From positions 1 to 64,000 of the IMG/VR virus record IMGVR_UViG_3300021478_000216: a stretch of 64,000 bases of DNA; one strand, written 5' to 3'. Under the pieces are notes generated by a model. That model worked only from the letters and a program-made list of their open reading frames with translations. It was not told where the DNA came from and did not search any database. The position numbers were made by a program, and so were the translations under genes. Source of the stretch: a virus. Shown piece after piece: positions 1 through 64,000 of the stretch. Position 1 is the stretch's first letter, and each line of letters starts with the position of its first letter.

Positions 1-265
1 TTACTATCACTAGTTTCCAGCTGTTGGCTGGGAGTTCAGGGTTGTACTTAACAGGGACTCGAAACTGGTTTTCGGGACCCCTTGGAACTGAGATGAACGA
101 TTGGTAGTCGTTTAGGTCAGGATCTGTCCATAGCATGTATCGGAGTCTAGGGTGCAGCTCTAGACGTAGACCTGTTGGAAGCCTAGTTTCCCAAAGGTAT
201 GATGGACCATATCGGTCGACTAGATCCTGGTAGATCTTCTTGACTAGATCGGTACCTATTGACAT
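1..265 (-). CDS. hypothetical protein, cut by the left edge
   Basis: The frame is open from ATG at 265 to position 1 without a stop, giving 88 residues of the N-terminus; the rest lies outside the window. The start is fixed by TTGGAGG eight bases upstream. The peptide begins MSIGTDLVKKIYQDLVDRYG and is mixed charged/hydrophobic with no signal or membrane segment. The Shine-Dalgarno sequence is the 3' tail of the stem-loop at 284-333, so folding of that RNA could affect translation. Function not recognised. Confidence 0.7.
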   Translation of the reverse strand, partial: MSIGTDLVKKIYQDLVDRYGPSYLWETRLPTGLRLELHPRLRYMLWTDPDLNDYQSFISVPRGPENQFRVPVKYNPELPANSWKLVIV

Positions 266-283
266 AGTTCTAACCTCCAAGGC

Positions 284-333
284 CCTGTCCGAGCCGGCCG
301 CAGATAGGCTTGTGACCTTCCGACTCGGACAGG
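284..333 (-). other. stem-loop of the GTCCTG family (copy E5)
   Basis: CCTGTCCGAG (284-293) pairs with CTCGGACAGG (324-333). Read on the minus strand the stem extends through a G-U wobble to CG/CG. It lies between the stop of the gene ending at 344 and the start at 265. Its left flank reads GGGCCTTGGAGG on the minus strand, which includes the downstream ribosome binding site. Related stems lie at 60511-60580, 60586-60652, 62156-62182 and 62217-62267. Confidence 0.7.
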
Positions 334-343
334 ACGTTGAGGG

Positions 344-520
344 TTAGACCTCGCCGAGGCGCTTGTTGCATTCGTCTCGTAGGTCCCGAACTTCCTGCTC
401 TGACAAGGCGACCTCGATATAAGCGATCATGCCTCCATCATCCTGAATCTTTCGGATGACGAGTATGCCAGCCTTACTTCCATCTAGGGCTGCTCCGCTG
501 AATCTAGCGAAGGTCTTCAT
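344..520 (-). CDS. small hypothetical protein, 58 aa
   Basis: ATG at 520 overlaps the TGA of the upstream glycoside hydrolase gene as ATGA, the usual coupling in this arm; a longer in-frame extension to 652 is a shadow. The protein is soluble, with a beta-rich N-terminal half (SKAGILVIRKI) and an acidic C-terminal helix (SEQEVRDLRDE). No family recognised. Confidence 0.65.
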   Translation of the reverse strand: MKTFARFSGAALDGSKAGILVIRKIQDDGGMIAYIEVALSEQEVRDLRDECNKRLGEV

Positions 521-1683
521 GTAGCCGCCACTATGAACGCGTTGAGCGCCTGTGTCTTCGGGACACCGTTGCTGTCGAAGAGACCGAATAGGCCTCCGTC
601 GTACGAGTTGTCCCACCAGGAGAAGATGAACAGCGGTCCTGCCCACGACCACGTGCGTGCCTTCTGGAAGGCTTGCGTGATAGATTCAGCCTCGAACGCA
701 GTGCCGTACTGGTCCGTCGGCGCTCCGAACTCGGTGAGCCAGATCTGCTTGTTGCCGTCGCCATGGGACACCATGATCTGGTGCATTTGGGGCAGGTAAG
801 CCCAAGGGTTCCAGGAGTCGTTCGTCTGGCTGGGCAGGTCTGGGAAGCTGTAGGGATGGGTGTTCATCCCGTCGAAGTATCCCTGCGCACCGTCTGCGTA
901 CATGTCCTGGAGATAAGGGATCGGTTCAGGGTTCCCGGGGCCTAGTCCTCCTACTAGGACTACTGCTGTAGGCTCCATAGACTTGATCGTAGTGTATGAG
1001 GCCTTCAGGATGGCAGTGTACTCCGCTGCTGAGATTCCTCTCAGGTTCGGTTCGTTGATTATCTCGTATACGTGGACGCCTAGTGGCCAGAGTGTCTGGA
1101 CATCCGCTGTGGCGTTGGATGATGTGTCGGATGGGTTGCTACCGTTAACGATGGCTTCGACGCTGATTCCAGCTGCGATGAGTTGCTTGACGACCCCTGC
1201 GTGAGAGTTTCCGCCTGCATCCATGCGCCACCACTTGACGCCGTCGGTCTTCATCATCTGAATGATGCTGGCTTGTTGACTTGACGACATGTTGTCTAGA
1301 GTATCCTGGAAGCCTCCTCCAGGACTAATACTTGCTGGGACTCCTGTGATAGAGCCCGAAGTAGACGGAGGTGTAGTAGTTGTCTGAGTTACCGACGACG
1401 GGACAGTAGTGGTTGGTGTAGTCGTCGTCGGAGTTGTAACGATCGGTGTAGTAACGGTAGGCGTCGGAGTAGGCGTTGGAGTCGCGCAGGGCTCTTCGGT
1501 GTGTCGGATATGTGGCGTACTCGAGTGATGGTGTGTACGGGTAGGCGTTGATGATGCGACTACTAGGTGTGTTGCTGTAGGAGACTGTGAACTAGGGTTA
1601 CTGCCTCCTACCAGCACCAGACTTATGCCTGTTGCTGTCAGAGCTCCTATTGCCGTTCCGAATGTTCGGATCGGTGGTCGCAT
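517..1683 (-). CDS. secreted glycoside hydrolase, clan GH-A-like
   Basis: 388 aa. Residues 1-27 form a signal peptide or membrane anchor, residues 28-112 a Ser/Thr/Pro-rich linker with HHH and TPTPTPT runs, and about 120-388 a TIM-barrel-like catalytic region. EIINEPN (E211) fits the acid/base motif and WLTEFG (E318) the nucleophile motif of GH5/GH39-type retaining enzymes; both glutamates are present. The substrate cannot be read from sequence; a cell-envelope or capsule glycan is plausible because the neighbours also act on the wall. The start has GAGAGG upstream. Release during lysis or surface modification are both possible roles. Confidence 0.75.
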   Translation of the reverse strand: MRPPIRTFGTAIGALTATGISLVLVGGSNPSSQSPTATHLVVASSTPTRTHHHSSTPHIRHTEEPCATPTPTPTPTVTTPIVTTPTTTTPTTTVPSSVTQTTTTPPSTSGSITGVPASISPGGGFQDTLDNMSSSQQASIIQMMKTDGVKWWRMDAGGNSHAGVVKQLIAAGISVEAIVNGSNPSDTSSNATADVQTLWPLGVHVYEIINEPNLRGISAAEYTAILKASYTTIKSMEPTAVVLVGGLGPGNPEPIPYLQDMYADGAQGYFDGMNTHPYSFPDLPSQTNDSWNPWAYLPQMHQIMVSHGDGNKQIWLTEFGAPTDQYGTAFEAESITQAFQKARTWSWAGPLFIFSWWDNSYDGGLFGLFDSNGVPKTQALNAFIVAAT

Positions 1684-1994
1684 TGCGACCTCTCTTTCTC
1701 TTGGGATCCGCTCCCCAAGTCTTTGCGAACATGGTGGCTCGGATTACTTCGGCCGCTGCCGGGAGGCTTTCGACCTTCTTCAATCGGTCCGCCCGCGTCC
1801 TTGTACGTTATTCCTCGGAGGAAGTAGCTGACGGATGGTCGAGATATCCTGTACATCTTCGCTATCCATGCCATAGGTATGTCGTATTCAGCTCTGATGA
1901 TGCGGGCTGCCCTGACTTCAGCGTCCGTCATTGCGGCGTTGTTGTTGTTTTCACCGCGCTGGTAGCTAGAGTTATTATACGGCACCGGAATCAT
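1647..1994 (-). CDS. small helix-turn-helix protein
   Basis: 115 aa. Residues 22-60 (from MTDAEVRAARIIRAEY, with IAKMYRISRPSVSYFLRG) match the short HTH that binds DNA in many phage regulators and next to HNH nucleases: a helix, a turn, then a recognition helix ending before a K/R-rich tail. The C-terminal 50 residues are polar and low complexity. The start overlaps the previous gene by 20 bases; an internal ATG at 1931 is a possible alternative. It overlaps the glycoside hydrolase start by 37 bases. Confidence 0.6.
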   Translation of the reverse strand: MIPVPYNNSSYQRGENNNNAAMTDAEVRAARIIRAEYDIPMAWIAKMYRISRPSVSYFLRGITYKDAGGPIEEGRKPPGSGRSNPSHHVRKDLGSGSQEKERSQCDHRSEHSERQ

Positions 1995-2385
1995 CTAGGT
2001 TTTCGGGTTTCGGGGGATTACGCCGCTTTCCTGTGAGTGATTGTTGCGGGAAGAAGCTATAGGGATCGTGTGGGATTCCATAGCGTGCAGTCGAGCCTGA
2101 TTGATCTGCGGCGTCGGTATCCCAGCATTGCACTGTTCTGAAGCCTATTCCATGACGACGATGCCTTGTGTACATCAAGGTCATGATAGTTATGAATGTT
2201 AGGGCTAGATACATCGTAAGGGTCTGAAGTATTCCTATGGTGAGAAAGAACCAGACCGTAATGATACATGCTAGTATGATGATTGGTATAGCTAGGACTA
2301 CTAGTCCCATACCTAGTAGCATATGCTTACTGGGGGACAAATCGTCCCACGGACTGTTTCTGTGTTGAGGAAGTCTGTGTCTCAT
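1975..2385 (-). CDS. two-segment membrane protein
   Basis: 136 aa. Two hydrophobic helices at about residues 23-50 (MLLGMGLVVLAIPIIILACI) and 52-71 are followed by a basic RHRRHG stretch and a polar, proline-rich tail. This suggests a membrane protein with a cytoplasmic C-terminus. It lies among several other small membrane proteins in this arm. No family recognised; a holin-like or exclusion role would be speculation. Confidence 0.6.
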   Translation of the reverse strand: MRHRLPQHRNSPWDDLSPSKHMLLGMGLVVLAIPIIILACIITVWFFLTIGILQTLTMYLALTFITIMTLMYTRHRRHGIGFRTVQCWDTDAADQSGSTARYGIPHDPYSFFPQQSLTGKRRNPPKPENLDDSGAV

Positions 2386-2582
2386 TGGCGTGGATTCTTC
2401 CAGTCTCTAGAAGTAACGAAAGATGCTCTCGTGGATAGCATTGTAAGTGTTCCGAAGACTCCTACCCAGAACCAGTTCTTGACGGATATGTTTTCTAGAA
2501 GGAGGTATGAAGAGACGAACTGTAGGATTATGTAGCGTCCTAGTCTAAGTATCAGTTCCTGAGTTGTTAGGCGCTGAGACAT
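2382..2582 (-). CDS. small membrane protein, 66 aa
   Basis: It has a hydrophobic segment at about residues 16-30 and a second at 36-52 (NWFWVGVFGTLTML), separated by a polar turn. The end overlaps the next gene as ATGA. Function unknown; grouped with the neighbouring membrane protein by position. Confidence 0.55.
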   Translation of the reverse strand: MSQRLTTQELILRLGRYIILQFVSSYLLLENISVKNWFWVGVFGTLTMLSTRASFVTSRDWKNPRQ

Positions 2583-2811
2583 ATGATACCTCCTCTATGG
2601 CTTCTCCTGTAGCTGGGCAGATCCAGATGATTGTGAGTCGAAGATCTACGTATCGGAACCCGAAACCTAGCTGGTGCGGGCCGACGTAGGGATGGACTCC
2701 GCAACAGTGCGAGCATCTGATTCCATGAGACTTAGGTAGCGCTCTTTTGTGCTGACTTCCCTTAGCGTTTAGGTAGTCAGCCCACGGGAGACCTGTCTTA
2801 TTCCGGTACAT
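2545..2811 (-). CDS. small cysteine/histidine protein, possible zinc binder
   Basis: 88 aa. CSHCCGVH followed by a later lone Cys (WICPATGE) looks like a partial zinc ribbon; the remainder is beta-rich. The end overlaps the next gene by 38 bases and the start overlaps the previous one by 14. Such short treble-clef-like proteins are common in phage accessory arms. No specific role is visible. Confidence 0.55.
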   Translation of the reverse strand: MYRNKTGLPWADYLNAKGSQHKRALPKSHGIRCSHCCGVHPYVGPHQLGFGFRYVDLRLTIIWICPATGEAIEEVSYVSAPNNSGTDT

Positions 2812-3001
2812 ATCCTGAAGGACTATTAGTAGCTAGCTGTGCCTTAGCGGTCTCTGCAGCTGCGACACCGTTTAGGGCCCCGAGGGTCGATTCTGCCGTG
2901 GTCTTAGCCTTAAGGCGCACTGTCCAGACCTCGTTCGAGTCTTCTAGGTATTCGAGGACTTCGACTCGAAAGGTCCTCTTAATTCCGTCACCGTCAGGCA
3001 T
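2798..3001 (-). CDS. small hypothetical protein, 67 aa
   Basis: The start overlaps the preceding stop as TAATG. The N-terminal half looks like a beta hairpin with alternating charged residues (RTFRVEVLEYLEDSNEVWTV); the C-terminal half is alanine-rich. It is soluble. No family recognised. Confidence 0.6.
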   Translation of the reverse strand: MPDGDGIKRTFRVEVLEYLEDSNEVWTVRLKAKTTAESTLGALNGVAAAETAKAQLATNSPSGYVPE

Positions 3002-3165
3002 TATCGAGTCTCCAGTCCGTATTCTCTTAGTAGGTCGTCTAGTGCGTCTTCGAGGTCGGCGCGAAGGTCGTCTATGAGACCATAGATCTCGGATGGTTTA
3101 GCACGTTCGACTGAGTCCTCGAAGTCTCTGAGGAGCGTGTCGATCTTCGGGATCCTTACTGACAC
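3001..3165 (-). CDS. small acidic helical protein, 54 aa
   Basis: The frame runs from GTG at 3165 to TAA at 3001-3003 and fills the gap between two well-supported genes. The peptide starts MSVRIPKIDTLLRDFEDSVE and continues as a strongly charged amphipathic helix (DDLRADLEDALDDLLREYG), possibly a coiled coil. AAGG lies upstream, and the leader resembles that of the neighbouring gene (CGAAAGG...CCGAAG or CTGAAG before the start). Function unknown. Confidence 0.6.
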   Translation of the reverse strand: MSVRIPKIDTLLRDFEDSVERAKPSEIYGLIDDLRADLEDALDDLLREYGLETR

Positions 3166-3167
3166 CT

Positions 3168-3494
3168 TCAGGGCCTTTCGGTGTTAGTGTTGCCTAGTTC
3201 AGTACCTTCGAAGTTAAGATCTGCGAGGATAGTCGATTTTATACTCATGTAGCCTATTCGCTTAGTCCCGATAGCAGGCATCTGCCACCGTGTCATGTCT
3301 GTTTCAGCCATTTCAGCGTCTTCGTATACGTATTCGAGAAGGCGTAGTATCCTAACTGGCTTGCTTGGGGCTTCTCGTTCGGCCCCCAGCTCCATACCTG
3401 CATCGAATGCGTTATGGAGGTCATCTTCTGTGAGCTCGTGATAGTGCGGACCGTCTTCGCTGTTTCGCCAGTGTTCAAAGTTCTGGTGCACCAT
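3168..3494 (-). CDS. hypothetical protein, 108 aa
   Basis: The start at 3494 is chosen over the upstream in-frame ATG at 3602 because GAAAGG precedes it and it overlaps the previous gene by only 20 bases. The protein is acidic and helical in the first 60 residues (ELTEDDLHNAFDAGMELGAE), then more beta-like. No motif recognised. Confidence 0.6.
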   Translation of the reverse strand: MVHQNFEHWRNSEDGPHYHELTEDDLHNAFDAGMELGAEREAPSKPVRILRLLEYVYEDAEMAETDMTRWQMPAIGTKRIGYMSIKSTILADLNFEGTELGNTNTERP

Positions 3495-3732
3495 CTTCGG
3501 GACCTTTCGGTGGTAGCTTGCCTTTAGTTCGTAGTAGTTCGTCAGCTTCCTCGACGTTAATGACTCTACGGCCGCAGTCGCAGTACTTCCAGTCCAGTAC
3601 ACCCTTTTTCATCCATCCGTAGACTTGAGGTGCATATACGTCTCGGACTTTAGCGTACTGAACGGGTGTCATCCATTCAGAGCCTTCGTTATCGAAGGCC
3701 ATCATTTCCTTGATCAGGTCGTCAGTGTTCAC
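3475..3732 (-). CDS. MerR/excisionase-like DNA-binding protein
   Basis: 85 aa. MTPVQYAKVRDVYAPQVYGW followed by a basic MKKGVL turn fits the winged HTH of excisionase or phage MerR-like proteins, which read a site and bend DNA. CDCG sits in the wing, followed by an acidic helix (NVEEADELLRTK). No integrase was seen, so a regulatory rather than recombination role is inferred. Confidence 0.6.
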   Translation of the reverse strand: MNTDDLIKEMMAFDNEGSEWMTPVQYAKVRDVYAPQVYGWMKKGVLDWKYCDCGRRVINVEEADELLRTKGKLPPKGPEDGAPEL

Positions 3733-4111
3733 GGAGTTGTCGCAGGAATTCGCGTGTCTCTTCGTCCTGGCGGTACATGTATGCTCGAGTTTCGGCTTCT
3801 GGACTGTATAGTGGCCCTGTAACCTTGAGGTCTGTTATAGTGACAGGCCTAGGCGCTTCTAGCGTAACCGTTGAAGGACTGTCAGGCCACTCGTGGTAGT
3901 ACGCTTCGCTAGCAACCCAAGGGTCGGGCTGGTATACAGTGTCTGGTAGGTAGATAGGGGCTGCATACTTAACGTTGTCCCATTCGTCCTTCCATTCACG
4001 GAGTTCTGCGAGACGCATTTGCTCGTTGAACCATTTCCCGAAAAGGAATCCGAGACCTATTAGGATAGCTGATACTATGAGTACTATGCCTGCTATTTGA
4101 AGGTGGCTCAT
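3722..4111 (-). CDS. membrane-anchored hypothetical protein
   Basis: 129 aa. One N-terminal transmembrane helix (residues 5-25, IAGIVLIVSAILIGLGFLFG) is followed by a long polar, Tyr/Pro-rich domain. The topology is probably one anchor with a soluble C-terminus. It lies immediately downstream of the NlpC/P60 enzyme, and all the neighbouring products are envelope-directed. No family recognised. Confidence 0.6.
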   Translation of the reverse strand: MSHLQIAGIVLIVSAILIGLGFLFGKWFNEQMRLAELREWKDEWDNVKYAAPIYLPDTVYQPDPWVASEAYYHEWPDSPSTVTLEAPRPVTITDLKVTGPLYSPEAETRAYMYRQDEETREFLRQLREH

Positions 4112-4120
4112 GTCGTTGCC

Positions 4121-4906
4121 TTATGAGATGGCGTAGAACGCTGTAGGTGACCAGCTTCCGCCGTAGGAGTGGAATCCTACTGACGTACCTGGTTGTTGTG
4201 CTCCGAAGGTCTCGCCCGGCTTAACGTACAGCTCGACATGACCAGAGCCAAAGAAGGCTAGGTCGCCAGGCTGTGGATTACTCGTCGGGACTAGGAGTCC
4301 CGATGATGTGCCCTGTCCTAGCATCGAGTAGGTATCCCTAGGCATGTTAGATATTCCGATCTGCAGTGCGGACCAGTAAACTAGTCCTGAACAGTCGAAA
4401 CCTCCTGGAGATGCTCCGCCGTAGACGTACGGGACGCCCTGCTGAGTCTCAGCTTCTGCTAGAAGCCTGCTAGCTAGTGACCCGTTAGTCGGTGGAGGAG
4501 CGTAAGTATATGTGACGGTCGGAGTAGGAGTCGGAGCTGCTGGCGCCGTATACGTCGGAGATCCTGACGGTCTCGGCGTATACCTCGGCGTGCTGCTTTT
4601 ATGCGTAGCCGCAGTATGCGTGATCGTCGGTTGAGCTGGCTGGGCGAATTCATCTGACAGCAGTTTCCGGATCTCTTGCTGAGAGTAGGACGGTACCTGA
4701 GCTGCTGTTGCTTGCGACTTAGGCTTATGGACGATCATGTCTGCTGCTTGTGCAGGAGATGAGCTGCCGAAGCTGACTATTGCCCAAGTAGCTAGGCTTG
4801 TAAAGGTAGTGACGATGACTAGGGCGCCTGTAAGCAGGCGGCGTTGCCGCCGACGACAGTGAGGACACGGTCGCCGGCGGTTCCGCCTGCTGCTATTAGC
4901 AGCCAT
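4121..4906 (-). CDS. secreted NlpC/P60 peptidoglycan endopeptidase
   Basis: 261 aa. It has a basic N-terminus with CPHC, a membrane/signal segment at about residues 24-46, a Pro/Thr linker to about 140, then an NlpC/P60 domain to the end. Catalytic Cys is C172 in FDCSG, His H223 in GHVELYV, and the third polar residue is probably H246. NlpC/P60 enzymes cut stem-peptide bonds in peptidoglycan. The 11-base overlap with the next wall enzyme gene suggests joint expression. Being separate from the endolysin and carrying its own export signal, it may act from outside or at the membrane. Confidence 0.85.
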   Translation of the reverse strand: MAANSSRRNRRRPCPHCRRRQRRLLTGALVIVTTFTSLATWAIVSFGSSSPAQAADMIVHKPKSQATAAQVPSYSQQEIRKLLSDEFAQPAQPTITHTAATHKSSTPRYTPRPSGSPTYTAPAAPTPTPTVTYTYAPPPTNGSLASRLLAEAETQQGVPYVYGGASPGGFDCSGLVYWSALQIGISNMPRDTYSMLGQGTSSGLLVPTSNPQPGDLAFFGSGHVELYVKPGETFGAQQPGTSVGFHSYGGSWSPTAFYAIS

Positions 4907-5453
4907 CGTACGGGGTCCACGGGGAGTAGCCCCAGAGCTTGACCGCTGCCCAGAAGATCGAGGTCTGGTAGGAGGCGGAAGCGTTCCCGAAGAGGGCTCG
5001 GCTGCCTCCAGCGGCGACCCAGGTGGAGAAGCTGAACTGGTAGAGACCGTAGTGACCGGTCGAGTTCATGACCTGGGCGTTGCCGCCAGACTCGCGCGCG
5101 ATAATGCATGCCTGCATGGCGTTGCTAGGCGTTATCGGGTGCGTTAGCGCTGTAGTCAGCACAGCTGCGGTGGTCGCTTTGCTGCACTTGAACGTCAGGC
5201 GCTGACCTGAGAGGATCAGGTTCGGGCTACTTCCGATGACTGCCCGGTCCTGGCTGTAGATAGAAGACCAGCTGCTTGAGTTACCGCACATCTTCTGCGC
5301 GATCCCTGACAGTGTGTCTCCTGGTTGAACTGTGTAGTGGTAAGTTACAGCTGATGCTGCGAGTGCAGCGCCGACGGCTGCCAATCGGAGTGTAGTCCTG
5401 CGTTTTGATCGCCTGTGGACGATGCTGTCGAAGATTCGATCGATGAAACTCAT
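4896..5453 (-). CDS. exported LysM / transglycosylase-like (Rpf-like) protein
   Basis: 185 aa. A hydrophobic export segment (about 22-38) is followed by a LysM repeat (YTVQPGDTLSGIAQKMCG) and a C-terminal lysozyme-fold region with ARESGGNAQVMN and GLYQFSFSTW, as in resuscitation-promoting-factor and soluble transglycosylase proteins; E in ARESGG is the likely catalytic acid. LysM binds N-acetylglucosamine polymers. With the adjacent NlpC/P60 gene it makes a glycan-cutting plus peptide-cutting pair. It starts at ATG 5453 with AGGAG upstream. Confidence 0.8.
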   Translation of the reverse strand: MSFIDRIFDSIVHRRSKRRTTLRLAAVGAALAASAVTYHYTVQPGDTLSGIAQKMCGNSSSWSSIYSQDRAVIGSSPNLILSGQRLTFKCSKATTAAVLTTALTHPITPSNAMQACIIARESGGNAQVMNSTGHYGLYQFSFSTWVAAGGSRALFGNASASYQTSIFWAAVKLWGYSPWTPYDGC

Positions 5454-5538
5454 GGATGTCTCCTAGCCTTTACGGATATGGGACACTCATGACCAGAGGG
5501 CGACCTCCTTGATATTGGAAATAGAATCGGCCATGAGC

Positions 5539-5889
5539 TTAGTGTGCTTGGTTCATGGCTTCGACTCGATTGCTTGAAACCTGTAGTTCTTCGAGCCTCT
5601 GTACGATCCAGGCTCCGACAGGTCCTCGGGTTCTGTAGTAGTGATGTCCTGCGATGTGTACGATGTCGAACTGCTCTGGAATTACCCCGAATAGGTGTCC
5701 TGTGAGGTATAGTCAGGAAGCGCCTACGAGTACCTTGCGGGTCTTGAATCCGCGTCGGAACGCTGCTGTGAGTTGTTCTTCTTCGCCTGCTAGTAGGTCC
5801 CATATGATAATACCTGCTGCACCGTAGATCCATCCGGTAGATCCGCGGCGAAGCAGGTGTGGCTTGAGCGTGACGTCATCGTCAGGCAT
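5539..5889 (-). pseudogene. membrane protein gene interrupted by an in-frame TGA
   Basis: ATG at 5889 (AGGAAGGG upstream) opens a frame that meets TGA at 5713-5715 (codon 59) and then stays open to TAA at 5539-5541, 116 codons in all. Both halves look coding: before the stop TGWIYGAAGIIIWDLLAGEE, after it LYLTGHLFGVIPEQFD. The stop falls where a Trp (TGG) would fit, giving S-W-L-Y-L-T-G-H-L. From memory, a family of small actinophage membrane proteins has a similar uninterrupted layout. Options are a point nonsense mutation, readthrough, a sequencing error, or a truncated 58-residue product. TGA is a normal stop in many neighbouring genes, so full recoding is unlikely. Confidence 0.65.
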
Positions 5890-5908
5890 CGTTGTTCCCT
5901 TCCTGTTT

Positions 5909-6106
5909 TCAATTCAGGTGGTGTGTGAGGAACGACACTGTATGTAGTTGCTTATCGGTTCTAATTTCGATTGATAGTCTTAGGCTACTAGCTTGGTAAC
6001 GTAGCCTTCTAGTCAGTCTCGGAAAGTCCCTAGGATTGACGTTTTGAGCTGTTTTCCACGCTCCGTCGGCTGCGGATTCCTTTAGTATGTCACTGTAGTC
6101 GTCCAT
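5909..6106 (-). CDS. small hypothetical protein, 65 aa
   Basis: Basic in the middle (PRLTRRLRYQASSLRLSIEI). The start is weakly supported (GATAGG close to ATG). The 106-base spacer upstream (6107-6212) is very AT-rich and contains the short inverted repeat CTAGCAAATTCGCTAG. Function unknown. Confidence 0.5.
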   Translation of the reverse strand: MDDYSDILKESAADGAWKTAQNVNPRDFPRLTRRLRYQASSLRLSIEIRTDKQLHTVSFLTHHLN

Positions 6107-6212
6107 CCTATCGTTATCCCTAATCTTTAATATAATTTTAACATTAGTACTAGCGAATTTGCTAGAGTCTCTCCAATAGTATTTTATTGTTATTTTTAGA
6201 TATTGTAGATCG

Positions 6213-7478
6213 TTACCACATCTGGTCCCATGCTTCTCGCTTGTAGTGTACTTCGTCGTGACAGCCGTAATCTCTGCAGTTGTGGTATCCTGAGTCGAAG
6301 CGAAGTACTTTGGGAACTAGCCGTTGCTCGAGTGTAGTCCAGTTGATGTTAGGGATCGTAGCTCGAACAGTTACTGGATCTTCTCTAGCTCTGTCCCAGT
6401 CTATGTTGAATCCGCAGTCTCGGACCTTGCTGTCTGTCCTGAATATGTTAGTTTGGATAATGAGTAGATAACTGTGAACCGTATGCTTCCACTGACCCAG
6501 TTCGGCTCCTTGATCCAGCTCACCCGAGATATCCACGTTGGTGAAGAATCCGTCGGTATTCCATCGATACACTGTACCATTGTGGGATACGGCCTGTCGC
6601 ATGGCGTCGACGAGTATCGATCTAGTTGTTCCCCGTATGTAACTTCCCAGATCTGGACGGAACGTCGGTAGCTTGGGAGATAGAAACTTTCCAGGCAAGA
6701 CACTCTGTGTCACCTTCAGGATACGTGATGTTGGTTTGTCTTCTAGAGCCTTACGAGCGTCATCTAGAGTTTGTGCGAAGTCCCCCAGTTGAGGAAACTC
6801 TAGCATCACGGAAGCGTAGGCGCTGACTAGGTCGTACTCGTGTATTGGGCCCGGGATATAGCCGCAGGCTACTGATCCGATTTCCGGTGAGGGGTCTAGA
6901 CCGTGCGAGACGATAGGTATTGTGCTCAGATCTATCTTCATGTCATGAAACAGAAAGTCTGCTATAGACGAGTTTCGGAACCATCTGTTCTGGTATGCAC
7001 GGAGTCCGACTTCGGCAAGCTCCGATCGGGCCTGATTCATGATGGCTGTAGCGTCGTCTGTTCCATAGAGTGCTGCAGTTCTTTCTAGTGACTGAAGAAA
7101 GAATGGTCGTACATCGTATATGCGGTTGGTCTTTCTGGAATCGCCTACCTGATACCAGAGTTCGCCGCCTGTGACCTGCGTACCCTCTTTGTACGTACGC
7201 ATGCATACTTTTCCCCAAGGTGTGGGTACTGGTATGCCTTCACTGAATATGATCTGCAGATTTCTGTCTGAGAATGACGCTGCCAAGTTCTTAGCTACTT
7301 GCCGGAGTTTGCCGTAGCAGACCTGCGTAGTCTCAGTGTCTGTAAAGTACGTGTTGAGTGGTGCGAACTCTAGTTGTCTCTTGGCAACTTCGCGTGCACG
7401 AGCTCGCTTCTTGGTTTCTAGGGTGTTAGTACTGCGGAACTCGATTCCGCTACTGTTCCAGTCAGCTACCTTGTCCAT
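6213..7478 (-). CDS. family-B DNA polymerase-like protein (minimal; possible primase)
   Basis: 421 aa, much shorter than normal family B polymerases. EYDLVSAYASVM (D216) matches motif A (DxxSLYPS); YRWNTDGFF (D309) matches motif C (YxDTDS) with the second, metal-binding Asp kept and the first changed to Asn; GSYIRGTTRSILVDAM before it sits where the palm helix before motif C is expected. Around residues 118-175 (IYDVRPFF, then AYQNRW) there may be a worn exonuclease domain without clear catalytic acids. TAATG overlap with the previous gene puts it in one transcript with the RepA-like ATPase. With no recognised primase in the window, a priming role is an inference; it could also be a decayed polymerase. 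Confidence 0.55.
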   Translation of the reverse strand: MDKVADWNSSGIEFRSTNTLETKKRARAREVAKRQLEFAPLNTYFTDTETTQVCYGKLRQVAKNLAASFSDRNLQIIFSEGIPVPTPWGKVCMRTYKEGTQVTGGELWYQVGDSRKTNRIYDVRPFFLQSLERTAALYGTDDATAIMNQARSELAEVGLRAYQNRWFRNSSIADFLFHDMKIDLSTIPIVSHGLDPSPEIGSVACGYIPGPIHEYDLVSAYASVMLEFPQLGDFAQTLDDARKALEDKPTSRILKVTQSVLPGKFLSPKLPTFRPDLGSYIRGTTRSILVDAMRQAVSHNGTVYRWNTDGFFTNVDISGELDQGAELGQWKHTVHSYLLIIQTNIFRTDSKVRDCGFNIDWDRAREDPVTVRATIPNINWTTLEQRLVPKVLRFDSGYHNCRDYGCHDEVHYKREAWDQMW

Positions 7479-7915
7479 TACGTGTCGCCGTAATCAACCT
7501 CATTCTGGGTCATTGTTCTACCTATTTTCTGGAACCATAGGTTTCTCCACCTTTGTCGCTGGTTAGAGAAACGTTCGTAGAATGCGTTCCATAGAATTTC
7601 TCGGTTCTGGTCTGAATCATCCAACAGACTTGGATCTTCTCGTGTGAGGCGCATCCATTCGAGCTCGAAGTACGGGTCGTTGAACATGACGTCGCCGTCT
7701 ACTTCGCGAACTCTTTCACGGACGATAGTTCGGAATCGAATCTTCTCGGCTTCACCTAGCGGGCTACTCGGTAGACCTAGGTTGAAGTACCGACGCATTT
7801 CTTCTTCTGACCGGTGTATAACTCTGCCACGTTCGTTTACGCGGCCTCCTCGGAGACCCCTGAACTTGTCCTTGAGTATTTCCCAGTCCGAGTCACTAAC
7901 AGGCAACCAACTCAC
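7478..7915 (-). CDS. hypothetical protein, 145 aa
   Basis: GTG start at 7915 overlaps the upstream TAG. It is a charged, Arg/Glu-rich helical protein (FRTIVRERVREVDG, RFSNQRQRWRNLWFQ). No membrane segment or known motif. Its tight coupling to the polymerase-like gene suggests a role in the same process, for example as a nucleic-acid-binding partner, but nothing in the sequence proves this. Confidence 0.65.
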   Translation of the reverse strand: MSWLPVSDSDWEILKDKFRGLRGGRVNERGRVIHRSEEEMRRYFNLGLPSSPLGEAEKIRFRTIVRERVREVDGDVMFNDPYFELEWMRLTREDPSLLDDSDQNREILWNAFYERFSNQRQRWRNLWFQKIGRTMTQNEVDYGDT

Positions 7916-8124
7916 TACTCCACCTTGGAGAACTGGAACCAGACGACATTACCCCTGATATGTACTCTTACTGGCTGACTTCGTATTCGCGCGTGGTATC
8001 GTAGTAGTGTTCGAAAGTTCTTAGGCGTTGTGTAGAAGTCTTTACCACGGGTAGCTTTCCAGATAGTACCGTCAGTTAGTTCGTTCCAGTCGTACTTGGG
8101 AGGTCGTCCGATTCTCGGAGGCAT
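7915..8124 (-). CDS. paralogue of the WNE-TDG small-protein family
   Basis: 69 aa from ATG at 8124 (MPPRIGRPPKYDWNELTDG), chosen because it follows the previous stop by four bases; the longer frame to 8289 overlaps that gene. It shares the layout GRPP-x-Y-x-WNE-x-TDG-T ... DF ... F ... AR ... V ... F with the genes at 9423-9680 and 61798-62121. A basic first segment and C-terminal beta strands (VHIRGNVVWFQFSK) could suit nucleic-acid binding. Function unknown. Confidence 0.65.
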   Translation of the reverse strand: MPPRIGRPPKYDWNELTDGTIWKATRGKDFYTTPKNFRTLLRYHARIRSQPVRVHIRGNVVWFQFSKVE

Positions 8125-8125
8125 A

Positions 8126-8338
8126 TCATGGCATGAGGCTAAATGGGTCGCTAGACATTGATCTAGCGCAGACGCCATAGAAGACGGTATGAAAACCGAG
8201 AAGGTTGTAGCCATGGTAGTAAATCGGGTGTGAATGAACCCATCCGTTAGGGTCGTCCGTCCAGCCTGCGTCGAGGATCGGTGGTCCACAGATTGGGCAC
8301 CTTCCGACGATATGTCTGATATAAACAGGTGTCTTCAT
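8126..8338 (-). CDS. small CxxC protein
   Basis: 70 aa with CPIC near residue 14 and aromatic/His-rich sequence (HSHPIYYHGYNLLGFH). The start overlaps the stop of the RepA-like gene as ATGA. Possible zinc binder; no family recognised. Confidence 0.55.
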   Translation of the reverse strand: MKTPVYIRHIVGRCPICGPPILDAGWTDDPNGWVHSHPIYYHGYNLLGFHTVFYGVCARSMSSDPFSLMP

Positions 8339-9270
8339 ACAGGGATCACCGGAGCCAGAGAGAGCTTGTGTGTACGCGTGTCGAAGTAGACAGGAAACTC
8401 ATCCATGTCGGCTTCTAGTCTTCCGGTAGCACTGAAGTATCGGATTCCCTTTTCGTTTGGTGACCCATCATCTTCCTCTAGGCGCTGGCCTCCGATTCGG
8501 TAAGACCACAGAGCGTCTGCCGCGTCTCCAAACACACTGCCACCACGAGCACGTCGCTGAGCAGTGTGCCCTGTATGGTGTACAAGGAGAACGTCAATGT
8601 CTCCAGCTTCGTGAGAGAGCTGGTTGAATGCTTCGACGAGAGCTCCGCCACCAGAGGAATCATTCGCATTCTCCACCAGATTGAAGACTCGGAGTAGCGG
8701 GCCTAGAGGGTCTACTACTAGGATCTTGACGTTTCGGTTTCTTAGCATTTCTGCGATAAGAGCCCTGGTACCGTCGTTAATGATGTTGAACTTCTTAGCC
8801 TGTCCGCGCAGGTTCAAGACTAGTGCGTTGCTTGGAAGGTCAAACGGGCGTGCATAGTGCTGCTGCGTCCGTTCGTCAACTTCGAGATTTACGTCTAGTA
8901 TGTGTTCGTCTGGAGCTAGTGCGACAACCGGTTGGCCTAGGAAGTCTTCGCCACGACTAAGGCTACGTACGAGATTCAGTTTTAGCGTGCTCTTGCCTGA
9001 CTTATAGCGTGCCGCTAGCAGAACAGTACCACCGTAAGGCCAAAGCTTGTTAATACGGTAGCGAGGTGTTCCGAAGTTGATTGCTATGAAGTCAGGGTAT
9101 ACTTGTGGCTCAGGAAGAGAGAACTCAGCCTCAGCGAGCATCTCTAGGAGCTTATGCCTGCCTTGTTGATCGCCGAGTTGCTGCTCTAGGTACAATTTGG
9201 CTCGCTGTGATATAGCTTTGGCACTAGGCGGCGGTACTGGAAGGTCATCGAGGTCCAATACCTCAGTCAT
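8335..9270 (-). CDS. RepA/AAA_25-like replication ATPase
   Basis: 311 aa. RecA-fold ATPase: Walker A AARYKSGKST (86-95), acidic strand before it, Walker B ILVVDPLGPLL, then VLLVHHTGHTAQRRARGGSV as in RepA-type hexameric helicases and AAA_25 proteins. These load or act as the replicative helicase on phage and plasmid origins. It precedes the family-B-like polymerase gene in the same operon, and no DnaB-like helicase was seen elsewhere, so it is the best candidate for the replicative helicase. Confidence 0.75.
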   Translation of the reverse strand: MTEVLDLDDLPVPPPSAKAISQRAKLYLEQQLGDQQGRHKLLEMLAEAEFSLPEPQVYPDFIAINFGTPRYRINKLWPYGGTVLLAARYKSGKSTLKLNLVRSLSRGEDFLGQPVVALAPDEHILDVNLEVDERTQQHYARPFDLPSNALVLNLRGQAKKFNIINDGTRALIAEMLRNRNVKILVVDPLGPLLRVFNLVENANDSSGGGALVEAFNQLSHEAGDIDVLLVHHTGHTAQRRARGGSVFGDAADALWSYRIGGQRLEEDDGSPNEKGIRYFSATGRLEADMDEFPVYFDTRTHKLSLAPVIPV

Positions 9271-9433
9271 TCTTTCTCGCTTGCGCGCTAGCAGCTGCTG
9301 ATAGTACTTGGCCTACTAGATACAGTGCTTCTATGCGTGTGAAGCCTGAGTTTACGTAAGACATAAACAGCTCGTGAGTGCTCGCAGCTGACTCCATAAG
9401 AGGAGTTATCGGGTCCTTGGGGTCATTCGGCAT
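9263..9433 (-). CDS. small hypothetical protein, 56 aa
   Basis: ATG at 9433, with AAAGGAGGAG upstream, opens a frame that ends in TGA at 9263-9265, overlapping the next start. It fills the gap between two firm genes. Starts MPNDPKDPITPLMES; helical, with SGFTRIEALYLVGQVLSA resembling a short HTH-like or protein-interaction helix pair. Function unknown. Confidence 0.65.
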   Translation of the reverse strand: MPNDPKDPITPLMESAASTHELFMSYVNSGFTRIEALYLVGQVLSAAASAQARKND

Positions 9434-9680
9434 TTGGGGTCTCCTCCTTTGCGTCCTTCTTGGAAAACTGGAACTCGATGATTCCCTCTTCAGGGCTTCC
9501 CGTAGCTACACTCATTCCCTCTTGGCGTGCTCGAAGATGTAGTGCTGTCTGGAAGCTTGCAGGGCTACAGGTAAAGTCTTCATCTTGCTTGGCTCTCCAG
9601 ACTGCACCGTCTGTCCATTTGTCCCAAGGGTAGTAACGACGCCTTCTCGGTGCAGAGACGTCTTCGACACGCTCAGCCAT
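9423..9680 (-). CDS. first leftward gene; WNE-TDG family paralogue
   Basis: 85 aa. YYPWDKWTDGAVWRAKQ followed by DF, SFQTAL, AR and IIEFQFSK aligns with the proteins at 7915-8124 and 61798-62121. It has a basic RRRR segment just before the conserved core. As the promoter-proximal gene of the left arm it could be an early protein. TGA overlaps the region of the next start. Function unknown. Confidence 0.7.
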   Translation of the reverse strand: MAERVEDVSAPRRRRYYPWDKWTDGAVWRAKQDEDFTCSPASFQTALHLRARQEGMSVATGSPEEGIIEFQFSKKDAKEETPNAE

Positions 9681-9722
9681 TCGAACTGGGTCCTTTCAGG
9701 AAATTTTGTTTCTATATCTAAA

Positions 9723-9751
9723 ATTATATCACAGATTTTAGGGATAAGCAA
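9723..9751 (-). promoter_or_regulatory. leftward promoter for the left arm
   Basis: On the minus strand TTGCTT (9746-9751), 17 bases, TATAAT (9723-9728). GGAGCCTA stands immediately upstream of the -35, a box shared with the leftward promoters at 40882, 56747 and 61311. It is the only strong leftward signal before the 9680 gene. Confidence 0.75.
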
Positions 9752-9760
9752 TAGGCTCCT

Positions 9761-9782
9761 ATAAAGTTTATAGAAACTTTAT
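9761..9782. promoter_or_regulatory. inverted repeat between divergent promoters
   Basis: ATAAAGTTT (9761-9769) and AAACTTTAT (9774-9782) form a perfect 9-base dyad with a 4-base centre. It lies 10 bases from the leftward -35 and 13 bases from the rightward -35, a natural place for an operator controlling both arms. A short bidirectional RNA hairpin is the alternative. Confidence 0.5.
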
Positions 9783-9794
9783 GGTTAGTTACGC

Positions 9795-9823
9795 TTGTGG
9801 TCTACTCGTTACTATGCTATAAT
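9795..9823 (+). promoter_or_regulatory. rightward promoter for the virion genes
   Basis: TTGTGG (9795-9800), 17 bases, TATAAT (9818-9823), 30 bases before the first rightward gene, which is preceded by GGAGG. It is the only clear sigma-70-like promoter upstream of the structural block. Confidence 0.75.
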
Positions 9824-9854
9824 TAAGAGAAGAGCAGCTTGAGCTGGAGGCAAG

Positions 9855-10139
9855 ATGTCGATCGGTCATGGGCTTGTAACCGTTACGACGGCAGCCGCAC
9901 AGATCATCTGCACTTCTAACCAGCCTGTGCTGATGCAGAATATTGGCGCTAACCCTGTGACTATTGGCGGTCCAGGTGTTACTGTAGGTCACGGCGTGAC
10001 GTTGCCCGCTAACATGACCTCACCGATATCGGTTCCTTGTGTCGGAGGCTCTGGGACTCCTCTAGGCGTGCCTATCTATGGAACCGCATCAGGTGGCTCT
10101 TCTAACGTTGTCTTCTTGACTGCTACTTGGGACGGTTGA
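9855..10139 (+). CDS. small virion-like protein, paralogue of 10874-11338
   Basis: 94 aa, beta-rich, Gly/Thr/Val-rich, with Cys pairs. The stretch LMQNIGANPVTIGGPGVTVG closely parallels LMNQGPNPVSVGGAGVTVG in the protein at 10874-11338, so the two are paralogues. Composition and position suggest a decoration or fibre-base protein, but neither is proven. First gene after the rightward promoter; GGAGG upstream. Confidence 0.7.
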   Translation: MSIGHGLVTVTTAAAQIICTSNQPVLMQNIGANPVTIGGPGVTVGHGVTLPANMTSPISVPCVGGSGTPLGVPIYGTASGGSSNVVFLTATWDG

Positions 10140-10140
10140 T

Positions 10141-10335
10141 ATGTCTAACGCGCATGCACAGCAGTACTACTTCGGAGCAGGGACTGAAACGAGCGCAGGC
10201 TCCGGTGCGATCGATTCGTACGACCTAGTGATGGACGAACCGAGTGCTCTGTCCGATCCTACGGTCGAGACTCAGGCTCCGCAGCCTGGTCTGAATGCTC
10301 CGATCTCTCAGGACAAGCGGAGGGGGTCCTCATGA
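10141..10335 (+). CDS. MSxxHAxxYY family protein 1
   Basis: 64 aa. N-terminus MSNAHAQQYYFGAG is echoed by the next two genes (MSDQHAQGYYAAPG, MSDAHGAAYNHSPE), with the tail diverging. Polar, Gly/Ser/Pro-rich and probably disordered. Start is coupled to the previous TGA (TGATATG). Function unknown; three tandem copies just before the terminase suggest a virion-assembly or packaging accessory. Confidence 0.65.
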   Translation: MSNAHAQQYYFGAGTETSAGSGAIDSYDLVMDEPSALSDPTVETQAPQPGLNAPISQDKRRGSS

Positions 10336-10586
10336 GCGATCAGCACGCGCAAGGGTACTACGCAGCTCCTGGTCGCGAGACTAACTATCAGACCCATTCG
10401 GTCGAGAGCTGGTCGCTTGACTCCCAGATGGTTGGTCCGACTAGTGGGGTCTTTGACGGCCCAAGCTCCGGCGTCGGTACTAACGCAGTAAACATGGTAG
10501 GCCTTAGCCGGGCAGACCCCAACTCACTGGTGAACTCGGGCGCAGGTCCGATTCCACCAGGCTACGGCGTGATCCCGACTATCTAG
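10332..10586 (+). CDS. MSxxHAxxYY family protein 2
   Basis: 84 aa, same N-terminal signature as its neighbours, then a polar Gly/Pro/Ser-rich region ending GPIPPGYGVIPTI. Overlaps the previous gene as ATGA; GGAGGGGG precedes the start. Function unknown. Confidence 0.65.
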   Translation: MSDQHAQGYYAAPGRETNYQTHSVESWSLDSQMVGPTSGVFDGPSSGVGTNAVNMVGLSRADPNSLVNSGAGPIPPGYGVIPTI

Positions 10587-10595
10587 GAGACAGTA

Positions 10596-10874
10596 ATGTC
10601 CGATGCGCACGGGGCGGCGTATAACCACTCGCCCGAAGTCAACAAGCAGTCAGGCGATCTGCCTTTCTGGCAGGACAACAAGGACGATTGGGGCGGCTAT
10701 GGCGGCCCAGCGGGCCTGCCGATGGAGTCTCACAACGACGGTGACAACGATACCGACGACATCGGTACGTACGGTTCGATCCCACGACCTGTCGAGAACC
10801 AGGCGTTCGGGCAGACCAACGGCTTTCTGACGCCAGGACAACGAGGCTATGACTCCGGCGGAGGCTGGAACTAG
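10596..10874 (+). CDS. MSxxHAxxYY family protein 3
   Basis: 92 aa. MSDAHGAAYNHSPE at the N-terminus relates it to the two preceding genes; the middle is acidic (DNDTDD), the end Gly-rich. AGGAGACAGTA before ATG. Its stop overlaps the next GTG start (TAGTG). Function unknown. Confidence 0.65.
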   Translation: MSDAHGAAYNHSPEVNKQSGDLPFWQDNKDDWGGYGGPAGLPMESHNDGDNDTDDIGTYGSIPRPVENQAFGQTNGFLTPGQRGYDSGGGWN

Positions 10875-11338
10875 TGTCAGGGTTTTCCACACCCGGAGTT
10901 CTTTCATCAGCGACGCTGTTGTGTCCTAACGGCGCTGCGGTTGCTCTGATGAACCAGGGACCCAACCCAGTATCTGTAGGCGGAGCTGGTGTAACCGTCG
11001 GTACGTTCGTGTATCAGCTACCTGCAGCTATGCAGGAGCCAATGTACCTGAACGAACCTCCCTTCAATGTACCCGATGCTAACATCTACGGGATCACGAC
11101 GTATCCTGCGGTACCTGGTTCGACTGTTAATGCGACTAACACAGGATCGGGTCCTGTATCGGTGACGATCGCCGGCGGAACTCTGACCTCTGTTAAGGTG
11201 AACGGTGTCCAGGTAGGCACAACTGTAGGGACCTACGTAGTCCCAGCTGGTCAGACCATCTCGATCACGTATACAGTTGCGCCTACGTGGGTATGGCCGG
11301 CTCCGGTTCTAGCTTATACGGCGGCGCAAGGGTCCTAG
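10874..11338 (+). CDS. beta-rich virion-like protein
   Basis: 154 aa. The N-terminal half is paralogous to the 9855-10139 product (NPVSVGGAGVTVG); the C-terminal half (GPVSVTIAGGTLTSVKVNG, then VPAGQTISITYTV) resembles an Ig-like or beta-sandwich domain. A decoration or head-fibre role is plausible but unproven. GTG start overlaps the previous TAG. Confidence 0.6.
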   Translation: MSGFSTPGVLSSATLLCPNGAAVALMNQGPNPVSVGGAGVTVGTFVYQLPAAMQEPMYLNEPPFNVPDANIYGITTYPAVPGSTVNATNTGSGPVSVTIAGGTLTSVKVNGVQVGTTVGTYVVPAGQTISITYTVAPTWVWPAPVLAYTAAQGS

Positions 11339-13053
11339 TGGAACGAACTGGATACTTCTTCGATAACGATCCGGGATTTGCCTCAGACGGCGAACCGGTA
11401 GATCTTTGGTATCCGGAGTTTCTGCTTAAGCTAATCGATCGTCCTCAGGGTCCGCGGTGGTTTCAGGACTATCTTCGGACCTTGGACAGAGACGTTCTTT
11501 CAGGCAACGACTGTCACGTGCGTGCTCAGCTGTCCAAGAACGACCCGCTACTGTTTGCTCTAACCTACTTGTCTCACCACCTGTACTCGATTGAGACAGG
11601 TGACAAGCTTTCCTTTGCTGAGTTTCATCTCGATCTGCTGGAACATGCTAAGTCCTGGCTACAGAAGTCACGTGTGCCCCGGGAACATCGAGATGCGTAC
11701 GTAGCTCCTCGTGGTGTCGGAAAGAGTACTTGGCTATTCCAGATTCTGCCCGTTTGGGCTGCTGCGCACGGCCATGTTAAGTTTATTGTTGCGTTCTCCG
11801 ACTCAGCTGATCAGGCTAAGAACCATCTTGCTACGATTCGTGGCGAGTTCGACATGAACGACCTTCTTATTCAGGATTTCCCAGACCTGTGTGAGCCTAA
11901 GGTACGTCGTCAGGGTGGCCCTGTCGGTAAGAAGCTGGTCGCGAGTCGGGTTGACATGATCGAGCAGCGCAATGGCTTCGTCATGGTGGCTAAGGGTTCT
12001 GGAACAGCTGCGCGCGGTCTGAAGGTTGGTAAGCAGCGTCCCGACCTGATCGTGCTCGACGATATCGAGCCTGGTGAGGAAAAGTATAGCCCGACGCTAA
12101 TGCGCCAGCGTCTTAGGTGGATGCTTGAAACTGTTTTTCACCTGAACGAGTTCGCGCGCGTCATCATCGTAGGGACTGTAACAGCTCCAGGATCGATCAT
12201 GCACCAGATGGTTGAATCGGAGTTGCATCCTGAAACGGTCGAAGACGCTTGGATCGATGATCAGAACATTCAGGTTCATTACTACGAGCCTATCCTCCTG
12301 AATGACGACGGTACTGAGCGTTCTTGCTGGCCTGGCAAGTGGTCGTTGGAGTACCTCAAGAAGCATGAGCACACACGCGAGTACAAGAAGGAGTTCAAGA
12401 ACCAGCCTGTCTCGATGAATGGGACGTACTGGTCTGAAGAGGACTATGTCTATGTAGACTTGCCCTGTGTTCGTACTGTGCTAGCGATAGACCCCGCAGT
12501 CACTTCGCATGAGAACTCTCACGATACTGCTATCGCGATCGTAGGTCTCTGGCACCCTAAGGCAGGATTGTCGCTTGACGATGTGATTGTTCCGTCTAGT
12601 CTTCAAGGTAACATGCTGCAGCCGAAGGTTGTAGTTAGGTTCGCGACTATCGTGAAACTGCCTCCGAAGCAGCTGCGTGACACTGTTATGTGGTATCTCG
12701 AGCAGTGGCCTGAGATCGGCGAGGTTGTCGTAGAGTCGAACCAAGGTGGAGACACCTGGACTATGGTGTTTCACCACATGCCTGTCAAGATGAAGCTTTC
12801 CTGGAGCGGTCTTAAGAAGTCTGTCCGTCAGGTGCGACTTCTGAATCTATACCAGCGTGGCCGAATAACTCACTCGATGCGACTGTCTAGGCTGGAGCAG
12901 TCGCAGTGTTCTTACGACGGCAGCGAAGACAAGGATATCCTGGATGCTGTTGAGATAGGCGTTAGACACTTCATAACTGCTCCTAAGGTCCTTAGAGGCG
13001 GAACTTACAGCTACGGCCGTAGGACACCTGTGGGGGTGAGCAGCGATGACTGA
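11338..13053 (+). CDS. terL: terminase large subunit
   Basis: 571 aa from GTG at 11338, chosen because it follows AAGGG and overlaps the previous stop as TAGTG; an upstream ATG at 11287 would overlap by 52 bases. Walker A APRGVGKST and Walker B LIVLDDIE mark the packaging ATPase, and LAIDPAVT begins the RNase-H-like nuclease with further acids downstream. TerL pumps DNA into the procapsid and cuts concatemers. No small terminase was recognised; one of the small upstream genes may serve. Confidence 0.93.
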   Translation: MERTGYFFDNDPGFASDGEPVDLWYPEFLLKLIDRPQGPRWFQDYLRTLDRDVLSGNDCHVRAQLSKNDPLLFALTYLSHHLYSIETGDKLSFAEFHLDLLEHAKSWLQKSRVPREHRDAYVAPRGVGKSTWLFQILPVWAAAHGHVKFIVAFSDSADQAKNHLATIRGEFDMNDLLIQDFPDLCEPKVRRQGGPVGKKLVASRVDMIEQRNGFVMVAKGSGTAARGLKVGKQRPDLIVLDDIEPGEEKYSPTLMRQRLRWMLETVFHLNEFARVIIVGTVTAPGSIMHQMVESELHPETVEDAWIDDQNIQVHYYEPILLNDDGTERSCWPGKWSLEYLKKHEHTREYKKEFKNQPVSMNGTYWSEEDYVYVDLPCVRTVLAIDPAVTSHENSHDTAIAIVGLWHPKAGLSLDDVIVPSSLQGNMLQPKVVVRFATIVKLPPKQLRDTVMWYLEQWPEIGEVVVESNQGGDTWTMVFHHMPVKMKLSWSGLKKSVRQVRLLNLYQRGRITHSMRLSRLEQSQCSYDGSEDKDILDAVEIGVRHFITAPKVLRGGTYSYGRRTPVGVSSDD

Positions 13054-14572
13054 CATCATGCATGGCCAGATGATGCCAGGCAATACGTTCCTCGGCATGG
13101 CGATTCCTCGTCCGGCCCCTGAGCCTTACAACGACCCCGGCGCTGATCTGCGTAACGGGATTTTGAGTCTTGATGAAGCCCAGCCCGACTTCGTGAAGGC
13201 TATTCAGTACTACAATGGATCTATGCCGGAGTTCTTTGCTTCGCTGCGTCTGCGCATTGCGATGGGTGCAACGGGTGTGGTGTTCAACTTCAACTTCGCT
13301 AAGCTGCCTGTAGATGCTGTTGCTGAACGTCTCGAAGTAGCGTCGATCTTTTCGGACGACAAGGCTGCTGTTGATATTATTCGGCAGGCTTGGAAGGACA
13401 ACCAGCTAGACCTTCACGCACCAGATGTGATGAAGAAGGCTTGTAAGCTCGGTGACGCTTATATGTTCGTCTGGCCGAATGTTGATGGTCAGACGGATTC
13501 TGAAGGCAACCAGCTGTCGGTGGACATCTTTTACCAGTCGCCACGCGTCATGCGGGTGTTCTACGACGACGAGAACGAAAACCGTAAGCGTTATGCGATC
13601 AAGCGGTGGCAGGACCCTAACAGTGGGTTTACGTTTGCTAACCTGTACTACCCGGATCGTGTTGAGAAGTATATGCTTGCTCCTACACCTCAGTCAGGCC
13701 AGAAGCCAAAGTGGGAGAAGCGCCTAGACGAGGGCGACAATGGCCAGTGGCCTGTTGATAACCCATTCGGTGAAGTTCCTGTTTTCCACTTCCGTAATGA
13801 ATACCCCTACGGAGTGCCAGAGCATGTCAACGCTTATGGTCCGCAGGATGCTATCCACAAGCTGGTAGTCAGCCATATGGCCTCGGTCGACTACAACGCG
13901 TTTCCGCAGCGATACGCTATCATGGACCCTGCGTACGACACGTCCGAAGCGGCTATGGGAGACGAAGGCGAGTTCGCGTTCTCGATCGACTCAGGTGCTA
14001 CGCTAGATCAGGGTATGGATCCGAAGTCGCAGTTGACAGCCGACCCCGCCTCGGTCTGGTTCATGAAGGGGATCACGTCCTACGGACAGTTCCCTGTAGG
14101 CGACCCAACAGCATTTCTCAACCCGTTCATGCAGTATGTGCATGCGATGGCAGTTATTTCACAGACTCCGATGCATTTCCTCGATCCAATCGTGTCAAAT
14201 GTGTCGGGAGAGTCCCTTAGGGTGCTAGAAGCGCCTTTCGCGAAGAAGGTGCGCAATCGTCAGATGTCGTTTGGTGCGACCTGGCGAGATATTTTCAGGT
14301 TCGTGTTGAAGATTCGCGGCCAGACGGTTCCTGCGGATGTAACTATCCACTGGGTCCCGGCAGCTACAGTTAACGACCTGAATACCTTGCAGGGACAGGC
14401 AATAAAGGAACAGCTCGGGGTGCCTCCTAGGCAACTCTTGGAGGAGCAGGGAGACACAGCTAAGCAGCTCGACACGTGGGGAGTCACGATCGAGTTTAGG
14501 ACGGGTAATACCGGTCAAGGCTTCTCCACAGAAGCTGATACTGGTGAGCCGGGAACTAGCGAGGAAGTGTGA
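13046..14572 (+). CDS. portal protein
   Basis: 508 aa. Position directly after TerL, length, and content (acidic N-terminus, helical stem-like segments, FAKKVRNRQMSFGATWRDIF, disordered acidic tail) fit SPP1 gp6-type portals, the dodecameric ring through which DNA passes. Overlaps terL by 8 bases; GGGGGTGAG before ATG. Confidence 0.88.
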   Translation: MTDIMHGQMMPGNTFLGMAIPRPAPEPYNDPGADLRNGILSLDEAQPDFVKAIQYYNGSMPEFFASLRLRIAMGATGVVFNFNFAKLPVDAVAERLEVASIFSDDKAAVDIIRQAWKDNQLDLHAPDVMKKACKLGDAYMFVWPNVDGQTDSEGNQLSVDIFYQSPRVMRVFYDDENENRKRYAIKRWQDPNSGFTFANLYYPDRVEKYMLAPTPQSGQKPKWEKRLDEGDNGQWPVDNPFGEVPVFHFRNEYPYGVPEHVNAYGPQDAIHKLVVSHMASVDYNAFPQRYAIMDPAYDTSEAAMGDEGEFAFSIDSGATLDQGMDPKSQLTADPASVWFMKGITSYGQFPVGDPTAFLNPFMQYVHAMAVISQTPMHFLDPIVSNVSGESLRVLEAPFAKKVRNRQMSFGATWRDIFRFVLKIRGQTVPADVTIHWVPAATVNDLNTLQGQAIKEQLGVPPRQLLEEQGDTAKQLDTWGVTIEFRTGNTGQGFSTEADTGEPGTSEEV

Positions 14573-14593
14573 TGCTTCCAATAGGAGGGCGAG

Positions 14594-15346
14594 ATGCCTG
14601 GTAGGCCGCAGAACAACGACGTTAACGACGATGTCACTGACGACGACGTTACCGACGATACTTCTGGTGACGACACGACTGACGACGTAACCGACAACGC
14701 TACGGACGACAGCGCGGATAATCAGGACCAGCAGGACGATACTCAGGATGACACTCAGCAGGACCAGGGCAGGAAGCCTAGGTCTCGCACGCAGCAGGGT
14801 CAGAACCAGAATCAGTCCAAGCAGGATCCTGACGACCCGATGGCTGGTCTGAGAAAGGCGTTGCAGGCTGCTAGGCAGGATGCGCGTAAGGCTACAGCCG
14901 ATCTTAAGGCGCTTCAGCGCCAACACGCGTCGGCAGAAGAACGTGCGCTACTCGACGCCAAGGAGCAAGGTATCGAAGAAGGCAGAACTGCTACTCGTGA
15001 GCCTCTAGTAAGGGCTCTTGTGGCTGCGAAGCTGGAAGCGGCCGGAGTACAAGGCACTAATACTCCTAGGCTCGTAAGGCTGTTGGATCTCGACAAGATC
15101 GACCTGGACGCTGAGGGCGACATTGTCGGTCTCGACGACCAGGTCGACGAGCTCAAGACTGAGTTCCCCAACCTGTTCGCGCCTGCGGGCAGTAACGGGA
15201 CTCGAGCACCGAACGTGAACGGCGGAGCCGGTAACGGGCGGACGAAGGACAAGCAGGACCGCCAGGAGCCAAAGGGCTTCGCACAGCAGTTGGCGGATAT
15301 GGTCACAGGATCAGCTCCCGTAGGCCAAGGTCTAGTAGGTAGGTAA
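14594..15346 (+). CDS. scaffolding protein
   Basis: 250 aa. The first 80 residues are extremely Asp/Thr- and Gln-rich (DVTDDDVTDDTSGDDTTD), followed by a predicted coiled coil (about 85-135) and a short C-terminal region. This composition and the place between portal and capsid fit a scaffolding protein that shapes the procapsid and is then lost. Confidence 0.82.
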   Translation: MPGRPQNNDVNDDVTDDDVTDDTSGDDTTDDVTDNATDDSADNQDQQDDTQDDTQQDQGRKPRSRTQQGQNQNQSKQDPDDPMAGLRKALQAARQDARKATADLKALQRQHASAEERALLDAKEQGIEEGRTATREPLVRALVAAKLEAAGVQGTNTPRLVRLLDLDKIDLDAEGDIVGLDDQVDELKTEFPNLFAPAGSNGTRAPNVNGGAGNGRTKDKQDRQEPKGFAQQLADMVTGSAPVGQGLVGR

Positions 15347-15389
15347 GTCGGCCACCGCTGGGTGACGACTTTGATAAAGGAGGTGAAGC

Positions 15390-16427
15390 GTGGCTCAGTC
15401 CACGTTTACCAACTGGATCCCGGTTGAATACGGGGCCCAGGTGATCCAGAGGGTCACCCAGCACAGTGCTGTTGAGTCGTTCGGCCAGCAGATCATGATG
15501 ACGTCCAACTCGCGCTACGTGTCGCGTGACCAGGGTGTTCAGGCTGGCCTTGTGACCAAGGGCAGCACCTACGCGGTCGGCGGCGGTACTCAGGGCTTCG
15601 GTACCAACGACGACGCTGAGGATGCAGTGCTTCTGACCGCCGGTAAGTGGGGCACAGAAGTTGACATCGCCGAGGAAGACATCATGGACTCCCTCGCTGA
15701 CATCATCAACTCCAAGTCCAACGCGATCGGTACTGCTCTCGCCAAGGTCTATGACAATGCGTCTATTGGCGTCAACGCAGCTCCGGGTGCGACGAATGCT
15801 CAGACCACGTCAGTGTACTACGGTCTGACTCATACCAACGCGGCCGACAGCTACACCGCGAACACGAACTACAGCGCGGGAGCGGCTAACTCCCACGGTG
15901 CGGTCACGTACGCGCAGCTCTCCACGTCGCTGGGTCAGGTCGAGCAGGGTGACTACTTTAACGAGGAGGACATGATCTGCATTGCTCACCCGTACTTCCG
16001 GCAGCAGCTGCGAGGTATCGTGGACGGGCAGAGCCGACCGATCTTCCAGGAGTCGTCAGGAGGGTTCCCGGGTGGCGGCCAGGGTCCGACGCCTGACCTG
16101 ATCTTCCGCATTCCGGTGTTCTGGAGTCTGGGTGCGACGGTTACGGCGACCCCGTTGTCGACGTACGCAACGCCGAACTACGCAGGCTCGTCAGGCTCTG
16201 CCGCGGCTGGGACGGCGGGTAACCGTCTTCTCATCTTCTGTAACCGTCTGTACCTGCTTGCGGGTAAGAGGACCACGAACCCGAATAACCCGCAGGCTAC
16301 GCCCGAGTTCCAGATCGTGCCACCTATGTACTCCGGCACGGACACGACCATCCTGCGTGGTCGCATGAGGCGCGCGTTCTCGATGGGTATCGAGTTCGCG
16401 TTCTCCATCTTCGAGGCTGTCAACTAG
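15390..16427 (+). CDS. major capsid protein
   Basis: 345 aa from GTG at 15390 with GGAGGTG upstream. HK97-fold features: short N-terminal arm, TKGSTYAVGGGTQGFG, TAGKWGTEVDIAEEDIMDSL, and a C-terminal FSMGIEFAFSIFEAVN. Codons are mostly C-ending, unlike the flanking genes, as expected for the most highly expressed gene. Followed by a GC-rich hairpin. Confidence 0.9.
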   Translation: MAQSTFTNWIPVEYGAQVIQRVTQHSAVESFGQQIMMTSNSRYVSRDQGVQAGLVTKGSTYAVGGGTQGFGTNDDAEDAVLLTAGKWGTEVDIAEEDIMDSLADIINSKSNAIGTALAKVYDNASIGVNAAPGATNAQTTSVYYGLTHTNAADSYTANTNYSAGAANSHGAVTYAQLSTSLGQVEQGDYFNEEDMICIAHPYFRQQLRGIVDGQSRPIFQESSGGFPGGGQGPTPDLIFRIPVFWSLGATVTATPLSTYATPNYAGSSGSAAAGTAGNRLLIFCNRLYLLAGKRTTNPNNPQATPEFQIVPPMYSGTDTTILRGRMRRAFSMGIEFAFSIFEAVN

Positions 16428-16436
16428 GTCGGTATA

Positions 16437-16465
16437 GGACGGGCGGTATTTCAGGCCGCCCGTCC
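16437..16465 (+). terminator. hairpin after the capsid gene
   Basis: GGACGGGCGG (16437-16446) pairs perfectly with CCGCCCGTCC (16456-16465) over a 9-base loop. There is no T run, so it may be a weak terminator or an mRNA-stabilising end for the capsid message. Confidence 0.55.
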
Positions 16466-16487
16466 CCGTCTCGAAAGGAGGCCTTCA

Positions 16488-16820
16488 ATGACTGAGAACG
16501 AAGAAGAACTGTCGGCAGGTACAGTCAACAAGGGTGGTTCCTACCCTAAGGGCGACAAGGATGGCCCGAAGAGGGTTACTAGGCCTCGCCCCCCTAAGGA
16601 CCTCGTTGTCGACCAGTACAACCCCGACGGACTTACCCATCAGGGTGGCGGCTGGGCGGTATTCGAGTATCCTTCTCCAGGTGAGATGGAGCCTAGCATC
16701 GAGGCTGTACGTCATCACGTCGAGGACCGAGTTCGTAGGGCTGGCTATGTCATCGATGGTGACGTAGTAGCTTACAACAAGGATGACGAGAGCTTTCGCG
16801 TCGCAGTACGTTACGCATAA
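16488..16820 (+). CDS. hypothetical head-region protein
   Basis: 110 aa. Polar, Lys/Pro-rich first half (KRVTRPRPPKDLVVDQYNPD), compact second half with a helix (EAVRHHVEDRVRRAG). AAAGGAGG upstream. Position between capsid and connector genes suggests a head accessory protein; no family recognised. Confidence 0.65.
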   Translation: MTENEEELSAGTVNKGGSYPKGDKDGPKRVTRPRPPKDLVVDQYNPDGLTHQGGGWAVFEYPSPGEMEPSIEAVRHHVEDRVRRAGYVIDGDVVAYNKDDESFRVAVRYA

Positions 16821-16829
16821 GGAGATATC

Positions 16830-17246
16830 ATGACGATTCTTCTTTCGAACACGTTCGCTAACGCGCTGTTGCAGCATAGCGGAACCTCGCTTGCAGACCA
16901 GTTCGGTGGAGGAACGCTAGTTGTCTATAGCGGGACTCCACCTACAGGTCCGAACGAGGCGCTTTCAGGTAACACTGTTCTAGCTACTTTCACGTTCGCA
17001 GCAGCTACAGCCTGGGCTGCTCCTTCTGTCGGCATCGAAAATCTAGACTTCGTAGCGCAGACAGTGACTGCGACTGCTACAGGTACTGCGACGTTCTTCA
17101 GGATCCTGAACTCTGGTGCTCAAGCGTTGCTCCAGGGTACAGTTAACACCTCCGGTGGAGATTTTAACTTGTCGAGTACCGCTATCACTTCCGGTGACAA
17201 CGTGGCGATTACCGGAACACCAACAATCGCCTGGACGACAACTTAG
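16830..17246 (+). CDS. beta-rich virion protein
   Basis: 138 aa, Ala/Thr/Gly-rich. LVVYSGTPPTGPNEALSGN followed by alternating hydrophobic strands resembles small phage decoration proteins. AAGGAGATATC before ATG. Function inferred from composition and place only. Confidence 0.6.
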   Translation: MTILLSNTFANALLQHSGTSLADQFGGGTLVVYSGTPPTGPNEALSGNTVLATFTFAAATAWAAPSVGIENLDFVAQTVTATATGTATFFRILNSGAQALLQGTVNTSGGDFNLSSTAITSGDNVAITGTPTIAWTTT

Positions 17247-17258
17247 AAGGGTGTAGTT

Positions 17259-17837
17259 ATGTCCTGGACTACTGGTACTCAGACGGAAGCTCTCGGCGCC
17301 AACAATGCTGTAGGGTCGTCGTTTGCCTCATTCACTGCGGCGCAGTTTATCGGTCCCTCCGCTTCGGGTTCCGGTTACCTTCCCGCGAACTTCTTCCTAC
17401 CTTCGACCGGTGTAGGAAAGTCGCTTCTAGTCAAGGCCTTCGGCGTCGTCGGAACCACCGCGACTCCTAACATCACGTTCGGTATGACCTTCAACACTGC
17501 TCAGGGCACTTACAACGGTTCAGGCATCGTCGCAACCACTGGTGCGGTAGCAGGTCCCACTTCAGGCAGCAACATGCCTTGGGAGTTCGACCTGATTATC
17601 ACCTGTTCCGCAACAGGCGCTGCCGGAACCTTCCTCGCTGATGGAGCGCTGAAGATCTACCCGACGGGTACTACGGTGCAGAACCTGCGTTGCTCTTCTT
17701 CGGCGGCGAACCCGAACACCGCGCTGTCTTTGACTACTGAGTCGGCGTACTACCTGGAGCTGTTTGCGGCCTTCTCGGCTTCGAGCGCCTCGAACAACAT
17801 TCAGTGCTACGACGTGGTAGTTCTTGGCCTGAACTAG
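17259..17837 (+). CDS. beta-rich virion protein
   Basis: 192 aa, dominated by Ala/Ser/Thr/Gly strands (FTAAQFIGPSASGSGYLPAN). C-ending codons suggest high expression. Probably a decoration or surface protein; no named family recognised. Ends at a hairpin with a T-rich tail. Confidence 0.6.
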   Translation: MSWTTGTQTEALGANNAVGSSFASFTAAQFIGPSASGSGYLPANFFLPSTGVGKSLLVKAFGVVGTTATPNITFGMTFNTAQGTYNGSGIVATTGAVAGPTSGSNMPWEFDLIITCSATGAAGTFLADGALKIYPTGTTVQNLRCSSSAANPNTALSLTTESAYYLELFAAFSASSASNNIQCYDVVVLGLN

Positions 17838-17843
17838 ACTACC

Positions 17844-17867
17844 CTGTCCGGAGGAGGACAGTTCTTT
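17844..17867 (+). terminator. possible rho-independent terminator
   Basis: CTGTCC (17844-17849), 6-base loop, GGACAG (17856-17861), then TTCTTT. Short stem, so it may be only partial. It would separate highly expressed head genes from the adhesin gene. Confidence 0.45.
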
Positions 17868-17887
17868 CGAGCTGAGGTGATGCCGAC

Positions 17888-19843
17888 GTGGTGGCGACAC
17901 TTGTTCAGTCGGTATCAGTCAGCACTAATACTGCTTCGCCCCTGTCTATTACCCTGGGTGCGAATACTTCTCAGGGTAATACTCTTATTGTCTGCTCGAA
18001 CGGCAATGCAGCAGTTAATGACCCGTCCGTTACGGGTATTACTCTAGGAAGTGCATCAGGTAACTTTGCTCAGAATGTTACTATTGGTACTCCTTCTACT
18101 GACTTTCAGACGGTGTCGATATGGTCTGATCCTAACTGTACTGGTGGACAGACGTCGGTATCGGTTTCGTTTAGTACTTCTGGTGGCAGTATAGCCTTCT
18201 GTGTTACTGTTATGGAATGGGCTGGTCTGCTACTTGCAGTGCCGAATTCGGACAAGACAGCCGGTCAGATAAATAATACTAACGGGACTTCGTGGTCTTC
18301 ATCTGCGACAGCAGGGCTTAGTCAGTCTCCAGAGCTTGCTATCGGAATAGTAGGTGCCTATCTTAGCACAGGCGTCGGAACGATAAACGGTCCGTCGCCG
18401 CCTTGGTCGAACCTGACCCAGAAGAACTCGCCTGGCGGTACGGTAGGACAGCTCGTTGGGTATCAGGCGCTATCGTCTACTGCAGCAGTTACCTATTCAG
18501 GTACTACAGCTAATTCTGTTCAGTATGGCGCTGCTATTGCTACCTTCAAGGTACTAGCTAGCACGGACATACCTGATGTTCAACCTGGTCCTACTTGGAT
18601 CTCTCTGTATAAGCCTGGATGGAAGCGGACCCGTCCTCTTGCTACTCCTAGTAGCGAGGCTGTTGAACAGGTTATAGCATTCTCGGTACCGCTACCTGCA
18701 CTGGTTACTAATATAGTAGGAACCGTTGTTCACGACGGTACGCTAGCTATCGTACTGTCGCCACCTGTAGCAGGGCTTAACGTTGCTTACGAGAGCAACT
18801 TCAGCGTAACGCAGTTCGCACCCGGTCCGACATGGTTGGAGTATTTCAAGCCGGGGCTTCAGAGAGCTCGACCGACGACACCCTGGCAGCAGATTACTGT
18901 TGAATTCGGGACGCTGAGTATTGTTATACCTCCGGTACTGACTACTACTCTAGCAGCTGTTCAGACCAATCCGGCAGACGTTACTGTATTTAATCCAGGG
19001 CCGACCTGGTGGACTCTATTCAAGCCTGGTCTGAAGCAGACCAGACCCTATACTACATTTGATCTCAAGGGTGAATCAGGCCGACCAGTAATTAATCTAC
19101 CAACCTTGTCAACCAGTATATCAGCTGCGCTCATGAACTTCAGCGACGTTCAAGTAGCTAATCCTGGCCCTACATGGCTTGCTTTGTTCAAGCCTGGAAT
19201 CCGGAAGCGTCCTGTTGAGCAGGACGATCGAGTTGCAGCCCTTATGACAGGCTCGGTTGTTATAGTACTGTCTCCAGGGTGCAGAGTCGAACTGGAGCAA
19301 GGTCCTCTTAGCATAGTTATACCGACAGTATCTTCTCAACTCCAAGGGATAGATTACTATGGTAGGCTAAATCCTGTTATTTCGTCGTTGTCCCTGACAA
19401 CTAGTTTGTTTGGGCAGACACAACAGACGGAACATGGCGCGCTCGCTATAGTATTGCCCGTTCTAGCTGCTACGATTGCGTGCGACAACGGGCGTAAGCT
19501 GCTGCCTATTACAGCTAAAATTCCTACTCTGATAGTGTCGCTATCGGGTGTGATTGTTCATAATGGAATATTTACGATTCTGTTTATGAATTGTGGTTCT
19601 GGACTACGCCCGTTGACGCGATACGAGATGTTCGGTTGTGAATCTGTAGTTGATATGGCGATAGTGCTGTCTGAACCTGTACTAGAGATTAGTGCTTATC
19701 TGACTAGGGTGCGAACAGGTAACGAAACTGCTAACTGGTTGCGGGCAAAGCGTGCTCGTTCTACTAGGCGGAGACAGATTCAAGCTGCTCGTACAGCCGC
19801 ACAGGGGCGTCAGAAACTGAGAGAGGACACTGACGATGGTTAA
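17888..19843 (+). CDS. adhesin-like repeat protein A
   Basis: 651 aa from GTG at 17888. Residues 1-225 form a beta-sandwich-like domain (lectin-type appearance). After that come four units built on PGPTW-x6-KPG (for example FNPGPTWWTLFKPG, ANPGPTWLALFKPG) alternating with beta strands (TLSIVIPP). The C-terminal 60 residues are basic and helical (KRARSTRRRQIQAA). A paralogue with ten such units lies at 21254-23590. Likely a virion surface or receptor-binding protein, placed among head-completion genes; the function is inferred. Confidence 0.7.
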   Translation: MVATLVQSVSVSTNTASPLSITLGANTSQGNTLIVCSNGNAAVNDPSVTGITLGSASGNFAQNVTIGTPSTDFQTVSIWSDPNCTGGQTSVSVSFSTSGGSIAFCVTVMEWAGLLLAVPNSDKTAGQINNTNGTSWSSSATAGLSQSPELAIGIVGAYLSTGVGTINGPSPPWSNLTQKNSPGGTVGQLVGYQALSSTAAVTYSGTTANSVQYGAAIATFKVLASTDIPDVQPGPTWISLYKPGWKRTRPLATPSSEAVEQVIAFSVPLPALVTNIVGTVVHDGTLAIVLSPPVAGLNVAYESNFSVTQFAPGPTWLEYFKPGLQRARPTTPWQQITVEFGTLSIVIPPVLTTTLAAVQTNPADVTVFNPGPTWWTLFKPGLKQTRPYTTFDLKGESGRPVINLPTLSTSISAALMNFSDVQVANPGPTWLALFKPGIRKRPVEQDDRVAALMTGSVVIVLSPGCRVELEQGPLSIVIPTVSSQLQGIDYYGRLNPVISSLSLTTSLFGQTQQTEHGALAIVLPVLAATIACDNGRKLLPITAKIPTLIVSLSGVIVHNGIFTILFMNCGSGLRPLTRYEMFGCESVVDMAIVLSEPVLEISAYLTRVRTGNETANWLRAKRARSTRRRQIQAARTAAQGRQKLREDTDDG

Positions 19844-20354
19844 TGCTTCGAATACCTGGGCGATGCCTGCAGACGTGCTTAACGTTACAGGTCAGGTAGT
19901 AACGCTATCTCAGGTTCAGTATGCGGGATCGATTATCGACCTATTTACCGGACGCCCATATGTGTTTACTTGGACAGAGCCTAGCTCGCAGGAAGTGATC
20001 ACGTATAACTGGTTCGAGAATGTTGGCGCAACCGACTTTTACTACTTGAATATGGCGGTTATCTATCAGACACTCTGGATGCAGCAGCAGCCTGATATCT
20101 TTACACGTCTCGAACTAGATTCTATTCAGACTATGCGTGCACCTATTAAGTTGAATAACGATAACGCGCTCATGATCGGACCTCTAGTTCGTAAGGCGTT
20201 GTCGCGGGTCTCATGGCTTCGTAGTCGGGCGCTTCACGTTAGGTCGCCATTCGAGGACCTGTATGCTGCTAACAGCGTGAACTTCGGTGAGTATATCTTC
20301 CCGTGGTCGCCAATAGGTGGTTACGGAGGGTCCCCTTCGGGACCAGACTACTAG
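19836..20354 (+). CDS. head-tail adaptor-like protein
   Basis: 172 aa. LNVTGQVVTLSQVQYAGSII with DLFTGR, followed by helices with ALMIGPLVRKALSRVSW, matches the all-helical gp6/gp15-type adaptor that docks under the portal. The C-terminal tail is Gly/Pro-rich. Overlaps the previous gene by 8 bases. Confidence 0.65.
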   Translation: MVNASNTWAMPADVLNVTGQVVTLSQVQYAGSIIDLFTGRPYVFTWTEPSSQEVITYNWFENVGATDFYYLNMAVIYQTLWMQQQPDIFTRLELDSIQTMRAPIKLNNDNALMIGPLVRKALSRVSWLRSRALHVRSPFEDLYAANSVNFGEYIFPWSPIGGYGGSPSGPDY

Positions 20355-20364
20355 GAGGGATACA

Positions 20365-21213
20365 ATGACAGCTCAGCTCGTTACTTTGATAATAGACCGT
20401 ACAGATGGTGCGGAAAATCCCTATACTCAAGGATCGGGCGTATGGATTCCCAGCTCGGAAATTCCAGATCCTGCGGACCACATACTTATAGGACAAGACC
20501 CGATACCTTTCATGTTCAGTGCGGGAGCTTTTCCAAGCGTCCAACTGGTAGCTAACGATACTGCTGGTCCCCAGCAGTCAAGTGGAGCGCCTGGATGGTC
20601 CTGGATAGTCAAGTACGGGAGTAACGTACCTGGTAATCCTCCCTCTGCATCATACTACATACTTTCGACGAACGGACTGACTCAACGTCTCAGTCAGCTA
20701 GTGCCTATTCCGTTAATACAGCCGGGTATAGAGTACGTTTCTGCAGTCAATAGTAAGACTGGTGCTGTAGTCTTGAGTGCAGCTGACGTCGGTGCTTTGG
20801 CTAATCCGTCGCCTGCTGGAGGTGCTCTATCTGGGTCTTATCCTAATCCAGGGTTTGGTTCTGGTGTTATGGGTGGATATCTGGCTCCGAAGGTTAAGAC
20901 ACTAGTAGATGGTGCTAGCGTGCCTGTTGACCTGAGTCAGGCCAATCTGTTCCGTTGGCTCCTGAATAGTCCTGGACATTCACTAGCTAACCCATCTAAT
21001 CTAGTTGACGGACTAGCTTTCGTGGTCAGGATTATTTATGGAGGTCCTTATACACCTTTGTTTGGAACTGCTTATGAGTTCGGGTCGGATGGTCAGCCTA
21101 CCTGGTCAGCTTCAGCTGGTAAGATAGATGAGGTTGGGTTCGCGTACAACGCTGATGCAGGTGCAGGTTCCGGTTCTCTGACGTGCAGGGGCTGGAAACT
21201 CGGTTATACTTAG
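20365..21213 (+). CDS. fibre-like virion protein
   Basis: 282 aa from ATG 20365 (AGGAGGG upstream); a further in-frame start at 20317 is a shadow. The N-terminal domain is beta-rich; SKTGAVVLSAADVGAL followed by GGALSGSYPNPGF is a motif frequently found at the base of phage fibres. The C-terminal 100 residues form another beta domain. Probably a head or tail fibre component. Confidence 0.65.
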   Translation: MTAQLVTLIIDRTDGAENPYTQGSGVWIPSSEIPDPADHILIGQDPIPFMFSAGAFPSVQLVANDTAGPQQSSGAPGWSWIVKYGSNVPGNPPSASYYILSTNGLTQRLSQLVPIPLIQPGIEYVSAVNSKTGAVVLSAADVGALANPSPAGGALSGSYPNPGFGSGVMGGYLAPKVKTLVDGASVPVDLSQANLFRWLLNSPGHSLANPSNLVDGLAFVVRIIYGGPYTPLFGTAYEFGSDGQPTWSASAGKIDEVGFAYNADAGAGSGSLTCRGWKLGYT

Positions 21214-21253
21214 TATAGGTTCAACTACAGGGGCTGAGAGAGGAGATTAGGTC

Positions 21254-23590
21254 GTGACCTTCACCGCTGCCGGTACCCTCACGGAAGCCGAGAACGCGGT
21301 CGCGGCGACCAGCACGACGTTCTCCCTGACCACCAATACTGTTGGTAACTTCATCCTGGCGCAGTTCGCCTGCAACACGTCCTTCGCATCAGCGGTCACC
21401 AGCACCCGGTGCACCTGGACCCAGTTGGCGCCCGCCACCGGGGCGGCGTCATTCACGTTTAGTTCCCCGTTTAACTCGAATATCTGGATCGGCCGGGTAA
21501 ACAGCGTCGGCAGCGACACTGTATCGGTGACGTTCAACGCCTCGATGGGCGGGGCAAACTGCCGGTTTGACGCTCGCGAGTTCCACTCCAGTACAGGAGT
21601 CGCTGTGCTGGAAACCTACGGCACGGTTAACACGGCGGGAGGAACCAGCAGCTGGGCGACACTGACCCCGGCTGGCTCAGGTCGGCTTTACTGGGGCTGG
21701 TGTGAGGACAGCGGGTCGGCGGTCGCGGGTTCCACGTCCGGGTTCGTCTACGAGCCTGACAGTCATAGCAACGGTGCTGGTTACTGCCTAAGCGTATCTT
21801 CGGCCTATACTCCTGTGTGGGGAGACAGCAGCCAGGTAGCAGGCATCATGGTCCTAGTCAGCGGGACCCTGCCAGGTATAGATCAGCCGTCTATTCAGCC
21901 CGGGCCAACGTGGATCCGGCTCTTTAAGCCTGGACTCGTTAAGCCAGTACCAAGTATGCCTTGGCAGCGAGCTACTGGAGAGTCTGGGACGCTAAGTATT
22001 GTAATACCGTCTCTAACTGTATCGATAACGGCGTCTTATGAGAACAGTAGTAGTATTCCTGCTATTGCACCTGGGCCTACATGGCTAGATCACTATAAGC
22101 CAGGATCGACGCATCCTGTGCCGATCACGGTGTCTAGTAGTACTACAGTTGAATTTGGCACGCTCAATATTGTTCTACCTGCTGTAACATTTAATCCTTC
22201 TGGTACTGATGTTAACCCTATCGACGTTTCTATGATCAATCCAGGCCCGACCTGGCTGGATCTGTTTAAGCCCGGAATCCAGAGACCTAGACCTGTAACA
22301 CCTTGGCAGCAGGTTACGATTGAATTCGGGACGCTAAATATAGTTCTTCCTGTAACTAGCCTAATCCTGACAGGTACTGATGTTAATCCTGTCGATGTTT
22401 CTGGAATTAATCCAGGACCTACTTGGCTGGATTTGTTTAAGCCTGGACTTTCTAGGGCGAGACCCGTAGTACCCTGGCAGCAGATTACGGTTGAATTCGG
22501 TTCTCTTAATATTGTTATACCACCAGTACTGTCGACTAGTATCACGTCGGTTCAGACTAATCCTAATGACGTCTCTATAATTAATCCGGGACCGACCTGG
22601 CTGAACCTGTTTAAGCCTGGACTTCCTAAGCCTAAGCCACTGACTCTTTCTAATGTTGGCGGCCTTATTGTTGAATCCGGTACTCTTAACATTATTCTTC
22701 CTGTATTGAGTCTAGCTCTTGCAGGCACTGACGTTAACCCTATTGATACTCCCGGGATCAATCCAGGACCTACGTGGATCGAACTATTCAAGCCTGGGTT
22801 TTCCAAGCCTAGGCCTGTAACACCTTGGCAGCAGATCACAGTTGAGTCTGGCTCATTTAATATTGTTCTTCCTGCTATTAGCCTTGCACTTACGGGTAGC
22901 GATGTTACACCTATTGACGTTCCTAGTATTAATCCGGGACCAACGTGGCTAACACTCTTTAAGCCAGGCTTTTCGAAGCCTCGGCCTCTTACTCTCTCTA
23001 TTAATGCTCTAGCGATTCCTACAGAGTCTGGTATTCTAAATATCGTCTTGCCTGCAGTGAGTCTAGTACTGTCGGGTAGCGATATTACGCCGATCGATAC
23101 ACCTAGTATTAAGCCAGGGCCTACTTGGCTAAGTCTGTTTAAGCCTGGGTTGTCTAAGTCTAGACCTATTACGCTTACTAGTAGCGGAATTGCAGTCTTT
23201 ACTGAATCAGGTACTCTTAACATAGTTCTGTCAGTACCAGTCTTTACTCCTACAGGTATTGACGTCACGCCGACTGATATGCCTGAAATTAATCCAGGAC
23301 CGACTTGGTTGGCTTTGTTTAAGCCGGGACTAGTCAGACCTCATGTGCTCACAGTCTCTAGTAGAGTTACTGTTGAGTTCGGCACCTTTAATGCAGGCTT
23401 GAGTTCTCCTATAGTAACTCTAGCGGCCATACAGACGAACCCGAACGACGTTCCAGTATTCAATCCTGGACCAACTTGGTGGGCTTTGTTTAAGCCTGGT
23501 ATCTCGAGGCCTCATCCGGAAGGTCTTTCGGTAGCAGTTACTGTGGGATCTAGAGTATCTACCGGTCTACTTATGGCATCGATCATCTAA
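21254..23590 (+). CDS. adhesin-like repeat protein B
   Basis: 778 aa from GTG 21254. Residues 1-205 form a beta-sandwich-like head domain. Then ten units of 55-65 residues follow, each with PGPTW-x-x-LFKPG-x-x-x-PxP, a PWQQITVEFG or similar link, LNIVLP and a spacer such as GTDVNPIDV. DNA encoding the head domain (to about 21870) is visibly richer in GC, with GCC/ACC/CTG codons; the repeat part uses GCT/CCT/ACT/CTA codons and many CTAG sites. This points to a swapped head domain. Probably a surface adhesin; no literature function known to me. Confidence 0.72.
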   Translation: MTFTAAGTLTEAENAVAATSTTFSLTTNTVGNFILAQFACNTSFASAVTSTRCTWTQLAPATGAASFTFSSPFNSNIWIGRVNSVGSDTVSVTFNASMGGANCRFDAREFHSSTGVAVLETYGTVNTAGGTSSWATLTPAGSGRLYWGWCEDSGSAVAGSTSGFVYEPDSHSNGAGYCLSVSSAYTPVWGDSSQVAGIMVLVSGTLPGIDQPSIQPGPTWIRLFKPGLVKPVPSMPWQRATGESGTLSIVIPSLTVSITASYENSSSIPAIAPGPTWLDHYKPGSTHPVPITVSSSTTVEFGTLNIVLPAVTFNPSGTDVNPIDVSMINPGPTWLDLFKPGIQRPRPVTPWQQVTIEFGTLNIVLPVTSLILTGTDVNPVDVSGINPGPTWLDLFKPGLSRARPVVPWQQITVEFGSLNIVIPPVLSTSITSVQTNPNDVSIINPGPTWLNLFKPGLPKPKPLTLSNVGGLIVESGTLNIILPVLSLALAGTDVNPIDTPGINPGPTWIELFKPGFSKPRPVTPWQQITVESGSFNIVLPAISLALTGSDVTPIDVPSINPGPTWLTLFKPGFSKPRPLTLSINALAIPTESGILNIVLPAVSLVLSGSDITPIDTPSIKPGPTWLSLFKPGLSKSRPITLTSSGIAVFTESGTLNIVLSVPVFTPTGIDVTPTDMPEINPGPTWLALFKPGLVRPHVLTVSSRVTVEFGTFNAGLSSPIVTLAAIQTNPNDVPVFNPGPTWWALFKPGISRPHPEGLSVAVTVGSRVSTGLLMASII
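21890..23520 (+). repeat. ten tandem PGPTW/KPG coding repeats
   Basis: Units recur every 165-195 bases. The best conserved DNA block encodes NPGPTWL-x-LFKPG, and copies differ at synonymous sites, so the repeats are old or diversifying rather than freshly duplicated. The antisense frames over them look long only because of this periodicity. Confidence 0.85.
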
Positions 23591-23600
23591 GGAGGAGACT

Positions 23601-23975
23601 ATGTATGCAATCGCTAATACGCTAGTAACGATTCTGCGAGGAACGTCAGCAGATAGCTTCGGAGACACGATAGATGCGCCTGTGCCAGTGTATACTGATG
23701 TTATAGCGTTCCTTAGTTATCCGACGATGAGTCCTCTGCGTCCTATCGTTCTAGGTCAGCAGGTCTTTGAGCCTGCTACGCCCGATCCTAGTACTACACG
23801 ATTGGCTGCCTGTACTCTTCCTTCAGGGACCGATATTAGGAATACTGATCAGGTGCTTGATCAGTTTACAGGAGCTATATACCAGGTGTATGCAGTGACT
23901 ACACTTGGTAATGCGGGAGCAACGCCAGATATTCTAGTTACTCTAAAGCGCGTAACTACTACGGAGCCTGCCTAG
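23601..23975 (+). CDS. head closure (stopper) protein
   Basis: 124 aa. Small beta-barrel pattern with ILRGTSADSFGD near the start and IRNTDQVLDQFTGAIYQVYA, typical of SPP1 gp16-like stoppers that seal the head after packaging. AAGGAGG upstream; lies in the expected order after the adaptor, though two adhesin genes intervene. Confidence 0.7.
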   Translation: MYAIANTLVTILRGTSADSFGDTIDAPVPVYTDVIAFLSYPTMSPLRPIVLGQQVFEPATPDPSTTRLAACTLPSGTDIRNTDQVLDQFTGAIYQVYAVTTLGNAGATPDILVTLKRVTTTEPA

Positions 23976-23983
23976 GAGATAGC

Positions 23984-24403
23984 ATGATTCGGAAAGTAGT
24001 GAATTGGGTTATTTATAGAACAGGTCGTCGCGGAGCCTTTCTAGCCTTCCTGATGATCCTCGACGCAGTCTACGGCTATAGTCTCATTATGCTTCCGGGG
24101 ACTACTATTCACCCGAATCTGATCCTGCCTCTACGCGCTTGGGGTTGGCTCTGGATAGCTGCGGCTGTATGCTGTGCTTCAGGTATACTCCTGCGGAAGG
24201 ATAGGATCCCGTATTCGGTAGCTGCATTGCTGAAAACTGCGTGGGGACTTACCTTCGCTTGGCTTTGGTATCAAGGACTGCCAGAGTGGCCTTCTGTAGT
24301 CGTCTGGCTAGCTTTCGCACTTATAGTGCTACTAGTTGCTGGATGGCCAGAGAAGACAGTATTCGCAGATCCCTCTCCACCTAAAGTACCGGAGAAGCTA
24401 TGA
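23984..24403 (+). CDS. multi-pass membrane protein
   Basis: 139 aa with about four hydrophobic helices (LAFLMILDAVYGYSLIML, then WGWLWIAAAVCCASGILL, LTFAWLWYQG, VWLAFALIVLLVAG). Inserted between connector genes. Could be a holin-type or exclusion protein, or simply a structural-region insertion; no family recognised. Confidence 0.65.
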   Translation: MIRKVVNWVIYRTGRRGAFLAFLMILDAVYGYSLIMLPGTTIHPNLILPLRAWGWLWIAAAVCCASGILLRKDRIPYSVAALLKTAWGLTFAWLWYQGLPEWPSVVVWLAFALIVLLVAGWPEKTVFADPSPPKVPEKL

Positions 24404-24741
24404 CTAGTGATCACATCATCGAGATTCTACTTGGACTGCTTACGCTAGTCGTAGGGCTCGTTACTTTTATGGCTGCGACGCGTACTGATCGTGAGCAGTC
24501 TCGTGCTGAGAGAGTAGCGGTTGATGCAGCTGCGTACAAGCGTGCACAGGACATTTATGAAGGCGCCCTGAAGACACTACGCGAAGAATTGGATACCACA
24601 CGGAACGATCTACATGAGGCTCGTGTCGAGATGGTAGGACTACGTCAAGAGCTGACTGATACTCGTACTGAACTGTCTAAGGCTCGTAGGGACATTAGTA
24701 GTCTACGCGCGGAACTACATCGATACGAAGACAATCATTAA
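24400..24741 (+). CDS. membrane-anchored coiled-coil protein
   Basis: 113 aa. One N-terminal transmembrane helix (ILLGLLTLVVGLVTFMA) is followed by a long heptad-like coiled coil (LREELDTTRNDLHEARVEMV ...). The layout resembles spanin-like or holin-associated proteins, but this is only shape similarity. Overlaps the previous gene as ATGA. Confidence 0.6.
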   Translation: MTSDHIIEILLGLLTLVVGLVTFMAATRTDREQSRAERVAVDAAAYKRAQDIYEGALKTLREELDTTRNDLHEARVEMVGLRQELTDTRTELSKARRDISSLRAELHRYEDNH

Positions 24742-24750
24742 GGAGGAATT

Positions 24751-24852
24751 ATGTGGGAAGACCTTAAGGCTATCGCAATCGCCGCAGCGGGAATCGGTGT
24801 AGGTATCCTTCTCGGAGGATTCCTGGTTCACCTGACAGGGCTCCACCTGTGA
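24751..24852 (+). CDS. 33-aa single-helix membrane peptide
   Basis: ATG at 24751 with AAGGAGG; the product MWEDLKAIAIAAAGIGVGIL continues into a Gly-rich hydrophobic helix ending HLTGLHL. The stop overlaps the HNH gene's GTG (GTGA). The strong ribosome binding site and exact fit between genes support it. Function unknown. Confidence 0.6.
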   Translation: MWEDLKAIAIAAAGIGVGILLGGFLVHLTGLHL

Positions 24853-25298
24853 CTACGCCACAGGAGGTACCTGCCCATGTACAGACAGTCGCCCATAACT
24901 ATACCGTCCACTATCCGGCCCACGAGCCTCGAGCAAACGATCCCCACCACGCAGACTTCGAGGAGTGGAAACAGAGACGAAGAGCTGCAGGTACGTACGA
25001 CTGCGACTTCGCTAAGAAGTATCGTCCTGACTTCTCTGAGTGCGATCTCACTAAGCCTCTGGAAGCGCATCACGCTGTTATCGAGTTTGCGCTCCAGAAC
25101 GGTGTAGATATCAAGCTCCTGGAGCAATTCTATCCAGGTGTTTCACAAGAAGGAATCGGCGCATGGATCGATTCCGACCAGAACCTGACGTTGCTGTGCG
25201 TATGGCACCATCGCGGACATGGTGGAGTTCATCTCGTCAGCGCGTCAGACTGGGCAGCTTACGAGTTCGTGAAGGGCATGATCTCATTATGTATGTAG
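24849..25298 (+). CDS. HNH endonuclease-like protein
   Basis: 149 aa from GTG 24849. PLEAHHAVIEFAL gives the first His pair, and DQNLTLLCVWHHRGHGGVH gives the Asn and metal His residues of a beta-beta-alpha-metal nuclease. YDCDF and SECDL may add structural ligands. HNH proteins can act as packaging co-nucleases or mobile homing enzymes; here it is far from terL and next to a protease, so either remains open. Confidence 0.7.
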   Translation: MTTPQEVPAHVQTVAHNYTVHYPAHEPRANDPHHADFEEWKQRRRAAGTYDCDFAKKYRPDFSECDLTKPLEAHHAVIEFALQNGVDIKLLEQFYPGVSQEGIGAWIDSDQNLTLLCVWHHRGHGGVHLVSASDWAAYEFVKGMISLCM

Positions 25299-26137
25299 GC
25301 GCGACACCGACCAAGTTCGGTCAGTACAGCATCGATGAGAAGCACCTGCTTCCGAGAGCACTGTTTCACTCTGCAGAGCCTCTTAAGGAAGTTACCTGGG
25401 ATATCCCGATCCCGGTCCTCGACCAGGAAGACCTGCTCGCGCAGTCGATCGATACGTCAGCTCTGGTTCCCGAAGCGCCTTCAGTCGACGCGCTCGGATC
25501 GTGCACTGCGAATGCTTCTACGGAGCACATTGCTCAGCTCGCCGTCGCAGCAGGCAAGGACCTCGAGTCCTTGGAGGTCGGCTACGGTGGCAGGATCTGG
25601 CGTATGTCACCGAATTCGGCACCTGCTAACGAACAGTGGGCGATCGTGTTCTACCATCTCACAACGGACCAGACCAACGACCCTTCGCAGGAGTGGCCTC
25701 CTACGGACTGTGGATCTACAGGGACGTACTGCTGCGAATTCGCAGTAGCGAACGGTCTTGCCAAGGACTACAACGTTCCTCACAATGTTCAGGGAGCGCT
25801 GCTCGCGCTTCAGACGGGTACTGTCATTCAGGGCGCTCCATGGTTCAACTCCTGGATGCAGCCTGACTCAGATGGCTTCGTCGACGGCGACGGTTCGGTG
25901 GACGCTCTTCAGGCGGCTATCCAGTCAGGTGTGGCTGGTGGTCACGAGACCTGCGAGCGAGGTATCGTCCAACTAGCACAGGTCAAGGCTACTGGTGCAA
26001 TCGACCTACAGAAGACGATCATCAAGGTTCGGAACTCCTGGAGCCAGAACTTCGGTCTAGACGGCGACTACCTGATCCACGCATCTACTCTGGACCTGCT
26101 CGGGAACTACGTCGATTACAAGCAGATGGTGGTCTAA
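25289..26137 (+). CDS. papain-like (C1 family) cysteine protease
   Basis: 282 aa from ATG 25289, which overlaps the HNH stop; the upstream in-frame extension to 25163 is a shadow. Catalytic Cys in LGSCTANAST, His in AGGHETCER, Asn in VRNSWSQNFGLDGDY: the complete C1A triad in the right order. No signal peptide or long pro-region is visible. Possible jobs: virion protein maturation, host protein cleavage, or cargo injected with DNA. It is an unusual enzyme for this genome position. Confidence 0.78.
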   Translation: MYVGATPTKFGQYSIDEKHLLPRALFHSAEPLKEVTWDIPIPVLDQEDLLAQSIDTSALVPEAPSVDALGSCTANASTEHIAQLAVAAGKDLESLEVGYGGRIWRMSPNSAPANEQWAIVFYHLTTDQTNDPSQEWPPTDCGSTGTYCCEFAVANGLAKDYNVPHNVQGALLALQTGTVIQGAPWFNSWMQPDSDGFVDGDGSVDALQAAIQSGVAGGHETCERGIVQLAQVKATGAIDLQKTIIKVRNSWSQNFGLDGDYLIHASTLDLLGNYVDYKQMVV

Positions 26138-26272
26138 GTGGGTAAGAGCAAGATCGTCATCCTCGTGGACTGGTTCTTCGACTGGTTTATTCTACCCTGG
26201 TACGAAGGTCTGGAAGGAGCAACTCTTCACCATCGGACTAAGGAATGCGATGCAACTAAGTCCAGCTCGTAG
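26138..26272 (+). CDS. 44-aa aromatic peptide
   Basis: GTG at 26138 directly follows the protease stop (TAAGTG). The sequence MGKSKIVILVDWFFDWFILP is strongly hydrophobic and Trp-rich, then polar. Possibly membrane-associated. Overlaps the next gene by 23 bases. Function unknown. Confidence 0.5.
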   Translation: MGKSKIVILVDWFFDWFILPWYEGLEGATLHHRTKECDATKSSS

Positions 26273-26576
26273 AGTCCCTACGCTGGATGATTTGGAGCGG
26301 GCCGGTGACTATACTGGCCCGCACCCGATCATAAGCGGGGGCCATGAAGATCAGGTTGTCTGGTTTCTGCTGCCTACACATAAGGGAGTAGATATGTTCG
26401 ACCGTCCTGATGAACATTCTGGTCTGCACGGTGTCTATCAACCTCCTTGGACGTTTAGAGAGTGTCCTGATGGCTCTCTCGAGATTCGTGCATCGATAGG
26501 CTGCGGTAGTTCGCCTTTCTACTGGCATGGTTATCTCGATGAAGGAAACGTATGGAGGGAAGTGTTATTTTATTAG
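26250..26576 (+). CDS. hypothetical protein, 108 aa
   Basis: Compact beta-rich protein: GPHPIISGGHEDQVVWFLLP, PPWTFRECPDGSLEIRASIG, then FYWHGYLDEG. His, Cys and Trp residues are well spaced, as in small domains seen near phage host-interaction genes. I cannot name the family. Lies between the protease and the tail completion gene. Confidence 0.6.
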   Translation: MQLSPARRVPTLDDLERAGDYTGPHPIISGGHEDQVVWFLLPTHKGVDMFDRPDEHSGLHGVYQPPWTFRECPDGSLEIRASIGCGSSPFYWHGYLDEGNVWREVLFY

Positions 26577-26695
26577 TATCTCTCAGTATTTTGGGGACTT
26601 ACCCTAGCTTTCCTAGTGTGTTGTGTGTTATTATTAAAATAGAACGACGAAGTCTGCAGGGCGGTAGACGCCTAGGAACTTTGTCGTGCCACTGA
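26552..26695 (+). CDS. possible 47-aa membrane peptide
   Basis: ATG at 26552 with GAAGGAAA upstream; MEGSVILLVSLSILGTYPSF is hydrophobic, the C-terminus basic (KIERRSLQGGRRLG). It overlaps the preceding gene by 25 bases. The region is more AT-rich than its surroundings. Tentative. Confidence 0.35.
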   Translation: MEGSVILLVSLSILGTYPSFPSVLCVIIKIERRSLQGGRRLGTLSCH

Positions 26696-26713
26696 CGTAG
26701 AGGGACGTGGCGA

Positions 26714-27175
26714 GTGCGCGTTTATATCGATCCCGATGCGATCGGGCATATAGAGGCTGATGTCGAAGAATTTCTCGATGTAACTCTTGGGCCCTTGATC
26801 ACAGCAGACGCGATCCGATATGCACCTAAGCGTACGGGGGCACTCGCAGCGGGAATTGAGTACTACGTAGATACCACGACGCTGATTGTCTACTCGACAG
26901 CTGACTACACGTTGGATGTAGAATTCGGTCACCGCGTGTTCCACCGGTTTAGTCATCGTACGGGCCCCGAAATAGTTCCTGAAGAGCCGTTCTTGAGACC
27001 TGCGTTGTACAAGTATAGGTCGCCAGAGAATCCTGAAGGTACTCCTCCGTTGGTAGCTCCTGGTATCCAGCGCACTGGTCGTCCGACTACTCTCGAGCAG
27101 TGGATTCAGCGTCGCGCTTCACAGCAACGGATTAAGAGGGGTGGCTTATGGCTCTCCACCCCAATAGCGAACTAG
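26714..27175 (+). CDS. tail completion protein, HK97 gp10-like
   Basis: 153 aa from GTG 26714. ITADAIRYAPKRTGALAAGI is the classic gp10-like signature (APKRTG-x-L), followed by VEFGHRVFHRF. These proteins join the tail tube to the head connector. Overlaps the next gene by 28 bases. Confidence 0.78.
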   Translation: MRVYIDPDAIGHIEADVEEFLDVTLGPLITADAIRYAPKRTGALAAGIEYYVDTTTLIVYSTADYTLDVEFGHRVFHRFSHRTGPEIVPEEPFLRPALYKYRSPENPEGTPPLVAPGIQRTGRPTTLEQWIQRRASQQRIKRGGLWLSTPIAN

Positions 27176-27645
27176 TTGCTATGGCCTGGATAGGTAGTAT
27201 TCCAAGTCAGTTTGGCGTCTTCAATCCTGGTATGGTAGCTACTCAGCCTCCTGCTGAGCAGAACTGGCCTCTGAACCTAGACGGGGTCTCTAACTTTATT
27301 ACGGTAAACACTGTAGGAGGAACTCCTATGGCGGGTATGCCGATTGCACAGCCGCTAGTAGAGGTTAAGGCTTACGCAACTAAGCCTGGATCGAATAAGC
27401 CTCCTTGGTTCGCAGCTAATAATCTGTTGCAGCAGATCTGGCTTGCGTCAATGAGTAAGCTCCCAGGTGTTTTCGGACGTGTATTGACAATTGAGTTCGG
27501 GGGGAAAGTTTACGCACCTGCTTGTGTTATACATGCAGAGGTTCATACGGAAGCGAGGAGGATATATAGCGACGCGCGTAACTGGGCAGCATACTCGATG
27601 GACATGGCATTTTCTTGGCGTGAAGTAGGACTTGTTATTCAGTAA
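27148..27645 (+). CDS. tail terminator-like protein
   Basis: 165 aa, alpha/beta, positioned between the gp10-like gene and the major tail protein as in lambda U / SPP1 gp17-type genes. Features VEVKAYATKPGSNKPPWFAA and YSMDMAFSWREVGLVIQ at the end. The terminator caps the tail tube. Assignment rests mainly on order. Confidence 0.6.
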   Translation: MALHPNSELVAMAWIGSIPSQFGVFNPGMVATQPPAEQNWPLNLDGVSNFITVNTVGGTPMAGMPIAQPLVEVKAYATKPGSNKPPWFAANNLLQQIWLASMSKLPGVFGRVLTIEFGGKVYAPACVIHAEVHTEARRIYSDARNWAAYSMDMAFSWREVGLVIQ

Positions 27646-27677
27646 GATATGGCGGACTGTATTCGGGAGGAGGAACC

Positions 27678-27929
27678 ATGGCTAGGAAGATGAAGATCAC
27701 TATCAAGCATCCTGGAGCTTTCACTAAGAAGTCGAAGGCTGCTGGGATGAGCAACCAGGCTTACGCTCGTAGGGTTCTTTCAGCTAAGAAGGGAACGTAT
27801 CCCGTATCTACAGTCCGTCAGGCAAACTTCGCCAAGAACTTTGGTGGAGCGTCACATCGTCGAGCCGGAACGGCTAAGGCGAAAGCAGTCGGTCGTAAGG
27901 CCGCAGCGACCCGTAGGAGGCGGGGATAG
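27678..27929 (+). CDS. small very basic protein
   Basis: 83 aa, about one third Lys/Arg/Ala, with a C-terminal KAKAVGRKAAATRRRRG tail. NQAYARRVLSAKKGTYPVST resembles small DNA-binding or histone-like tails. GGGAGGAGG upstream. Possibly binds DNA in the capsid; its place among tail genes is odd for that. Confidence 0.65.
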   Translation: MARKMKITIKHPGAFTKKSKAAGMSNQAYARRVLSAKKGTYPVSTVRQANFAKNFGGASHRRAGTAKAKAVGRKAAATRRRRG

Positions 27930-28313
27930 ATGGCAGTTCTCGCGCTCGGGCCCGGCGTTTCGCCTGGGTTCCAGCAGCTAGTAGGAAACGGCGTGCTCGA
28001 CACGACCGCGATGACGTACGCGACGCTTGGTGCTAACACCGGTATCACGTTTCCCAATATTCCAGGGCTCACGCTTGTGTTCTGTAAGACAGTTACAGGT
28101 GACCCTGCAGCTACGATCACACCAGGCGCTCAGATCCTGGGTGTGAGCATTCCTGCTATCGCGCTTGTCGAGGCGGTTGCAGCCCATGTGTACCTGCTCG
28201 GCCCATTCTATACGGTGGACGCGAACGCAGGCACCAACTTGGTCCAGATCAACTTCGGTACTCCGGCGAACGTGTCAGGTGTCGTTGTTGTTCAGTCCGG
28301 CGGCGTTTACTAG
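27930..28313 (+). CDS. beta-rich virion protein
   Basis: 127 aa directly abutting the basic protein gene. Ala/Val/Gly-rich with ITFPNIPGLTLVFCKTVTG and a C-terminal VVVVQSGGVY. Similar in style to the decoration-like proteins at 16830-17837. Function not recognised. Confidence 0.6.
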   Translation: MAVLALGPGVSPGFQQLVGNGVLDTTAMTYATLGANTGITFPNIPGLTLVFCKTVTGDPAATITPGAQILGVSIPAIALVEAVAAHVYLLGPFYTVDANAGTNLVQINFGTPANVSGVVVVQSGGVY

Positions 28314-28328
28314 GAGGTGTGAGACAGC

Positions 28329-28961
28329 ATGACAGGATACGTAGGCGTCACTCCAGGTAACGTCGTTCAGGGGCCTGCGACGATCTACTGGGGAGTCTTC
28401 GGTGCAGTGACCGAGCCTCCCGTGACCAACGCGTCGATCAAGACAGACCCGGTCTCGGCAGGTGGCGCGGGATACACTGACTTCGGCGGCACGATGGGCG
28501 GCGTCCAGTGGGAGGCGGCGTACACGTATGGCCAGATCAAGGCTGACCAGGCCGTCGACCCGATCGGAGCTCGACTTACGGGTCGCGCGATCACGGTAAC
28601 AGTGTCACTTCTCGAAGCGACGCTGGCTAACCTTCAGGAGGCGATGAACCAGTCAGCTACACTGTCTGTCGGCTCCGGTATCAACACTCTCGACCCGGGC
28701 GGCGCGATCGCAGCTCCTGGAACGAACACGCCGAACATCACGCAGCCAACGTACAGCGCGCTACTCATCGACGGTTGGGCACCGAACCTAGGCAGCGGTG
28801 CTGTCGCGAGGCGACGGTTCATCGTACGCAAGGTCCTCAACGATGTCAAGGCGACGGCGAAGTACGACCTGGCTACGCAGTCGGTGTGGGCCTGTACGTT
28901 CACAGCGTACTACGTGAGCGCTGTGACCTCACCATTCGTCATCTACGACCAGACCACCTAG
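28329..28961 (+). CDS. major tail (tube) protein
   Basis: 210 aa. C-ending codons as in the capsid gene indicate very high expression; sits immediately before the tail chaperones. Content (GAVTEPPVTNASIKTDPVSA, LTGRAITVTVSLLEATLANL, then RRRFIVRKVLNDVKA) fits tube proteins that stack as hexamers. AGGAGGTGTGAG upstream. Confidence 0.82.
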   Translation: MTGYVGVTPGNVVQGPATIYWGVFGAVTEPPVTNASIKTDPVSAGGAGYTDFGGTMGGVQWEAAYTYGQIKADQAVDPIGARLTGRAITVTVSLLEATLANLQEAMNQSATLSVGSGINTLDPGGAIAAPGTNTPNITQPTYSALLIDGWAPNLGSGAVARRRFIVRKVLNDVKATAKYDLATQSVWACTFTAYYVSAVTSPFVIYDQTT

Positions 28962-28973
28962 GAGGGGACTGCA

Positions 28974-29378
28974 ATGGCGGACACCACGCAGTCGGACTCG
29001 CCGGAAGTCGACAGCACTCCCGGCGAGTTCGAAGTTCTGAAGCTTTCTACCAAGACCAAGAAGAAGGACGTCGAGTACGTCGACCTCTTCGAGATCGACG
29101 ATGTCATGTACCAGGTGCCCAAGAAGCCTTCGCCGACTGTAGGTCTCAGGTTTCTGTACATCATGAAGCACGAAGGTGCTGAAGAGGCAGCCTACTACAT
29201 GTTGACTACTATGCTCGGCGAAGAGGGCTATGACGCTCTCATGAACTACGAAGATCTGGAACAAGAGCAGTACGACTTCGTTCTAACAGCCGCTATCAGG
29301 ATCGCGACGGGCAAGACCGAGAACCCAAAAGTCTCGGTGAAGAGCCAGCGGCCTGGATCAAGAGGGCGGCGCAGATAA
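28974..29378 (+). CDS. tail assembly chaperone G
   Basis: 134 aa, acidic N-terminus (SPEVDSTPGEFEVLKLST) and helical body (EEAAYYMLTTMLGEEGYDAL). Equivalent to lambda gpG, it coats the tape measure during tail assembly. Carries the CCCAAAA slip site near its 3' end, so some ribosomes continue into the T frame. Confidence 0.82.
   Translation: MADTTQSDSPEVDSTPGEFEVLKLSTKTKKKDVEYVDLFEIDDVMYQVPKKPSPTVGLRFLYIMKHEGAEEAAYYMLTTMLGEEGYDALMNYEDLEQEQYDFVLTAAIRIATGKTENPKVSVKSQRPGSRGRRR
29324..29330 (+). promoter_or_regulatory. -1 ribosomal frameshift site CCCAAAA
   Basis: Canonical X XXY YYZ heptamer read C CCA AAA in the G frame, 48 bases before the G stop. The downstream open frame is exactly -1. A shift here joins 119 G codons to 149 T codons, giving a 268-residue G-T protein. 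Confidence 0.82.
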
Positions 29379-29779
29379 TATGGATCATAGATTGTCTCGA
29401 CAGTGTGTGCAGCGACATGAGCGTATTGCACCGTGTCAGAGACATCTGCGAGCTAGATGGTCCGACGTTCTTTACTCTCGCATACAGGCTTCCTGCGTAC
29501 GAAGGTGCCACAAGGGTAGCTCTGACGGATCTATTCGAGGGTATGGAAGAGGAAGAAGCTGCGGCGGCTTTGGAGGCGGAAGCAAGTAAGTATCCGCCTA
29601 GATATGTAGATGTAGACCTAGACGAGATGCGTGTAAAGGAGGGTAGAGTAGTGGGAACGCCTAAGGCTGTTCGTGAAGATCGAGCAGCTACGCTTCAAGA
29701 ACTTCGGGCTTCTGGTCCCGCTGCTCCTGCTCTAGGTCAGTTGGCTCCCATTTTCGAGATGCCGGTGGTGACGGACTAG
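29330..29779 (+). CDS. tail assembly chaperone T region (frameshift extension)
   Basis: 149 codons read in the -1 frame after the slip. The open frame has a GTG at 29405 but no ribosome binding site, so it is expected only as the G-T fusion. Contains LDGPTFFTLAYRLPAYEG, an acidic EEEEAAAALEAEA run, and a Pro/Ala-rich end. Lambda GT recruits the major tail protein to the G-coated tape measure. Confidence 0.78.
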   Translation, partial: SLGEEPAAWIKRAAQIIWIIDCLDSVCSDMSVLHRVRDICELDGPTFFTLAYRLPAYEGATRVALTDLFEGMEEEEAAAALEAEASKYPPRYVDVDLDEMRVKEGRVVGTPKAVREDRAATLQELRASGPAAPALGQLAPIFEMPVVTD

Positions 29780-32700
29780 ATGGCTGGATTCAGGGTTGCG
29801 CAAGGTTACGTCGAAGTCGATGTTGACTATGCTCAGCTTGATTCAGCTGTCGCAGGCATTAAGGCTCGACTCGCAGCAGTTAAGGACGCTTCGATCACGC
29901 TGGGTATAAACCAGAGGCAGGTCGACGCCGCGATCACCGAAATCATGGCTAAGATCAAGGCGCTTCAGGCTCAGGCTTTGTCTCTAGGCGGAATCAATCA
30001 GGCTGCGTTCGATGCTTCTATCGCCGAGATCAGAGCTAAGCTTGAAGGCTTGCAGTCTCTGACGAACATTGATTTGAAGGTTTCTGGGGTTGCTGAAGCT
30101 GTCGCAGGTCTGGAAGCTCTTAGAGCTGCTGCGAACGAAACGATTCCGCTGGTTGAGCGAGGCAACGGTCTGTTCGGTGTATGGAACAGTACGATTCAGC
30201 TTTTCGGCGGATACCTGACTAGGATTGGTGTGCCTGCGCTGTTTGCCACTGCAGGCACTATCCACATCGTGATCGATGCTATCGCCGAAACTCTGGCTAT
30301 TCTTATTCCCGCTGGCATCGCTCTGGCAGCTTTTGGAATTGCGGCTAGTAGTACCTTCAATGACATCGTGCACTCCGAGCAAGCGATGTTTACGATTACA
30401 ACTGCTCTTAATCAGCAGTTCCCAGGCCTGACGTCTGGTCTGCAGCACTTTACAGACTCTGTAAAGCCTAATGTCTATATCCTGTTCGGCGAAGCGCTAG
30501 ACACTATTAACAAGCACACATCTATGTTCCAGCAACTAGCTACTGGCGCGGGACAGGTTCTAGACGGATTGGGTGCTAGGGCTGAAGCAGCTCTTGGCGG
30601 TAACGGTCTTGACGGATTTATTGCCAAGGGTGTTGGCGACCTAAGGCTCCTCGGTGATATCATAGCGAACGTTTTCGGAATCCTCGGAAACTTCCTACAT
30701 GCTCTGCCTGGTGTTGCAGAAGTTCTGTTTATGGCGATCAGGAACATTACAGGCGCTCTAGAACTTATGACCAGTAGCGGAATCGTCCAAGGGATCTTGG
30801 ATGTCGCTATGGGATTCCACGGGATGTTGCTCTGGGCAGGTCTAGCTGTCACTGGATTGGTAGCGCTTCAAGGCCCGTTGGTAAACTTGGGCATCTGGTT
30901 CTTCGGTCTAGTTGCTGCTATTAGAACGTATATTGCAAGCGTTATAGCAGCTGAAGGAGTAACGGCTACCTTCGAGGCTATCTTGGCTCCTCTGGCTGCG
31001 ATTAACCCGTTCGTATGGGTTGCTATAGCTGTCGGAGCTCTAATAGCTCTTGCCGTTTGGTTGAGTAATACTACGAACGCGTGGCAGGCTCAGTACAACG
31101 CTATTATCCAGAACGTGAACGCTGCTACGACGTTTACACAGGCACAGTTGATCCTGGCTCAAGGACTTCAGCAGACTAATGCAGAACTGCAGAAGACACC
31201 GCAGTACATCCAGGTTATGACGCACGCTGGTCATGATAACTACGTTATGACTACGGAACTGAACCCTGCTTATCAGGCCTTGCAGCAGAACGTATCGGGA
31301 CTCAGCTCTGCTCAGGCGACGCTTGGTACGCGCATGCAGCAGTTGGTGCAGATCACGGGTAGCCAGTCTACTGCTCTTAACGACCTAAACGCTCTAGGTG
31401 TCAAGGCTGGTCAGATCGCGACAGAGTCTGCGCAGGCATTTAATAGTCAGAAGCTGCAGATTCAAGCCTTGACTGATGCTACTACTCAGCTAGCAGGGTT
31501 CCAGAGTGGTCCTGCAGCTGCTGCTCAGAACGCTCTGACAAACCAGTACATGCAGGAGACGCTTCCGGCGATCCAGAAGATCACGCAGGCCGAAGGCAAC
31601 CTGATGAACGTGATCACGGGCAGCCAGCTAGCGTTCGACACATTCGGTCAGGGTATCGCTACTCTGGCGACGAACTTTAATCAGGTAACGGGGACGTCGC
31701 TTACAACGACGCACACACTGACAGGCCTTAGGAGTACAGCGTCGCTCGCGGGTGCAGCACTGGATGGAACTAGCCAGGCTAGCGACGCCTTGAATGCAGC
31801 GTTCTACACATCGATCCAGAACGCCCAGAAGCTAAATGGCGCGCTGATGGAGCAGAGCATCTCGCAGAAGGACCTAGCTAAGGTTGTTGCTACTAGCGCT
31901 GGCCAGATGCTCGGTTACGCCGGTAATAATGATGCAGCCCGTCAGTCCCTTGTAGCCCTGATCAATAACGCCTTGGGCCCTGGGACTGTATCGCTTCAGA
32001 ATCTTGACCAGTGGGTCGGAACCAATCAAGTTTCGATGTCCCAGTATCGAGGGATCATCGATAAGACTACTGCTTCTGCTAGTCAGCTAACAGGCGTGCT
32101 TGGCTCTACACTACAGCAGATGCAGGCTATAGCGTTGTTCCAGGCTGAAGGCGGCCAGCAGGCTTGGAATATCTTTACGTCAGACATCATTAGTGGTAAG
32201 ACTCATTCCGATGCGTTTAAGCAATCCGTGACCGACGTTGCGACTCAATTGCTTATCCAGTCGAACAATAGCCTGCCAGCTGCACAGCGCGCCTTCGAGC
32301 AGTATGCGGGCCAGTTGGGAATAACCAAGCAGGACGCCGACGCTCTGTGGCAGCAGTCGCTACCGAGCCTGCAGCACTTCATCGATAGCATGCATGGTAA
32401 GAAGCTCGATATCACGGCTAGTACGGCTCAGGCCATGTCGCAGGCGATAGCTCTACAGCAGTACCTTGATGCCATGCATGGAGTGAACCTTGCGATCACG
32501 GTTACACAGCAAGTGGCGCTGGCTCAGGGCGGCATGAACCCTATGAAGCACGCTGCAGGTGGTAAGATCACTGGAGGGACCACGTCGACGGCTGACGATG
32601 TCCTGGCTCTTGTGTCTAAGGACGAAACGATTGTGAGCGCAGCTCACTCGCAGGTTTTGGCTCCTGTGTTTAAACAGCTAGGTGTCCCTGGATATGCTAG

Positions 32701-33457
32701 CGGTGGTGTTCCTCATCACAAGTCGACCTTTGTGCCTGTAAGTGAAATAAACGTACTTCTCGCAGCTGGTCTAGGCAGTAGCAACGCGAATGTATTGAAG
32801 GCAGCTCATAAGGTCCAGTCAGATAAGGGAAACCTGGCCACGGAACGAGCCGACGCGCGGTCGCTGTACGGTCTCCTTTACGGTAAGACTTACAACTACG
32901 CTTCAGTGCCTCATATCAGCGGATCTACTACGACTCATCACACGACTAGTCATCACACGACTACGCATCACATATCAGCAGCTCACATGCAGCACTTGCT
33001 GGGCATGGGTCTGGGTAGTCATGTAGCTGCAGCGCACAACGCAGCTGTAGGTCTAGAACATGCTTCAGCTGGCGGCAAGCAAGCAGCAGCGGCTAACCTT
33101 GAAGCTGTGCTACACCAGCTCCACATGGAGCACAGGGCTCACCAGGCCTACATAAAGGCTCATAGCGGGAAGCATCATAGCTCAGGTGGCTATCTACCTG
33201 CAGGAGCCTGGGGTTATGCTGGTGAGTCTGGTATGGAATCGATTACGTCACTACCAGACGGTGGAACACAGATTACGCCTATGCCAGGTGGAGTCGATCT
33301 AGGCACTAAGCTAGACACGTTGATTAGCCTAACTCAGAGGCTGATAGACACGACAGCAGCTGTTCCAGCAGGAGTCGGGAACAAGGTCGGTAGTGCCTTG
33401 ATGTCAGGCGGAGCTAGAGCATCAACTAACATGCGTTATGGACGGGGCGGAGCGTAA
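29780..33457 (+). CDS. tape measure protein
   Basis: 1225 aa. Long helical Ala/Gln-rich N-terminal third, hydrophobic segments at about 175-200 and 335-430 (membrane-penetrating in many tape measures), Gln-rich helices, and a C-terminal His/Thr/Ser-rich stretch (THHTTSHHTTTHHI). Sets tail length; using about 0.15 nm per residue, the tail would be near 180 nm. No peptidase motif seen. Confidence 0.9.
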   Translation: MAGFRVAQGYVEVDVDYAQLDSAVAGIKARLAAVKDASITLGINQRQVDAAITEIMAKIKALQAQALSLGGINQAAFDASIAEIRAKLEGLQSLTNIDLKVSGVAEAVAGLEALRAAANETIPLVERGNGLFGVWNSTIQLFGGYLTRIGVPALFATAGTIHIVIDAIAETLAILIPAGIALAAFGIAASSTFNDIVHSEQAMFTITTALNQQFPGLTSGLQHFTDSVKPNVYILFGEALDTINKHTSMFQQLATGAGQVLDGLGARAEAALGGNGLDGFIAKGVGDLRLLGDIIANVFGILGNFLHALPGVAEVLFMAIRNITGALELMTSSGIVQGILDVAMGFHGMLLWAGLAVTGLVALQGPLVNLGIWFFGLVAAIRTYIASVIAAEGVTATFEAILAPLAAINPFVWVAIAVGALIALAVWLSNTTNAWQAQYNAIIQNVNAATTFTQAQLILAQGLQQTNAELQKTPQYIQVMTHAGHDNYVMTTELNPAYQALQQNVSGLSSAQATLGTRMQQLVQITGSQSTALNDLNALGVKAGQIATESAQAFNSQKLQIQALTDATTQLAGFQSGPAAAAQNALTNQYMQETLPAIQKITQAEGNLMNVITGSQLAFDTFGQGIATLATNFNQVTGTSLTTTHTLTGLRSTASLAGAALDGTSQASDALNAAFYTSIQNAQKLNGALMEQSISQKDLAKVVATSAGQMLGYAGNNDAARQSLVALINNALGPGTVSLQNLDQWVGTNQVSMSQYRGIIDKTTASASQLTGVLGSTLQQMQAIALFQAEGGQQAWNIFTSDIISGKTHSDAFKQSVTDVATQLLIQSNNSLPAAQRAFEQYAGQLGITKQDADALWQQSLPSLQHFIDSMHGKKLDITASTAQAMSQAIALQQYLDAMHGVNLAITVTQQVALAQGGMNPMKHAAGGKITGGTTSTADDVLALVSKDETIVSAAHSQVLAPVFKQLGVPGYASGGVPHHKSTFVPVSEINVLLAAGLGSSNANVLKAAHKVQSDKGNLATERADARSLYGLLYGKTYNYASVPHISGSTTTHHTTSHHTTTHHISAAHMQHLLGMGLGSHVAAAHNAAVGLEHASAGGKQAAAANLEAVLHQLHMEHRAHQAYIKAHSGKHHSSGGYLPAGAWGYAGESGMESITSLPDGGTQITPMPGGVDLGTKLDTLISLTQRLIDTTAAVPAGVGNKVGSALMSGGARASTNMRYGRGGA

Positions 33458-36400
33458 ATGGTACACTCCCTGATTATTTCGAACCAGATCGAGCTGATCG
33501 GCGAAGTTCCATCTACGAATCCTCGCTGTCTCGGAGCTATCTTCAGGTTGTCGTCCGATACTAGTTCGCAGCGCTTGGACTTGGGCGCTCCTCAGCCAAC
33601 AACGGACTTCGTGGCGTCGCTGCTTCTAGACGGTGAACGTCCGTTCGGTCGTAGGTCTAGTAACCGAACGATCAAGCTGCCTATATCGATCAACGCTCCT
33701 AGCACGACGGTTCTTGCAGGTGCGATGGAGGTCTTGCAATCAGCCGTTGACCAGGACATGTGGATCCTGCAGTGGACACGAGATCCAGGCCAGGGTAACC
33801 CACAGCTGCCTCTGTTTCTTGACTGCTTCCGTGCGAACCCCTCAGTGCCTGTATACAACCTGACTGACATTACTCAGTGCTATGCTGAGATTCTGCTAAC
33901 GATCCCCGCTCTGCCCTACGGTCGTTCTAATATCCGTAGACAGCTGTCGTTCCAGTCTCCTGTTCCTGCATCGCCGCCTCCTCCTCCAGCTCCTGTAGTT
34001 CTGGATAACTACTCAACGATTTCTAGTTCTCAGTTCCAGCAGTCGTCTCAATGTGTCGTAGGTCCTCACTCAGGCTTCTGGGACCCTGACTTTTTCGGAG
34101 ATCAGGGAGGTCAGGTTTCGCAGCTGTCGTACAGTTCAGTCTTTACAACTACGCAGAACCTGACTTCTATGGTTTCCCTGCAGTTCTACCTGGGTCTAGG
34201 TACTCGATACTATCACAACCTGGAACACCACGGCGTTACTGAAGGCGTCGAGATCACGATTAACTTCACTGACGTTCTAGGTAATGTTCTGTCGTTGTCT
34301 CGTAACAACTTGAGAATACCTGTATCACCGGTCGTATCAGCACCCTGCTTTAGCCTAGTAACTGTCCCGATTCCACAGAACTCTCAGGTATTCCAGTACA
34401 ATGCTGTGGTAAGTTACAGCATGACGATTACTAACAGGCGCGACTTCGGCAATCCGCGGTTCTCTAACGTCTCGGCTTACATTGATGCGCTGACTGCATA
34501 TCCTTCAACTCAAACAGTCCAGCCTGTTACTAGGGGCTTCGTACACCAGCTCTACGAGCTGATAGGTACCGCTCGAGCCCCTATGGCTCTATCGTTTCAG
34601 CAGCTACCGTCGGCTGGTACGCCTACTACGATTACTGCTATAGGTATCGGAAACTATACGGTTCCTGCGTTGACGGCTTATGTTAAGTCTGAAGTCTGGG
34701 CCGCTGGCGGTCCTGGTAGTTCTCGGACTAGCTCTGGCTTCGGTGGCGGAGGCGGTTCTGGCGGCTACTCTCGTGAGAACGTGTTCCCTTGTTCTTCAGG
34801 AGACGTAATTCCTTACAGCGTTGGTGCTGGCGGAACTCCTGGTACTAACGGAGCTGCGACTTACTTCGGACCCGGGCCAGCTAGCCCTCTAGTCGTAACA
34901 GCTAACCCTGGTCAGGCTGCGCCCGCTAACTCGATCACCGGCGGCCTGGGTGGTGCCGCGTCAAGTAACTCAATCAGTTTCTCAGGGGCAGCTGGTCGAA
35001 CAGCTTCGGGCAGTGTAGGCGGAGGTGGCGCTTCTTCTGCAGGGCCGACTAGCGCGGGTCAGTCACCTATGGGTACATCAGCTGTCATTCTGACAGGTAG
35101 CGGTAACTGGACAGCCCCGCTAGGTGTATCACAGGTCTATGTCGAGTGCTGGGCGCCTGGAGGTTCGGGTGCATGTGGTGGTCCTAGCACTAACGGTAGC
35201 GGCGGCGGTGCCGGCGAATACGTGGCTGCTAATGTAAACGTAGTCGGTGGCAACTCGTACGTTTACGCTTGTGGTACCGGCGGTACACTAGTCAACGGCA
35301 GCTCGATTAACGGGCATGCAGGATCTGGCCCCACTACGTTTACAGGAGCGAACGGTACCGTAACTGCTAACCCTGGAGCAGCTGGTCTTGGTGTAGCATA
35401 TCCTGAGCCTGGAGGCGCTGGTGGTTCGGGCGGTAGCTTTACCGGAGGTCCGTATATAGAGTTCCCCGGTGGTAACGGTGGCGCTTCTAATCCATATCCA
35501 GGTTCTGGTGGTTCTAGCGGTTCGGCTGCAGGTGCTGGTAATAATGGTGTTAGCACTGGAACTTCTTCGACTCCTGCTCCTGCAGGCGGTGGTGCGGGAG
35601 GTGCGAGCTCTGGACCGACGAATAACATTGGACAGCCTGGTTCGGCTCCAGGTGGCGGTGGTGGTGGTACTTACAATGCAGGCAACAACTCTGGTGCAGG
35701 AGCTAACGGACAAATCCGTATTACTTATCCTGGAGGCGCACCTACTAATAACGGCGCAGCTGCAGTCAGCGGAGGCGGTGCGGGAGGCAACGGTGGAGGC
35801 TCGGCTAATACTCCAGGTAGCAACGGTAGTAACCCTGGAGGCGGCGGTGGTGGCGCTGACTCTAGCGGAACTGCTGAGACTGGTGGTAACGGTGGTAACG
35901 GCCAGCTAACTGTTACACCTTATAGTAGTGCGGCTTTCAAGACGCTGCTTGTTCATAGGCCTCCTCTAGGGTGCAATCCGAACTTCCAGCCTCTGGTAAG
36001 TATCGGTAACGGTAGCGACGTGCCTAATGGTGGTACGCAGTATACGATGCCTCAGCCTGTAGCAGGCGTGCCTGCAGACTTCGGCGGCACGTATACGATA
36101 TATGCAATCAACAAGACCTGGAACGGCTCAGGTACTAGGACTGTTACAGTTACCGTGACGCAGAAGGAATCTGCATCAGGGGCTTCTCACAGCGTCTCTA
36201 CTATACCGGTAACATTCACGCCTTCTCAGGTTACAAACGGGTTCCTAGTAGCTGGTGTCCTGACGCTTCCTAACTGGAAATTGGCACCTGACAATGTCGG
36301 AGCCGTGTATACAGTATCTATTAACGACACGAACACGTCAGACCGATTCTACGACCTGATCTTCGTAGACACCCAAGGTCAGACGATTCTGATCAATGAG

Positions 36401-36655
36401 CCTACTACAGGCTACATCAACTACTACATTGACATCCCTGATCCTAACGTCAACCTCGGTAACATCATGGGTAGTCAGAGTGGTCGTCCGAATGCTATTA
36501 GTGTACAGGATCAGACAACTGTCTCAGGTGTCTGTCTATTCCTTGAACCAACAGACTGCATAAACCAGCTATTTGTGTACAGCGTCGATGCAGCAGCTGG
36601 GATCGCTGTCTCTGCTGAGTATTATCCTCACTGGTGGTTTGACAGGTCTCAATAG
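33458..36655 (+). CDS. distal tail / minor tail protein with Gly-rich domain
   Basis: 1065 aa. The N-terminal 170 residues look like a Dit-type domain that hexamerises under the tube. The middle (about 410-830) is two Gly/Ser/Asn-rich blocks (GGGGGSGGYSRENVFPCSSG and similar), like polyglycine helix sandwiches of phage adhesins. The C-terminal part is beta-rich. Probably contributes to receptor contact. The reverse-strand frames here are shadows of the Gly-rich region. Confidence 0.78.
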   Translation: MVHSLIISNQIELIGEVPSTNPRCLGAIFRLSSDTSSQRLDLGAPQPTTDFVASLLLDGERPFGRRSSNRTIKLPISINAPSTTVLAGAMEVLQSAVDQDMWILQWTRDPGQGNPQLPLFLDCFRANPSVPVYNLTDITQCYAEILLTIPALPYGRSNIRRQLSFQSPVPASPPPPPAPVVLDNYSTISSSQFQQSSQCVVGPHSGFWDPDFFGDQGGQVSQLSYSSVFTTTQNLTSMVSLQFYLGLGTRYYHNLEHHGVTEGVEITINFTDVLGNVLSLSRNNLRIPVSPVVSAPCFSLVTVPIPQNSQVFQYNAVVSYSMTITNRRDFGNPRFSNVSAYIDALTAYPSTQTVQPVTRGFVHQLYELIGTARAPMALSFQQLPSAGTPTTITAIGIGNYTVPALTAYVKSEVWAAGGPGSSRTSSGFGGGGGSGGYSRENVFPCSSGDVIPYSVGAGGTPGTNGAATYFGPGPASPLVVTANPGQAAPANSITGGLGGAASSNSISFSGAAGRTASGSVGGGGASSAGPTSAGQSPMGTSAVILTGSGNWTAPLGVSQVYVECWAPGGSGACGGPSTNGSGGGAGEYVAANVNVVGGNSYVYACGTGGTLVNGSSINGHAGSGPTTFTGANGTVTANPGAAGLGVAYPEPGGAGGSGGSFTGGPYIEFPGGNGGASNPYPGSGGSSGSAAGAGNNGVSTGTSSTPAPAGGGAGGASSGPTNNIGQPGSAPGGGGGGTYNAGNNSGAGANGQIRITYPGGAPTNNGAAAVSGGGAGGNGGGSANTPGSNGSNPGGGGGGADSSGTAETGGNGGNGQLTVTPYSSAAFKTLLVHRPPLGCNPNFQPLVSIGNGSDVPNGGTQYTMPQPVAGVPADFGGTYTIYAINKTWNGSGTRTVTVTVTQKESASGASHSVSTIPVTFTPSQVTNGFLVAGVLTLPNWKLAPDNVGAVYTVSINDTNTSDRFYDLIFVDTQGQTILINEPTTGYINYYIDIPDPNVNLGNIMGSQSGRPNAISVQDQTTVSGVCLFLEPTDCINQLFVYSVDAAAGIAVSAEYYPHWWFDRSQ

Positions 36656-36663
36656 GAGGTTTG

Positions 36664-37836
36664 GTGACTGGACAGTTTACTGCTACGTACCCAGCATATC
36701 CTGGGACTAGTCAAGTTGCAACAGCTGTGCCGGGTACTTCAAACTGGCGATACATGGGGTCTATAGGTCAGATGACGGCGCTGACCTACAGCTTCAGCTG
36801 TCCTGGAGGTTGCTTCGATAGCGCCTGGACTCTACGAGTACCTATTGCCTATCGTGACCAGTCGTTCAACCCAGGAGATCTAGTTAGAATCACACGAGGA
36901 GGTCACCAAGTATGGAAGGGCAAGCTCGACGAAGCCCAGCCTTCTTCCAGTGGATGGAACTTCACTGCTACAGGTGACGGAGCTAGAGGTTCTGACTTCG
37001 TAGCTTACTATACGGATCCTTGGCCTGTAAGTCAGCCTGACGAGTCCGTAAACAATGCGATCACGCGCGGCTTGCCTTGGGTGAATCCTGGAATAGGTAC
37101 TCCTACTGGCATATGGCTGGGCCAAGGAGTCGATCCAGGTGCACAGTTTATATCAGACCTACTCAACCTAGTTTGCACTCGCGGAGGCCTAACCTGGTAT
37201 GTTAACAGTCAGCCTGGAGGAAGAATAGGCAGTACCTTGTCGGTGTTTCCTCTACCTACGACTGTTAACCGTCTGATAGTGTCTTCACAGCCTGTGCCTC
37301 GGACACTAGGCGGCTATGTTAATACGCTGTTTATAAGGTACGAAACTGCAGCTGATAGTTCTGGAACTGATCAAGGTTCTGTTACGCCTGCTGCTTTCGC
37401 TACTACTTCAGTACAGAATACTGCTTCAGCAAGTGTCCACGGGGTCATAGAGGACTACATTGACCTGTCGAACGCTGGAATCATGACTCAAGCAGCGGCA
37501 CAGGCTGTAGGTAACAGTGTACTATCGATTTATCAGGCAGCTACGTTTGCAGGTCCTTTTGAGATAAATTACGGGCAGCTGTTGACTACTGGTGGCCAGC
37601 CTATCGATCCAGGAACCGACCAAGCAGGGACAGTTGCTCAACTGATAGTTACAGACTTCGGCTACGGTGGCGAAGTTACTCCTCAGTTCCCAGTGATATT
37701 CCCTGTAGGCAAATATCTATGGGACGACTTCGCTCAAGTAGCTACAGTCACACCGTTCCAGAACCTAGACCAGTCGATTTCAGGTCTTTTGTCGATGGAG
37801 AGTACCGTACTAACGCCTATTACGACTTCGAGTTAA
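36664..37836 (+). CDS. minor tail protein (Tal-like)
   Basis: About 390 aa. GTG at 36664 is preferred over TTG 36661 because AGGAGG then sits at a workable distance. DLVRITRGGHQVWKGKLDEA and later VSSQPVPRTLGGYVNTLFIR fit the gp27/Tal-type domain at the tail tip that follows Dit. No lytic domain seen. Confidence 0.7.
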   Translation: MTGQFTATYPAYPGTSQVATAVPGTSNWRYMGSIGQMTALTYSFSCPGGCFDSAWTLRVPIAYRDQSFNPGDLVRITRGGHQVWKGKLDEAQPSSSGWNFTATGDGARGSDFVAYYTDPWPVSQPDESVNNAITRGLPWVNPGIGTPTGIWLGQGVDPGAQFISDLLNLVCTRGGLTWYVNSQPGGRIGSTLSVFPLPTTVNRLIVSSQPVPRTLGGYVNTLFIRYETAADSSGTDQGSVTPAAFATTSVQNTASASVHGVIEDYIDLSNAGIMTQAAAQAVGNSVLSIYQAATFAGPFEINYGQLLTTGGQPIDPGTDQAGTVAQLIVTDFGYGGEVTPQFPVIFPVGKYLWDDFAQVATVTPFQNLDQSISGLLSMESTVLTPITTSS

Positions 37837-37844
37837 GGAGCACC

Positions 37845-38297
37845 ATGAAGCAGATCATCACGCAGGCGATAGCACTTATTCCGGTGCTCTGGCTACACGG
37901 AGTCGAGAGTCTGATTGCTCTAGCAGTGTTCTTGCTGATATCGTTGCATGCTAGTTCTTCGAACGTTGCAGCCAAAGCTCGTAGCACTGAAACTCGTGTA
38001 GCTAATCTCGAAGGTATCGTTTTTCCGAACACAGGCGGAACCGTCAACGGAGACGTAAACTCGACTGGGACCGTCTCGGGAAATACTCTCCAGGGTAATC
38101 TCAACGCAGGCTACGTGCAAGGTACGGTCAGCAACGCTAACGTAGCTAACAACCTGAACGGTCTGAACATTCCTCAGAGTCGAGGCGGAGGTATGACTAA
38201 CGCACCGGCTTCGTACTCTCAGTCCTGGGGTGCTTCTGTCGTAACGGAGGTTACTCAGATCAACAATGCACTCGGTAATGCTGGTATCTTCGTGTAA
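37845..38297 (+). CDS. tail-region protein with N-terminal membrane segment
   Basis: 150 aa from ATG 37845 (AAGGAG upstream); the longer frame from 37719 is a shadow. A hydrophobic helix (residues 4-31) is followed by a short coiled coil (AKARSTETRVANLEG) and a Gly/Asn repeat-like stretch (GGTVNGDVNSTGTVSGNTLQ). The latter resembles fibre shafts. Could be an anchored fibre or a lysis accessory. Confidence 0.55.
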   Translation: MKQIITQAIALIPVLWLHGVESLIALAVFLLISLHASSSNVAAKARSTETRVANLEGIVFPNTGGTVNGDVNSTGTVSGNTLQGNLNAGYVQGTVSNANVANNLNGLNIPQSRGGGMTNAPASYSQSWGASVVTEVTQINNALGNAGIFV

Positions 38298-38309
38298 GGG
38301 AGCAGTATC

Positions 38310-38618
38310 ATGGTAATGTTCGATGAGCTCAACGCGGTGGCTACTGTTAATCAGATCCAGCAGCACCTCGCAGCTCTAATGAGAGCTTTCGAAGCCTGTG
38401 AGGACGACTATGAGTGGTCGTCGGCGTATTCTCAGACCGACTTCGAAGCACCTCCCCTGTCGATGTCAGGTAACGCTTCTCAGCAAGTCTTGAACGCGCT
38501 AGCTGACGTTCACGACCTGTACGAGACTGCTAAGGGGACTCCGGGATTTCCACTTCCGGCTCTGCCGTACAACTTCACTGCATCTATGCGTGCAGTGATA
38601 GGGTCAAGAAATCCTTAG
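38310..38618 (+). CDS. hypothetical tail-region protein
   Basis: 102 aa, helical, beginning MVMFDELNAVATVNQIQQHL, with acidic and aromatic residues (EACEDDYEWSSAYSQTDFE). Ends just before the holin-like gene. No family recognised. Confidence 0.55.
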   Translation: MVMFDELNAVATVNQIQQHLAALMRAFEACEDDYEWSSAYSQTDFEAPPLSMSGNASQQVLNALADVHDLYETAKGTPGFPLPALPYNFTASMRAVIGSRNP

Positions 38619-38632
38619 ATAAGAAGGTACGG

Positions 38633-39136
38633 ATGGCGGACAGAAATAGGCCACACTTCGGACACACGAAGACGGGTCACGCAGTTCACCTACACGCAAT
38701 CGATCATCTGCCTACACATAACGCGTATGCACGGTTTAACCGTAGGGTCGCGATCGCGATAACCACCCGGGTCGGTTCAATGACCTGTGCCTGGATCTTC
38801 TGTCTGCTAGCCCTACTAAGCCTGCCAGCTGTGTTGACACTAGTGTTCAGCCTGCACTTCTTTCCGCAGTGGCTAGTTTCGGCCGGCCTAATCGCGCTAG
38901 TAGCATGGATCGCTCAGACGTTTATTCAGCTCGTGCTCCTAAGCGTGATCATGGTAGGACAGAATATCCAGCAGACTGCTTCCGATGCTCGGTCAGCGAA
39001 GCAGTTCGAGGATACGGAGCACATAGTAGACCAGCTCGACCTGAATACTGAAGGCGGGCTCTCAGTAGTCCTCACAGCGGTCATAGAGCTGAACGAGCGC
39101 ATGGGTCGCTTCGAGGCTGGACAAAGGAAGGAGTAG
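38633..39136 (+). CDS. two-helix membrane protein (DUF1003-like shape), possible holin
   Basis: 167 aa. Polar His-rich N-terminus, two membrane helices (about 52-78 and 84-110), then a charged helical tail (EDTEHIVDQLDLNTEGGLSV). This resembles DUF1003 proteins and sits in the lysis cassette before the endolysin, so a holin or holin-partner role is likely. Confidence 0.65.
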   Translation: MADRNRPHFGHTKTGHAVHLHAIDHLPTHNAYARFNRRVAIAITTRVGSMTCAWIFCLLALLSLPAVLTLVFSLHFFPQWLVSAGLIALVAWIAQTFIQLVLLSVIMVGQNIQQTASDARSAKQFEDTEHIVDQLDLNTEGGLSVVLTAVIELNERMGRFEAGQRKE

Positions 39137-39139
39137 GTC

Positions 39140-39313
39140 ATGTTCAACAACATCGGTCAGTACAGTAAGTTCATCGTAGCCGTCCTAGGTGCGATCTCCA
39201 CAGGGGTCACGACCTTCGGTCACAACTCGCCTATGACGTCGACAGTCGTAGCTGCGATCGCAGCTGTCGTTGTCTGGCTCGTGCCTAACCAGCCCAAGCC
39301 TCCGACGTCTTAA
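39140..39313 (+). CDS. small holin-like protein, 57 aa
   Basis: ATG 39140 with GGAAGGAG upstream. Two hydrophobic stretches (FIVAVLGAISTGVTTFG and TVVAAIAAVVVWLVP) separated by HNSPMT, ending in Pro/Lys. Size and place directly before the endolysin fit an actinophage holin. Confidence 0.68.
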   Translation: MFNNIGQYSKFIVAVLGAISTGVTTFGHNSPMTSTVVAAIAAVVVWLVPNQPKPPTS

Positions 39314-39331
39314 TCAGGAAGGCGGACAAAC

Positions 39332-40390
39332 ATGGGTGTTATACCAGCGTTCGATGCAACATCCGCAAACTACGGAGCACTGCCTCCAGGGCAACGGTGC
39401 GCCTACGTTACAGGAACTCCAGACATCCTGTGGACTACTGCAGAGCTAGTTGCTAACCCTGGGGTCGTCCTAATCGCTCAGGCAGTCGGGCTCGCAATCG
39501 ACGAGAGTCCGTTTCCTGACATCCTGGACGTAGAAGGCGGAGCAGCCACCTATGCAGACTGTGGGCCTTGGGCCATCGCGATGCAGGCAGCTTTCTCAAC
39601 TGACAAGAGGCCAGGACAGCGTAGACCTGCTATCTACTGTTCGGCTAGTAATGTCTCGAACATCGTCAACGCTCTTGTAGCTGCAGGAGTTACGAGTCAT
39701 GTCGGGCTGTGGATCGCGAACTGGAACCTAAGCGACGCACAGGCGGTCGTAGAGGTTCTTACGGCGTCTGGTCCGTTCCCAATTATCGCTATCCAGTTCA
39801 GTGCACTAGGGGGCGGAGGCTCCTATGACCTGGATGTCTTCTCAACGTCATGGCTAGCGGACCAGTCAGGCGTCGCAGGAGACCTAGTGTCGCAAGGCTC
39901 TTCGGGCCCTGCAGTCGTCGCTCTTCAGACAGCTCTCAACACCTGGATCTCGCCGAAGATAGCCATCGATGGCTTGTTCGGCCGAGAAACCTTGAAGGCG
40001 ACTGAAGAGTTCCAAACGGATAAGCATCTCACGGTCGACGGTATAGCAGGTCCTGCAACCTGGAAGGCTCTTGAGCCTTCGGCGCCCGACCCCACTCCTG
40101 TTCCGACGCCATCGTCTGCTCCAGGAGGTCTGAAGCAGACTGTTAGGTCGGCGGCTTCTGAAGCTATCTTCTCATGGCAGGCTGTTGCAGGAGTAGCTCT
40201 GACAGAAGGTTACCACTTGCAGGTTGAGTGGGAGAAGTCAGGCTTCGGGTGGGTCCTGTCGTTCGACGTCACAGTTAAGGCGCTAACGCAATTGGTAGCG
40301 CTAGCGCCGCGAACGACTTACAGATGGAGAGTGGCGGCAAATACTACAGACCACATCTGGTCTAGCTGGGTCCAGTTCGTTACGACCTAG
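39332..40390 (+). CDS. endolysin: DUF1906 glycosidase-like, peptidoglycan-binding, FnIII-like
   Basis: 352 aa. Residues 1-185 match the DUF1906 (Rv2525c-like) TIM-barrel hydrolase, with DATSANYG, ILDVEGGAATY and GLWIANWNLS. Residues about 190-250 are a PG_binding_1 domain (GPAVVALQTALNTW, then FQTDKHLTVDGIAGPATW). After a Pro linker, 265-352 look like fibronectin type III. It would degrade or bind host peptidoglycan at lysis. No signal peptide, consistent with holin-dependent release. Confidence 0.78.
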   Translation: MGVIPAFDATSANYGALPPGQRCAYVTGTPDILWTTAELVANPGVVLIAQAVGLAIDESPFPDILDVEGGAATYADCGPWAIAMQAAFSTDKRPGQRRPAIYCSASNVSNIVNALVAAGVTSHVGLWIANWNLSDAQAVVEVLTASGPFPIIAIQFSALGGGGSYDLDVFSTSWLADQSGVAGDLVSQGSSGPAVVALQTALNTWISPKIAIDGLFGRETLKATEEFQTDKHLTVDGIAGPATWKALEPSAPDPTPVPTPSSAPGGLKQTVRSAASEAIFSWQAVAGVALTEGYHLQVEWEKSGFGWVLSFDVTVKALTQLVALAPRTTYRWRVAANTTDHIWSSWVQFVTT

Positions 40391-40398
40391 CCCTAGGC

Positions 40399-40445
40399 GC
40401 CTGGCCCTCTCTCGCCGTCCGCCCGAGGGAGGGTCAGGCTTTGTT
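40399..40445 (+). terminator. rho-independent terminator ending the virion operon
   Basis: A 16-base-pair stem (from GCCTGGCCCTCTCTCG at 40399) pairs with 40424-40439 with two G-T pairs and then TTTGTT. It follows the endolysin stop by 8 bases and faces the leftward genes. Confidence 0.85.
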
Positions 40446-40459
40446 CGCTAGGGAGATTG

Positions 40460-40603
40460 CTAGAGCAGGTCCCAGAACGTAGTGCTCATCGCCCTGGCGT
40501 CCAGGTATGCGGGAGTGCGTAGCCAGAACGGGACCGGGCTGCCCAGTCGCATGTCCGGACCGCTGTCGTACGAGCCGTTGCCTGAGACGTGGCTCCGATT
40601 CAC
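40460..40603 (-). CDS. tandem micro-protein, copy 2 (47 aa)
   Basis: GTG 40603 overlaps the TGA of copy 1. Starts MNRSHVSGNGSYDSGPDMRL and ends STTFWDLL; 29 of about 47 positions match copy 1 by eye, including GPDMR, GSP, PF, RTPAY, DAR and STTFW. The DNA is also clearly a duplication. No family recognised. Last gene of the leftward arm. Confidence 0.65.
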   Translation of the reverse strand: MNRSHVSGNGSYDSGPDMRLGSPVPFWLRTPAYLDARAMSTTFWDLL

Positions 40604-40746
40604 AGTAGGTTCCAGAACGTAGTGCTGGTCATCCTAGCGTCGATGTACGCAGGAGTCCGCATGTAGAATGGGATCGGGCTGCCCATCCGCATATCCGGAC
40701 CACCGTCGCACGCGCCGTTTCCGTTGGCGTAGCTGCGGTTTTCCAT
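40600..40746 (-). CDS. tandem micro-protein, copy 1 (48 aa)
   Basis: ATG 40746 with GAGAGG upstream. MENRSYANGNGACDGGPDMR ... STTFWNLL. Conserved between copies: N-R-S, G-N-G, D-x-G-P-D-M-R, G-S-P-x-P-F, R-T-P-A-Y, D-A-R, S-T-T-F-W-x-L-L. Selection on protein sequence is suggested because changes fall largely at third positions. Function unknown. Confidence 0.65.
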   Translation of the reverse strand: MENRSYANGNGACDGGPDMRMGSPIPFYMRTPAYIDARMTSTTFWNLL

Positions 40747-40861
40747 GACTGTTCCTCTCATTGATCTGTTCATCTATACCAGTGTGACTTGGATGTCTCC
40801 TACGATATGCAAGGTTCTCGCGGACGTCTCTATCGGTGTACTTGTAATCGTAAGCTGGCAT
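40634..40861 (-). CDS. overlapping small ORF, 75 aa
   Basis: ATG 40861 has a strong GGAGGTG site and lies 20 bases from a good promoter -10. MPAYDYKYTDRDVRENLAYR looks coding, but the second half overlaps micro-protein copy 1 in another frame and is Arg-rich. Either a true overlapping gene or a truncated one whose real end was lost. Confidence 0.45.
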   Translation of the reverse strand: MPAYDYKYTDRDVRENLAYRRRHPSHTGIDEQINERNSHGKPQLRQRKRRVRRWSGYADGQPDPILHADSCVHRR

Positions 40862-40881
40862 TCAGCACCTCCGTTCTTTTA

Positions 40882-40911
40882 ATTATATATCAATATGATA
40901 GTCGAAAGCAA
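40882..40911 (-). promoter_or_regulatory. leftward promoter with AGCCT box
   Basis: TTGCTT (40906-40911), 18 bases, TATAAT (40882-40887). TGTAGCCTC directly precedes the -35, as at 61311. It would drive the three small genes at 40460-40861. Confidence 0.7.
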
Positions 40912-40929
40912 GAGGCTACAGTGAGGTTT

Positions 40930-41085
40930 CTATTCGGCTTTTATGATACGCTCCGCAGCTGTAAACCAGACCTCTACTAGACGCCATCTCCAGTTCCAAG
41001 TAGAGGAATTTTCAGGAGACGAGATAGCGCAGACCATATGACTGCAGATCATGTCGAAGCAAGAGTCTAGAGCTTGACCTTTCAT
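40930..41085 (-). CDS. small Cys/Trp-rich protein, 51 aa
   Basis: ATG 41085 overlaps the previous TGA (ATGA). MKGQALDSCFDMICSHMVCA then NWRWRLVEVW and a basic end. The three cysteines may bind metal or form bonds. Function unknown; last of a four-gene cluster of tiny coupled genes. Confidence 0.5.
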   Translation of the reverse strand: MKGQALDSCFDMICSHMVCAISSPENSSTWNWRWRLVEVWFTAAERIIKAE

Positions 41086-41195
41086 GTCACACCTAGCAGG
41101 ACGATGAGAACTATAGTGAACATACAAGTGAGAGCTATACCGGTAATGAAGCCTCGTGTCCAGTACTTCTCTTGTTCAGGAGTCATGGGCTTCAT
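41082..41195 (-). CDS. 37-aa single-helix membrane peptide
   Basis: MKPMTPEQEKYWTRGFITGI leads into a membrane helix ending LIVLLGVT. Coupled on both sides (TAACATG, ATGA). Function unknown. Confidence 0.5.
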   Translation of the reverse strand: MKPMTPEQEKYWTRGFITGIALTCMFTIVLIVLLGVT

Positions 41196-41196
41196 G

Positions 41197-41310
41197 TTAC
41201 CAGAAGTCCATGAAGTGCGATATCCAGTTAAGGAACCATATAACGGCTACTATTCCTAGGATGATCACGACGATAAGAATTACTAGAAGCCAGATCGGAA
41301 TAGATACCAT
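41197..41310 (-). CDS. 37-aa membrane peptide
   Basis: MVSIPIWLLVILIVVIILGI continues hydrophobic to WFLNWISHFMDFW. The start follows the previous TAG by one base. Function unknown. Confidence 0.5.
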   Translation of the reverse strand: MVSIPIWLLVILIVVIILGIVAVIWFLNWISHFMDFW

Positions 41311-41311
41311 A

Positions 41312-41434
41312 CTACCGGTCCTTATACCAGTCTCGGAGCCACTTGAACAAGTGGCTATACTTGATAAGTACGCACATGAGTAGAAACGAGTTAAGATATA
41401 GGATGGCTAGTATTACGGTCGGTATAGTGCTCAT
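41312..41434 (-). CDS. 40-aa membrane peptide
   Basis: ATG 41434 overlaps the polymerase TGA. MSTIPTVILAILYLNSFLLM then basic KYSHLFKWLRDWYKDR. One helix with a positive cytoplasmic tail. Function unknown. Confidence 0.5.
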   Translation of the reverse strand: MSTIPTVILAILYLNSFLLMCVLIKYSHLFKWLRDWYKDR

Positions 41435-43986
41435 GCTGTATACTCCTGAAACATAGGAGGCTTCCAAAGTTCGACTGCGCACGGATAGGGACGATCTCCT
41501 CTGAGCCAGTCTTCGAGATGGTTCATATCGCCCCAGTTGCGACCCACTTCTACGTCGACTGTGAATGGTACGTAGTCGCCACAGATCCTGTATGCGGACT
41601 CAGCCATGCGCTGGCGCATTAGGTTGCCTACATATTCGACGTTGTCCTGATGTGTCTCAAAGTACAGAGCGTCGTGGATAGTATTACGACACCAAGCGGT
41701 CCCCTTAAGTTCCTTTCTCAGATTAATGAAGGCCTGAACGCAAATGTCAGATCCTGTAGACTGTGGAAGGAAAGCCATAGCTTCATTCTGGACGTCCTTG
41801 AGATTCTCGTCCGTAACGAGATTAAATCGACGGCGTCGACCGAATGGAGTAATCAGGTCTTCCCCGTGCGTGGCAGCCCACTTGATCTTCTCCCGAAAGG
41901 CTACAATTCGGGGAATGACCACGAAGAAGTCACGATACATAGCTTGCGCGTCACGAAGCGGAATGTCAAGCTCGTCCGAGATGGACTTAGCTTCACGACC
42001 ATAAGCTAGGCCGTACACGAAGGCTTTAACGATGATACGCTTGTCCTTGGCTGAAGCTGACGCCAGTCTGTATGATCGTTCAGGTCTAACGATAGGGAGT
42101 AGCTCGTCGAATAGGTCTCGGGAAGGATCACGGAAGATCTCTGCGAAGTAAGGCTCTTGTGCTAGCCAGGTTAGAACTCGTAGTTCAAGCTGTCCATAGT
42201 CGGCACCAACGAGTACATGGTCATCCTTGGCAACCCTATACTGGCGTCGTAGCTTGTCTCCTCGGGGAATGACCTGTAGACTAGGCTTCTTCTGACTGAG
42301 GCGTCCTGTACTTGTACTGTGTAGCATGACGGTAGGATATACCCGACCGCGCCAGACATACTTACGAAGACCTGATACATAGGTTCCATCTAGTTTGGCT
42401 ACCTTGCGGTACTTAAGCATCGTCTCCAGAAACGTGACTATATCGTCTCTCTTATCACGGCGCGTCTTAGCGGCTTCGTACATCAGAGACAAAGCTTCGG
42501 CATTCGTGGTTTCTACTAGCTCGCCCTTGGTGTTCTTCATCTTAGGTATCGTAACACCTAGTTCATGAAGAACTGCCTTGACCTGCATAGGGGAACGCGG
42601 ATTGAACTCTTCTGCTATCCTGAACATAGTGCGTTCATAGCTAGCAGCCTCGATTGCGTATTCTCTCTGAAGCTGCCGATTGTAATTCAGGTCTACAGCG
42701 AACCCGTTAAGTTCTAGATAGACGAAACCGGTCGCAGCTGCGCAGAGGAAGTCATGTAGGTCTCGGAGTCCCCACCATTCACCATCAGCTCGTGGCCTGA
42801 TCGGGTCAAGACGGAGCGCGTCTTCTCTGTCGATATCGGCATCGAAGAACTCATCCAGTTCCCAAGTGCAAACCACGTCGTAACCGTTGTACTCGTAGAG
42901 GATAGGTCGGGGGATATTGCCGAAGCGCTTGTTCCTTCCTTTGCCGGTGTATTGATCGAGATCTTCGTCATAACGAGGAGCACCTAGTTTCTCGACGGCG
43001 TTGTACTTCAGTCCGTGGATACCCGAGCGTTCATCCAGCACGTAGGATTTGAGCATGGTGTCTTGTCGGATGACAAGGTCCGTGAATCCCTTAGGATACA
43101 GGCCACTAACGTCGAATTTCCCGTTCTGAAATATGAGTTCAATACTGCGCAGCCAATCGGCCATCGATTTGAGGACTGCTTCGGATCTACAGGCCCGTTC
43201 TCCAAATACAATGCCTATGCCTTTCTGTACGCATATACCTATACAGAGCAATGCGAACCTGCTGGGATGGTCGAACGACCTTTCCTTGTCTAGATCCGTC
43301 TCAATGTCAACTACTGCCTTATTGTACTTCCGGCGCAAAACAGCTATCGCACGGAGCGCTCCCTTTTCAGTATCAATGATAACGACCTTAGGCTTTCTCC
43401 AGGGAGGAGCACTGACTACGAGCTTCTGGAAGTCGTTACACATTGAAGGAAAGGAAGCCGACGATCGCAAGCACGCTGCTGGGTGAAATGTAGGAATGAT
43501 CTTTACGTCAGGCAGATCACTAGTCTCGCGGAACGGTCCTACACGCAGCTGAGTAATGCCGATCTTAGTTCTCAGGAGCGACTGAGCCGCAGTGTTTCCT
43601 AGAGCCATGATCTGTTCGACACCGTGTTGCTTGAGTTCGGTTAGCAGTCTTTGTCGACAAGCAGTTACTGCTCCTGGAGGAGGCGTAAAGCTCGGGTTGT
43701 CTTTGGACGTACAGAGACAAGCGTTGGTAATGAACATCTCGTCTCGTCGCAGACGGTAGGCTTGCAGAACCTTGTCTAGGAGTTTGCCACTTGGTCCAAT
43801 GAATGGTCTGCCTAGCCTGATCTCTGCTCGTCCAGGATTCTGACCGACCAAAGCGATCCTAGCTCTGTCGGGGCCAGAGCTAGGAACGAATCCGTATTCA
43901 GAGGTGTTAAGCGGACAAGTCTCGCAGGCTGCTAGAGGGTGACGACGCGCTTTGGGCTGAACTAGTTCGCTGGATTGTTCCACCAC
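41431..43986 (-). CDS. uracil-DNA glycosylase / family A DNA polymerase fusion
   Basis: 851 aa. Residues 15-190 are a family 4/5-type UDG: CETC (C21, C24), GQNPGRAE, GRPFIGPSGKLL, ALGNTAAQSLL, HPAACLR, with C92 and C110 as likely further iron-sulphur ligands. Residues about 200-390 are a 3'-5' exonuclease (VVDIET, IFQNGKFDVS, YEYNGYDVV). The rest is a Pol I domain: motif A VGADYGQLELR, motif B KAFVYGLAYG, motif C IHDALYFE, in which the usual HDE is HDA. The main replicative polymerase of the phage, joined to a uracil sensor or remover. Confidence 0.9.
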   Translation of the reverse strand: MVEQSSELVQPKARRHPLAACETCPLNTSEYGFVPSSGPDRARIALVGQNPGRAEIRLGRPFIGPSGKLLDKVLQAYRLRRDEMFITNACLCTSKDNPSFTPPPGAVTACRQRLLTELKQHGVEQIMALGNTAAQSLLRTKIGITQLRVGPFRETSDLPDVKIIPTFHPAACLRSSASFPSMCNDFQKLVVSAPPWRKPKVVIIDTEKGALRAIAVLRRKYNKAVVDIETDLDKERSFDHPSRFALLCIGICVQKGIGIVFGERACRSEAVLKSMADWLRSIELIFQNGKFDVSGLYPKGFTDLVIRQDTMLKSYVLDERSGIHGLKYNAVEKLGAPRYDEDLDQYTGKGRNKRFGNIPRPILYEYNGYDVVCTWELDEFFDADIDREDALRLDPIRPRADGEWWGLRDLHDFLCAAATGFVYLELNGFAVDLNYNRQLQREYAIEAASYERTMFRIAEEFNPRSPMQVKAVLHELGVTIPKMKNTKGELVETTNAEALSLMYEAAKTRRDKRDDIVTFLETMLKYRKVAKLDGTYVSGLRKYVWRGRVYPTVMLHSTSTGRLSQKKPSLQVIPRGDKLRRQYRVAKDDHVLVGADYGQLELRVLTWLAQEPYFAEIFRDPSRDLFDELLPIVRPERSYRLASASAKDKRIIVKAFVYGLAYGREAKSISDELDIPLRDAQAMYRDFFVVIPRIVAFREKIKWAATHGEDLITPFGRRRRFNLVTDENLKDVQNEAMAFLPQSTGSDICVQAFINLRKELKGTAWCRNTIHDALYFETHQDNVEYVGNLMRQRMAESAYRICGDYVPFTVDVEVGRNWGDMNHLEDWLRGDRPYPCAVELWKPPMFQEYTA

Positions 43987-44114
43987 GTTACGTCCCCGTT
44001 CTGGTGCGGAGTGTCATTGCCGTGTTCGTTGCGCAAGCAGTAAATGTCTGTATCACGCAACCGGACGTTGCAATGTTCACTCCACGTTAGTAGGTCCGTG
44101 AGGCTTTGGTCCAT
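43962..44114 (-). CDS. small hypothetical protein, 50 aa
   Basis: ATG 44114 with AGGAAG upstream; MDQSLTDLLTWSEHCNVRLR, then YCLRNEHGND and WWNNPAN. It overlaps the genes on both sides (38 and 25 bases) and fills the gap before the polymerase. Function unknown. Confidence 0.55.
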   Translation of the reverse strand: MDQSLTDLLTWSEHCNVRLRDTDIYCLRNEHGNDTPHQNGDVTWWNNPAN

Positions 44115-44676
44115 TGTTGTCTTCCTGAAAGGTCATAACGTGTAGCGGATATCTTTCCTTCTCGAGCTGACGAAGACGTTCGAGGCAGATCGTATAGACC
44201 TTACGTAGGTCGTCGTATTCGGTGCTTCCTGGCTTAACTCCGGCTCGTAGAAGGTAGGCGACCATCTCTCCGCGCCAGTAATCAAGCTTGAAGGCCTTAA
44301 TGACGTCCCAGGGTTCTAGTCCAGACTCCGAACGGTAGTACTCAGGGTGGTGCTCGTCAGGCTTCTCGAAGAGAGGCTTAACGGCTTCGTTGTAGTCGAA
44401 AGGCTTGCCGGGGTGGTATCCAGGAGTACTAGGTTCAGAGCCTAGGTTGACAGCTTCGGAGAGTCTTTCGCTGTAGTCTCTGAGTGAAGCTCCGTAGTCA
44501 GTTTCTCCTCGCAGGACTTGTATAAGCTCACAGTGCATAGGATCGTCAGTTAGACGAACTGCGAAAGGTCTCGTACTAGCCAGCGGGTTATTACTGTGGT
44601 AGTACTGTATGACGTAGCAGCCTGGAGGCGTTTCCCAGTCCTGGTCTGTAGGGATATTGACGATACGTTCTGTCAC
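44077..44676 (-). CDS. hypothetical protein beside dpdA
   Basis: 199 aa from GTG 44676, chosen because AGAGGTGG precedes it and it overlaps the dpdA stop as GTGA. Mixed alpha/beta with PPGCYVIQYYHSN near the start and a Lys/Glu-rich helical C-terminus (ICLERLRQLEKERY). No known family. The coupling to dpdA makes a link to base modification worth testing. Confidence 0.65.
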   Translation of the reverse strand: MTERIVNIPTDQDWETPPGCYVIQYYHSNNPLASTRPFAVRLTDDPMHCELIQVLRGETDYGASLRDYSERLSEAVNLGSEPSTPGYHPGKPFDYNEAVKPLFEKPDEHHPEYYRSESGLEPWDVIKAFKLDYWRGEMVAYLLRAGVKPGSTEYDDLRKVYTICLERLRQLEKERYPLHVMTFQEDNNGPKPHGPTNVE

Positions 44677-45509
44677 TGGTTCCACCTCTGAATTGGAGTT
44701 AGACCCCACTGATCGAGGGTCTTGATGTTGCGTTCTATAAGGAATGGTTGATCGAAATCCTCAGCCGTAAGGTCGAAGTAGTTGTCAGGCCTGGGAACTT
44801 CGACTCTACCAACTTCTTCTATGTTTATCCCCCTGTGCGCATACGAGAAAGGTGCGATAGTGTCCATGCTCCGAACTAGACCAGAGACCGAAGCACAGTG
44901 CTGAAGCTCTGTTGGCCATTGGTCACTGAAGCCTAGCAGGTGAATATCGTAACGAGTACCGTAGCGCTTCTTGATCTCCAAAGCCAGTTCGAATCTAGCT
45001 GTGGGGTTGCCTGATCTGTAACAGGTAGTTCGGCTGATAGAGATCGTCTTGATATGGTGACTTGTGTCGCTGTGGTTCAGTTCGGACACGAATTCTAGAG
45101 ACTCTTGAAGACTCTGTCCGTGAGCTACAGCTGCGATGCGAGGAACCTTGCCACCGAAAGGCATAGGTCCTCGTAGAGTTTCTAGGAACTGCTGCGTAAG
45201 CACCAGCGTTGCAGAAGGATCTCCTAGGACGTCTGGAGCTACTAGCTCGGTTGCACCGTAACGTGCGGCTACTCGTATTAGGTCGTAGTCATTTAGACGT
45301 TCTCCTTCCCAGGCACCGTTGTCTAGTAGCCACTCGACGTGATGACTCTTCCACGCCTGGTTGTAGAAGTCTAGGTAATGCGCGTTCGGAGGTTCTCCAC
45401 CGTTAGGATGAATAAGTTCGCCTGCCAGAGCCATCTGGATACGACGATCTTCGCAGTACTGCTGTGCGAGAGCGCCTGGAGGGATAATTGCTACTTCTAC
45501 CGGAATCAT
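44673..45509 (-). CDS. dpdA: DNA 7-deazaguanine transglycosylase (phage DpdA-like)
   Basis: 278 aa. TIM-barrel relative of tRNA-guanine transglycosylase: LLDNGAWEG, ATELVAPDVLGDPSATLV with the substrate-binding Asp, KVPRIAAVAHG, and later YDIHLLGFS. The short form with DNGAWEG and APD-x-LGD is that of phage DpdA, which exchanges guanine in DNA for a 7-deazaguanine. Next to a Tad2-like gene and folE, and the window also has queD, queC and queE, so substrate supply is encoded. Overlaps both neighbours. Confidence 0.8.
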   Translation of the reverse strand: MIPVEVAIIPPGALAQQYCEDRRIQMALAGELIHPNGGEPPNAHYLDFYNQAWKSHHVEWLLDNGAWEGERLNDYDLIRVAARYGATELVAPDVLGDPSATLVLTQQFLETLRGPMPFGGKVPRIAAVAHGQSLQESLEFVSELNHSDTSHHIKTISISRTTCYRSGNPTARFELALEIKKRYGTRYDIHLLGFSDQWPTELQHCASVSGLVRSMDTIAPFSYAHRGINIEEVGRVEVPRPDNYFDLTAEDFDQPFLIERNIKTLDQWGLTPIQRWNQ

Positions 45510-45712
45510 AATACGGTTTTAACCTCTTCCCAGTCTTCCTTGTATGGAGCGCTATCTTCGTCCACGTCTGCCATCCAGCCAAGAGAGTTACGGATTGTGA
45601 AGCTCTCACCTGGGAGAAAGTCATGAACGAGAACCTTGCCTGAAGGCCAGTTTCGTCGACGCATCATGAAGCCTGCTTTGGCCTTTGCGAAGGCTTCTGG
45701 AGTGTTCATCAT
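45506..45712 (-). CDS. DUF2829 / Tad2-like protein
   Basis: 68 aa. AFAKAKAGFMMRRRNWPSGK matches the opening of DUF2829 (A-x4-G-x4-R-x2-W), and APYKEDWEEV matches its closing D-x-A-x-DWE-V motif. DUF2829 includes Tad2, which sequesters the signal molecule of Thoeris defence. The protein is a little short, so binding is not certain. It is coupled to folE and dpdA. Confidence 0.6.
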   Translation of the reverse strand: MMNTPEAFAKAKAGFMMRRRNWPSGKVLVHDFLPGESFTIRNSLGWMADVDEDSAPYKEDWEEVKTVL

Positions 45713-46323
45713 AGTCCCAACAGCGTAAAGAATTCCTCTTTGACATGGCGCTTGTTATCGACGAAGACGCCTCTGACAGCGCTGGTGACCGTTTCGGTCT
45801 CATGTGCTAGTGCGCCTCGTAGCGACATGCAGCTGTGGAACGCTTTCATGACGACGATAACACCTTGGGGGTTCAGGATGTCATTGAACGTATCAGCTAG
45901 GTCTGTAGTCAGCTCTTCCTGGACCGCAGGAGTCTTAGCTGCTGTCTGAACCTGGCGTGCTATCTTGGATAGACCTGCGATTAGTCCGTCAGGAACGTAG
46001 CCGACGTGGCAAGTACCTGTGAAGGGTGCGAGATGGTGCGAACATAGACTTACGAATCGTATGTTCTTGACTACTACTAGTTCGTGTGCATCAGTCTTGA
46101 AGGTTGTGAACTTCCAACGCTCGCTAGCGTCCGTCAGTTCTCGTAGCATCTTGACGAATCGTAGCGGCGTGTCCTTGACATCGTCGCCTTCCCAGTCGAA
46201 GTCTGGTATGACCTTTTCGAGCAGGAGTTTCATCAAAATTTCAGGTGATGTAGAAGACAGGTCTAGTACTTCTCTGCCTGATACTGAGTCGTAGTACGGT
46301 TGCCCGTCAGGTTCGAAAAGCAT
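45709..46323 (-). CDS. folE: GTP cyclohydrolase I
   Basis: 204 aa. Zinc ligands C94 and H97 in VSLCSHHLAPF and C165 in HSCMSLRG; GLSKIARQVQ and the C-terminal SAVRGVF are typical of FolE-I. Converts GTP to dihydroneopterin triphosphate, first step towards 7-deazaguanines. TGATG overlap with queD shows one transcript. Confidence 0.92.
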   Translation of the reverse strand: MLFEPDGQPYYDSVSGREVLDLSSTSPEILMKLLLEKVIPDFDWEGDDVKDTPLRFVKMLRELTDASERWKFTTFKTDAHELVVVKNIRFVSLCSHHLAPFTGTCHVGYVPDGLIAGLSKIARQVQTAAKTPAVQEELTTDLADTFNDILNPQGVIVVMKAFHSCMSLRGALAHETETVTSAVRGVFVDNKRHVKEEFFTLLGL

Positions 46324-46796
46324 CAGAATCCTGTGAAACTCAGCGAAGTCAGTGCGTTGCGTGCACGTTGCTTATCGGGATTAGACATGGGTTCGGCTGC
46401 TAGAGACTCTAGTACATCTAGAACGGTATCGAGCGGCGGTAGTGAATGAGGCGAATACCAGGCGGTTGTCTTCGGAGTCTCACTGACTCGTACAGCTGTA
46501 ACCTCTGGATACAAGGCTACTGCCCGTTCATAGAACAGCTTCGCCATATTTTCAGCTGTAGGCTGTGCGATCGTGTCGTTGATCTGTCTGTGGTCGAACG
46601 TGTTGTCGAGCCAGGTCTTAAAGCGTCCTAGCTCACCGTAGTCACGTACGAAGCCTACATCGTCGAGTGCAGGACTTTCTAGATACAGTTCGACCTCGTA
46701 ATTGTGTCCATGCAAGCGTCCGCAAGGGTGACCTTCTACAAGATCATTGAGATAGTGCGCTGCTGAGAACTGAAATGTCTTACTGATGCGCCACAT
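46323..46796 (-). CDS. queD: 6-carboxytetrahydropterin synthase
   Basis: 157 aa from ATG 46796, just past the previous stop; the longer frame to 46958 overlaps another gene. FSAAHYL (H14), GHPCGRLHGHNYEV (C25 nucleophile, H29 and H31 zinc ligands) and DYGEL are diagnostic of QueD. Makes CPH4 from the FolE product. The spacing of its C-terminal residues (SETPKTTAWY) is normal. Confidence 0.92.
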   Translation of the reverse strand: MWRISKTFQFSAAHYLNDLVEGHPCGRLHGHNYEVELYLESPALDDVGFVRDYGELGRFKTWLDNTFDHRQINDTIAQPTAENMAKLFYERAVALYPEVTAVRVSETPKTTAWYSPHSLPPLDTVLDVLESLAAEPMSNPDKQRARNALTSLSFTGF

Positions 46797-46797
46797 G

Positions 46798-47178
46798 CTA
46801 GTATCCGATCGGAGGAGGCGTGGGTGTACGGCCGGTAGGAGAACCTTCGATACCGAGTTGCTTCGGACCGATAGCCTTGCGCTTAAGGTCGTCAGGCTTC
46901 CAAGTCTCGAATAGATGCTTGATACAGGTAGCGTAGTCGGGTCCGTCGATAAGGACACAGGTGCGCATATGTGTCGTCAGTGTCAGATCCGTATGCGTGA
47001 TACCTGCATGAATCGGGAAGATTCCGTCGAACACTTGGTGGAACCCCGCTTCGTATCGGAGTTCCGCATAACTGAGCTCCTTGCTAGCAATGATACGAAC
47101 TTTCCCGTCAGGAAGCTGCATACCACAGATAGACCATTCGGGATTCGGGAACTGCGAGCTAAAGTCGTAATTAGGCAC
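46798..47178 (-). CDS. hypothetical protein upstream of queD
   Basis: 126 aa. MPNYDFSSQFPNPEWSICGM, QLPDGKVRIIASKELSYAEL and a Pro-rich end (TGRTPTPPPIGY). Two bases separate it from queD. Beta-rich start and a middle with HTDLTLTTHMRTCVL. No family recognised; operon position suggests expression with the preQ0 genes. Confidence 0.6.
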   Translation of the reverse strand: MPNYDFSSQFPNPEWSICGMQLPDGKVRIIASKELSYAELRYEAGFHQVFDGIFPIHAGITHTDLTLTTHMRTCVLIDGPDYATCIKHLFETWKPDDLKRKAIGPKQLGIEGSPTGRTPTPPPIGY

Positions 47179-47195
47179 TGTGTCTCCTAGGTGCT

Positions 47196-47314
47196 GAAGA
47201 TGTAGGCGGTAGGTCGGTCCAGTCGCATTCTCACGGGTACCATCTTCTGGTCTTGTACTACCCCGCTAAACCGTGTGCTGCCTACTCTTACCTCGCGACG
47301 TGGCCTACATCTTC
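47196..47314 (-). other. 12-base stem enclosing about 95 bases
   Basis: GAAGATGTAGGC (47196-47207) and GCCTACATCTTC (47303-47314) are perfectly complementary. Inside, ACCAGAAGATGGT and GGGT...ACCC can form further stems. It lies in the 145-base gap before the gene that heads the queD-folE-dpdA run, so it may be a leader RNA, a terminator-like element or a ligand-responsive switch. It does not match the preQ1 riboswitch types I know. Confidence 0.5.
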
Positions 47315-47323
47315 ATGGTCTAG

Positions 47324-47842
47324 CTAGAACGGACTATCGGTTTCGCTCTTCGGAGACCCGAGCTGGTCTTCGGAGAACATCCCGTAGCCGCGGATCTCGA
47401 TGTGTCGCTCTGGCATGTCAGGGAACTTCTCGACCTGCCGCTTGTTCTTACCGCGCCGGATAAAGAGCTCCTGACCTTCGTAGTACTCCGGCTCGGTCGG
47501 GACTTCGAGGTTGCCGTCCGAGTCGAGGTTGTCCTCGTAGGCGTTCTTGTTGCCCTTCTGAGAAGGCAGCGCCTTGAGAATGCCGACGATGGTGTACATC
47601 GCGCCTTCCCAGAGGCACGCGTTGGTGAAGTCGTGCCTGTTGGCGTACTCCTGCCAGCGTCCCGGAGTATCCTGGATAACGAAGTCGAAGTTGAGCATTG
47701 GCTTGCCAGAGTTGTTTTCCGACTCTGACTCGAGCAGCTCCACGCCGTGGATCACGGCGTGGTACTTGCCGATCGGCATCGGATCGAAGCTGCGGTCACC
47801 TGACGAAGCTTCCTGGTCGCTGAGTGAAACCCTGATTCCCAT
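47324..47842 (-). CDS. DUF669-like single-stranded DNA-binding protein
   Basis: 172 aa. FDPMPIGKYHAVIHGVELLE, MLNFDFVIQDTPGRWQEYA and an acidic tail fit DUF669-type phage proteins that accompany Sak4 or RecT-like recombinases. C-ending codons indicate high expression, as for SSB. Next to the Sak4-like ATPase and Cas4-like nuclease. Confidence 0.65.
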   Translation of the reverse strand: MGIRVSLSDQEASSGDRSFDPMPIGKYHAVIHGVELLESESENNSGKPMLNFDFVIQDTPGRWQEYANRHDFTNACLWEGAMYTIVGILKALPSQKGNKNAYEDNLDSDGNLEVPTEPEYYEGQELFIRRGKNKRQVEKFPDMPERHIEIRGYGMFSEDQLGSPKSETDSPF

Positions 47843-47878
47843 AGTTCCGTTTTCTCTTTCTGTACTAGTTACTTTGCC

Positions 47879-48715
47879 CTATCGGGCGGGTTCCTCTGCA
47901 GGCATACTGATGATCTGCCTGTAAAGGTCTTCGAGTTTAGGCTCCTGAATAACCCTCTCGAAGAGTCCGGTTCTTGACTTGGCCTGATAACCTTCAGTGA
48001 GGCCTGTCAAGAGAACGCGACGTTCTGCTTCGACGATCTTGGTTCGGCCTTCAGCGACCGTTGTGCGCTCCACAGCAAGGTAGAACACGTTGCTGAACAT
48101 ACCGCAGGCCTGATTCTTGAGCTTGCCGGGCAGGTCTGGGACGATCCAGTTGATACTGCGGTTGTCCTTCGCCTCAGCTTCGTGACAGGTTACGATGAAG
48201 TTGACAGGCAGATCGCGGAAGTGCCTGAATAGGGTTCGCATCTGGCTAATCGATTCGCCCCATTCACGCATGCTCGGGACGTCGAAGTTAACCTCGCCGC
48301 CTCCAGGCCGACCCGAGATGAGGAGAGCTGACATGATATCGTTCATAGACAGCTTCTGTGCTTCGGTGCCAGTGTCGATCACGAGAGTCTTGAACGGGAT
48401 AGGCGTGCCGGAACCAGACAGCTTAGCTGCTGCCTTGTAGATCTGGTCGAACTGTGAGAACTTCCTGATGAAGGCCACCTGTGCGTCTGGAGCTTCCTTA
48501 CGCAGGGTGTCCGCCTCTGCTTGGTCAGGTGTCATGAAGAGTACAGGTGTCATGCCTGGGATCTTCTGAGCCTGAGCTACCAGAGTTGTCTTACCGACCC
48601 CCGGCTTGCCGTAGATGAGAGCCTTCATGTACTGTGGCTTGTCTCGGATAGGCGCTATAGGAACGCCTCCGAAGTCTGTCATAGTAGGGACTAGTGCGGT
48701 ACTAACGTCGCTCAT
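47879..48715 (-). CDS. Sak4-like RecA-fold ATPase
   Basis: 278 aa. Walker A YGKPGVGKTTLVA (35-47), Walker B FKTLVIDTGTEA, and VNFIVTCHEAEAK. This is the short RecA-core form (Sak4/AAA_24) that promotes strand annealing with phage SSB. Overlaps the nuclease gene by ATGA, forming a recombination module. Confidence 0.78.
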   Translation of the reverse strand: MSDVSTALVPTMTDFGGVPIAPIRDKPQYMKALIYGKPGVGKTTLVAQAQKIPGMTPVLFMTPDQAEADTLRKEAPDAQVAFIRKFSQFDQIYKAAAKLSGSGTPIPFKTLVIDTGTEAQKLSMNDIMSALLISGRPGGGEVNFDVPSMREWGESISQMRTLFRHFRDLPVNFIVTCHEAEAKDNRSINWIVPDLPGKLKNQACGMFSNVFYLAVERTTVAEGRTKIVEAERRVLLTGLTEGYQAKSRTGLFERVIQEPKLEDLYRQIISMPAEEPAR

Positions 48716-49875
48716 GACTGCCGCCGTCTCTGTATATAGTACGGTTCTGACTTGACGAAGTCTGCTTCAAGATCTCCTGTCGGGTCTAGACCGCCAGAAG
48801 CTGTAAGACAGGGTAGCTGGAATGAACATGACTGACAGTTCGGTTGACTAGCGTTCTTGTATATAGCTGGTTCGCCAATCACCTCCTTAGCTTGTAGCAG
48901 TATACTACGGCCTGCTTCTTCTAGTTGTTCGGCTGTCTTGATCATAACGAAACGCCTAGAAAACTCAGGGCCGTGATTCTTGAGCCATTCTAGGTAGTCG
49001 TTGTACAGACCATGGCGATACGCTCTGTTGTCTTTACGTTCGAAGACTTGACGAGCTGTATGGTAGTCCGTGAGCTGTTGCTTGTTGACACTGTACCAAC
49101 GTCCTTGACCTGGAGTCTGCAATCTCCTGGGAGGCTTCGGGTAAGCCTTTCGGAACTGATTAAGGATAATCCCAGTAGCTGGGTATCCGTTCTGACGCAC
49201 ACACCATAGGTACGAAGGAAGCTGGTCTTCTAGTTCTGGAAGTACTGAGTCTTCTTTGTACAAGTTGGCGGCTGATTTACTGTCTTCTACAAAGATGAAT
49301 CCTTCACGGTCTTCGAAGACTACATCGATACGACAGCTAAATACAACTGGAATGCCTGTGAACTGTCCTAGGATGTCATATGAATCCGGGAACTCGTTGT
49401 GCTTTCGATACCGTGCGATACAGTCCTTGCAGGCACAGTGAAGCTGGTTGCCCTGATCGTCAACAACTGGACACTCGAATTCACGCTCTACGAATAGCGG
49501 CTTATAAGCCGAACGATCAAGACTCCGACACAGTTTGACGAGCATGCTGCGTAGAATACTGAGACGCTCGCCGTAATCGAGAGCTTCTTCTTCGTCCAGC
49601 TGATACTTTGCCGAACGAAGAAGGTAGTCATTTCGTTGGTGATTAGCTTCGGCTATAAGTGCATCCTGAGCAAACTTGTGCAAGTCTCCCAACGGTGTAC
49701 GCCAAGTCTCAGGGTTGTACAGGACTTCCAGAGCCTTGTGCCAGACAGTACCATCTTCGAGAGGAGCTGGTCGCTTAATCGGTTCCCAGTTGTCTCGATA
49801 GCGCCAGTCCCACATGCGTCTGCATGTACGGTAACCACGAAGCTGAGACGAATGGATCTCATGAGTGAGAGTCAC
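48712..49875 (-). CDS. Cas4/RecB-type nuclease
   Basis: About 387 aa; GTG 49875 fits AAGGTGG better than GTG 49884 (both in frame). PD-(D/E)xK features: GTVWHKALEVLY, RIDVVFEDREGFIFVEDSKS, then YLWCVRQNGY. C-terminal CQSCSFQLPC plus an earlier Cys (YRTCRRMW) fit the Fe-S cluster of Cas4/AddB-like nucleases. Probably resects ends for the adjacent Sak4-like protein. Confidence 0.8.
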   Translation of the reverse strand: MTLTHEIHSSQLRGYRTCRRMWDWRYRDNWEPIKRPAPLEDGTVWHKALEVLYNPETWRTPLGDLHKFAQDALIAEANHQRNDYLLRSAKYQLDEEEALDYGERLSILRSMLVKLCRSLDRSAYKPLFVEREFECPVVDDQGNQLHCACKDCIARYRKHNEFPDSYDILGQFTGIPVVFSCRIDVVFEDREGFIFVEDSKSAANLYKEDSVLPELEDQLPSYLWCVRQNGYPATGIILNQFRKAYPKPPRRLQTPGQGRWYSVNKQQLTDYHTARQVFERKDNRAYRHGLYNDYLEWLKNHGPEFSRRFVMIKTAEQLEEAGRSILLQAKEVIGEPAIYKNASQPNCQSCSFQLPCLTASGGLDPTGDLEADFVKSEPYYIQRRRQS

Positions 49876-50362
49876 TAGGGCCACCTTGCGTAGTATCTGA
49901 GCCAGATCCCCAAGCTTCGTATTGGGCTACTCCCGGTGATGGAGGCTTCCAAGTCTCGACAGGTCTGCCTTCAACATAGCAGTCACCAGGATGCGGGCCA
50001 GTGCTGTAGATACATCCAGGCTTGTGATACTGAAGACTTGGAGGAGGACTTCCGGGGCTTGCAGAGGCTGCGATCCTCTTAAGATCAGTCAGAGAGCATA
50101 TCTGGACAGGACGTCCAACCTTGTAACCAATAGCCTTCGCCAGCTGGGCAGCCTCTTCTATCTGCTGTTGATCGTACAGAGGCGCTACGTAACCTGTTTC
50201 TCCGAAACCATGAATCGGTAGCCCGAACTTAGGCATAGTCCCTGGGTATTCAGTGTCTCCCAGGTTCTGAGGCATGCCATGCTCTGCACAGTTGATGATA
50301 GACGTCGTCGGCGGGAAACAGTCTATCGCACAAGAGCAGGACTTCGGTAGTTCTGGTGTCAT
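49859..50362 (-). CDS. cysteine-rich hypothetical protein
   Basis: 167 aa. The N-terminus has CSCAIDCFPP and INCAEHG, then GLPIHGFGETGYVAPLYDQQ, an alpha-helix and a Pro/Gly/Ser-rich end. Possible zinc binder. Lies directly downstream of queC. I see no QueF or amidotransferase motif. Confidence 0.6.
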   Translation of the reverse strand: MTPELPKSCSCAIDCFPPTTSIINCAEHGMPQNLGDTEYPGTMPKFGLPIHGFGETGYVAPLYDQQQIEEAAQLAKAIGYKVGRPVQICSLTDLKRIAASASPGSPPPSLQYHKPGCIYSTGPHPGDCYVEGRPVETWKPPSPGVAQYEAWGSGSDTTQGGPSDSHS

Positions 50363-50376
50363 CGGAGTTGTCGCCG

Positions 50377-51084
50377 TTACTTAGCCGCGACCGCTGTCTT
50401 CCAGAACTCGGTGTCCATGTACACCGTGGGGTCCTCCACCTTTGCTTCGTGAAAGGCTTCGAGGCGTTCGACGCAAGTGCCGCATCGTCCGCAGTGGGAA
50501 GTTCCGCCCTTGTAGCATGACCACGTGAGATCAATAGGAACGCGGAGTTCGCCTGCCCTCCTGGCGATGTCAGCCTTAGTCCTGAAGATGTAAGGAGTCC
50601 TGATTTCGAATCCTGGGTGAATAAATCCTTCGTTACCGATCTTGATAGCTGCCTCTAGGTTCCTGATAAACTCAGGCCTACAGTCAGGATAGATCGCGTG
50701 GTCACCTGCATGAACCGCCGTGGCGACAAACTGAGCCTTGATGGAGATAGCCACTCCCGCCGCCATAGCTATCATGACCATGTTACGGTTCGGGACAACC
50801 GTTGCCTTCATGCTCTCGGCATCGTAGCTGCCTTCCGGGACCTCTGCGTTAGGGTCTACCAGGGAGCTTGCGCTGGATACAATCGAACGTCCATAAGACG
50901 GAATGTCTATGATCAGGTGGTGAAGACGAAGGGCTGAAGTGATAGCCCTTGCCTGGATAAGTTCCCTGATGTGACGCTGACCGTAGTTGAAGGACACTAC
51001 GTCTACGTCTGTTCCGCTGTTTACAAGATCGTACAGCATAGTGGTGCTGTCAAGTCCGCCGGATACGATTGCTATGCCACCCAT
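50377..51084 (-). CDS. queC: 7-cyano-7-deazaguanine (preQ0) synthase
   Basis: 235 aa. PP-loop SGGLDSTTMLYDL (8-20), NYGQRHIRELIQA, and the C-terminal zinc motif CYKGGTSHCGRCGTC. Converts CDG to preQ0 with ATP and ammonia. It is not fused to a glutamine amidotransferase, unlike Gat-QueC used for the archaeosine-type base. AGGAGC upstream and its own promoter at 51123-51152. Confidence 0.92.
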   Translation of the reverse strand: MGGIAIVSGGLDSTTMLYDLVNSGTDVDVVSFNYGQRHIRELIQARAITSALRLHHLIIDIPSYGRSIVSSASSLVDPNAEVPEGSYDAESMKATVVPNRNMVMIAMAAGVAISIKAQFVATAVHAGDHAIYPDCRPEFIRNLEAAIKIGNEGFIHPGFEIRTPYIFRTKADIARRAGELRVPIDLTWSCYKGGTSHCGRCGTCVERLEAFHEAKVEDPTVYMDTEFWKTAVAAK

Positions 51085-51122
51085 AAGGTTTGCTCCTGGA
51101 TTCTCGCTTTTCGTATAATATA

Positions 51123-51152
51123 ATTATACTACAAGAATCTAGGGAACAACAA
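51123..51152 (-). promoter_or_regulatory. leftward promoter before queC
   Basis: TTGTTG (51147-51152), 18 bases, TATAAT (51123-51128), about 39 bases before the queC start. Lacks the AGCCT box in the usual orientation; GGCTCCA precedes the -35. An AT-rich imperfect inverted repeat (AAGGGAAAT...ATTTCCTTT) lies just upstream. Confidence 0.7.
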
Positions 51153-51202
51153 TGGAGCCTTAAAGGAAATTATTCTGAAATTTCCCTTAATACACTAGTC
51201 AA

Positions 51203-51328
51203 CTAATGACCGCAAGCGTTGGACGCACAGTCGGTTACAATAGCGTGTACTATAGCAAAGATAGCTAGTCCTGTCAGGACTAGTGCACATATCAAACAGA
51301 CAAGAAGTTCCCAGTCTCTATTCTTCAT
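51203..51328 (-). CDS. 41-aa membrane peptide
   Basis: ATG 51328 overlaps the previous gene's end. MKNRDWELLVCLICALVLTG continues as one helix, then a polar Cys-containing tail (DCASNACGH). Function unknown. Confidence 0.5.
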   Translation of the reverse strand: MKNRDWELLVCLICALVLTGLAIFAIVHAIVTDCASNACGH

Positions 51329-51632
51329 GCCTAACAGGCCCTCCTGTCCGAGTCCCGTTACGAGACAGAGTCACTTCCTTAGGTACAGACTTCATGGTAA
51401 GCCAACGGAGCGGTTCTTCGATATTGTCCAGAGCTGGAAAGGTAACTGTTACCGTGTCACCTGTTAGGTTCGTGTCTTCGTTAAGCCAGTCTTCGTCCAT
51501 ACCGTCCCAGTACTCACGTATATACCGGTAGAACTCTTCCGCCTCAGCTAGGGCTCCTTCGTAGTCATCTTCGGCTATCATTTCCTGGATAGAGTCGAAC
51601 TCTACAACTAGCGTCCAACGGCTCATTTCCAT
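51318..51632 (-). CDS. acidic hypothetical protein, 104 aa
   Basis: MEMSRWTLVVEFDSIQEMIA, then a strongly acidic helix (EDDYEGALAEAEEFYRYIRE) and a beta C-terminus. Soluble, very negative first half; could be a DNA-mimic-like or inhibitor protein, but nothing specific is seen. GGAGAG upstream. Confidence 0.55.
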   Translation of the reverse strand: MEMSRWTLVVEFDSIQEMIAEDDYEGALAEAEEFYRYIREYWDGMDEDWLNEDTNLTGDTVTVTFPALDNIEEPLRWLTMKSVPKEVTLSRNGTRTGGPVRHEE

Positions 51633-51648
51633 GATACTCTCCTTATCA

Positions 51649-51674
51649 GGCCCGCCGGCGTGTTCCGGCGGGCC
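51649..51674 (-). terminator. GC-rich hairpin
   Basis: GGCCCGCCGG (51649-51658), 6-base loop, CCGGCGGGCC (51665-51674), perfectly complementary. Sits between two leftward genes; no T run, so possibly a processing or partial termination site. Confidence 0.55.
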
Positions 51675-51684
51675 TCGTTGCTGA

Positions 51685-51915
51685 TTAAGATAAACGTCGA
51701 CCTGATGGGACTTGCTGACCGATGCCTTCGAGACCTTCTCGCAGCTCCTGAATACTGAAGCTAGGCAGCTTGATCTCGCCTTCGGGTTGAAGATTGTGCC
51801 TAGTAGCTGGTTTAGTCTCTGGAGCAGACTTTGACTTGATGGTCAAGGTCTGGCTCGTGTAGTCGTAGATGACGATGATTGTGTCGAACTCCATTGTCTT
51901 AACGGACATCGTCAT
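51685..51915 (-). CDS. small hypothetical protein, 76 aa
   Basis: GGAGGTGCAGC before ATG 51915. The first 30 residues are beta-like (MEFDTIIVIYDYTSQTLTIK), the rest polar with FSIQELREGLEGIG. No family recognised. Confidence 0.55.
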   Translation of the reverse strand: MTMSVKTMEFDTIIVIYDYTSQTLTIKSKSAPETKPATRHNLQPEGEIKLPSFSIQELREGLEGIGQQVPSGRRLS

Positions 51916-52144
51916 GCTGCACCTCCGAGTGATACCTTCGCCAGTGCTGCCGGTAAGCCTTGCATGTTCGGAATCTCGTGCCGGTTGCCCATCCAGCGTG
52001 GACGATGCCGCAGGCTAGAAACGAAATTGAGCCCCAGTCGCTTTTTCTCCTCTCACCCCAAGGGCAGTAGAAGAACGTGCCACCTCGGATCGGAGCTGGA
52101 GGCTCTGGAGAAGACGGAACTAGCCTGTTATGATGAACAGCCAT
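51899..52144 (-). CDS. small zinc-finger-like protein, 81 aa
   Basis: ATG 52144 lies just past the lipoprotein stop. FFYCPWGERRK, ACGIVHAGWA and TCKAYRQHWRRYH give a C2H2-like arrangement that may bind nucleic acid. Basic overall. Function unknown. Confidence 0.55.
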   Translation of the reverse strand: MAVHHNRLVPSSPEPPAPIRGGTFFYCPWGERRKSDWGSISFLACGIVHAGWATGTRFRTCKAYRQHWRRYHSEVQHDDVR

Positions 52145-52145
52145 G

Positions 52146-52463
52146 TTAAGGCTGACCGTTCTGGGTAGCCTGCTTACCTTCTTGCGTCTGACAGAAGGCA
52201 TCCCATTCAGGGATGCGCGTGATCGCGCCTGCGGCTTCGCGCGTCGTCGTGGCGAAGCCTACACCGTTGATACAGATCTCGACGATGTTCGGATGGCCGT
52301 CGACGTTGAGGTAGAGCCCAACGTAGTTCGGATATGACGGTGATACGTTCTGCAGGTCATCGGCGACAGGGTTTCCGCTGGCGCAGCCGGCGATGATTGC
52401 TGCCGCTGCGATGCCAGTACTGGCGACGCCAGCCCAGGTCAGGTCGCGCTTGTTAAGTTTCAT
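52146..52463 (-). CDS. predicted lipoprotein
   Basis: 105 aa. Basic start MKLNKRD, hydrophobic stretch, then IIAGCASG as a lipobox with Cys 27 the lipidation site, and a small compact outer domain with two cysteines (VEICINGVG, DAFCQTQ). Phage lipoproteins often block superinfection at the membrane; that role here is an inference. C-ending codons and higher GC than its neighbours. Confidence 0.7.
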   Translation of the reverse strand: MKLNKRDLTWAGVASTGIAAAAIIAGCASGNPVADDLQNVSPSYPNYVGLYLNVDGHPNIVEICINGVGFATTTREAAGAITRIPEWDAFCQTQEGKQATQNGQP

Positions 52464-52483
52464 GTTCCATTTCTCCTGATTAG

Positions 52484-53281
52484 TTACTTAAGTACAGGCT
52501 TTCTGAGCACGATTGCCATCTTGTCTTCGGCGATGACTTGCCACCCGAGCTCTTTCGGATCGATAGCGTAGTTGCCGAGAATGATGTATGCGCCTGGGTG
52601 CATGCGATTGAGAACTGTTTTTTCCAAGTGTCTCGCCAGCTCGAGATGGACGAACGGACGGTTGAGCCATATCACGTCGGCGAGAATGTAGGGGACCTTG
52701 ACTTCACGAGCGTCTGCTACGAACGCACCGCCCTTGCAGCCCTTAGACTGCAATAGCTCGTTCGCGTCTCTCACGTATTCGGGGTTATAATCGATACCTC
52801 CTGCATCGAGGCCGAATACCTTCTCGGCTATGACTAGCTTAGTGCCTGGACCGCATCCGACTTCGAGAAATTTGAGCCTTCGAGGTGCGAGAACGTCGTT
52901 GCACTTATCGATCGGATCGATATCCGTAACAACAGCGTCGAGCAGCTTGCCGAACGTGCTAATCGGGTAGGGCTTGAACATCCACGATGAACCGTCGATA
53001 GTGTTGTCGGTCGTGACGGCTTCCATTGCCAGCATCTCGTTGATCAGATTACGATGTTCGGCACTCTTGCACCAGCTGAGATCGAAGCCTGCAGCGTCTA
53101 CGATACCTTCAGAACTGCCTATGTCTGCTTGGAGTCCTGGACCTAGCTCCTCGAATAGAACTTCGAACAGAGCGTTCGGGATAAACGCCCAGCAGCCGTC
53201 GATCGAGATCTTGGTGAAGTCCGCTTCTTCTTCGGTGCCCGGTTCCGTCTCGACTAGAACTGACCTAGTTCGATAGAGCAT
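52484..53281 (-). CDS. class I SAM-dependent methyltransferase-like protein
   Basis: 265 aa. The C-terminal half has motif I LKFLEVGCGPGTKLV, motif II-like AGGIDYNPEYVRDA, and ADVIWLNRPFVH at the motif IV place, where a DPPY-like tetrapeptide would sit in a DNA amino-methylase; here it is LNRP. The first 120 residues are unique. Substrate unknown: DNA, a modified base, or a small molecule are all open. CAGGAG upstream. Confidence 0.68.
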   Translation of the reverse strand: MLYRTRSVLVETEPGTEEEADFTKISIDGCWAFIPNALFEVLFEELGPGLQADIGSSEGIVDAAGFDLSWCKSAEHRNLINEMLAMEAVTTDNTIDGSSWMFKPYPISTFGKLLDAVVTDIDPIDKCNDVLAPRRLKFLEVGCGPGTKLVIAEKVFGLDAGGIDYNPEYVRDANELLQSKGCKGGAFVADAREVKVPYILADVIWLNRPFVHLELARHLEKTVLNRMHPGAYIILGNYAIDPKELGWQVIAEDKMAIVLRKPVLK

Positions 53282-53283
53282 TG

Positions 53284-53724
53284 TTACTCCTGTTCTATGA
53301 TGCGGCAGATACTGTATCCCTGCCGTCGGAAGATCTCGTTTTGTACTGCTCTGTAGAGAGGACGTTCTTCCATCCAGATAAGCGCATGTTTGTCAGTTAC
53401 CTGATTGATCTCTGACTCCATAGCATCCTGTGCCATCTCGCCACCGAGTCCTGCTGCGAAGTGAAACATAGACTGAAGTACAGCTGACTGGTACCTAAAG
53501 GCATGCTTTAGCAGAAAAGCTTTCAGGTTAACGAGATGGTCGTCTTCTATGTCGACGATGCGAAGGATTTCTCGATCACCTGACTGCCAGACTTCACCCT
53601 GCTCGAGTAGCTCGTCTACATGGTAGTGTCGTTCTGGCATCTCCGTAGGCTCTCTAGTCATTGCTTCGACAAAGTTTTTCATGATCTGATCGAAGACCTG
53701 ACTCGGTGTACCTTCGTAGATCAT
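53284..53724 (-). CDS. hypothetical protein, 146 aa
   Basis: Acidic, helical: FDQIMKNFVEAMTREPTEMP, DDHLVNLKAFLLKHAFRYQS, then MEERPLYRAVQNEIFRRQGY. No known motif. ATGA overlap with the previous gene; lies just upstream of the methyltransferase. Confidence 0.6.
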   Translation of the reverse strand: MIYEGTPSQVFDQIMKNFVEAMTREPTEMPERHYHVDELLEQGEVWQSGDREILRIVDIEDDHLVNLKAFLLKHAFRYQSAVLQSMFHFAAGLGGEMAQDAMESEINQVTDKHALIWMEERPLYRAVQNEIFRRQGYSICRIIEQE

Positions 53725-53954
53725 GGATCTAGATATCGAGCTGCGAACCGCTCAATAGTCATACCGCCCTGCCGAGTATCGTCAGTTACGATAACCGTTA
53801 GATCCCGGTACTCTTTCGGGTCGTCGGTCTCGGGTGCGTCCTTGCCCCAGAATGCCGAAGCTAGAGCCTTCATGAAAGCTGCTGCCGTAGGACTTGACTC
53901 GCTGACAGGGACGTAATGAACGCCGTCGATGATGACTTTGTCAGGTTTGCTCAT
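53721..53954 (-). CDS. hypothetical protein, 77 aa
   Basis: KVIIDGVHYVPVSESSPTAA followed by YRDLTVIVTDDTRQGGMTIE: an alpha/beta pattern similar to small phage proteins with no assigned role. TAATG overlap with the previous gene. Confidence 0.55.
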   Translation of the reverse strand: MSKPDKVIIDGVHYVPVSESSPTAAAFMKALASAFWGKDAPETDDPKEYRDLTVIVTDDTRQGGMTIERFAARYLDP

Positions 53955-54130
53955 TAGTATCCTGGTTCCTTACGACGTTCAGCTTTCTCCATAGGCACGT
54001 TCTCTTCTTCAGTAAACGCTGCGGTAGCATGCTCGATAGCCTTCATTAGACGTTCGCCTGCTGCGCGGAGTTCTTCAGCGTACTCTTCGTGGGCCTGACG
54101 TAGTGCTCTTCTGTATTCGGGTAGATTCAC
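53954..54130 (-). CDS. small charged helical protein, 58 aa
   Basis: GTG 54130, stop overlapping the next start (TAATG). MNLPEYRRALRQAHEEYAEE continues as one long amphipathic helix with KAERRKEPGY at the end. Fills a gap between two firm genes. Function unknown. Confidence 0.55.
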   Translation of the reverse strand: MNLPEYRRALRQAHEEYAEELRAAGERLMKAIEHATAAFTEEENVPMEKAERRKEPGY

Positions 54131-54137
54131 TGCTACA

Positions 54138-54326
54138 TCACTTCCTATGTTCCATCAGGACGCTTTGTACTCCGATCATCGGGACTAGAAGAATATCTTC
54201 GTCTATATCGAGCCTCCACTGGACTGCTTCCGTTATTAGGTGGTCTGCTTCGATCACGTTGATATGTCCGTCATTGTACTTAATCGTTACCTTGAGTCGT
54301 TTCATAGGACTTATATTGGTACTCAT
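54138..54326 (-). CDS. small hypothetical protein, 62 aa
   Basis: ATG 54326 overlaps the previous TGA; a second ATG at 54305 is possible. LKVTIKYNDGHINVIEADHL and then DIDEDILLVPMIGV suggest a small beta domain. No family recognised. Confidence 0.55.
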   Translation of the reverse strand: MSTNISPMKRLKVTIKYNDGHINVIEADHLITEAVQWRLDIDEDILLVPMIGVQSVLMEHRK

Positions 54327-54871
54327 TCCCCTTGAAACCATCCCTTCTGGACACCGAGATTCATCATCATGGCTGGTGTAACGAAGTGCTCGCTGCCGAC
54401 TGTGCCAGGGAACATTGCCGCTTGTGCTACAGCGTCGCAGTGCTCGACCAGAGCGCTACAGTCCCACCACTTGTCGCTGTTAAATAGAGATGTGAGATCC
54501 TTGGTTAGAGAAGCCTTGAAGAGAGCTAGCATCAGAGCAGGATAGACCGCGAGGTCGTATCCTCCGCCGACTAGGTTCATGGCTGTCTTAGCTGCAACGG
54601 TACGTTGAGCTACTGTCAGCGGCTGTCCTGTAGCCCAGATGACGTTTTCTCGAGGAGCTGCGTCGTATTTAACCTTCGGCCAGCGAGCTTCAACAGTCAT
54701 GCCACCGCCTACGTACATTACAGCGTGACCTGCCCAGCTCTGTGTAGCCATACGGATGACGCTAGCGAAAGGTCCGCTGCCGTGAGCTACGCCCCAGGTT
54801 CCCGCCAGTGGAGGGTAAGGAACGTTGCTGAACTGGAAGCCTTCTGGCGGTCCCTGGTAGTTACGAGTCAT
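54323..54871 (-). CDS. permuted NlpC/P60 (YiiX/YaeF-like) cysteine hydrolase
   Basis: 182 aa. GTWGVAHGSGPFASVIRMAT then WAGHAVMYVGGGMTVEARWP gives the His early, and KWWDCSALVEHCDAVAQ the Cys late: the reversed order of permuted papain-fold enzymes. No signal peptide. These cut lipids or peptides; here a host-directed intracellular target is as likely as peptidoglycan. It lies in the replication arm, far from the lysis genes. Confidence 0.65.
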   Translation of the reverse strand: MTRNYQGPPEGFQFSNVPYPPLAGTWGVAHGSGPFASVIRMATQSWAGHAVMYVGGGMTVEARWPKVKYDAAPRENVIWATGQPLTVAQRTVAAKTAMNLVGGGYDLAVYPALMLALFKASLTKDLTSLFNSDKWWDCSALVEHCDAVAQAAMFPGTVGSEHFVTPAMMMNLGVQKGWFQGE

Positions 54872-55052
54872 TACTAGGGGGTATCCTTTCCTGATTGATC
54901 ATGTTCTTGTCGGTGCGGTGCTGACAAGTGCAGTTCGTGTCTATGCATGACTGATGCAGTGAGATAGCTTCTGACTCCGGATCAGGATGCTCTTCACTCG
55001 GATCCAGCTTGAAGACTTCGCCGGCTCGTCTGCAGGGGTGACAGATCATCAT
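54861..55052 (-). CDS. small Cys-rich protein, 63 aa
   Basis: CHPCRRAG at the start and SCIDTNCTCQH later give two CxxC-like pairs, probably a zinc site. SLHQSC and an acidic linker between. Such treble-clef mini-proteins are common in actinophage accessory arms; role unknown. Confidence 0.55.
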   Translation of the reverse strand: MMICHPCRRAGEVFKLDPSEEHPDPESEAISLHQSCIDTNCTCQHRTDKNMINQERIPPSNDS

Positions 55053-55057
55053 TACTC

Positions 55058-55162
55058 CTAGTGATGTAGTTCCTGAGCAATGTACGATAGCCAGAGGATG
55101 ATAATGAGTAGTTCGCCGATTATGACTCCGAGTAGTAGCATGAGTGCTCCGAACTTACTCAT
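55058..55162 (-). CDS. 34-aa membrane peptide
   Basis: ATG 55162 overlaps the preceding TGA. MSKFGALMLLLGVIIGELLI continues hydrophobic to WLSYIAQELHH. One transmembrane helix. Function unknown. Confidence 0.5.
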   Translation of the reverse strand: MSKFGALMLLLGVIIGELLIIILWLSYIAQELHH

Positions 55163-55467
55163 GCGAACAGCCTGAGTCGTATATTATCGCCCAAGTCGAT
55201 ATCGTGCATTGAATCCGTGCGTGCGGTAGAGTCGTTCATAAGTCTGTCAGCTACTTCATGAGCTGCCTGAATCTTAAAACCTGCACGGACTAGACGTGAC
55301 ATTAGATTAGCCTTCTCGAAGGTTCGGGTCGGCCACTCTATAGGCGTTCCGGACCCTGCATCCTTGTGCCTTTCGAATGGTTTTAGCCATCCCATTCGAT
55401 ACCAGTAGTCCATTTGGCGATTCGTAATTCGTGCACGACTGCACAGTTCCTTAGATGTATAGGACAT
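55159..55467 (-). CDS. MerR-like DNA-binding protein
   Basis: 102 aa from ATG 55467, coupled to the queE stop as TGATG. YTSKELCSRARITNRQMDYW followed by YRMGWLKP is a MerR-type winged helix, and the C-terminal helix AGFKIQAAHEVADRLMND could dimerise. Likely a transcription regulator. Coupled directly behind queE. Confidence 0.65.
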   Translation of the reverse strand: MSYTSKELCSRARITNRQMDYWYRMGWLKPFERHKDAGSGTPIEWPTRTFEKANLMSRLVRAGFKIQAAHEVADRLMNDSTARTDSMHDIDLGDNIRLRLFA

Positions 55468-56255
55468 CAGTGTGCTCTCTGGTCGCCCCAGGCTAGGATA
55501 TGTAGACGTGACGAGACATTGTAGCCTGCTCGAATTCCACGATCTGCTACGAACGTCATCTTGTCCTGTAGAGCCTGCGGAGTCGTGCCTTCCGGCATTA
55601 CCCATATACGCCACGGAGGGATCTTGCACAGAGCTGCGATCTGGCTGATCTCGGAGAAGTCTCCAGGGTTCTTGACCACGAACTTGAAGAACGCCTTGTT
55701 CGAGCCAGCAAAGAAATTCAGGACGTCTAGGTTTCGCCTCACCCTGAGGCTGTTGCCACTAGTAGCCAGCTTAGGCGAGACGGCATATCCACCCACAGCT
55801 TCGTGTAGAAACGGGCTAGGTCTACGAATACCTGCCGTTTCTATATTCGTCTCGATACCTGCCTCTAGTAGAGTATTGACTAGTAGTCCTACAGGGTCTC
55901 CGAGAGACTCTTCAACTGTCGTCTCAGGTCTCTGCATAGACACAGGAACCTGAGCTAGTGGTTCACCACCTGATAGGACTACGAGGCTAGCCCCTGTAGC
56001 ACAGAAGATAGCCTGACTAGCGACGTCGCCTACGCTCATTTCGTGGACTTCTTCGGTGTAGTCGTATACCTTGCGGCTCTGGTGGTGCGCAGCGATAGGG
56101 TCTGAGAAGGCCCATGTATAGGGTGTATCGCACCATGTACAGCGCAGCGGGCAGATTGCTAGTCGAACGAAAGCACAGCGTCGGCCCGTCGCAGGGCCTT
56201 CACCCTGGATCGTGGGCCCGAACACTTCATTTACCAGTAGCGTCTTGCTTGGCAT
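55467..56255 (-). CDS. queE: 7-carboxy-7-deazaguanine synthase (radical SAM)
   Basis: 262 aa. EVFGPTIQGEGPATGRRCAF, then CPLRCTWCDTPYTW carries the C35-x3-C39-x2-C42 iron-sulphur motif, and SGGEPL is the SAM-binding GGE. Converts CPH4 to CDG, the step between QueD and QueC. Complete length for the family. Confidence 0.92.
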   Translation of the reverse strand: MPSKTLLVNEVFGPTIQGEGPATGRRCAFVRLAICPLRCTWCDTPYTWAFSDPIAAHHQSRKVYDYTEEVHEMSVGDVASQAIFCATGASLVVLSGGEPLAQVPVSMQRPETTVEESLGDPVGLLVNTLLEAGIETNIETAGIRRPSPFLHEAVGGYAVSPKLATSGNSLRVRRNLDVLNFFAGSNKAFFKFVVKNPGDFSEISQIAALCKIPPWRIWVMPEGTTPQALQDKMTFVADRGIRAGYNVSSRLHILAWGDQRAH

Positions 56256-56523
56256 TCAGGATCTCCCTGACTTGTTCTTCAGGTAGTTGGAATATCTTGG
56301 CTAGTTCTGACACGGTCCAGAAGTTCGAGTTAGACCTGTGCAAGGTAACTATCTCCTCGCACCATTCAGGATTGATGATCGGTTCGGCACTTCCGCATCC
56401 TGCGATAAAGGCTTGCCGCACCATATCGTATAGTTGCCCAACGGTAGAAGTTACTACAGACTGCTTATCAGGTTTGCCGAACACTTCGAGCCAGTATTCT
56501 TGGAACTTGTCTTCAGGCGACAT
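56227..56523 (-). CDS. helix-turn-helix-like hypothetical protein
   Basis: 98 aa. The C-terminal FWTVSELAKIFQLPEEQVRE-ILNAK segment resembles a sigma-4/HTH unit; the N-terminal part is helical. Overlaps queE by 29 bases. Possibly a regulator. Confidence 0.6.
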   Translation of the reverse strand: MSPEDKFQEYWLEVFGKPDKQSVVTSTVGQLYDMVRQAFIAGCGSAEPIINPEWCEEIVTLHRSNSNFWTVSELAKIFQLPEEQVREILNAKQDATGK

Positions 56524-56710
56524 CTTCGCCTCCGATGTCCCAGCCTGCGCGGACTATTTCGGACTCTGGAATAGGCTCGATCTTCTGCCGCTTCTTTAGG
56601 TCTACCAGAGATTCCATTCTAGGTGTCTTGCTAAGGCCCCTACGTCTGAGACGATCGATGTATTTCGAAATGCCACGGTCCGGATGCTTGCAGTTGTATT
56701 TACGACTCAC
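56513..56710 (-). CDS. small basic protein, 65 aa
   Basis: GTG 56710 after GGGAGCGG. MSRKYNCKHPDRGISKYIDR with Arg/Lys-rich helix, then an acidic end. A short frame MFGSGRES starting upstream (ATG after AAGGAAAG) overlaps its start and could be a leader peptide. First gene after the promoter at 56747. Confidence 0.55.
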   Translation of the reverse strand: MSRKYNCKHPDRGISKYIDRLRRRGLSKTPRMESLVDLKKRQKIEPIPESEIVRAGWDIGGEDVA

Positions 56711-56746
56711 GACCGCTCCCGAACATTATTATTCTTTCCTTACTTA

Positions 56747-56776
56747 ATTATATCACGAGATCTAACAGAAATGCCA
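56747..56776 (-). promoter_or_regulatory. leftward promoter with AGCCT box
   Basis: TGGCAT (56771-56776), 18 bases, TATAAT (56747-56752), with GGAGCCTC before the -35. It would drive the queE segment (56710 leftward). The -35 itself is weaker than at the other sites. Confidence 0.65.
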
Positions 56777-56807
56777 GAGGCTCCAGCAAGATCTTTTTGA
56801 GATACCG

Positions 56808-57227
56808 TTACTTGCCTTCATGACCTCCCTGGTATCTCTTGAGAGCTTCCGTGAAAGGATTAGGAGTCGCTATGCCGCCGTTGGAAGGAGCCTGTCGCTG
56901 CGTCGTCTTCTGACGCATTACGTCACAGGCTGTCGTGACGTGCGACCGAATAGCCTTATCGGACGGGTAGAAGTCTCCCGCAGGACCTTCAGCAGTTACC
57001 TGACCGATGATCTGAATCTGAACGTCTGCAGGTCCGCCATCCAGAAGCGCCGCGCCTCCAGGCAGAGAGGCTCTAGCGACGATAACTATGGCGTAGGCTG
57101 CAGTGAGCTTCCCGTTGACATCCCAGTTGCCGAAGACGACATCGAACCCTAGGACGTTGAGGCCTGTGCTACTTAGAGGAAGGGCTTCCTCGACGACGGT
57201 GTAGATACGGTCCTGTAGGTCTTCCAT
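56808..57227 (-). CDS. hypothetical protein, 139 aa
   Basis: Alpha/beta: TAAYAIVIVARASLPGGAAL and VQIQIIGQVTAEGPAGDFYP strands, then a helix with ACDVMRQKTTQRQ. No recognised motif. Just downstream of the SNF2 helicase; three bases separate them. Confidence 0.6.
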   Translation of the reverse strand: MEDLQDRIYTVVEEALPLSSTGLNVLGFDVVFGNWDVNGKLTAAYAIVIVARASLPGGAALLDGGPADVQIQIIGQVTAEGPAGDFYPSDKAIRSHVTTACDVMRQKTTQRQAPSNGGIATPNPFTEALKRYQGGHEGK

Positions 57228-57229
57228 CG

Positions 57230-58720
57230 TTATCTGTCATCTCCTAGAATCTGGCGAAGATCTCGCCACTTACGGATATTTGTTGCTCTAACCTTTGCGT
57301 CTACAGTTTTCGGAGCATAAAAGTCGACGATTTGAACCGAGCTCTTCTGACCTTCACGGTGTAGACGATCTTCGGCTTGCTTGTTCCTGAAAGGTCCCCA
57401 GGCTCTATCAAAGAACACCATTGTGCTAGACGCTCGCTGTAGGCCATCGACACCTTCTCCTCCGGCCTTGATCGTGCCAAGAAAGAAGTCTAGCTTGCCT
57501 GCACTAAAGTTGTCTATGATTTGCTGACGAACTTTATCAGGAGTTCCGCCTGTGTAGACACCTACGCGAGCTCCGGCTGCGTCAAGCCTTGCTGCAGTCA
57601 GGTCTATCATGCCTCTGCTCTGACTGAATACAACAACTGGACTACTAACGTCAGAAGCCCAGTCTATGAAAGCATCTAGTTTGGCTGAAGGTTCTCGTAG
57701 TGCAACCTTCTTGATCGGCTTGCTGAAGCGATCAACCTTGCCAGTATCGCTGAACATTAGGGACGCTAGGGCAGCTTGCTGCAGACGTACGAGCTGTGCA
57801 AAGACGAACATACGGTTGATCCGTAGCTCTTCGTCTTCGTGCTCACCGATCCAAGCTATGAACTCACGCTTCAGCTGGTCGTATACCTTCTGCTGTCCGG
57901 CATACAAAGTAACGTGAACAGGACTGAAGACCTTCTCAGGTAGGTCGAGAACGTCTTCTTTCAGCCGACGCATATAGAACGGAGCGATAAGCGCATGAAA
58001 CTCAGCGAGACGGTCTTGACGCATGCCTGTGACACGCTTATGTATCTGGTGAATTTCGTTGCCATCATCATCGATCCCAAGGAATCGGCCTTCAAACTCT
58101 TCAGTCTCGCACCAGTCCTTGACGAACAGCTTGGTAGGATCCTTTGTCGAGACGTTCGGAAACAGATCAGGACGAGCCCAGTGTAGAGGGCTCCAGAAGT
58201 CCTGAGGGCGATCGTCTGCCATGGACCCAGATAGTCCTGTTCTGTACTGCGTTCTAAGACGCTTGAACGCTTTAGTCTGCAAAGCTTTCGGACTCTTGAT
58301 ACGATGGATTTCATCGGCAATGATGTGAAACCAGACGATGCGTTGAAGAGGTGCCATATCCTTGATACGCAGAGCCTCGTAGTGGACTATATAATACTTA
58401 GCACGACCTAGTTGTACAGCTCGTAGGAATCTGTCTCGGTGCTTACGATCTATGACTACGATATCAGAAGCTGGTACGTTTAGGAGCTCTGCTATCTTCC
58501 TGCGCCACATTTCATGTATGCTCCACGGAGCTATAATGAGCGTTCTCATTTTTGATCCTACATGCGCGCTGCGTAGCCGTTGTTCTATCGCGATAGCTTC
58601 ATGCGTCTTGCCGCAGCCCATCTCATCTGCTATCAACCGTGCAGAAATATCAGGGCTACCTAGTTTGTCAACCAGCTCTTGCTGAAACGGAAACAGCTGC
58701 ACTAAGACGTCATCTCCCAT
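57230..58720 (-). CDS. SNF2-type DEAH helicase
   Basis: 496 aa from ATG 58720 (AAGGGGAGAG upstream). Motif I DEMGCGKTHEA, motif II DEIHRIKSPK, motif III GLSGSMADD, and C-terminal motifs including GGEGVDGLQ and QAEDRLHREGQKSSVQIVDF, the SNF2 signature. Moves on duplex DNA; in phages linked to replication, recombination or removal of bound proteins. The upstream in-frame extension covers another small gene. Confidence 0.85.
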   Translation of the reverse strand: MGDDVLVQLFPFQQELVDKLGSPDISARLIADEMGCGKTHEAIAIEQRLRSAHVGSKMRTLIIAPWSIHEMWRRKIAELLNVPASDIVVIDRKHRDRFLRAVQLGRAKYYIVHYEALRIKDMAPLQRIVWFHIIADEIHRIKSPKALQTKAFKRLRTQYRTGLSGSMADDRPQDFWSPLHWARPDLFPNVSTKDPTKLFVKDWCETEEFEGRFLGIDDDGNEIHQIHKRVTGMRQDRLAEFHALIAPFYMRRLKEDVLDLPEKVFSPVHVTLYAGQQKVYDQLKREFIAWIGEHEDEELRINRMFVFAQLVRLQQAALASLMFSDTGKVDRFSKPIKKVALREPSAKLDAFIDWASDVSSPVVVFSQSRGMIDLTAARLDAAGARVGVYTGGTPDKVRQQIIDNFSAGKLDFFLGTIKAGGEGVDGLQRASSTMVFFDRAWGPFRNKQAEDRLHREGQKSSVQIVDFYAPKTVDAKVRATNIRKWRDLRQILGDDR

Positions 58721-58839
58721 GGCTCTCCCCTTCCTTCGCCGGAGTGCTTTAGCATGTAACCGAGGAAGATAACGAATACTAGGAGGACTAGAACACAGGC
58801 TCCGCAGATGGCTATAAAGAGCCAGAAGTACCAGGGCAT
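58702..58839 (-). CDS. 45-aa membrane protein
   Basis: ATG 58839 overlaps the previous stop as TGATG. MPWYFWLFIAICGACVLVLL continues to FLGYMLKHSG, then polar. One helix. Overlaps the helicase start by 19 bases. Function unknown. Confidence 0.55.
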   Translation of the reverse strand: MPWYFWLFIAICGACVLVLLVFVIFLGYMLKHSGEGRGEPWEMTS

Positions 58840-59207
58840 CAAGCGCCTCCCAAGGTTTCGACTTTGACAAGCTGTCGGCGTCGTTGCGCTTCTACCGTGG
58901 TCTCGACACCTAGGAACCCATAGGCGTCCTTTTCTTCCTTGGTCAGTAGGTTGGCCCAATCAAACAAGGCCTCTTCGCAGACATGACGCCACAACGAGGG
59001 GTTCGCGCTGCAGTGTGCACACACTATAGACTCGTTGAGGTGCATGAAGACTTTAAGGTTCTCTACGTGTACCTCTTCGAGTGGAACTGTAATTGTTACA
59101 GGTCCGGTGCTAGTGAAGGGAGCCTTTGAGGTTTGGTGACTATACCGGAACCCTCTAGGAGAGAGCGGCGATATCTCGAAGAAAGGCTCTGGAAAGCACT
59201 CACCCAT
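58839..59207 (-). CDS. hypothetical protein, 122 aa
   Basis: VTITVPLEEVHVENLKVFMH, then CAHCSANPSLWRHVC gives a CxxC...H-x3-C-like zinc site. The C-terminal part is helical and basic. Function unknown. Confidence 0.6.
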   Translation of the reverse strand: MGECFPEPFFEISPLSPRGFRYSHQTSKAPFTSTGPVTITVPLEEVHVENLKVFMHLNESIVCAHCSANPSLWRHVCEEALFDWANLLTKEEKDAYGFLGVETTVEAQRRRQLVKVETLGGA

Positions 59208-59275
59208 TAGACGTCGTCATCCATTTCAGGATGATCGCACAGAGCTTCGACCAGATCGTGTAGCCAGTTATGCAT
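59207..59275 (-). CDS. possible 22-aa peptide
   Basis: ATG 59275 with GGGAGGTG upstream; MHNWLHDLVEALCDHPEMDD followed by DV and a TAA overlapping the next ATG. The strong site and exact coupling suggest a leader peptide for the next gene rather than a functional protein. Confidence 0.45.
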   Translation of the reverse strand: MHNWLHDLVEALCDHPEMDDDV

Positions 59276-59359
59276 TGCTAACACCTCCCGATTATTTCGT
59301 ATTTAGTATTTGGATTACTGGCCTATAGTTGAAAAGAACCTGGCTGTTTACTGAATTGC

Positions 59360-59740
59360 TTATACGGCTTCTTCTAGGAGTTCTTCCAGGCGCGCTTCGA
59401 GTATTTCAACGCGAGACTCCAAATCCGTGATACGTTCCTGTTGCGCCATCCATCGCTGACCACCCTGAGCAAAGGCTGCACGCGTCGGAGGCTTAATGAC
59501 TAGCCACTCGCTGGGGATCCCGCGGCCTCCACGGATCTTCTGCTGTATGCAACCCATGGTTCGAAGTCTGCGCATAACCGGAGTGTAAATGCTGATCGAA
59601 TAACCGCACTGCTCAAGAAGGTAGGTCGTGTAGCCACGATAGATAGCAACTCCGTCAACTCGACTCTGAGCGGCTTCGTTCATGGCGTCGTAGACCTTGC
59701 AGCACTGCTCGTACAGACGAGCGTCAACAGCTGTAGGCAT
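59360..59740 (-). CDS. winged-helix plus coiled-coil protein
   Basis: 126 aa. Residues 20-75 look like a winged helix (GYTTYLLEQCGYSISIYTPV, then RRLRTMGCIQQKIRGGRG with a basic wing); residues 95-124 are a coiled coil (ERITDLESRVEILEARLEEL). Probably a dimeric DNA-binding regulator. It is the first gene downstream of the structured non-coding region. Confidence 0.68.
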   Translation of the reverse strand: MPTAVDARLYEQCCKVYDAMNEAAQSRVDGVAIYRGYTTYLLEQCGYSISIYTPVMRRLRTMGCIQQKIRGGRGIPSEWLVIKPPTRAAFAQGGQRWMAQQERITDLESRVEILEARLEELLEEAV

Positions 59741-59820
59741 TACCGCTCCTCTCTTACGTCACACTGCTCAGGTATTCTGTGAGGTACATTAAGCCTGCAC
59801 ATCCAGCAACCTTCGGTTGG

Positions 59821-59922
59821 CCTGGGAGCACCTCCCTCTGCACCGCCACGCATGAACAGGATCAGCAGAGCAGGACCGGCTTGCCTTTTCGCGATCGACC
59901 ATCCATAGGAGGTGCTCCCAGG
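59821..59922 (-). other. 15-bp perfect inverted repeat, about 72-base loop
   Basis: CCTGGGAGCACCTCC (59821-59835) pairs with GGAGGTGCTCCCAGG (59908-59922). An inner CTCTGC/GCAGAG pair can stack inside. Too long in loop for a simple terminator; looks like the closing helix of a folded RNA. Confidence 0.6.
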
Positions 59923-59928
59923 GTTATG

Positions 59929-59971
59929 ACCGGGCTGCCAGCTGTCCACATTACGCATCTGGCAGCCCGGT
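59929..59971 (-). other. 13-bp perfect stem-loop
   Basis: ACCGGGCTGCCAG (59929-59941) pairs with CTGGCAGCCCGGT (59959-59971) over a 17-base loop. No T run on either side. Confidence 0.6.
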
Positions 59972-60215
59972 GATTGAGTCGCCGGCTCGATACTAGCGCA
60001 CGTGAAGGCGTGCTCTCGACTTCGGACCTTACTCAAGGGTCCTCGAGGTTGAGTATTCCTGCCGGCTACGATTGTAGATCCCGGGAGGGCTGAGCCGCTC
60101 TTGGTCTCGTCAGGGGGAAGACGGACGCACGCCGCCGGGCCGGCGCAATGCCTAGGTTGGACCTGACCTTCGTATCCTCTTGTGTGTGCCCCATTTACGG
60201 ATAGTCGACCTAGGA

Positions 60216-60247
60216 AGGCTCTGCAGCAGAGTCGTACTGCAGAGCCT
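60216..60247 (-). other. 11-bp stem-loop next to the tRNA-like fold
   Basis: AGGCTCTGCAG (60216-60226), 10-base loop, CTGCAGAGCCT (60237-60247). It begins three bases after the tRNA-like element when read leftward, so it could be a 3' processing or termination hairpin. Confidence 0.55.
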
Positions 60248-60250
60248 CGA

Positions 60251-60328
60251 GCCGAAACCTGGATTCGAACCAGTGCGTTGCGATCCGAGCGCAAACTCGG
60301 TGCTGACGTCCGACTACGTCGTCTCGGC
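60251..60328 (-). ncRNA. tRNA-like element (degenerate)
   Basis: Read leftward: acceptor GCCGAGA pairs with TTTCGGC (one G-T); D-arm ACGT-AGTCGG-ACGT; T-arm CTGG-TTCGAAT-CCAG. The anticodon arm CCGAG-TTTGCG-CTCGG resembles tRNA-Ala(TGC) but has a six-base loop, and there are extra bases on both sides of it. No encoded CCA. It may be a decayed tRNA, a tRNA mimic, or chance; a T-loop this exact makes chance less likely. Confidence 0.4.
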
Positions 60329-60442
60329 ACGACGAAGGGGACACCAGAGGTGTGGTTCAGCATAGAACGGATGTTCAAATTCATCCCACCGCTCAGCCTG
60401 CGCTTCACCTGCGTTGTCCCCTCCGTCTTTCGTCCGACTTTC

Positions 60443-60492
60443 GGTTCCTTTAGTCTCAAGGCATCTTGGGTTGTCCCTTGAGCCTTGGAACC
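60443..60492 (-). other. nested stem-loop with CTCAAGG arms
   Basis: GGTTCC (60443-60448) / GGAACC (60487-60492) encloses CTCAAGG (60455-60461) / CCTTGAG (60476-60482). CAAGG also flanks the GTCCTG stems at 284 and 62156-62267, suggesting a shared element. Confidence 0.5.
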
Positions 60493-60510
60493 TAGTAGCT
60501 GGACGCTTGG

Positions 60511-60580
60511 GTCCTGCTCGGGCGTGTGGTCGTCATCTGGGAGCTCCCAGACGGATCGTTGCCACTTCCCCGAGCAGGAC
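60511..60580 (-). other. GTCCTG-family stem-loop (copy E2)
   Basis: GTCCTGCTCGGG (60511-60522) pairs perfectly with CCCGAGCAGGAC (60569-60580). The loop contains the 16-base palindrome TCTGGGAGCTCCCAGA (60536-60551), giving a second hairpin inside. Confidence 0.65.
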
Positions 60581-60585
60581 GTTTA

Positions 60586-60652
60586 GTCCTGTTCGGTCGT
60601 GTCGAGCTCGCAGGTTGATCAATCCTACCCGCCGCATCCTACCGAACAGGAC
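60586..60652 (-). other. GTCCTG-family stem-loop (copy E1)
   Basis: GTCCTGTTCGGT (60586-60597) pairs perfectly with ACCGAACAGGAC (60641-60652). Compared with E2 three base pairs change on both sides, so pairing is conserved while sequence is not. Begins two bases after the stop of the gene at 60655. Confidence 0.65.
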
Positions 60653-60654
60653 GT

Positions 60655-61260
60655 CTATTCGGCCTCGTCGAAATCTTCGTCTGCCGCAAGGTCCTCGACC
60701 GCAGCAGCGTCCTCGAGATCCGGGTCCTCAGCGGCGTCAGCAGCTTCGCCTTCCGGCTTCGCCTTAGGCTGACCAGGCTGGCGCTTCGGGCGATCCTTCC
60801 ACCACTTGAGGGCGTCTTCCTCGACGAGACCGGGCCGCGTGAGCGTCTCGTTGGTGACGGAGTGTGTCTGGATCTCGTCGAACATGTTGCCGGCCTTGTC
60901 GAAGTGCTTGACAGGCATGCCGTTGGATGCCGACTTGCGTACCAGTCCGTAGACCTGCACAGGGCTCATGCTCTCGCCTGCCAGCCCGAGCTCCACCAGC
61001 TTGTGCCGGAAGGCTACAGGGGAGATGTAGCCTTCGGGGAGATCAGGCTTGCGCCTCTCCGGCTTGTCCTTCGCCTTCTTTGACTTGGTCGCCGCGGCCA
61101 GCTGCTCCTCGAGCTCGACGATTCGAGCCTTCAGCTCATCGACGGTCGGCTCGGCCTCGGTAGCTTCGTCTGTTACGAAGTCGGTCTCGGTCATCTCGGT
61201 TGTCCCTTCTTGCTCGTCCGCCGACACAGGCTGTTGAGCGGCTCTACGCCTGCTTGCCAT
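60655..61260 (-). CDS. possible DNA-binding protein with acidic tails
   Basis: 201 aa, C-ending codons (highly expressed). Acidic N-terminus with a coiled coil (DELKARIVELEEQLAAAT), a basic linker (KKAKDKPERRKP), a compact domain about 75-150 (GYISPVAFRHKLVELGLAGE ... VYGLVRKSASNGMPVKHF) that looks like a winged or MerR-like helix, and a very acidic tail. Abundant DNA-associated role inferred. AGGAGC before ATG. Confidence 0.7.
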   Translation of the reverse strand: MASRRRAAQQPVSADEQEGTTEMTETDFVTDEATEAEPTVDELKARIVELEEQLAAATKSKKAKDKPERRKPDLPEGYISPVAFRHKLVELGLAGESMSPVQVYGLVRKSASNGMPVKHFDKAGNMFDEIQTHSVTNETLTRPGLVEEDALKWWKDRPKRQPGQPKAKPEGEAADAAEDPDLEDAAAVEDLAADEDFDEAE

Positions 61261-61310
61261 GATCAGCTCCTGTTGTCCCTAGTCAGCTCCACATTTCTGC
61301 GTATACTAAT

Positions 61311-61340
61311 ATTATAGCTGTAGCCTCAAGGCGCTTGCAA
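61311..61340 (-). promoter_or_regulatory. leftward promoter with AGCCT box
   Basis: TTGCAA (61335-61340), 18 bases, TATAAT (61311-61316). AGTAGCCTC directly precedes the -35, and GTAGCCTC/GAGGCTAC forms an 8-base dyad across the spacer. Drives the abundant protein at 60655 and the structured RNA region. Confidence 0.72.
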
Positions 61341-61390
61341 GAGGCTACTGAGGGGAAAAATTCTTGAATTTTCGCGGACTGTGTTTGTGA

Positions 61391-61801
61391 CTAGAGTACA
61401 GCGATAATTACGGCCATAATTATAACCAAGACTATTATCACATTGATAGACTCTTGAGCAGTCAGCTGCTGTGGTGGTCGCTTCTTGACTGGAGCCTGCT
61501 TAGGCTCCTTGACGGCTACTGTAGTGATAGGCTCTGCGTACAGGTCAGTCATTCGGTCCTTGGCGTAAGCGTGTCCTGTCCTGATAAACTCACTGCGCCA
61601 CCAGTCATAGGTCTGTACTATGTTGACCTTATGCAAGTCCTCGTAGATCGCGTCCGTCGTGGTCCACACAGGACAGTTACTGCATACCTTCAGAGAACCG
61701 TTTTCAGGCCGAACTATACGACAGGTGTAGTTCGAACTTGGGCCGTGTCGATAGTTCTGGCAAGTGCCTCGGAACTTATCCTGATCTACTTCGATAGTCA
61801 T
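61391..61801 (-). CDS. Cys-rich protein with C-terminal membrane anchor
   Basis: 136 aa. CQNYRHGPSSNYTC and VCSNCPVW give four cysteines in the first 50 residues (zinc or iron-sulphur site); the last 20 residues (INVIIVLVIIMAVIIAVL) form a tail anchor. ATGA overlap with the previous gene. Function unknown. Confidence 0.6.
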   Translation of the reverse strand: MTIEVDQDKFRGTCQNYRHGPSSNYTCRIVRPENGSLKVCSNCPVWTTTDAIYEDLHKVNIVQTYDWWRSEFIRTGHAYAKDRMTDLYAEPITTVAVKEPKQAPVKKRPPQQLTAQESINVIIVLVIIMAVIIAVL

Positions 61802-62121
61802 GACTCATCATCGGTCTCTTCCCGCTCGAACTTGAGCAGGACGTAGGTATTGCCTGGCTGAAGGTGTCGAGATTCGTTGTTCACTTTGACCTCCAGCGGG
61901 TTCTTTGCACTATTTGGAACGGCTATAGTAGAAGCTGTCACATGGAGTCCTCGGACACGTGCAGTACGTCGCGCTAGGAGTACGAAGCTTTCAGCCATGC
62001 ACCGGAAGTCCTTCTTCTCAACTAGGAGACGCTCCGTACCATCAGTCCACTCGTTCCAAGGGTAGGCTGGTGGACGACCTAGACGGACAGTGCGGTCTTC
62101 GTTCGGGTAGTAGTTAGTCAT
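61798..62121 (-). CDS. WNE-TDG family paralogue, third copy
   Basis: 107 aa. VRLGRPPAYPWNEWTDGTER, DFRCMAESFVLLARRTAR and a C-terminal YVLLKFERE align with the 7915-8124 and 9423-9680 proteins, with an insertion near the end. Location in the other arm shows the family spread within the genome. AGGAAGG upstream. Confidence 0.68.
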   Translation of the reverse strand: MTNYYPNEDRTVRLGRPPAYPWNEWTDGTERLLVEKKDFRCMAESFVLLARRTARVRGLHVTASTIAVPNSAKNPLEVKVNNESRHLQPGNTYVLLKFEREETDDES

Positions 62122-62155
62122 TAGTTGTTCCTTCCTTTGTAGATACCCTCAAGGC

Positions 62156-62182
62156 CCTGTTCAGCACCCAGAACTGAACAGG
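62156..62182 (-). other. GTCCTG-family stem-loop (copy E3)
   Basis: CCTGTTCAG (62156-62164), 9-base loop, CTGAACAGG (62174-62182), flanked by CTCAAGGC. The shortest member. Lies in the 5' leader of the 62121 gene. Confidence 0.65.
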
Positions 62183-62216
62183 ACTTTCAAGGCAACTACC
62201 GTAGTTACCTCAAGGC

Positions 62217-62267
62217 CCTGCCCGAGCCGCCTCGTAAGGCGTTCCCGCGCCGTACGGCTCGGACAGG
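62217..62267 (-). other. GTCCTG-family stem-loop (copy E4)
   Basis: CCTGCCCGAGCCG (62217-62229) pairs with CGGCTCGGACAGG (62255-62267); the single non-Watson-Crick position is a G-U wobble only if the minus strand is transcribed. An inner GCCT/AGGC hairpin is possible. Between the stop at 62280 and E3. Confidence 0.65.
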
Positions 62268-62279
62268 ACGTTCAGGCGA

Positions 62280-63374
62280 CTAGTGTCCGCTAATGAAGTA
62301 GACGTAGCCCCAGTGTGCACCCGGCCACGGTGTGATCGAGCCTGGTCCGGTCACCGGCTGGTAGAACACGGTGTAACCGTGACCCGCCAGCAGGCCTCCG
62401 TAGACCGCTTCGTTCAGTCCGAGCTGACCGTGAACCCAGCCCTGGTGACCATTGATCGCGCCAGGCCCGACGATCGTGAAGTGATCCCACGACGGCGATC
62501 CTGACTGGACGAAGAACACGTTCTCGCGGGAACTGTTGATGCCCGCAACCGCATGCCCGTGAGACAGCCTCGGAGTGTCGTTACCGACGATCGCGCCGTC
62601 GACTTCGACCTTGAAGGTGTCGACAGCGACAGCACCCATCGTGTCCGTCGCAGTGACGGACAGTCCGCTGTACTCATCGGGTCGAGCGTTGGTAGCCACC
62701 AGGTGGCTGCCGTTCAGGGCCACACCGTTCGGTGCATTGGCCAAGGTAAAGCCTGCACCGGTTGGAGTGCTGACGAAGTCGATCGCGTCGGTTACGTTGT
62801 TGTTCGTGCCGATAAGAGTTACGTCGTCAGTTACAGCGGTCACATCGATCGCGGTGAGATGGCCAGCCACGATGACAGGCACTGCGGTCAGCATCTCGAA
62901 CGCCTTGGCTACGCCGTCTGTTGCGCTCACCGTGAGACTGATGTTCTGGTTGTTGGCAGGAGTGATCACAGGAGCAGTTGGCGTGACTGTCAGCAGACCG
63001 CTCGTCTGATCGATACTGATCAGAGTACTGGGCGGAATGTTGGTCTCACTGTCAATGTGCCAGGTCAGCGAGCCGTGAGACCCGAGCCCTGCGAACTGTA
63101 CACACATCACCGACGGTACCGTGAATACGCTAAACGAGCTACCGAGAAACGTAGCGGTCACAGGTGGTGTGGTCGGGCAGGTTACTGGCCCCTGCTCCCA
63201 GGCGTCCGCTGAGATTCCCGTGATCGCGTCCACGCTCTGGTGACTGGCTGTGATCTGCGTATCACCGTAGATCGGCGCAGCAGTCGCACGGTTAGCACCG
63301 AAGATGCCAGCGACGATAGCGGCGACGATCGCAATGATCGCACCTACTATCAGCTTCCTCTTCTTCCCAATCAT
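62280..63374 (-). CDS. secreted protein with Ig/cadherin-like repeats
   Basis: 364 aa. Signal peptide (about 5-32, IVGAIIAIVAAIVAGIFGAN, ATAAP cleavage-like), then two or three beta-sandwich modules with SGLLTVTPTAPVITPANNQN and EYSGLSVTATDTMGAVAVDT, as in dystroglycan/cadherin-type repeats, and a C-terminal Gly/His/Trp-rich domain. C-ending codons; higher GC than nearby genes. Probably displayed or released by the infected cell; role unknown (adhesion, exclusion). Confidence 0.68.
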   Translation of the reverse strand: MIGKKRKLIVGAIIAIVAAIVAGIFGANRATAAPIYGDTQITASHQSVDAITGISADAWEQGPVTCPTTPPVTATFLGSSFSVFTVPSVMCVQFAGLGSHGSLTWHIDSETNIPPSTLISIDQTSGLLTVTPTAPVITPANNQNISLTVSATDGVAKAFEMLTAVPVIVAGHLTAIDVTAVTDDVTLIGTNNNVTDAIDFVSTPTGAGFTLANAPNGVALNGSHLVATNARPDEYSGLSVTATDTMGAVAVDTFKVEVDGAIVGNDTPRLSHGHAVAGINSSRENVFFVQSGSPSWDHFTIVGPGAINGHQGWVHGQLGLNEAVYGGLLAGHGYTVFYQPVTGPGSITPWPGAHWGYVYFISGH

Positions 63375-63423
63375 GGATCGGGTTCCTTTCAGTTGTTACT
63401 GCAGGCGCAGGTTGCGCCCCAAA

Positions 63424-63451
63424 CCGGGACGTCTGTCTCCAGACGCCCCGG
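63424..63451 (-). terminator. GC-rich hairpin
   Basis: CCGGGACGTCT (63424-63434), 6-base loop, AGACGCCCCGG (63441-63451); the only imperfect pair is a G-U wobble in the leftward RNA. Sits between the micro-protein pair and the secreted protein gene. No T run. Confidence 0.5.
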
Positions 63452-63472
63452 AGTCTTGAGGACTACTGAAGG

Positions 63473-63583
63473 TTAGAGACCTTGTAGCGTCCATGTGTCG
63501 GTCTGAGACTTGCGAAGTTCCTGGAGTTCCCAGTTACTCTGGGCGGGGTCTGGGCCCTGCGAGTTACTCGCGCCTCTGTTCAT
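63473..63583 (-). CDS. micro-protein pair member 2 (36 aa)
   Basis: ATG 63583 overlaps the preceding TGA (ATGA). MNRGASNSQGPDPAQSNWEL then ELRKSQTDTWTLQGL. Shares GAS-x-S-x-G, P, W-x-L, EL and T-x-x-WT with the upstream copy. Function unknown. Confidence 0.5.
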   Translation of the reverse strand: MNRGASNSQGPDPAQSNWELQELRKSQTDTWTLQGL

Positions 63584-63708
63584 GACATCACTGTCCAGAT
63601 ACTCGTCTTAGTATCCCACAGCTCCCGCATCTCCCAGCCGCTCAGCCATATAGGTTTGTCCGGCCCTGTGGGGGTGCTATCGCCGTTACTGATACTCGCG
63701 CCCTTCAT
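63580..63708 (-). CDS. micro-protein pair member 1 (42 aa)
   Basis: ATG 63708 after AGAAGGAAA. MKGASISNGDSTPTGPDKPI then WLSGWEMRELWDTKTSIWTV. Paralogue of the next gene. The longer frame to 63819 overlaps another small ORF. Function unknown. Confidence 0.5.
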   Translation of the reverse strand: MKGASISNGDSTPTGPDKPIWLSGWEMRELWDTKTSIWTVMS

Positions 63709-63725
63709 ATATTTCCTTCTGTTGT

Positions 63726-63854
63726 CTATACCGAGTTTCTCGGCACTAGCCAGTCGGGTAGCGCTGGCATGGTCTGGGTGTCCGCGAATCCATGTTCGTG
63801 AGACACCCTCACAGGCCACGGTGCCTGTGAGCCTAGCTGCATCCCTTCGTACAC
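63726..63854 (-). CDS. possible small protein, 42 aa
   Basis: GTG 63854 to TAG 63726-63728; MYEGMQLGSQAPWPVRVSHE then DTQTMPALPDWLVPRNSV. No good ribosome binding site before the GTG, so the start is uncertain. Confidence 0.35.
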   Translation of the reverse strand: MYEGMQLGSQAPWPVRVSHEHGFADTQTMPALPDWLVPRNSV

Positions 63855-64000
63855 TTCTAGCGGTGGGATGATCTGTTGCTCCGGTTACTAGTTGGAATTC
63901 TAATATAGTTCACTTTTGACTATTAGGATACCTTAGAGGCCTCACCTCCTTCCGTTCTGGATTTGGTGATCTTTAGTTATACACATCGAGTGAGTTTCGC
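63855..64000. other. right-end region without a firm gene
   Basis: Read leftward it contains GGAAGGAGGTGAGG, an unusually strong ribosome-binding-like sequence, but only an 11-codon frame follows. AT-rich stretches (CTATATT) could hold a promoter, without a convincing -35. Nothing else is supported. Confidence 0.4.

Follow-up and report, generated by a model that had tools for sequence, protein, structure and literature searches.

Hairpins at the gene junctions of an uncultured tailed phage and its relatives are very probably a real and undescribed device that controls expression of the genes they join. The family characterized here, class A, is built from an outer helix, a 4-by-4 internal loop (GAAC/CUUG), a covarying inner helix, and a variable loop at the apex. 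Within the internal loop, G·G and C·C mismatches surround two A-U pairs, and its GAA/UUG is nearly invariant across members, while the helices change sequence and keep their pairing.

The window analyzed is a stretch of 64,000 bases, positions 1 to 64000 of a 78,994-base virus record (IMGVR_UViG_3300021478_000216, here G000). The proteins of G000 (terminase, portal, and DNA polymerase) identify it as a tailed phage, and leftward genes dominate before 9.7 kb and after ~41 kb. Its terminase is nearest to those of the Streptomyces phages KimJongPhill and Zuko (~43% identity), so an actinobacterial host is likely. A scan of KimJongPhill, whose terminase makes it the closest named phage, found no convincing class A element, and no close named relative was found for a second terminase lineage that carries them. 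Gene calls throughout come from our own simple gene caller.

RESULTS

Junction hairpins in the window

A first-pass annotation of this DNA reported five stems, at 284 to 333, 60511 to 60580, 60586 to 60652, 62156 to 62182, and 62217 to 62267, as one family with a common GTCCTG-type base. All five are at these positions, in gaps of leftward genes. When read on the minus strand, three of them have a longer base, reaching 282 to 335, 62154 to 62184, and 62215 to 62269. The common base is over-represented: GTCCTGTYC is found 9 times in the window, versus 1.2 expected (0 of 100 shuffles). The upper stems vary with compensating changes, as described, and the odd pair (GUCC/GGGC), which is carried by three copies with CAGGGC, is U·G on the minus strand and C·A on the plus strand. 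The “CAAGG boxes” said to flank several copies do exist, but they belong to the structure and are not mere flanks. They are the 3′ box CTTGA(GG), which stands opposite a 5′ box, CCTGAAC, and a further outer helix encloses both. With the boxes and the outer helix included, three of the stems become the class A elements listed in Table 1.

The grouping into a family of five did not survive. Two of the stems (60511 to 60580 and 60586 to 60652) have the GTCCTG core only, with neither boxes nor an outer helix. A covariance model scored elements 1 and 3 at 59 to 60 bits and matched the stem at 60511 to 60580 at positions 17 to 50 only (21 bits); no match to the stem at 60586 to 60652 reached an E-value of 0.5. 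The contigs compared are metagenomic, and E-values are rough throughout. Both core-only stems come after gene 60655-61260 and before a structured noncoding region that carries no annotation. The corresponding junction of most relatives also has a long noncoding stretch; in contig G005, that junction holds one class A element (21179 to 21299, 3′ box TTTGAGG) without the long noncoding stretch. Both core-only stems may be relatives that have decayed or become specialized.

Table 1. Junction hairpins of the window and the genes beside the class A elements (positions in the window)
Feature	Position	Strand	Description
Class A element 1	275..342	-	5′ box CCTCAAC (variant), 3′ box CTTGGAG
Class A element 2	62208..62276	-	CCTGAAC ... 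CTTGAGG; first of tandem pair
Class A element 3	62147..62191	-	CTTGAAA ... CTTGAGG; second of tandem pair
Core-only stem	60586..60652	-	GTCCTG/CAGGAC core; 2 nt past gene 60655-61260
Core-only stem	60511..60580	-	GTCCTG core; 5′ side of structured noncoding region
Gene upstream of element 1	344..520	-	58 aa
Gene downstream of element 1	2..265	-	ATG at 263-265
Gene upstream of elements 2 and 3	62280..63374	-	364 aa, signal-peptide-like N-terminus
Gene downstream of elements 2 and 3	61798..62121	-	107 aa, small family conserved in relatives

In element 1, the inner stem pairs 320 to 335 with 282 to 297 around a 22-nt loop. Its outer helix, TCTAACC/GGTTAGA (approximately 342 to 348 with 269 to 275), includes the TAA stop codon of the upstream gene on one strand and the GGAGG ribosome-binding site of the downstream gene on the other. 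Element 2 begins 3 nt past the TAG stop codon of the secreted-protein gene 62280-63374, whose product has no match in Pfam, and element 3 ends 25 nt ahead of the ATG of the next gene. A search against Rfam release 15 gave no match at or above the gathering score in the whole window, and only sub-threshold scores in the region from 59700 to 62400.

Covariation, distribution, and folded strand

Outside the GTCCTG core, the constant part of class A reads 5′-CCTGAAC ... CTTGARG-3′. The core itself is replaced with compensation in other members (GTCCGG/CCGGAC, GTCCTA/TAGGGC, GTCCCG/CGGGAC, GGCCTG/CAGGCC, GTCGTG/CGCGGC, and GGACGC/GCGTTC). Inner stems are ~12 to 18 bp long, and spacers reach ~100 nt.

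The first-pass annotation had proposed a search of related genomes for homologues, and these were found with preserved pairing in ~16 distinct viral contig lineages, among which there are two or more terminase types. A pattern scan of 28 contigs gave 46 matches (reverse duplicates counted) versus 3.5 in simulated sequence, and a stricter scan gave none in shuffled sequence. With a relaxed scan, two class A elements were found in G005.

We aligned 29 elements with apical loops trimmed to 8 nt. RNAalifold, run unaided, returned the identical structure, with changes on both sides at 18 of 22 pairs. In the named structure, 90.1% of cells were paired, versus 72.7% in shuffled alignments, and covariation was 0.509 versus 0.180 (0 of 500 shuffles), although the pairing of the inner stem is partly ascertained because that stem was used in finding members. 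Shifting the partner by one column lowered pairing from 90% to between 47% and 53%. The outer helix (six pairs, columns 5 to 10 with 57 to 62) played no role in member selection, and it was paired in 73.6% of cells versus 47.3% in shuffled alignments, with covariation of 0.598 versus 0.172 (0 of 500). Across the 29 elements, 19 of 23 pairs change on both sides, which bears out the earlier claim of selected RNA structure and not just DNA repeats. Transposon or REP-like repeats were rejected, since the sequences of the stems are not alike and they covary. Sequence comparison shows that the outer helix draws its 5′ strand from around the upstream stop codon and its 3′ strand from the region before the next gene, and that the inner helix and apical loop are free to vary so long as pairing stays.

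Two observations bear on the strand that folds. On the coding strand, the inner stems of the 29 elements hold 39 G·U cells versus 7 A·C cells, 20 of the 39 falling at a single position, and the covariance model scores full members at 48 to 71 bits in the sense direction and at no more than 35 bits in antisense. The relative G001, ~84% identical to G000 around element 1, has a G-C to A-U double change there.

A host-borne element was rejected after a search of 397 actinobacterial genomes, which gave a single 29-bit match and none at 48 to 71 bits; the E-value of that match (8.4e-5) is for one genome and is not unusual over 397. An exact-pattern scan of genome contigs returned 65 matches, nearly all with stems no longer than the pattern forces, and most matches to loose DNA patterns lacked a stem and were discarded.

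Class A elements sit between a stop codon and the next gene

Every strong class A element is intergenic, with both neighbors on its own strand. The 5′ box starts no more than 11 nt from the upstream stop codon at 22 of 26 junctions (median, 5 nt), and TAA, TAG, or TGA is frequently inside the outer helix. The next start codon lies 9 to 41 nt downstream in most copies; in several, there is none or it is far away. About 10 of the 26 copies have the ribosome-binding site paired in the hairpin, and in copies where that site and the outer helix meet, pairing prevails (unpaired probability of 0.00 to 0.31 in ten copies). At the other ~16 junctions, the outer helix does not include the site, or there is no start nearby. 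One adjacent copy, at 14004 of G012, is unpaired at 0.82. General sequestration of ribosome-binding sites was not supported: across all class A copies, the difference from other gene starts was not significant (0.36 versus 0.41 unpaired, P = 0.27).

Genes directly upstream of class A elements are enriched for putative secreted proteins. By a crude rule of our own, signal-peptide-like starts occur at 8 of 23 independent junctions, as against 76 among 1,458 other genes (Fisher P = 1.9e-5). Two class A elements flank a secreted-protein gene in G017 (15314 to 15824), and in G004 (10099 to 10638), two small open reading frames lie between elements at the place where G000 and G001 have the tandem pair. 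G001 has no gene corresponding to 344-520, yet it keeps element 1.

Sibling hairpin classes

Hairpins of 10 bp or more are also present near the stop codon in 70 of 252 other co-directional gaps of eight of these phages. Surveying architectures of outer helix, internal loop, and inner helix, together with a targeted scan, yielded sibling classes. The AGTG/GAAR class (AGUG/GAAR in RNA) has 13 copies in 8 contigs, all in gaps, and none in simulated sequence. Its outer helices are mostly of the ACCTCC:GGAGGT type with the ATG directly behind. The helix holds the next gene's ribosome-binding site, of GGAGGT type, and the stop codon is at or beside the pairing strand. A scan of the collection for this class found true copies only in the same phage lineage, the other matches having no stem. 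The NTCA/CGGA class has five copies and the AGCG/GGTC class two; the G000 copies of sibling classes lie outside the window, at 70 to 77 kb.

The presence of other loop classes on the same plan in the same genomes makes class A one class of a broader junction-hairpin system. We speculate, and regard it as doubtful, that an actinophage lineage punctuates its polycistronic mRNAs with modular two-storey hairpins in which the loop would be an address for a dedicated factor, marking separate sets of genes such as those for secreted proteins. The loops meant are GAAC/CUUG, AGUG/GAAR, NUCA/CGGA, and AGCG/GGUC; the plan is common to all.

DISCUSSION

We tentatively favor, from the sequences and their gene context, the hypothesis that class A is a two-storey intercistronic mRNA hairpin that couples the translation of neighboring genes. 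The rigid inner hairpin would fold the spacer away and bring the stop codon and the start region into one outer helix. A ribosome terminating at the upstream stop codon would melt this helix and open the next gene's start region, otherwise closed or poorly used; the conserved internal loop could serve as a hinge or bind a protein, confining melting to the outer helix. Since the stop codon is near or in the outer helix, a terminating ribosome would have to disturb it. Coupling is favored by the abutment on the stop codon, the co-directional neighbors, and the location of ribosome-binding sites, which lie within or beside the outer helix in ten class A copies and, judged by sequence, in the AGTG class. 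The covariation of the outer helix and the excess of G·U over A·C on the coding strand also count in its favor. The fit to class A is incomplete: ~16 of 26 copies leave the ribosome-binding site uncovered, the comparison of all copies with other gene starts is not significant, a fixed internal-loop sequence is not required by coupling alone, and the excess of secreted-protein genes upstream is left without an account.

The main rival hypothesis, to which we give somewhat less credence and which we consider unlikely on balance, is that class A is a processing signal. A double-strand-specific endonuclease, either host RNase III or a loop-reading phage enzyme, would cut in the internal loop, leaving the upstream mRNA with a protective 3′ hairpin and freeing the downstream start region, as at R1.1 of phage T7. 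The anatomy of two helices and an internal loop between co-directional genes is that of R1.1. Processing explains the copies that do not cover a ribosome-binding site better than coupling does, and it accounts as well for copies that have no start codon close by and for those behind secreted-protein genes. On the other hand, GAA/UUG is nearly invariant, although RNase III is not known to depend on a particular sequence in the internal loop; ribosomes terminating at the stop codon, which the hairpin abuts, would hinder the enzyme; and a search of 11 records found no phage RNase III domain. The fixed loop suggests that something reads it under coupling or processing alike. The length of the inner stems is compatible with cleavage, as a 12-bp stem can be enough for a single RNase III cut (PMC8708148).

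Another alternative, rather improbable in our estimate, is that the hairpin is an operator at which a phage or host RNA-binding protein recognizes GAAC/CUUG and represses or activates the translation or stability of adjacent genes. An internal loop that is fixed while the helices covary is consistent with this, and so are the other loops of the sibling classes, as different specificities would predict. However, an operator has no need of the position at the stop codon, and a partner protein was not found; the sole phyletic candidate, a 106-aa family (71359 to 71679), lost its support by co-occurrence because elements were found in G005.

Stable hairpins right behind stop codons, enriched behind secreted-protein genes in a manner resembling the insulating hairpins of phage morons, could also be transcription terminators, with or without regulated read-through, that insulate such genes. 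None of the aligned copies has a T run after the stem, whereas a clear T-run terminator exists elsewhere in G000 (66695 to 66826), and the short distance to the next start codon in most copies leaves little room for a new promoter. Termination is decidedly unlikely on these grounds. Least probable, and very unlikely indeed given its box sequence and folded strand, is an attC-type DNA recombination site that moves gene cassettes: hairpins do surround cargo in G017 and G004 and the site abuts the stop codon, but the 3′ box CTTGAGG differs from the attC consensus box GTTRRRY, the G·U excess favors the coding strand as the one folded, and the gene beside element 1 that G000 has and G001 lacks comes without a second hairpin.

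Detailed knowledge of structured RNA at the gene junctions of DNA phages comes from a few model phages. Class A adds a strongly covarying family spread across diverged uncultured phages, with sibling loops in the same genomes, and its conserved internal loop makes a binding protein or nuclease worth looking for. Should coupling or processing be confirmed, the hairpins would be a recognizable regulation signal from which co-regulated gene sets could be inferred by sequence alone, and they could be used as portable parts to join genes in expression systems for actinobacteria. Through the association with secreted phage proteins, they also draw attention to genes whose products may act at the surface of the host.

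Comparison with known systems

Hairpins that couple translation by sequestering a ribosome-binding site are known from RNA phages and from operons. As in those, RNA pairing joins the stop codon to the next start region, most strongly in the AGTG/GAAR class; unlike them, class A recurs as a family, its internal loop is conserved and its inner hairpin elaborate, and many of its copies leave the ribosome-binding site uncovered. Integron attC sites likewise have conserved outer boxes, a variable inner stem and loop, and a position against the stop codon. In attC, however, the R box GTTRRRY pairs with RYYYAAC and the bottom strand folds, whereas class A sets CTTGARG opposite CCTGAAC, folds on the coding strand, and is dispersed between ordinary phage genes.

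Class A also resembles the ESAS/SAS elements of Cluster K mycobacteriophages, which are repeated inverted repeats in actinophage gene gaps near translation starts. ESAS is a 17-bp, sequence-conserved imperfect inverted repeat with a spacer of mostly 4 to 13 bp, usually just upstream of the 13-bp SAS, and its authors found mRNA pairing to be unsupported (PMC3203893). In class A it is the pairing that covaries, whereas in ESAS the sequence itself is conserved. The ESAS copies of phage Anaya read GTTGACATGCATACAG/CTGTATGCATGTCAAC-like; identity with ESAS was rejected on this difference in sequence and on the length of class A spacers.

R1.1 of T7, an RNA of roughly 60 nt located between genes 1.0 and 1.1, has a 4/5 internal loop, and its cleavage matures and protects the mRNA (PMC6121014). 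Class A and R1.1 are both irregular hairpins that contain an internal loop and separate two co-directional genes on a polycistronic phage mRNA. Unlike R1.1, its loop is symmetric and nearly invariant in sequence among diverged phages, and its position is locked to the stop codon.

Noncoding region and tRNA-like fold

The junction after gene 60655-61260 holds a noncoding stretch of 360 to 1000 nt in most relatives as well, and several of these stretches have in common a core resembling GGGACAACGC...TGGTGTCCC. No Rfam family was found at threshold in the region 59741-60510. Two strong inverted repeats were also observed in this gap, one of window positions 59821-59835 with 59908-59922 (perfect over 15 bp) and a second of 59926-59944 with 59956-59974.

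For the tRNA-like fold, ARAGORN made no tRNA call, and the Rfam tRNA-Sec score of 21 bits is below the cut-off of 47. By eye, compensating changes were seen in its acceptor and D-arm in the related contig G001.

Features of the window and of its source record (G000)
Feature	Position	Strand	Remarks
Unannotated long noncoding region	window 59741-60510	-	3' of gene 60655-61260
tRNA-like fold	window 60250-60329	-	T-arm-like GGTTCGAATCC; odd anticodon arm
Three small proteins, one family	window 7915-8124, 9423-9680, 61798-62121	-	GRPPxYPWxEWTDG-like motif
Terminator-like 15-bp stem, locus L016	G000 66695-66826	-	T-rich stretch close behind
Sibling hairpins, locus L016	G000 70322-70361, 73648-73689, 74248-74293, 75825-75866, 76766-76808	-

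Small proteins and junction hairpins

Most relatives also carry the small-protein family, which has three members in G000. Downstream of class A junction hairpins in three related contigs (G010 579, G013 42568, and G009 6696), we observed an ORF of 15 to 19 codons (ATGCGGAAACTGATG-like) that extends into another small hairpin and is possibly a leader peptide.

The five sibling hairpins, with internal loops of the AGTG/GAAG, NTCA/CGGA, and AGCG/GGTC classes, are located between a stop codon and the ribosome-binding site that follows. The terminator-like stem has a T-rich stretch, whereas the class A elements are without a U-tract.
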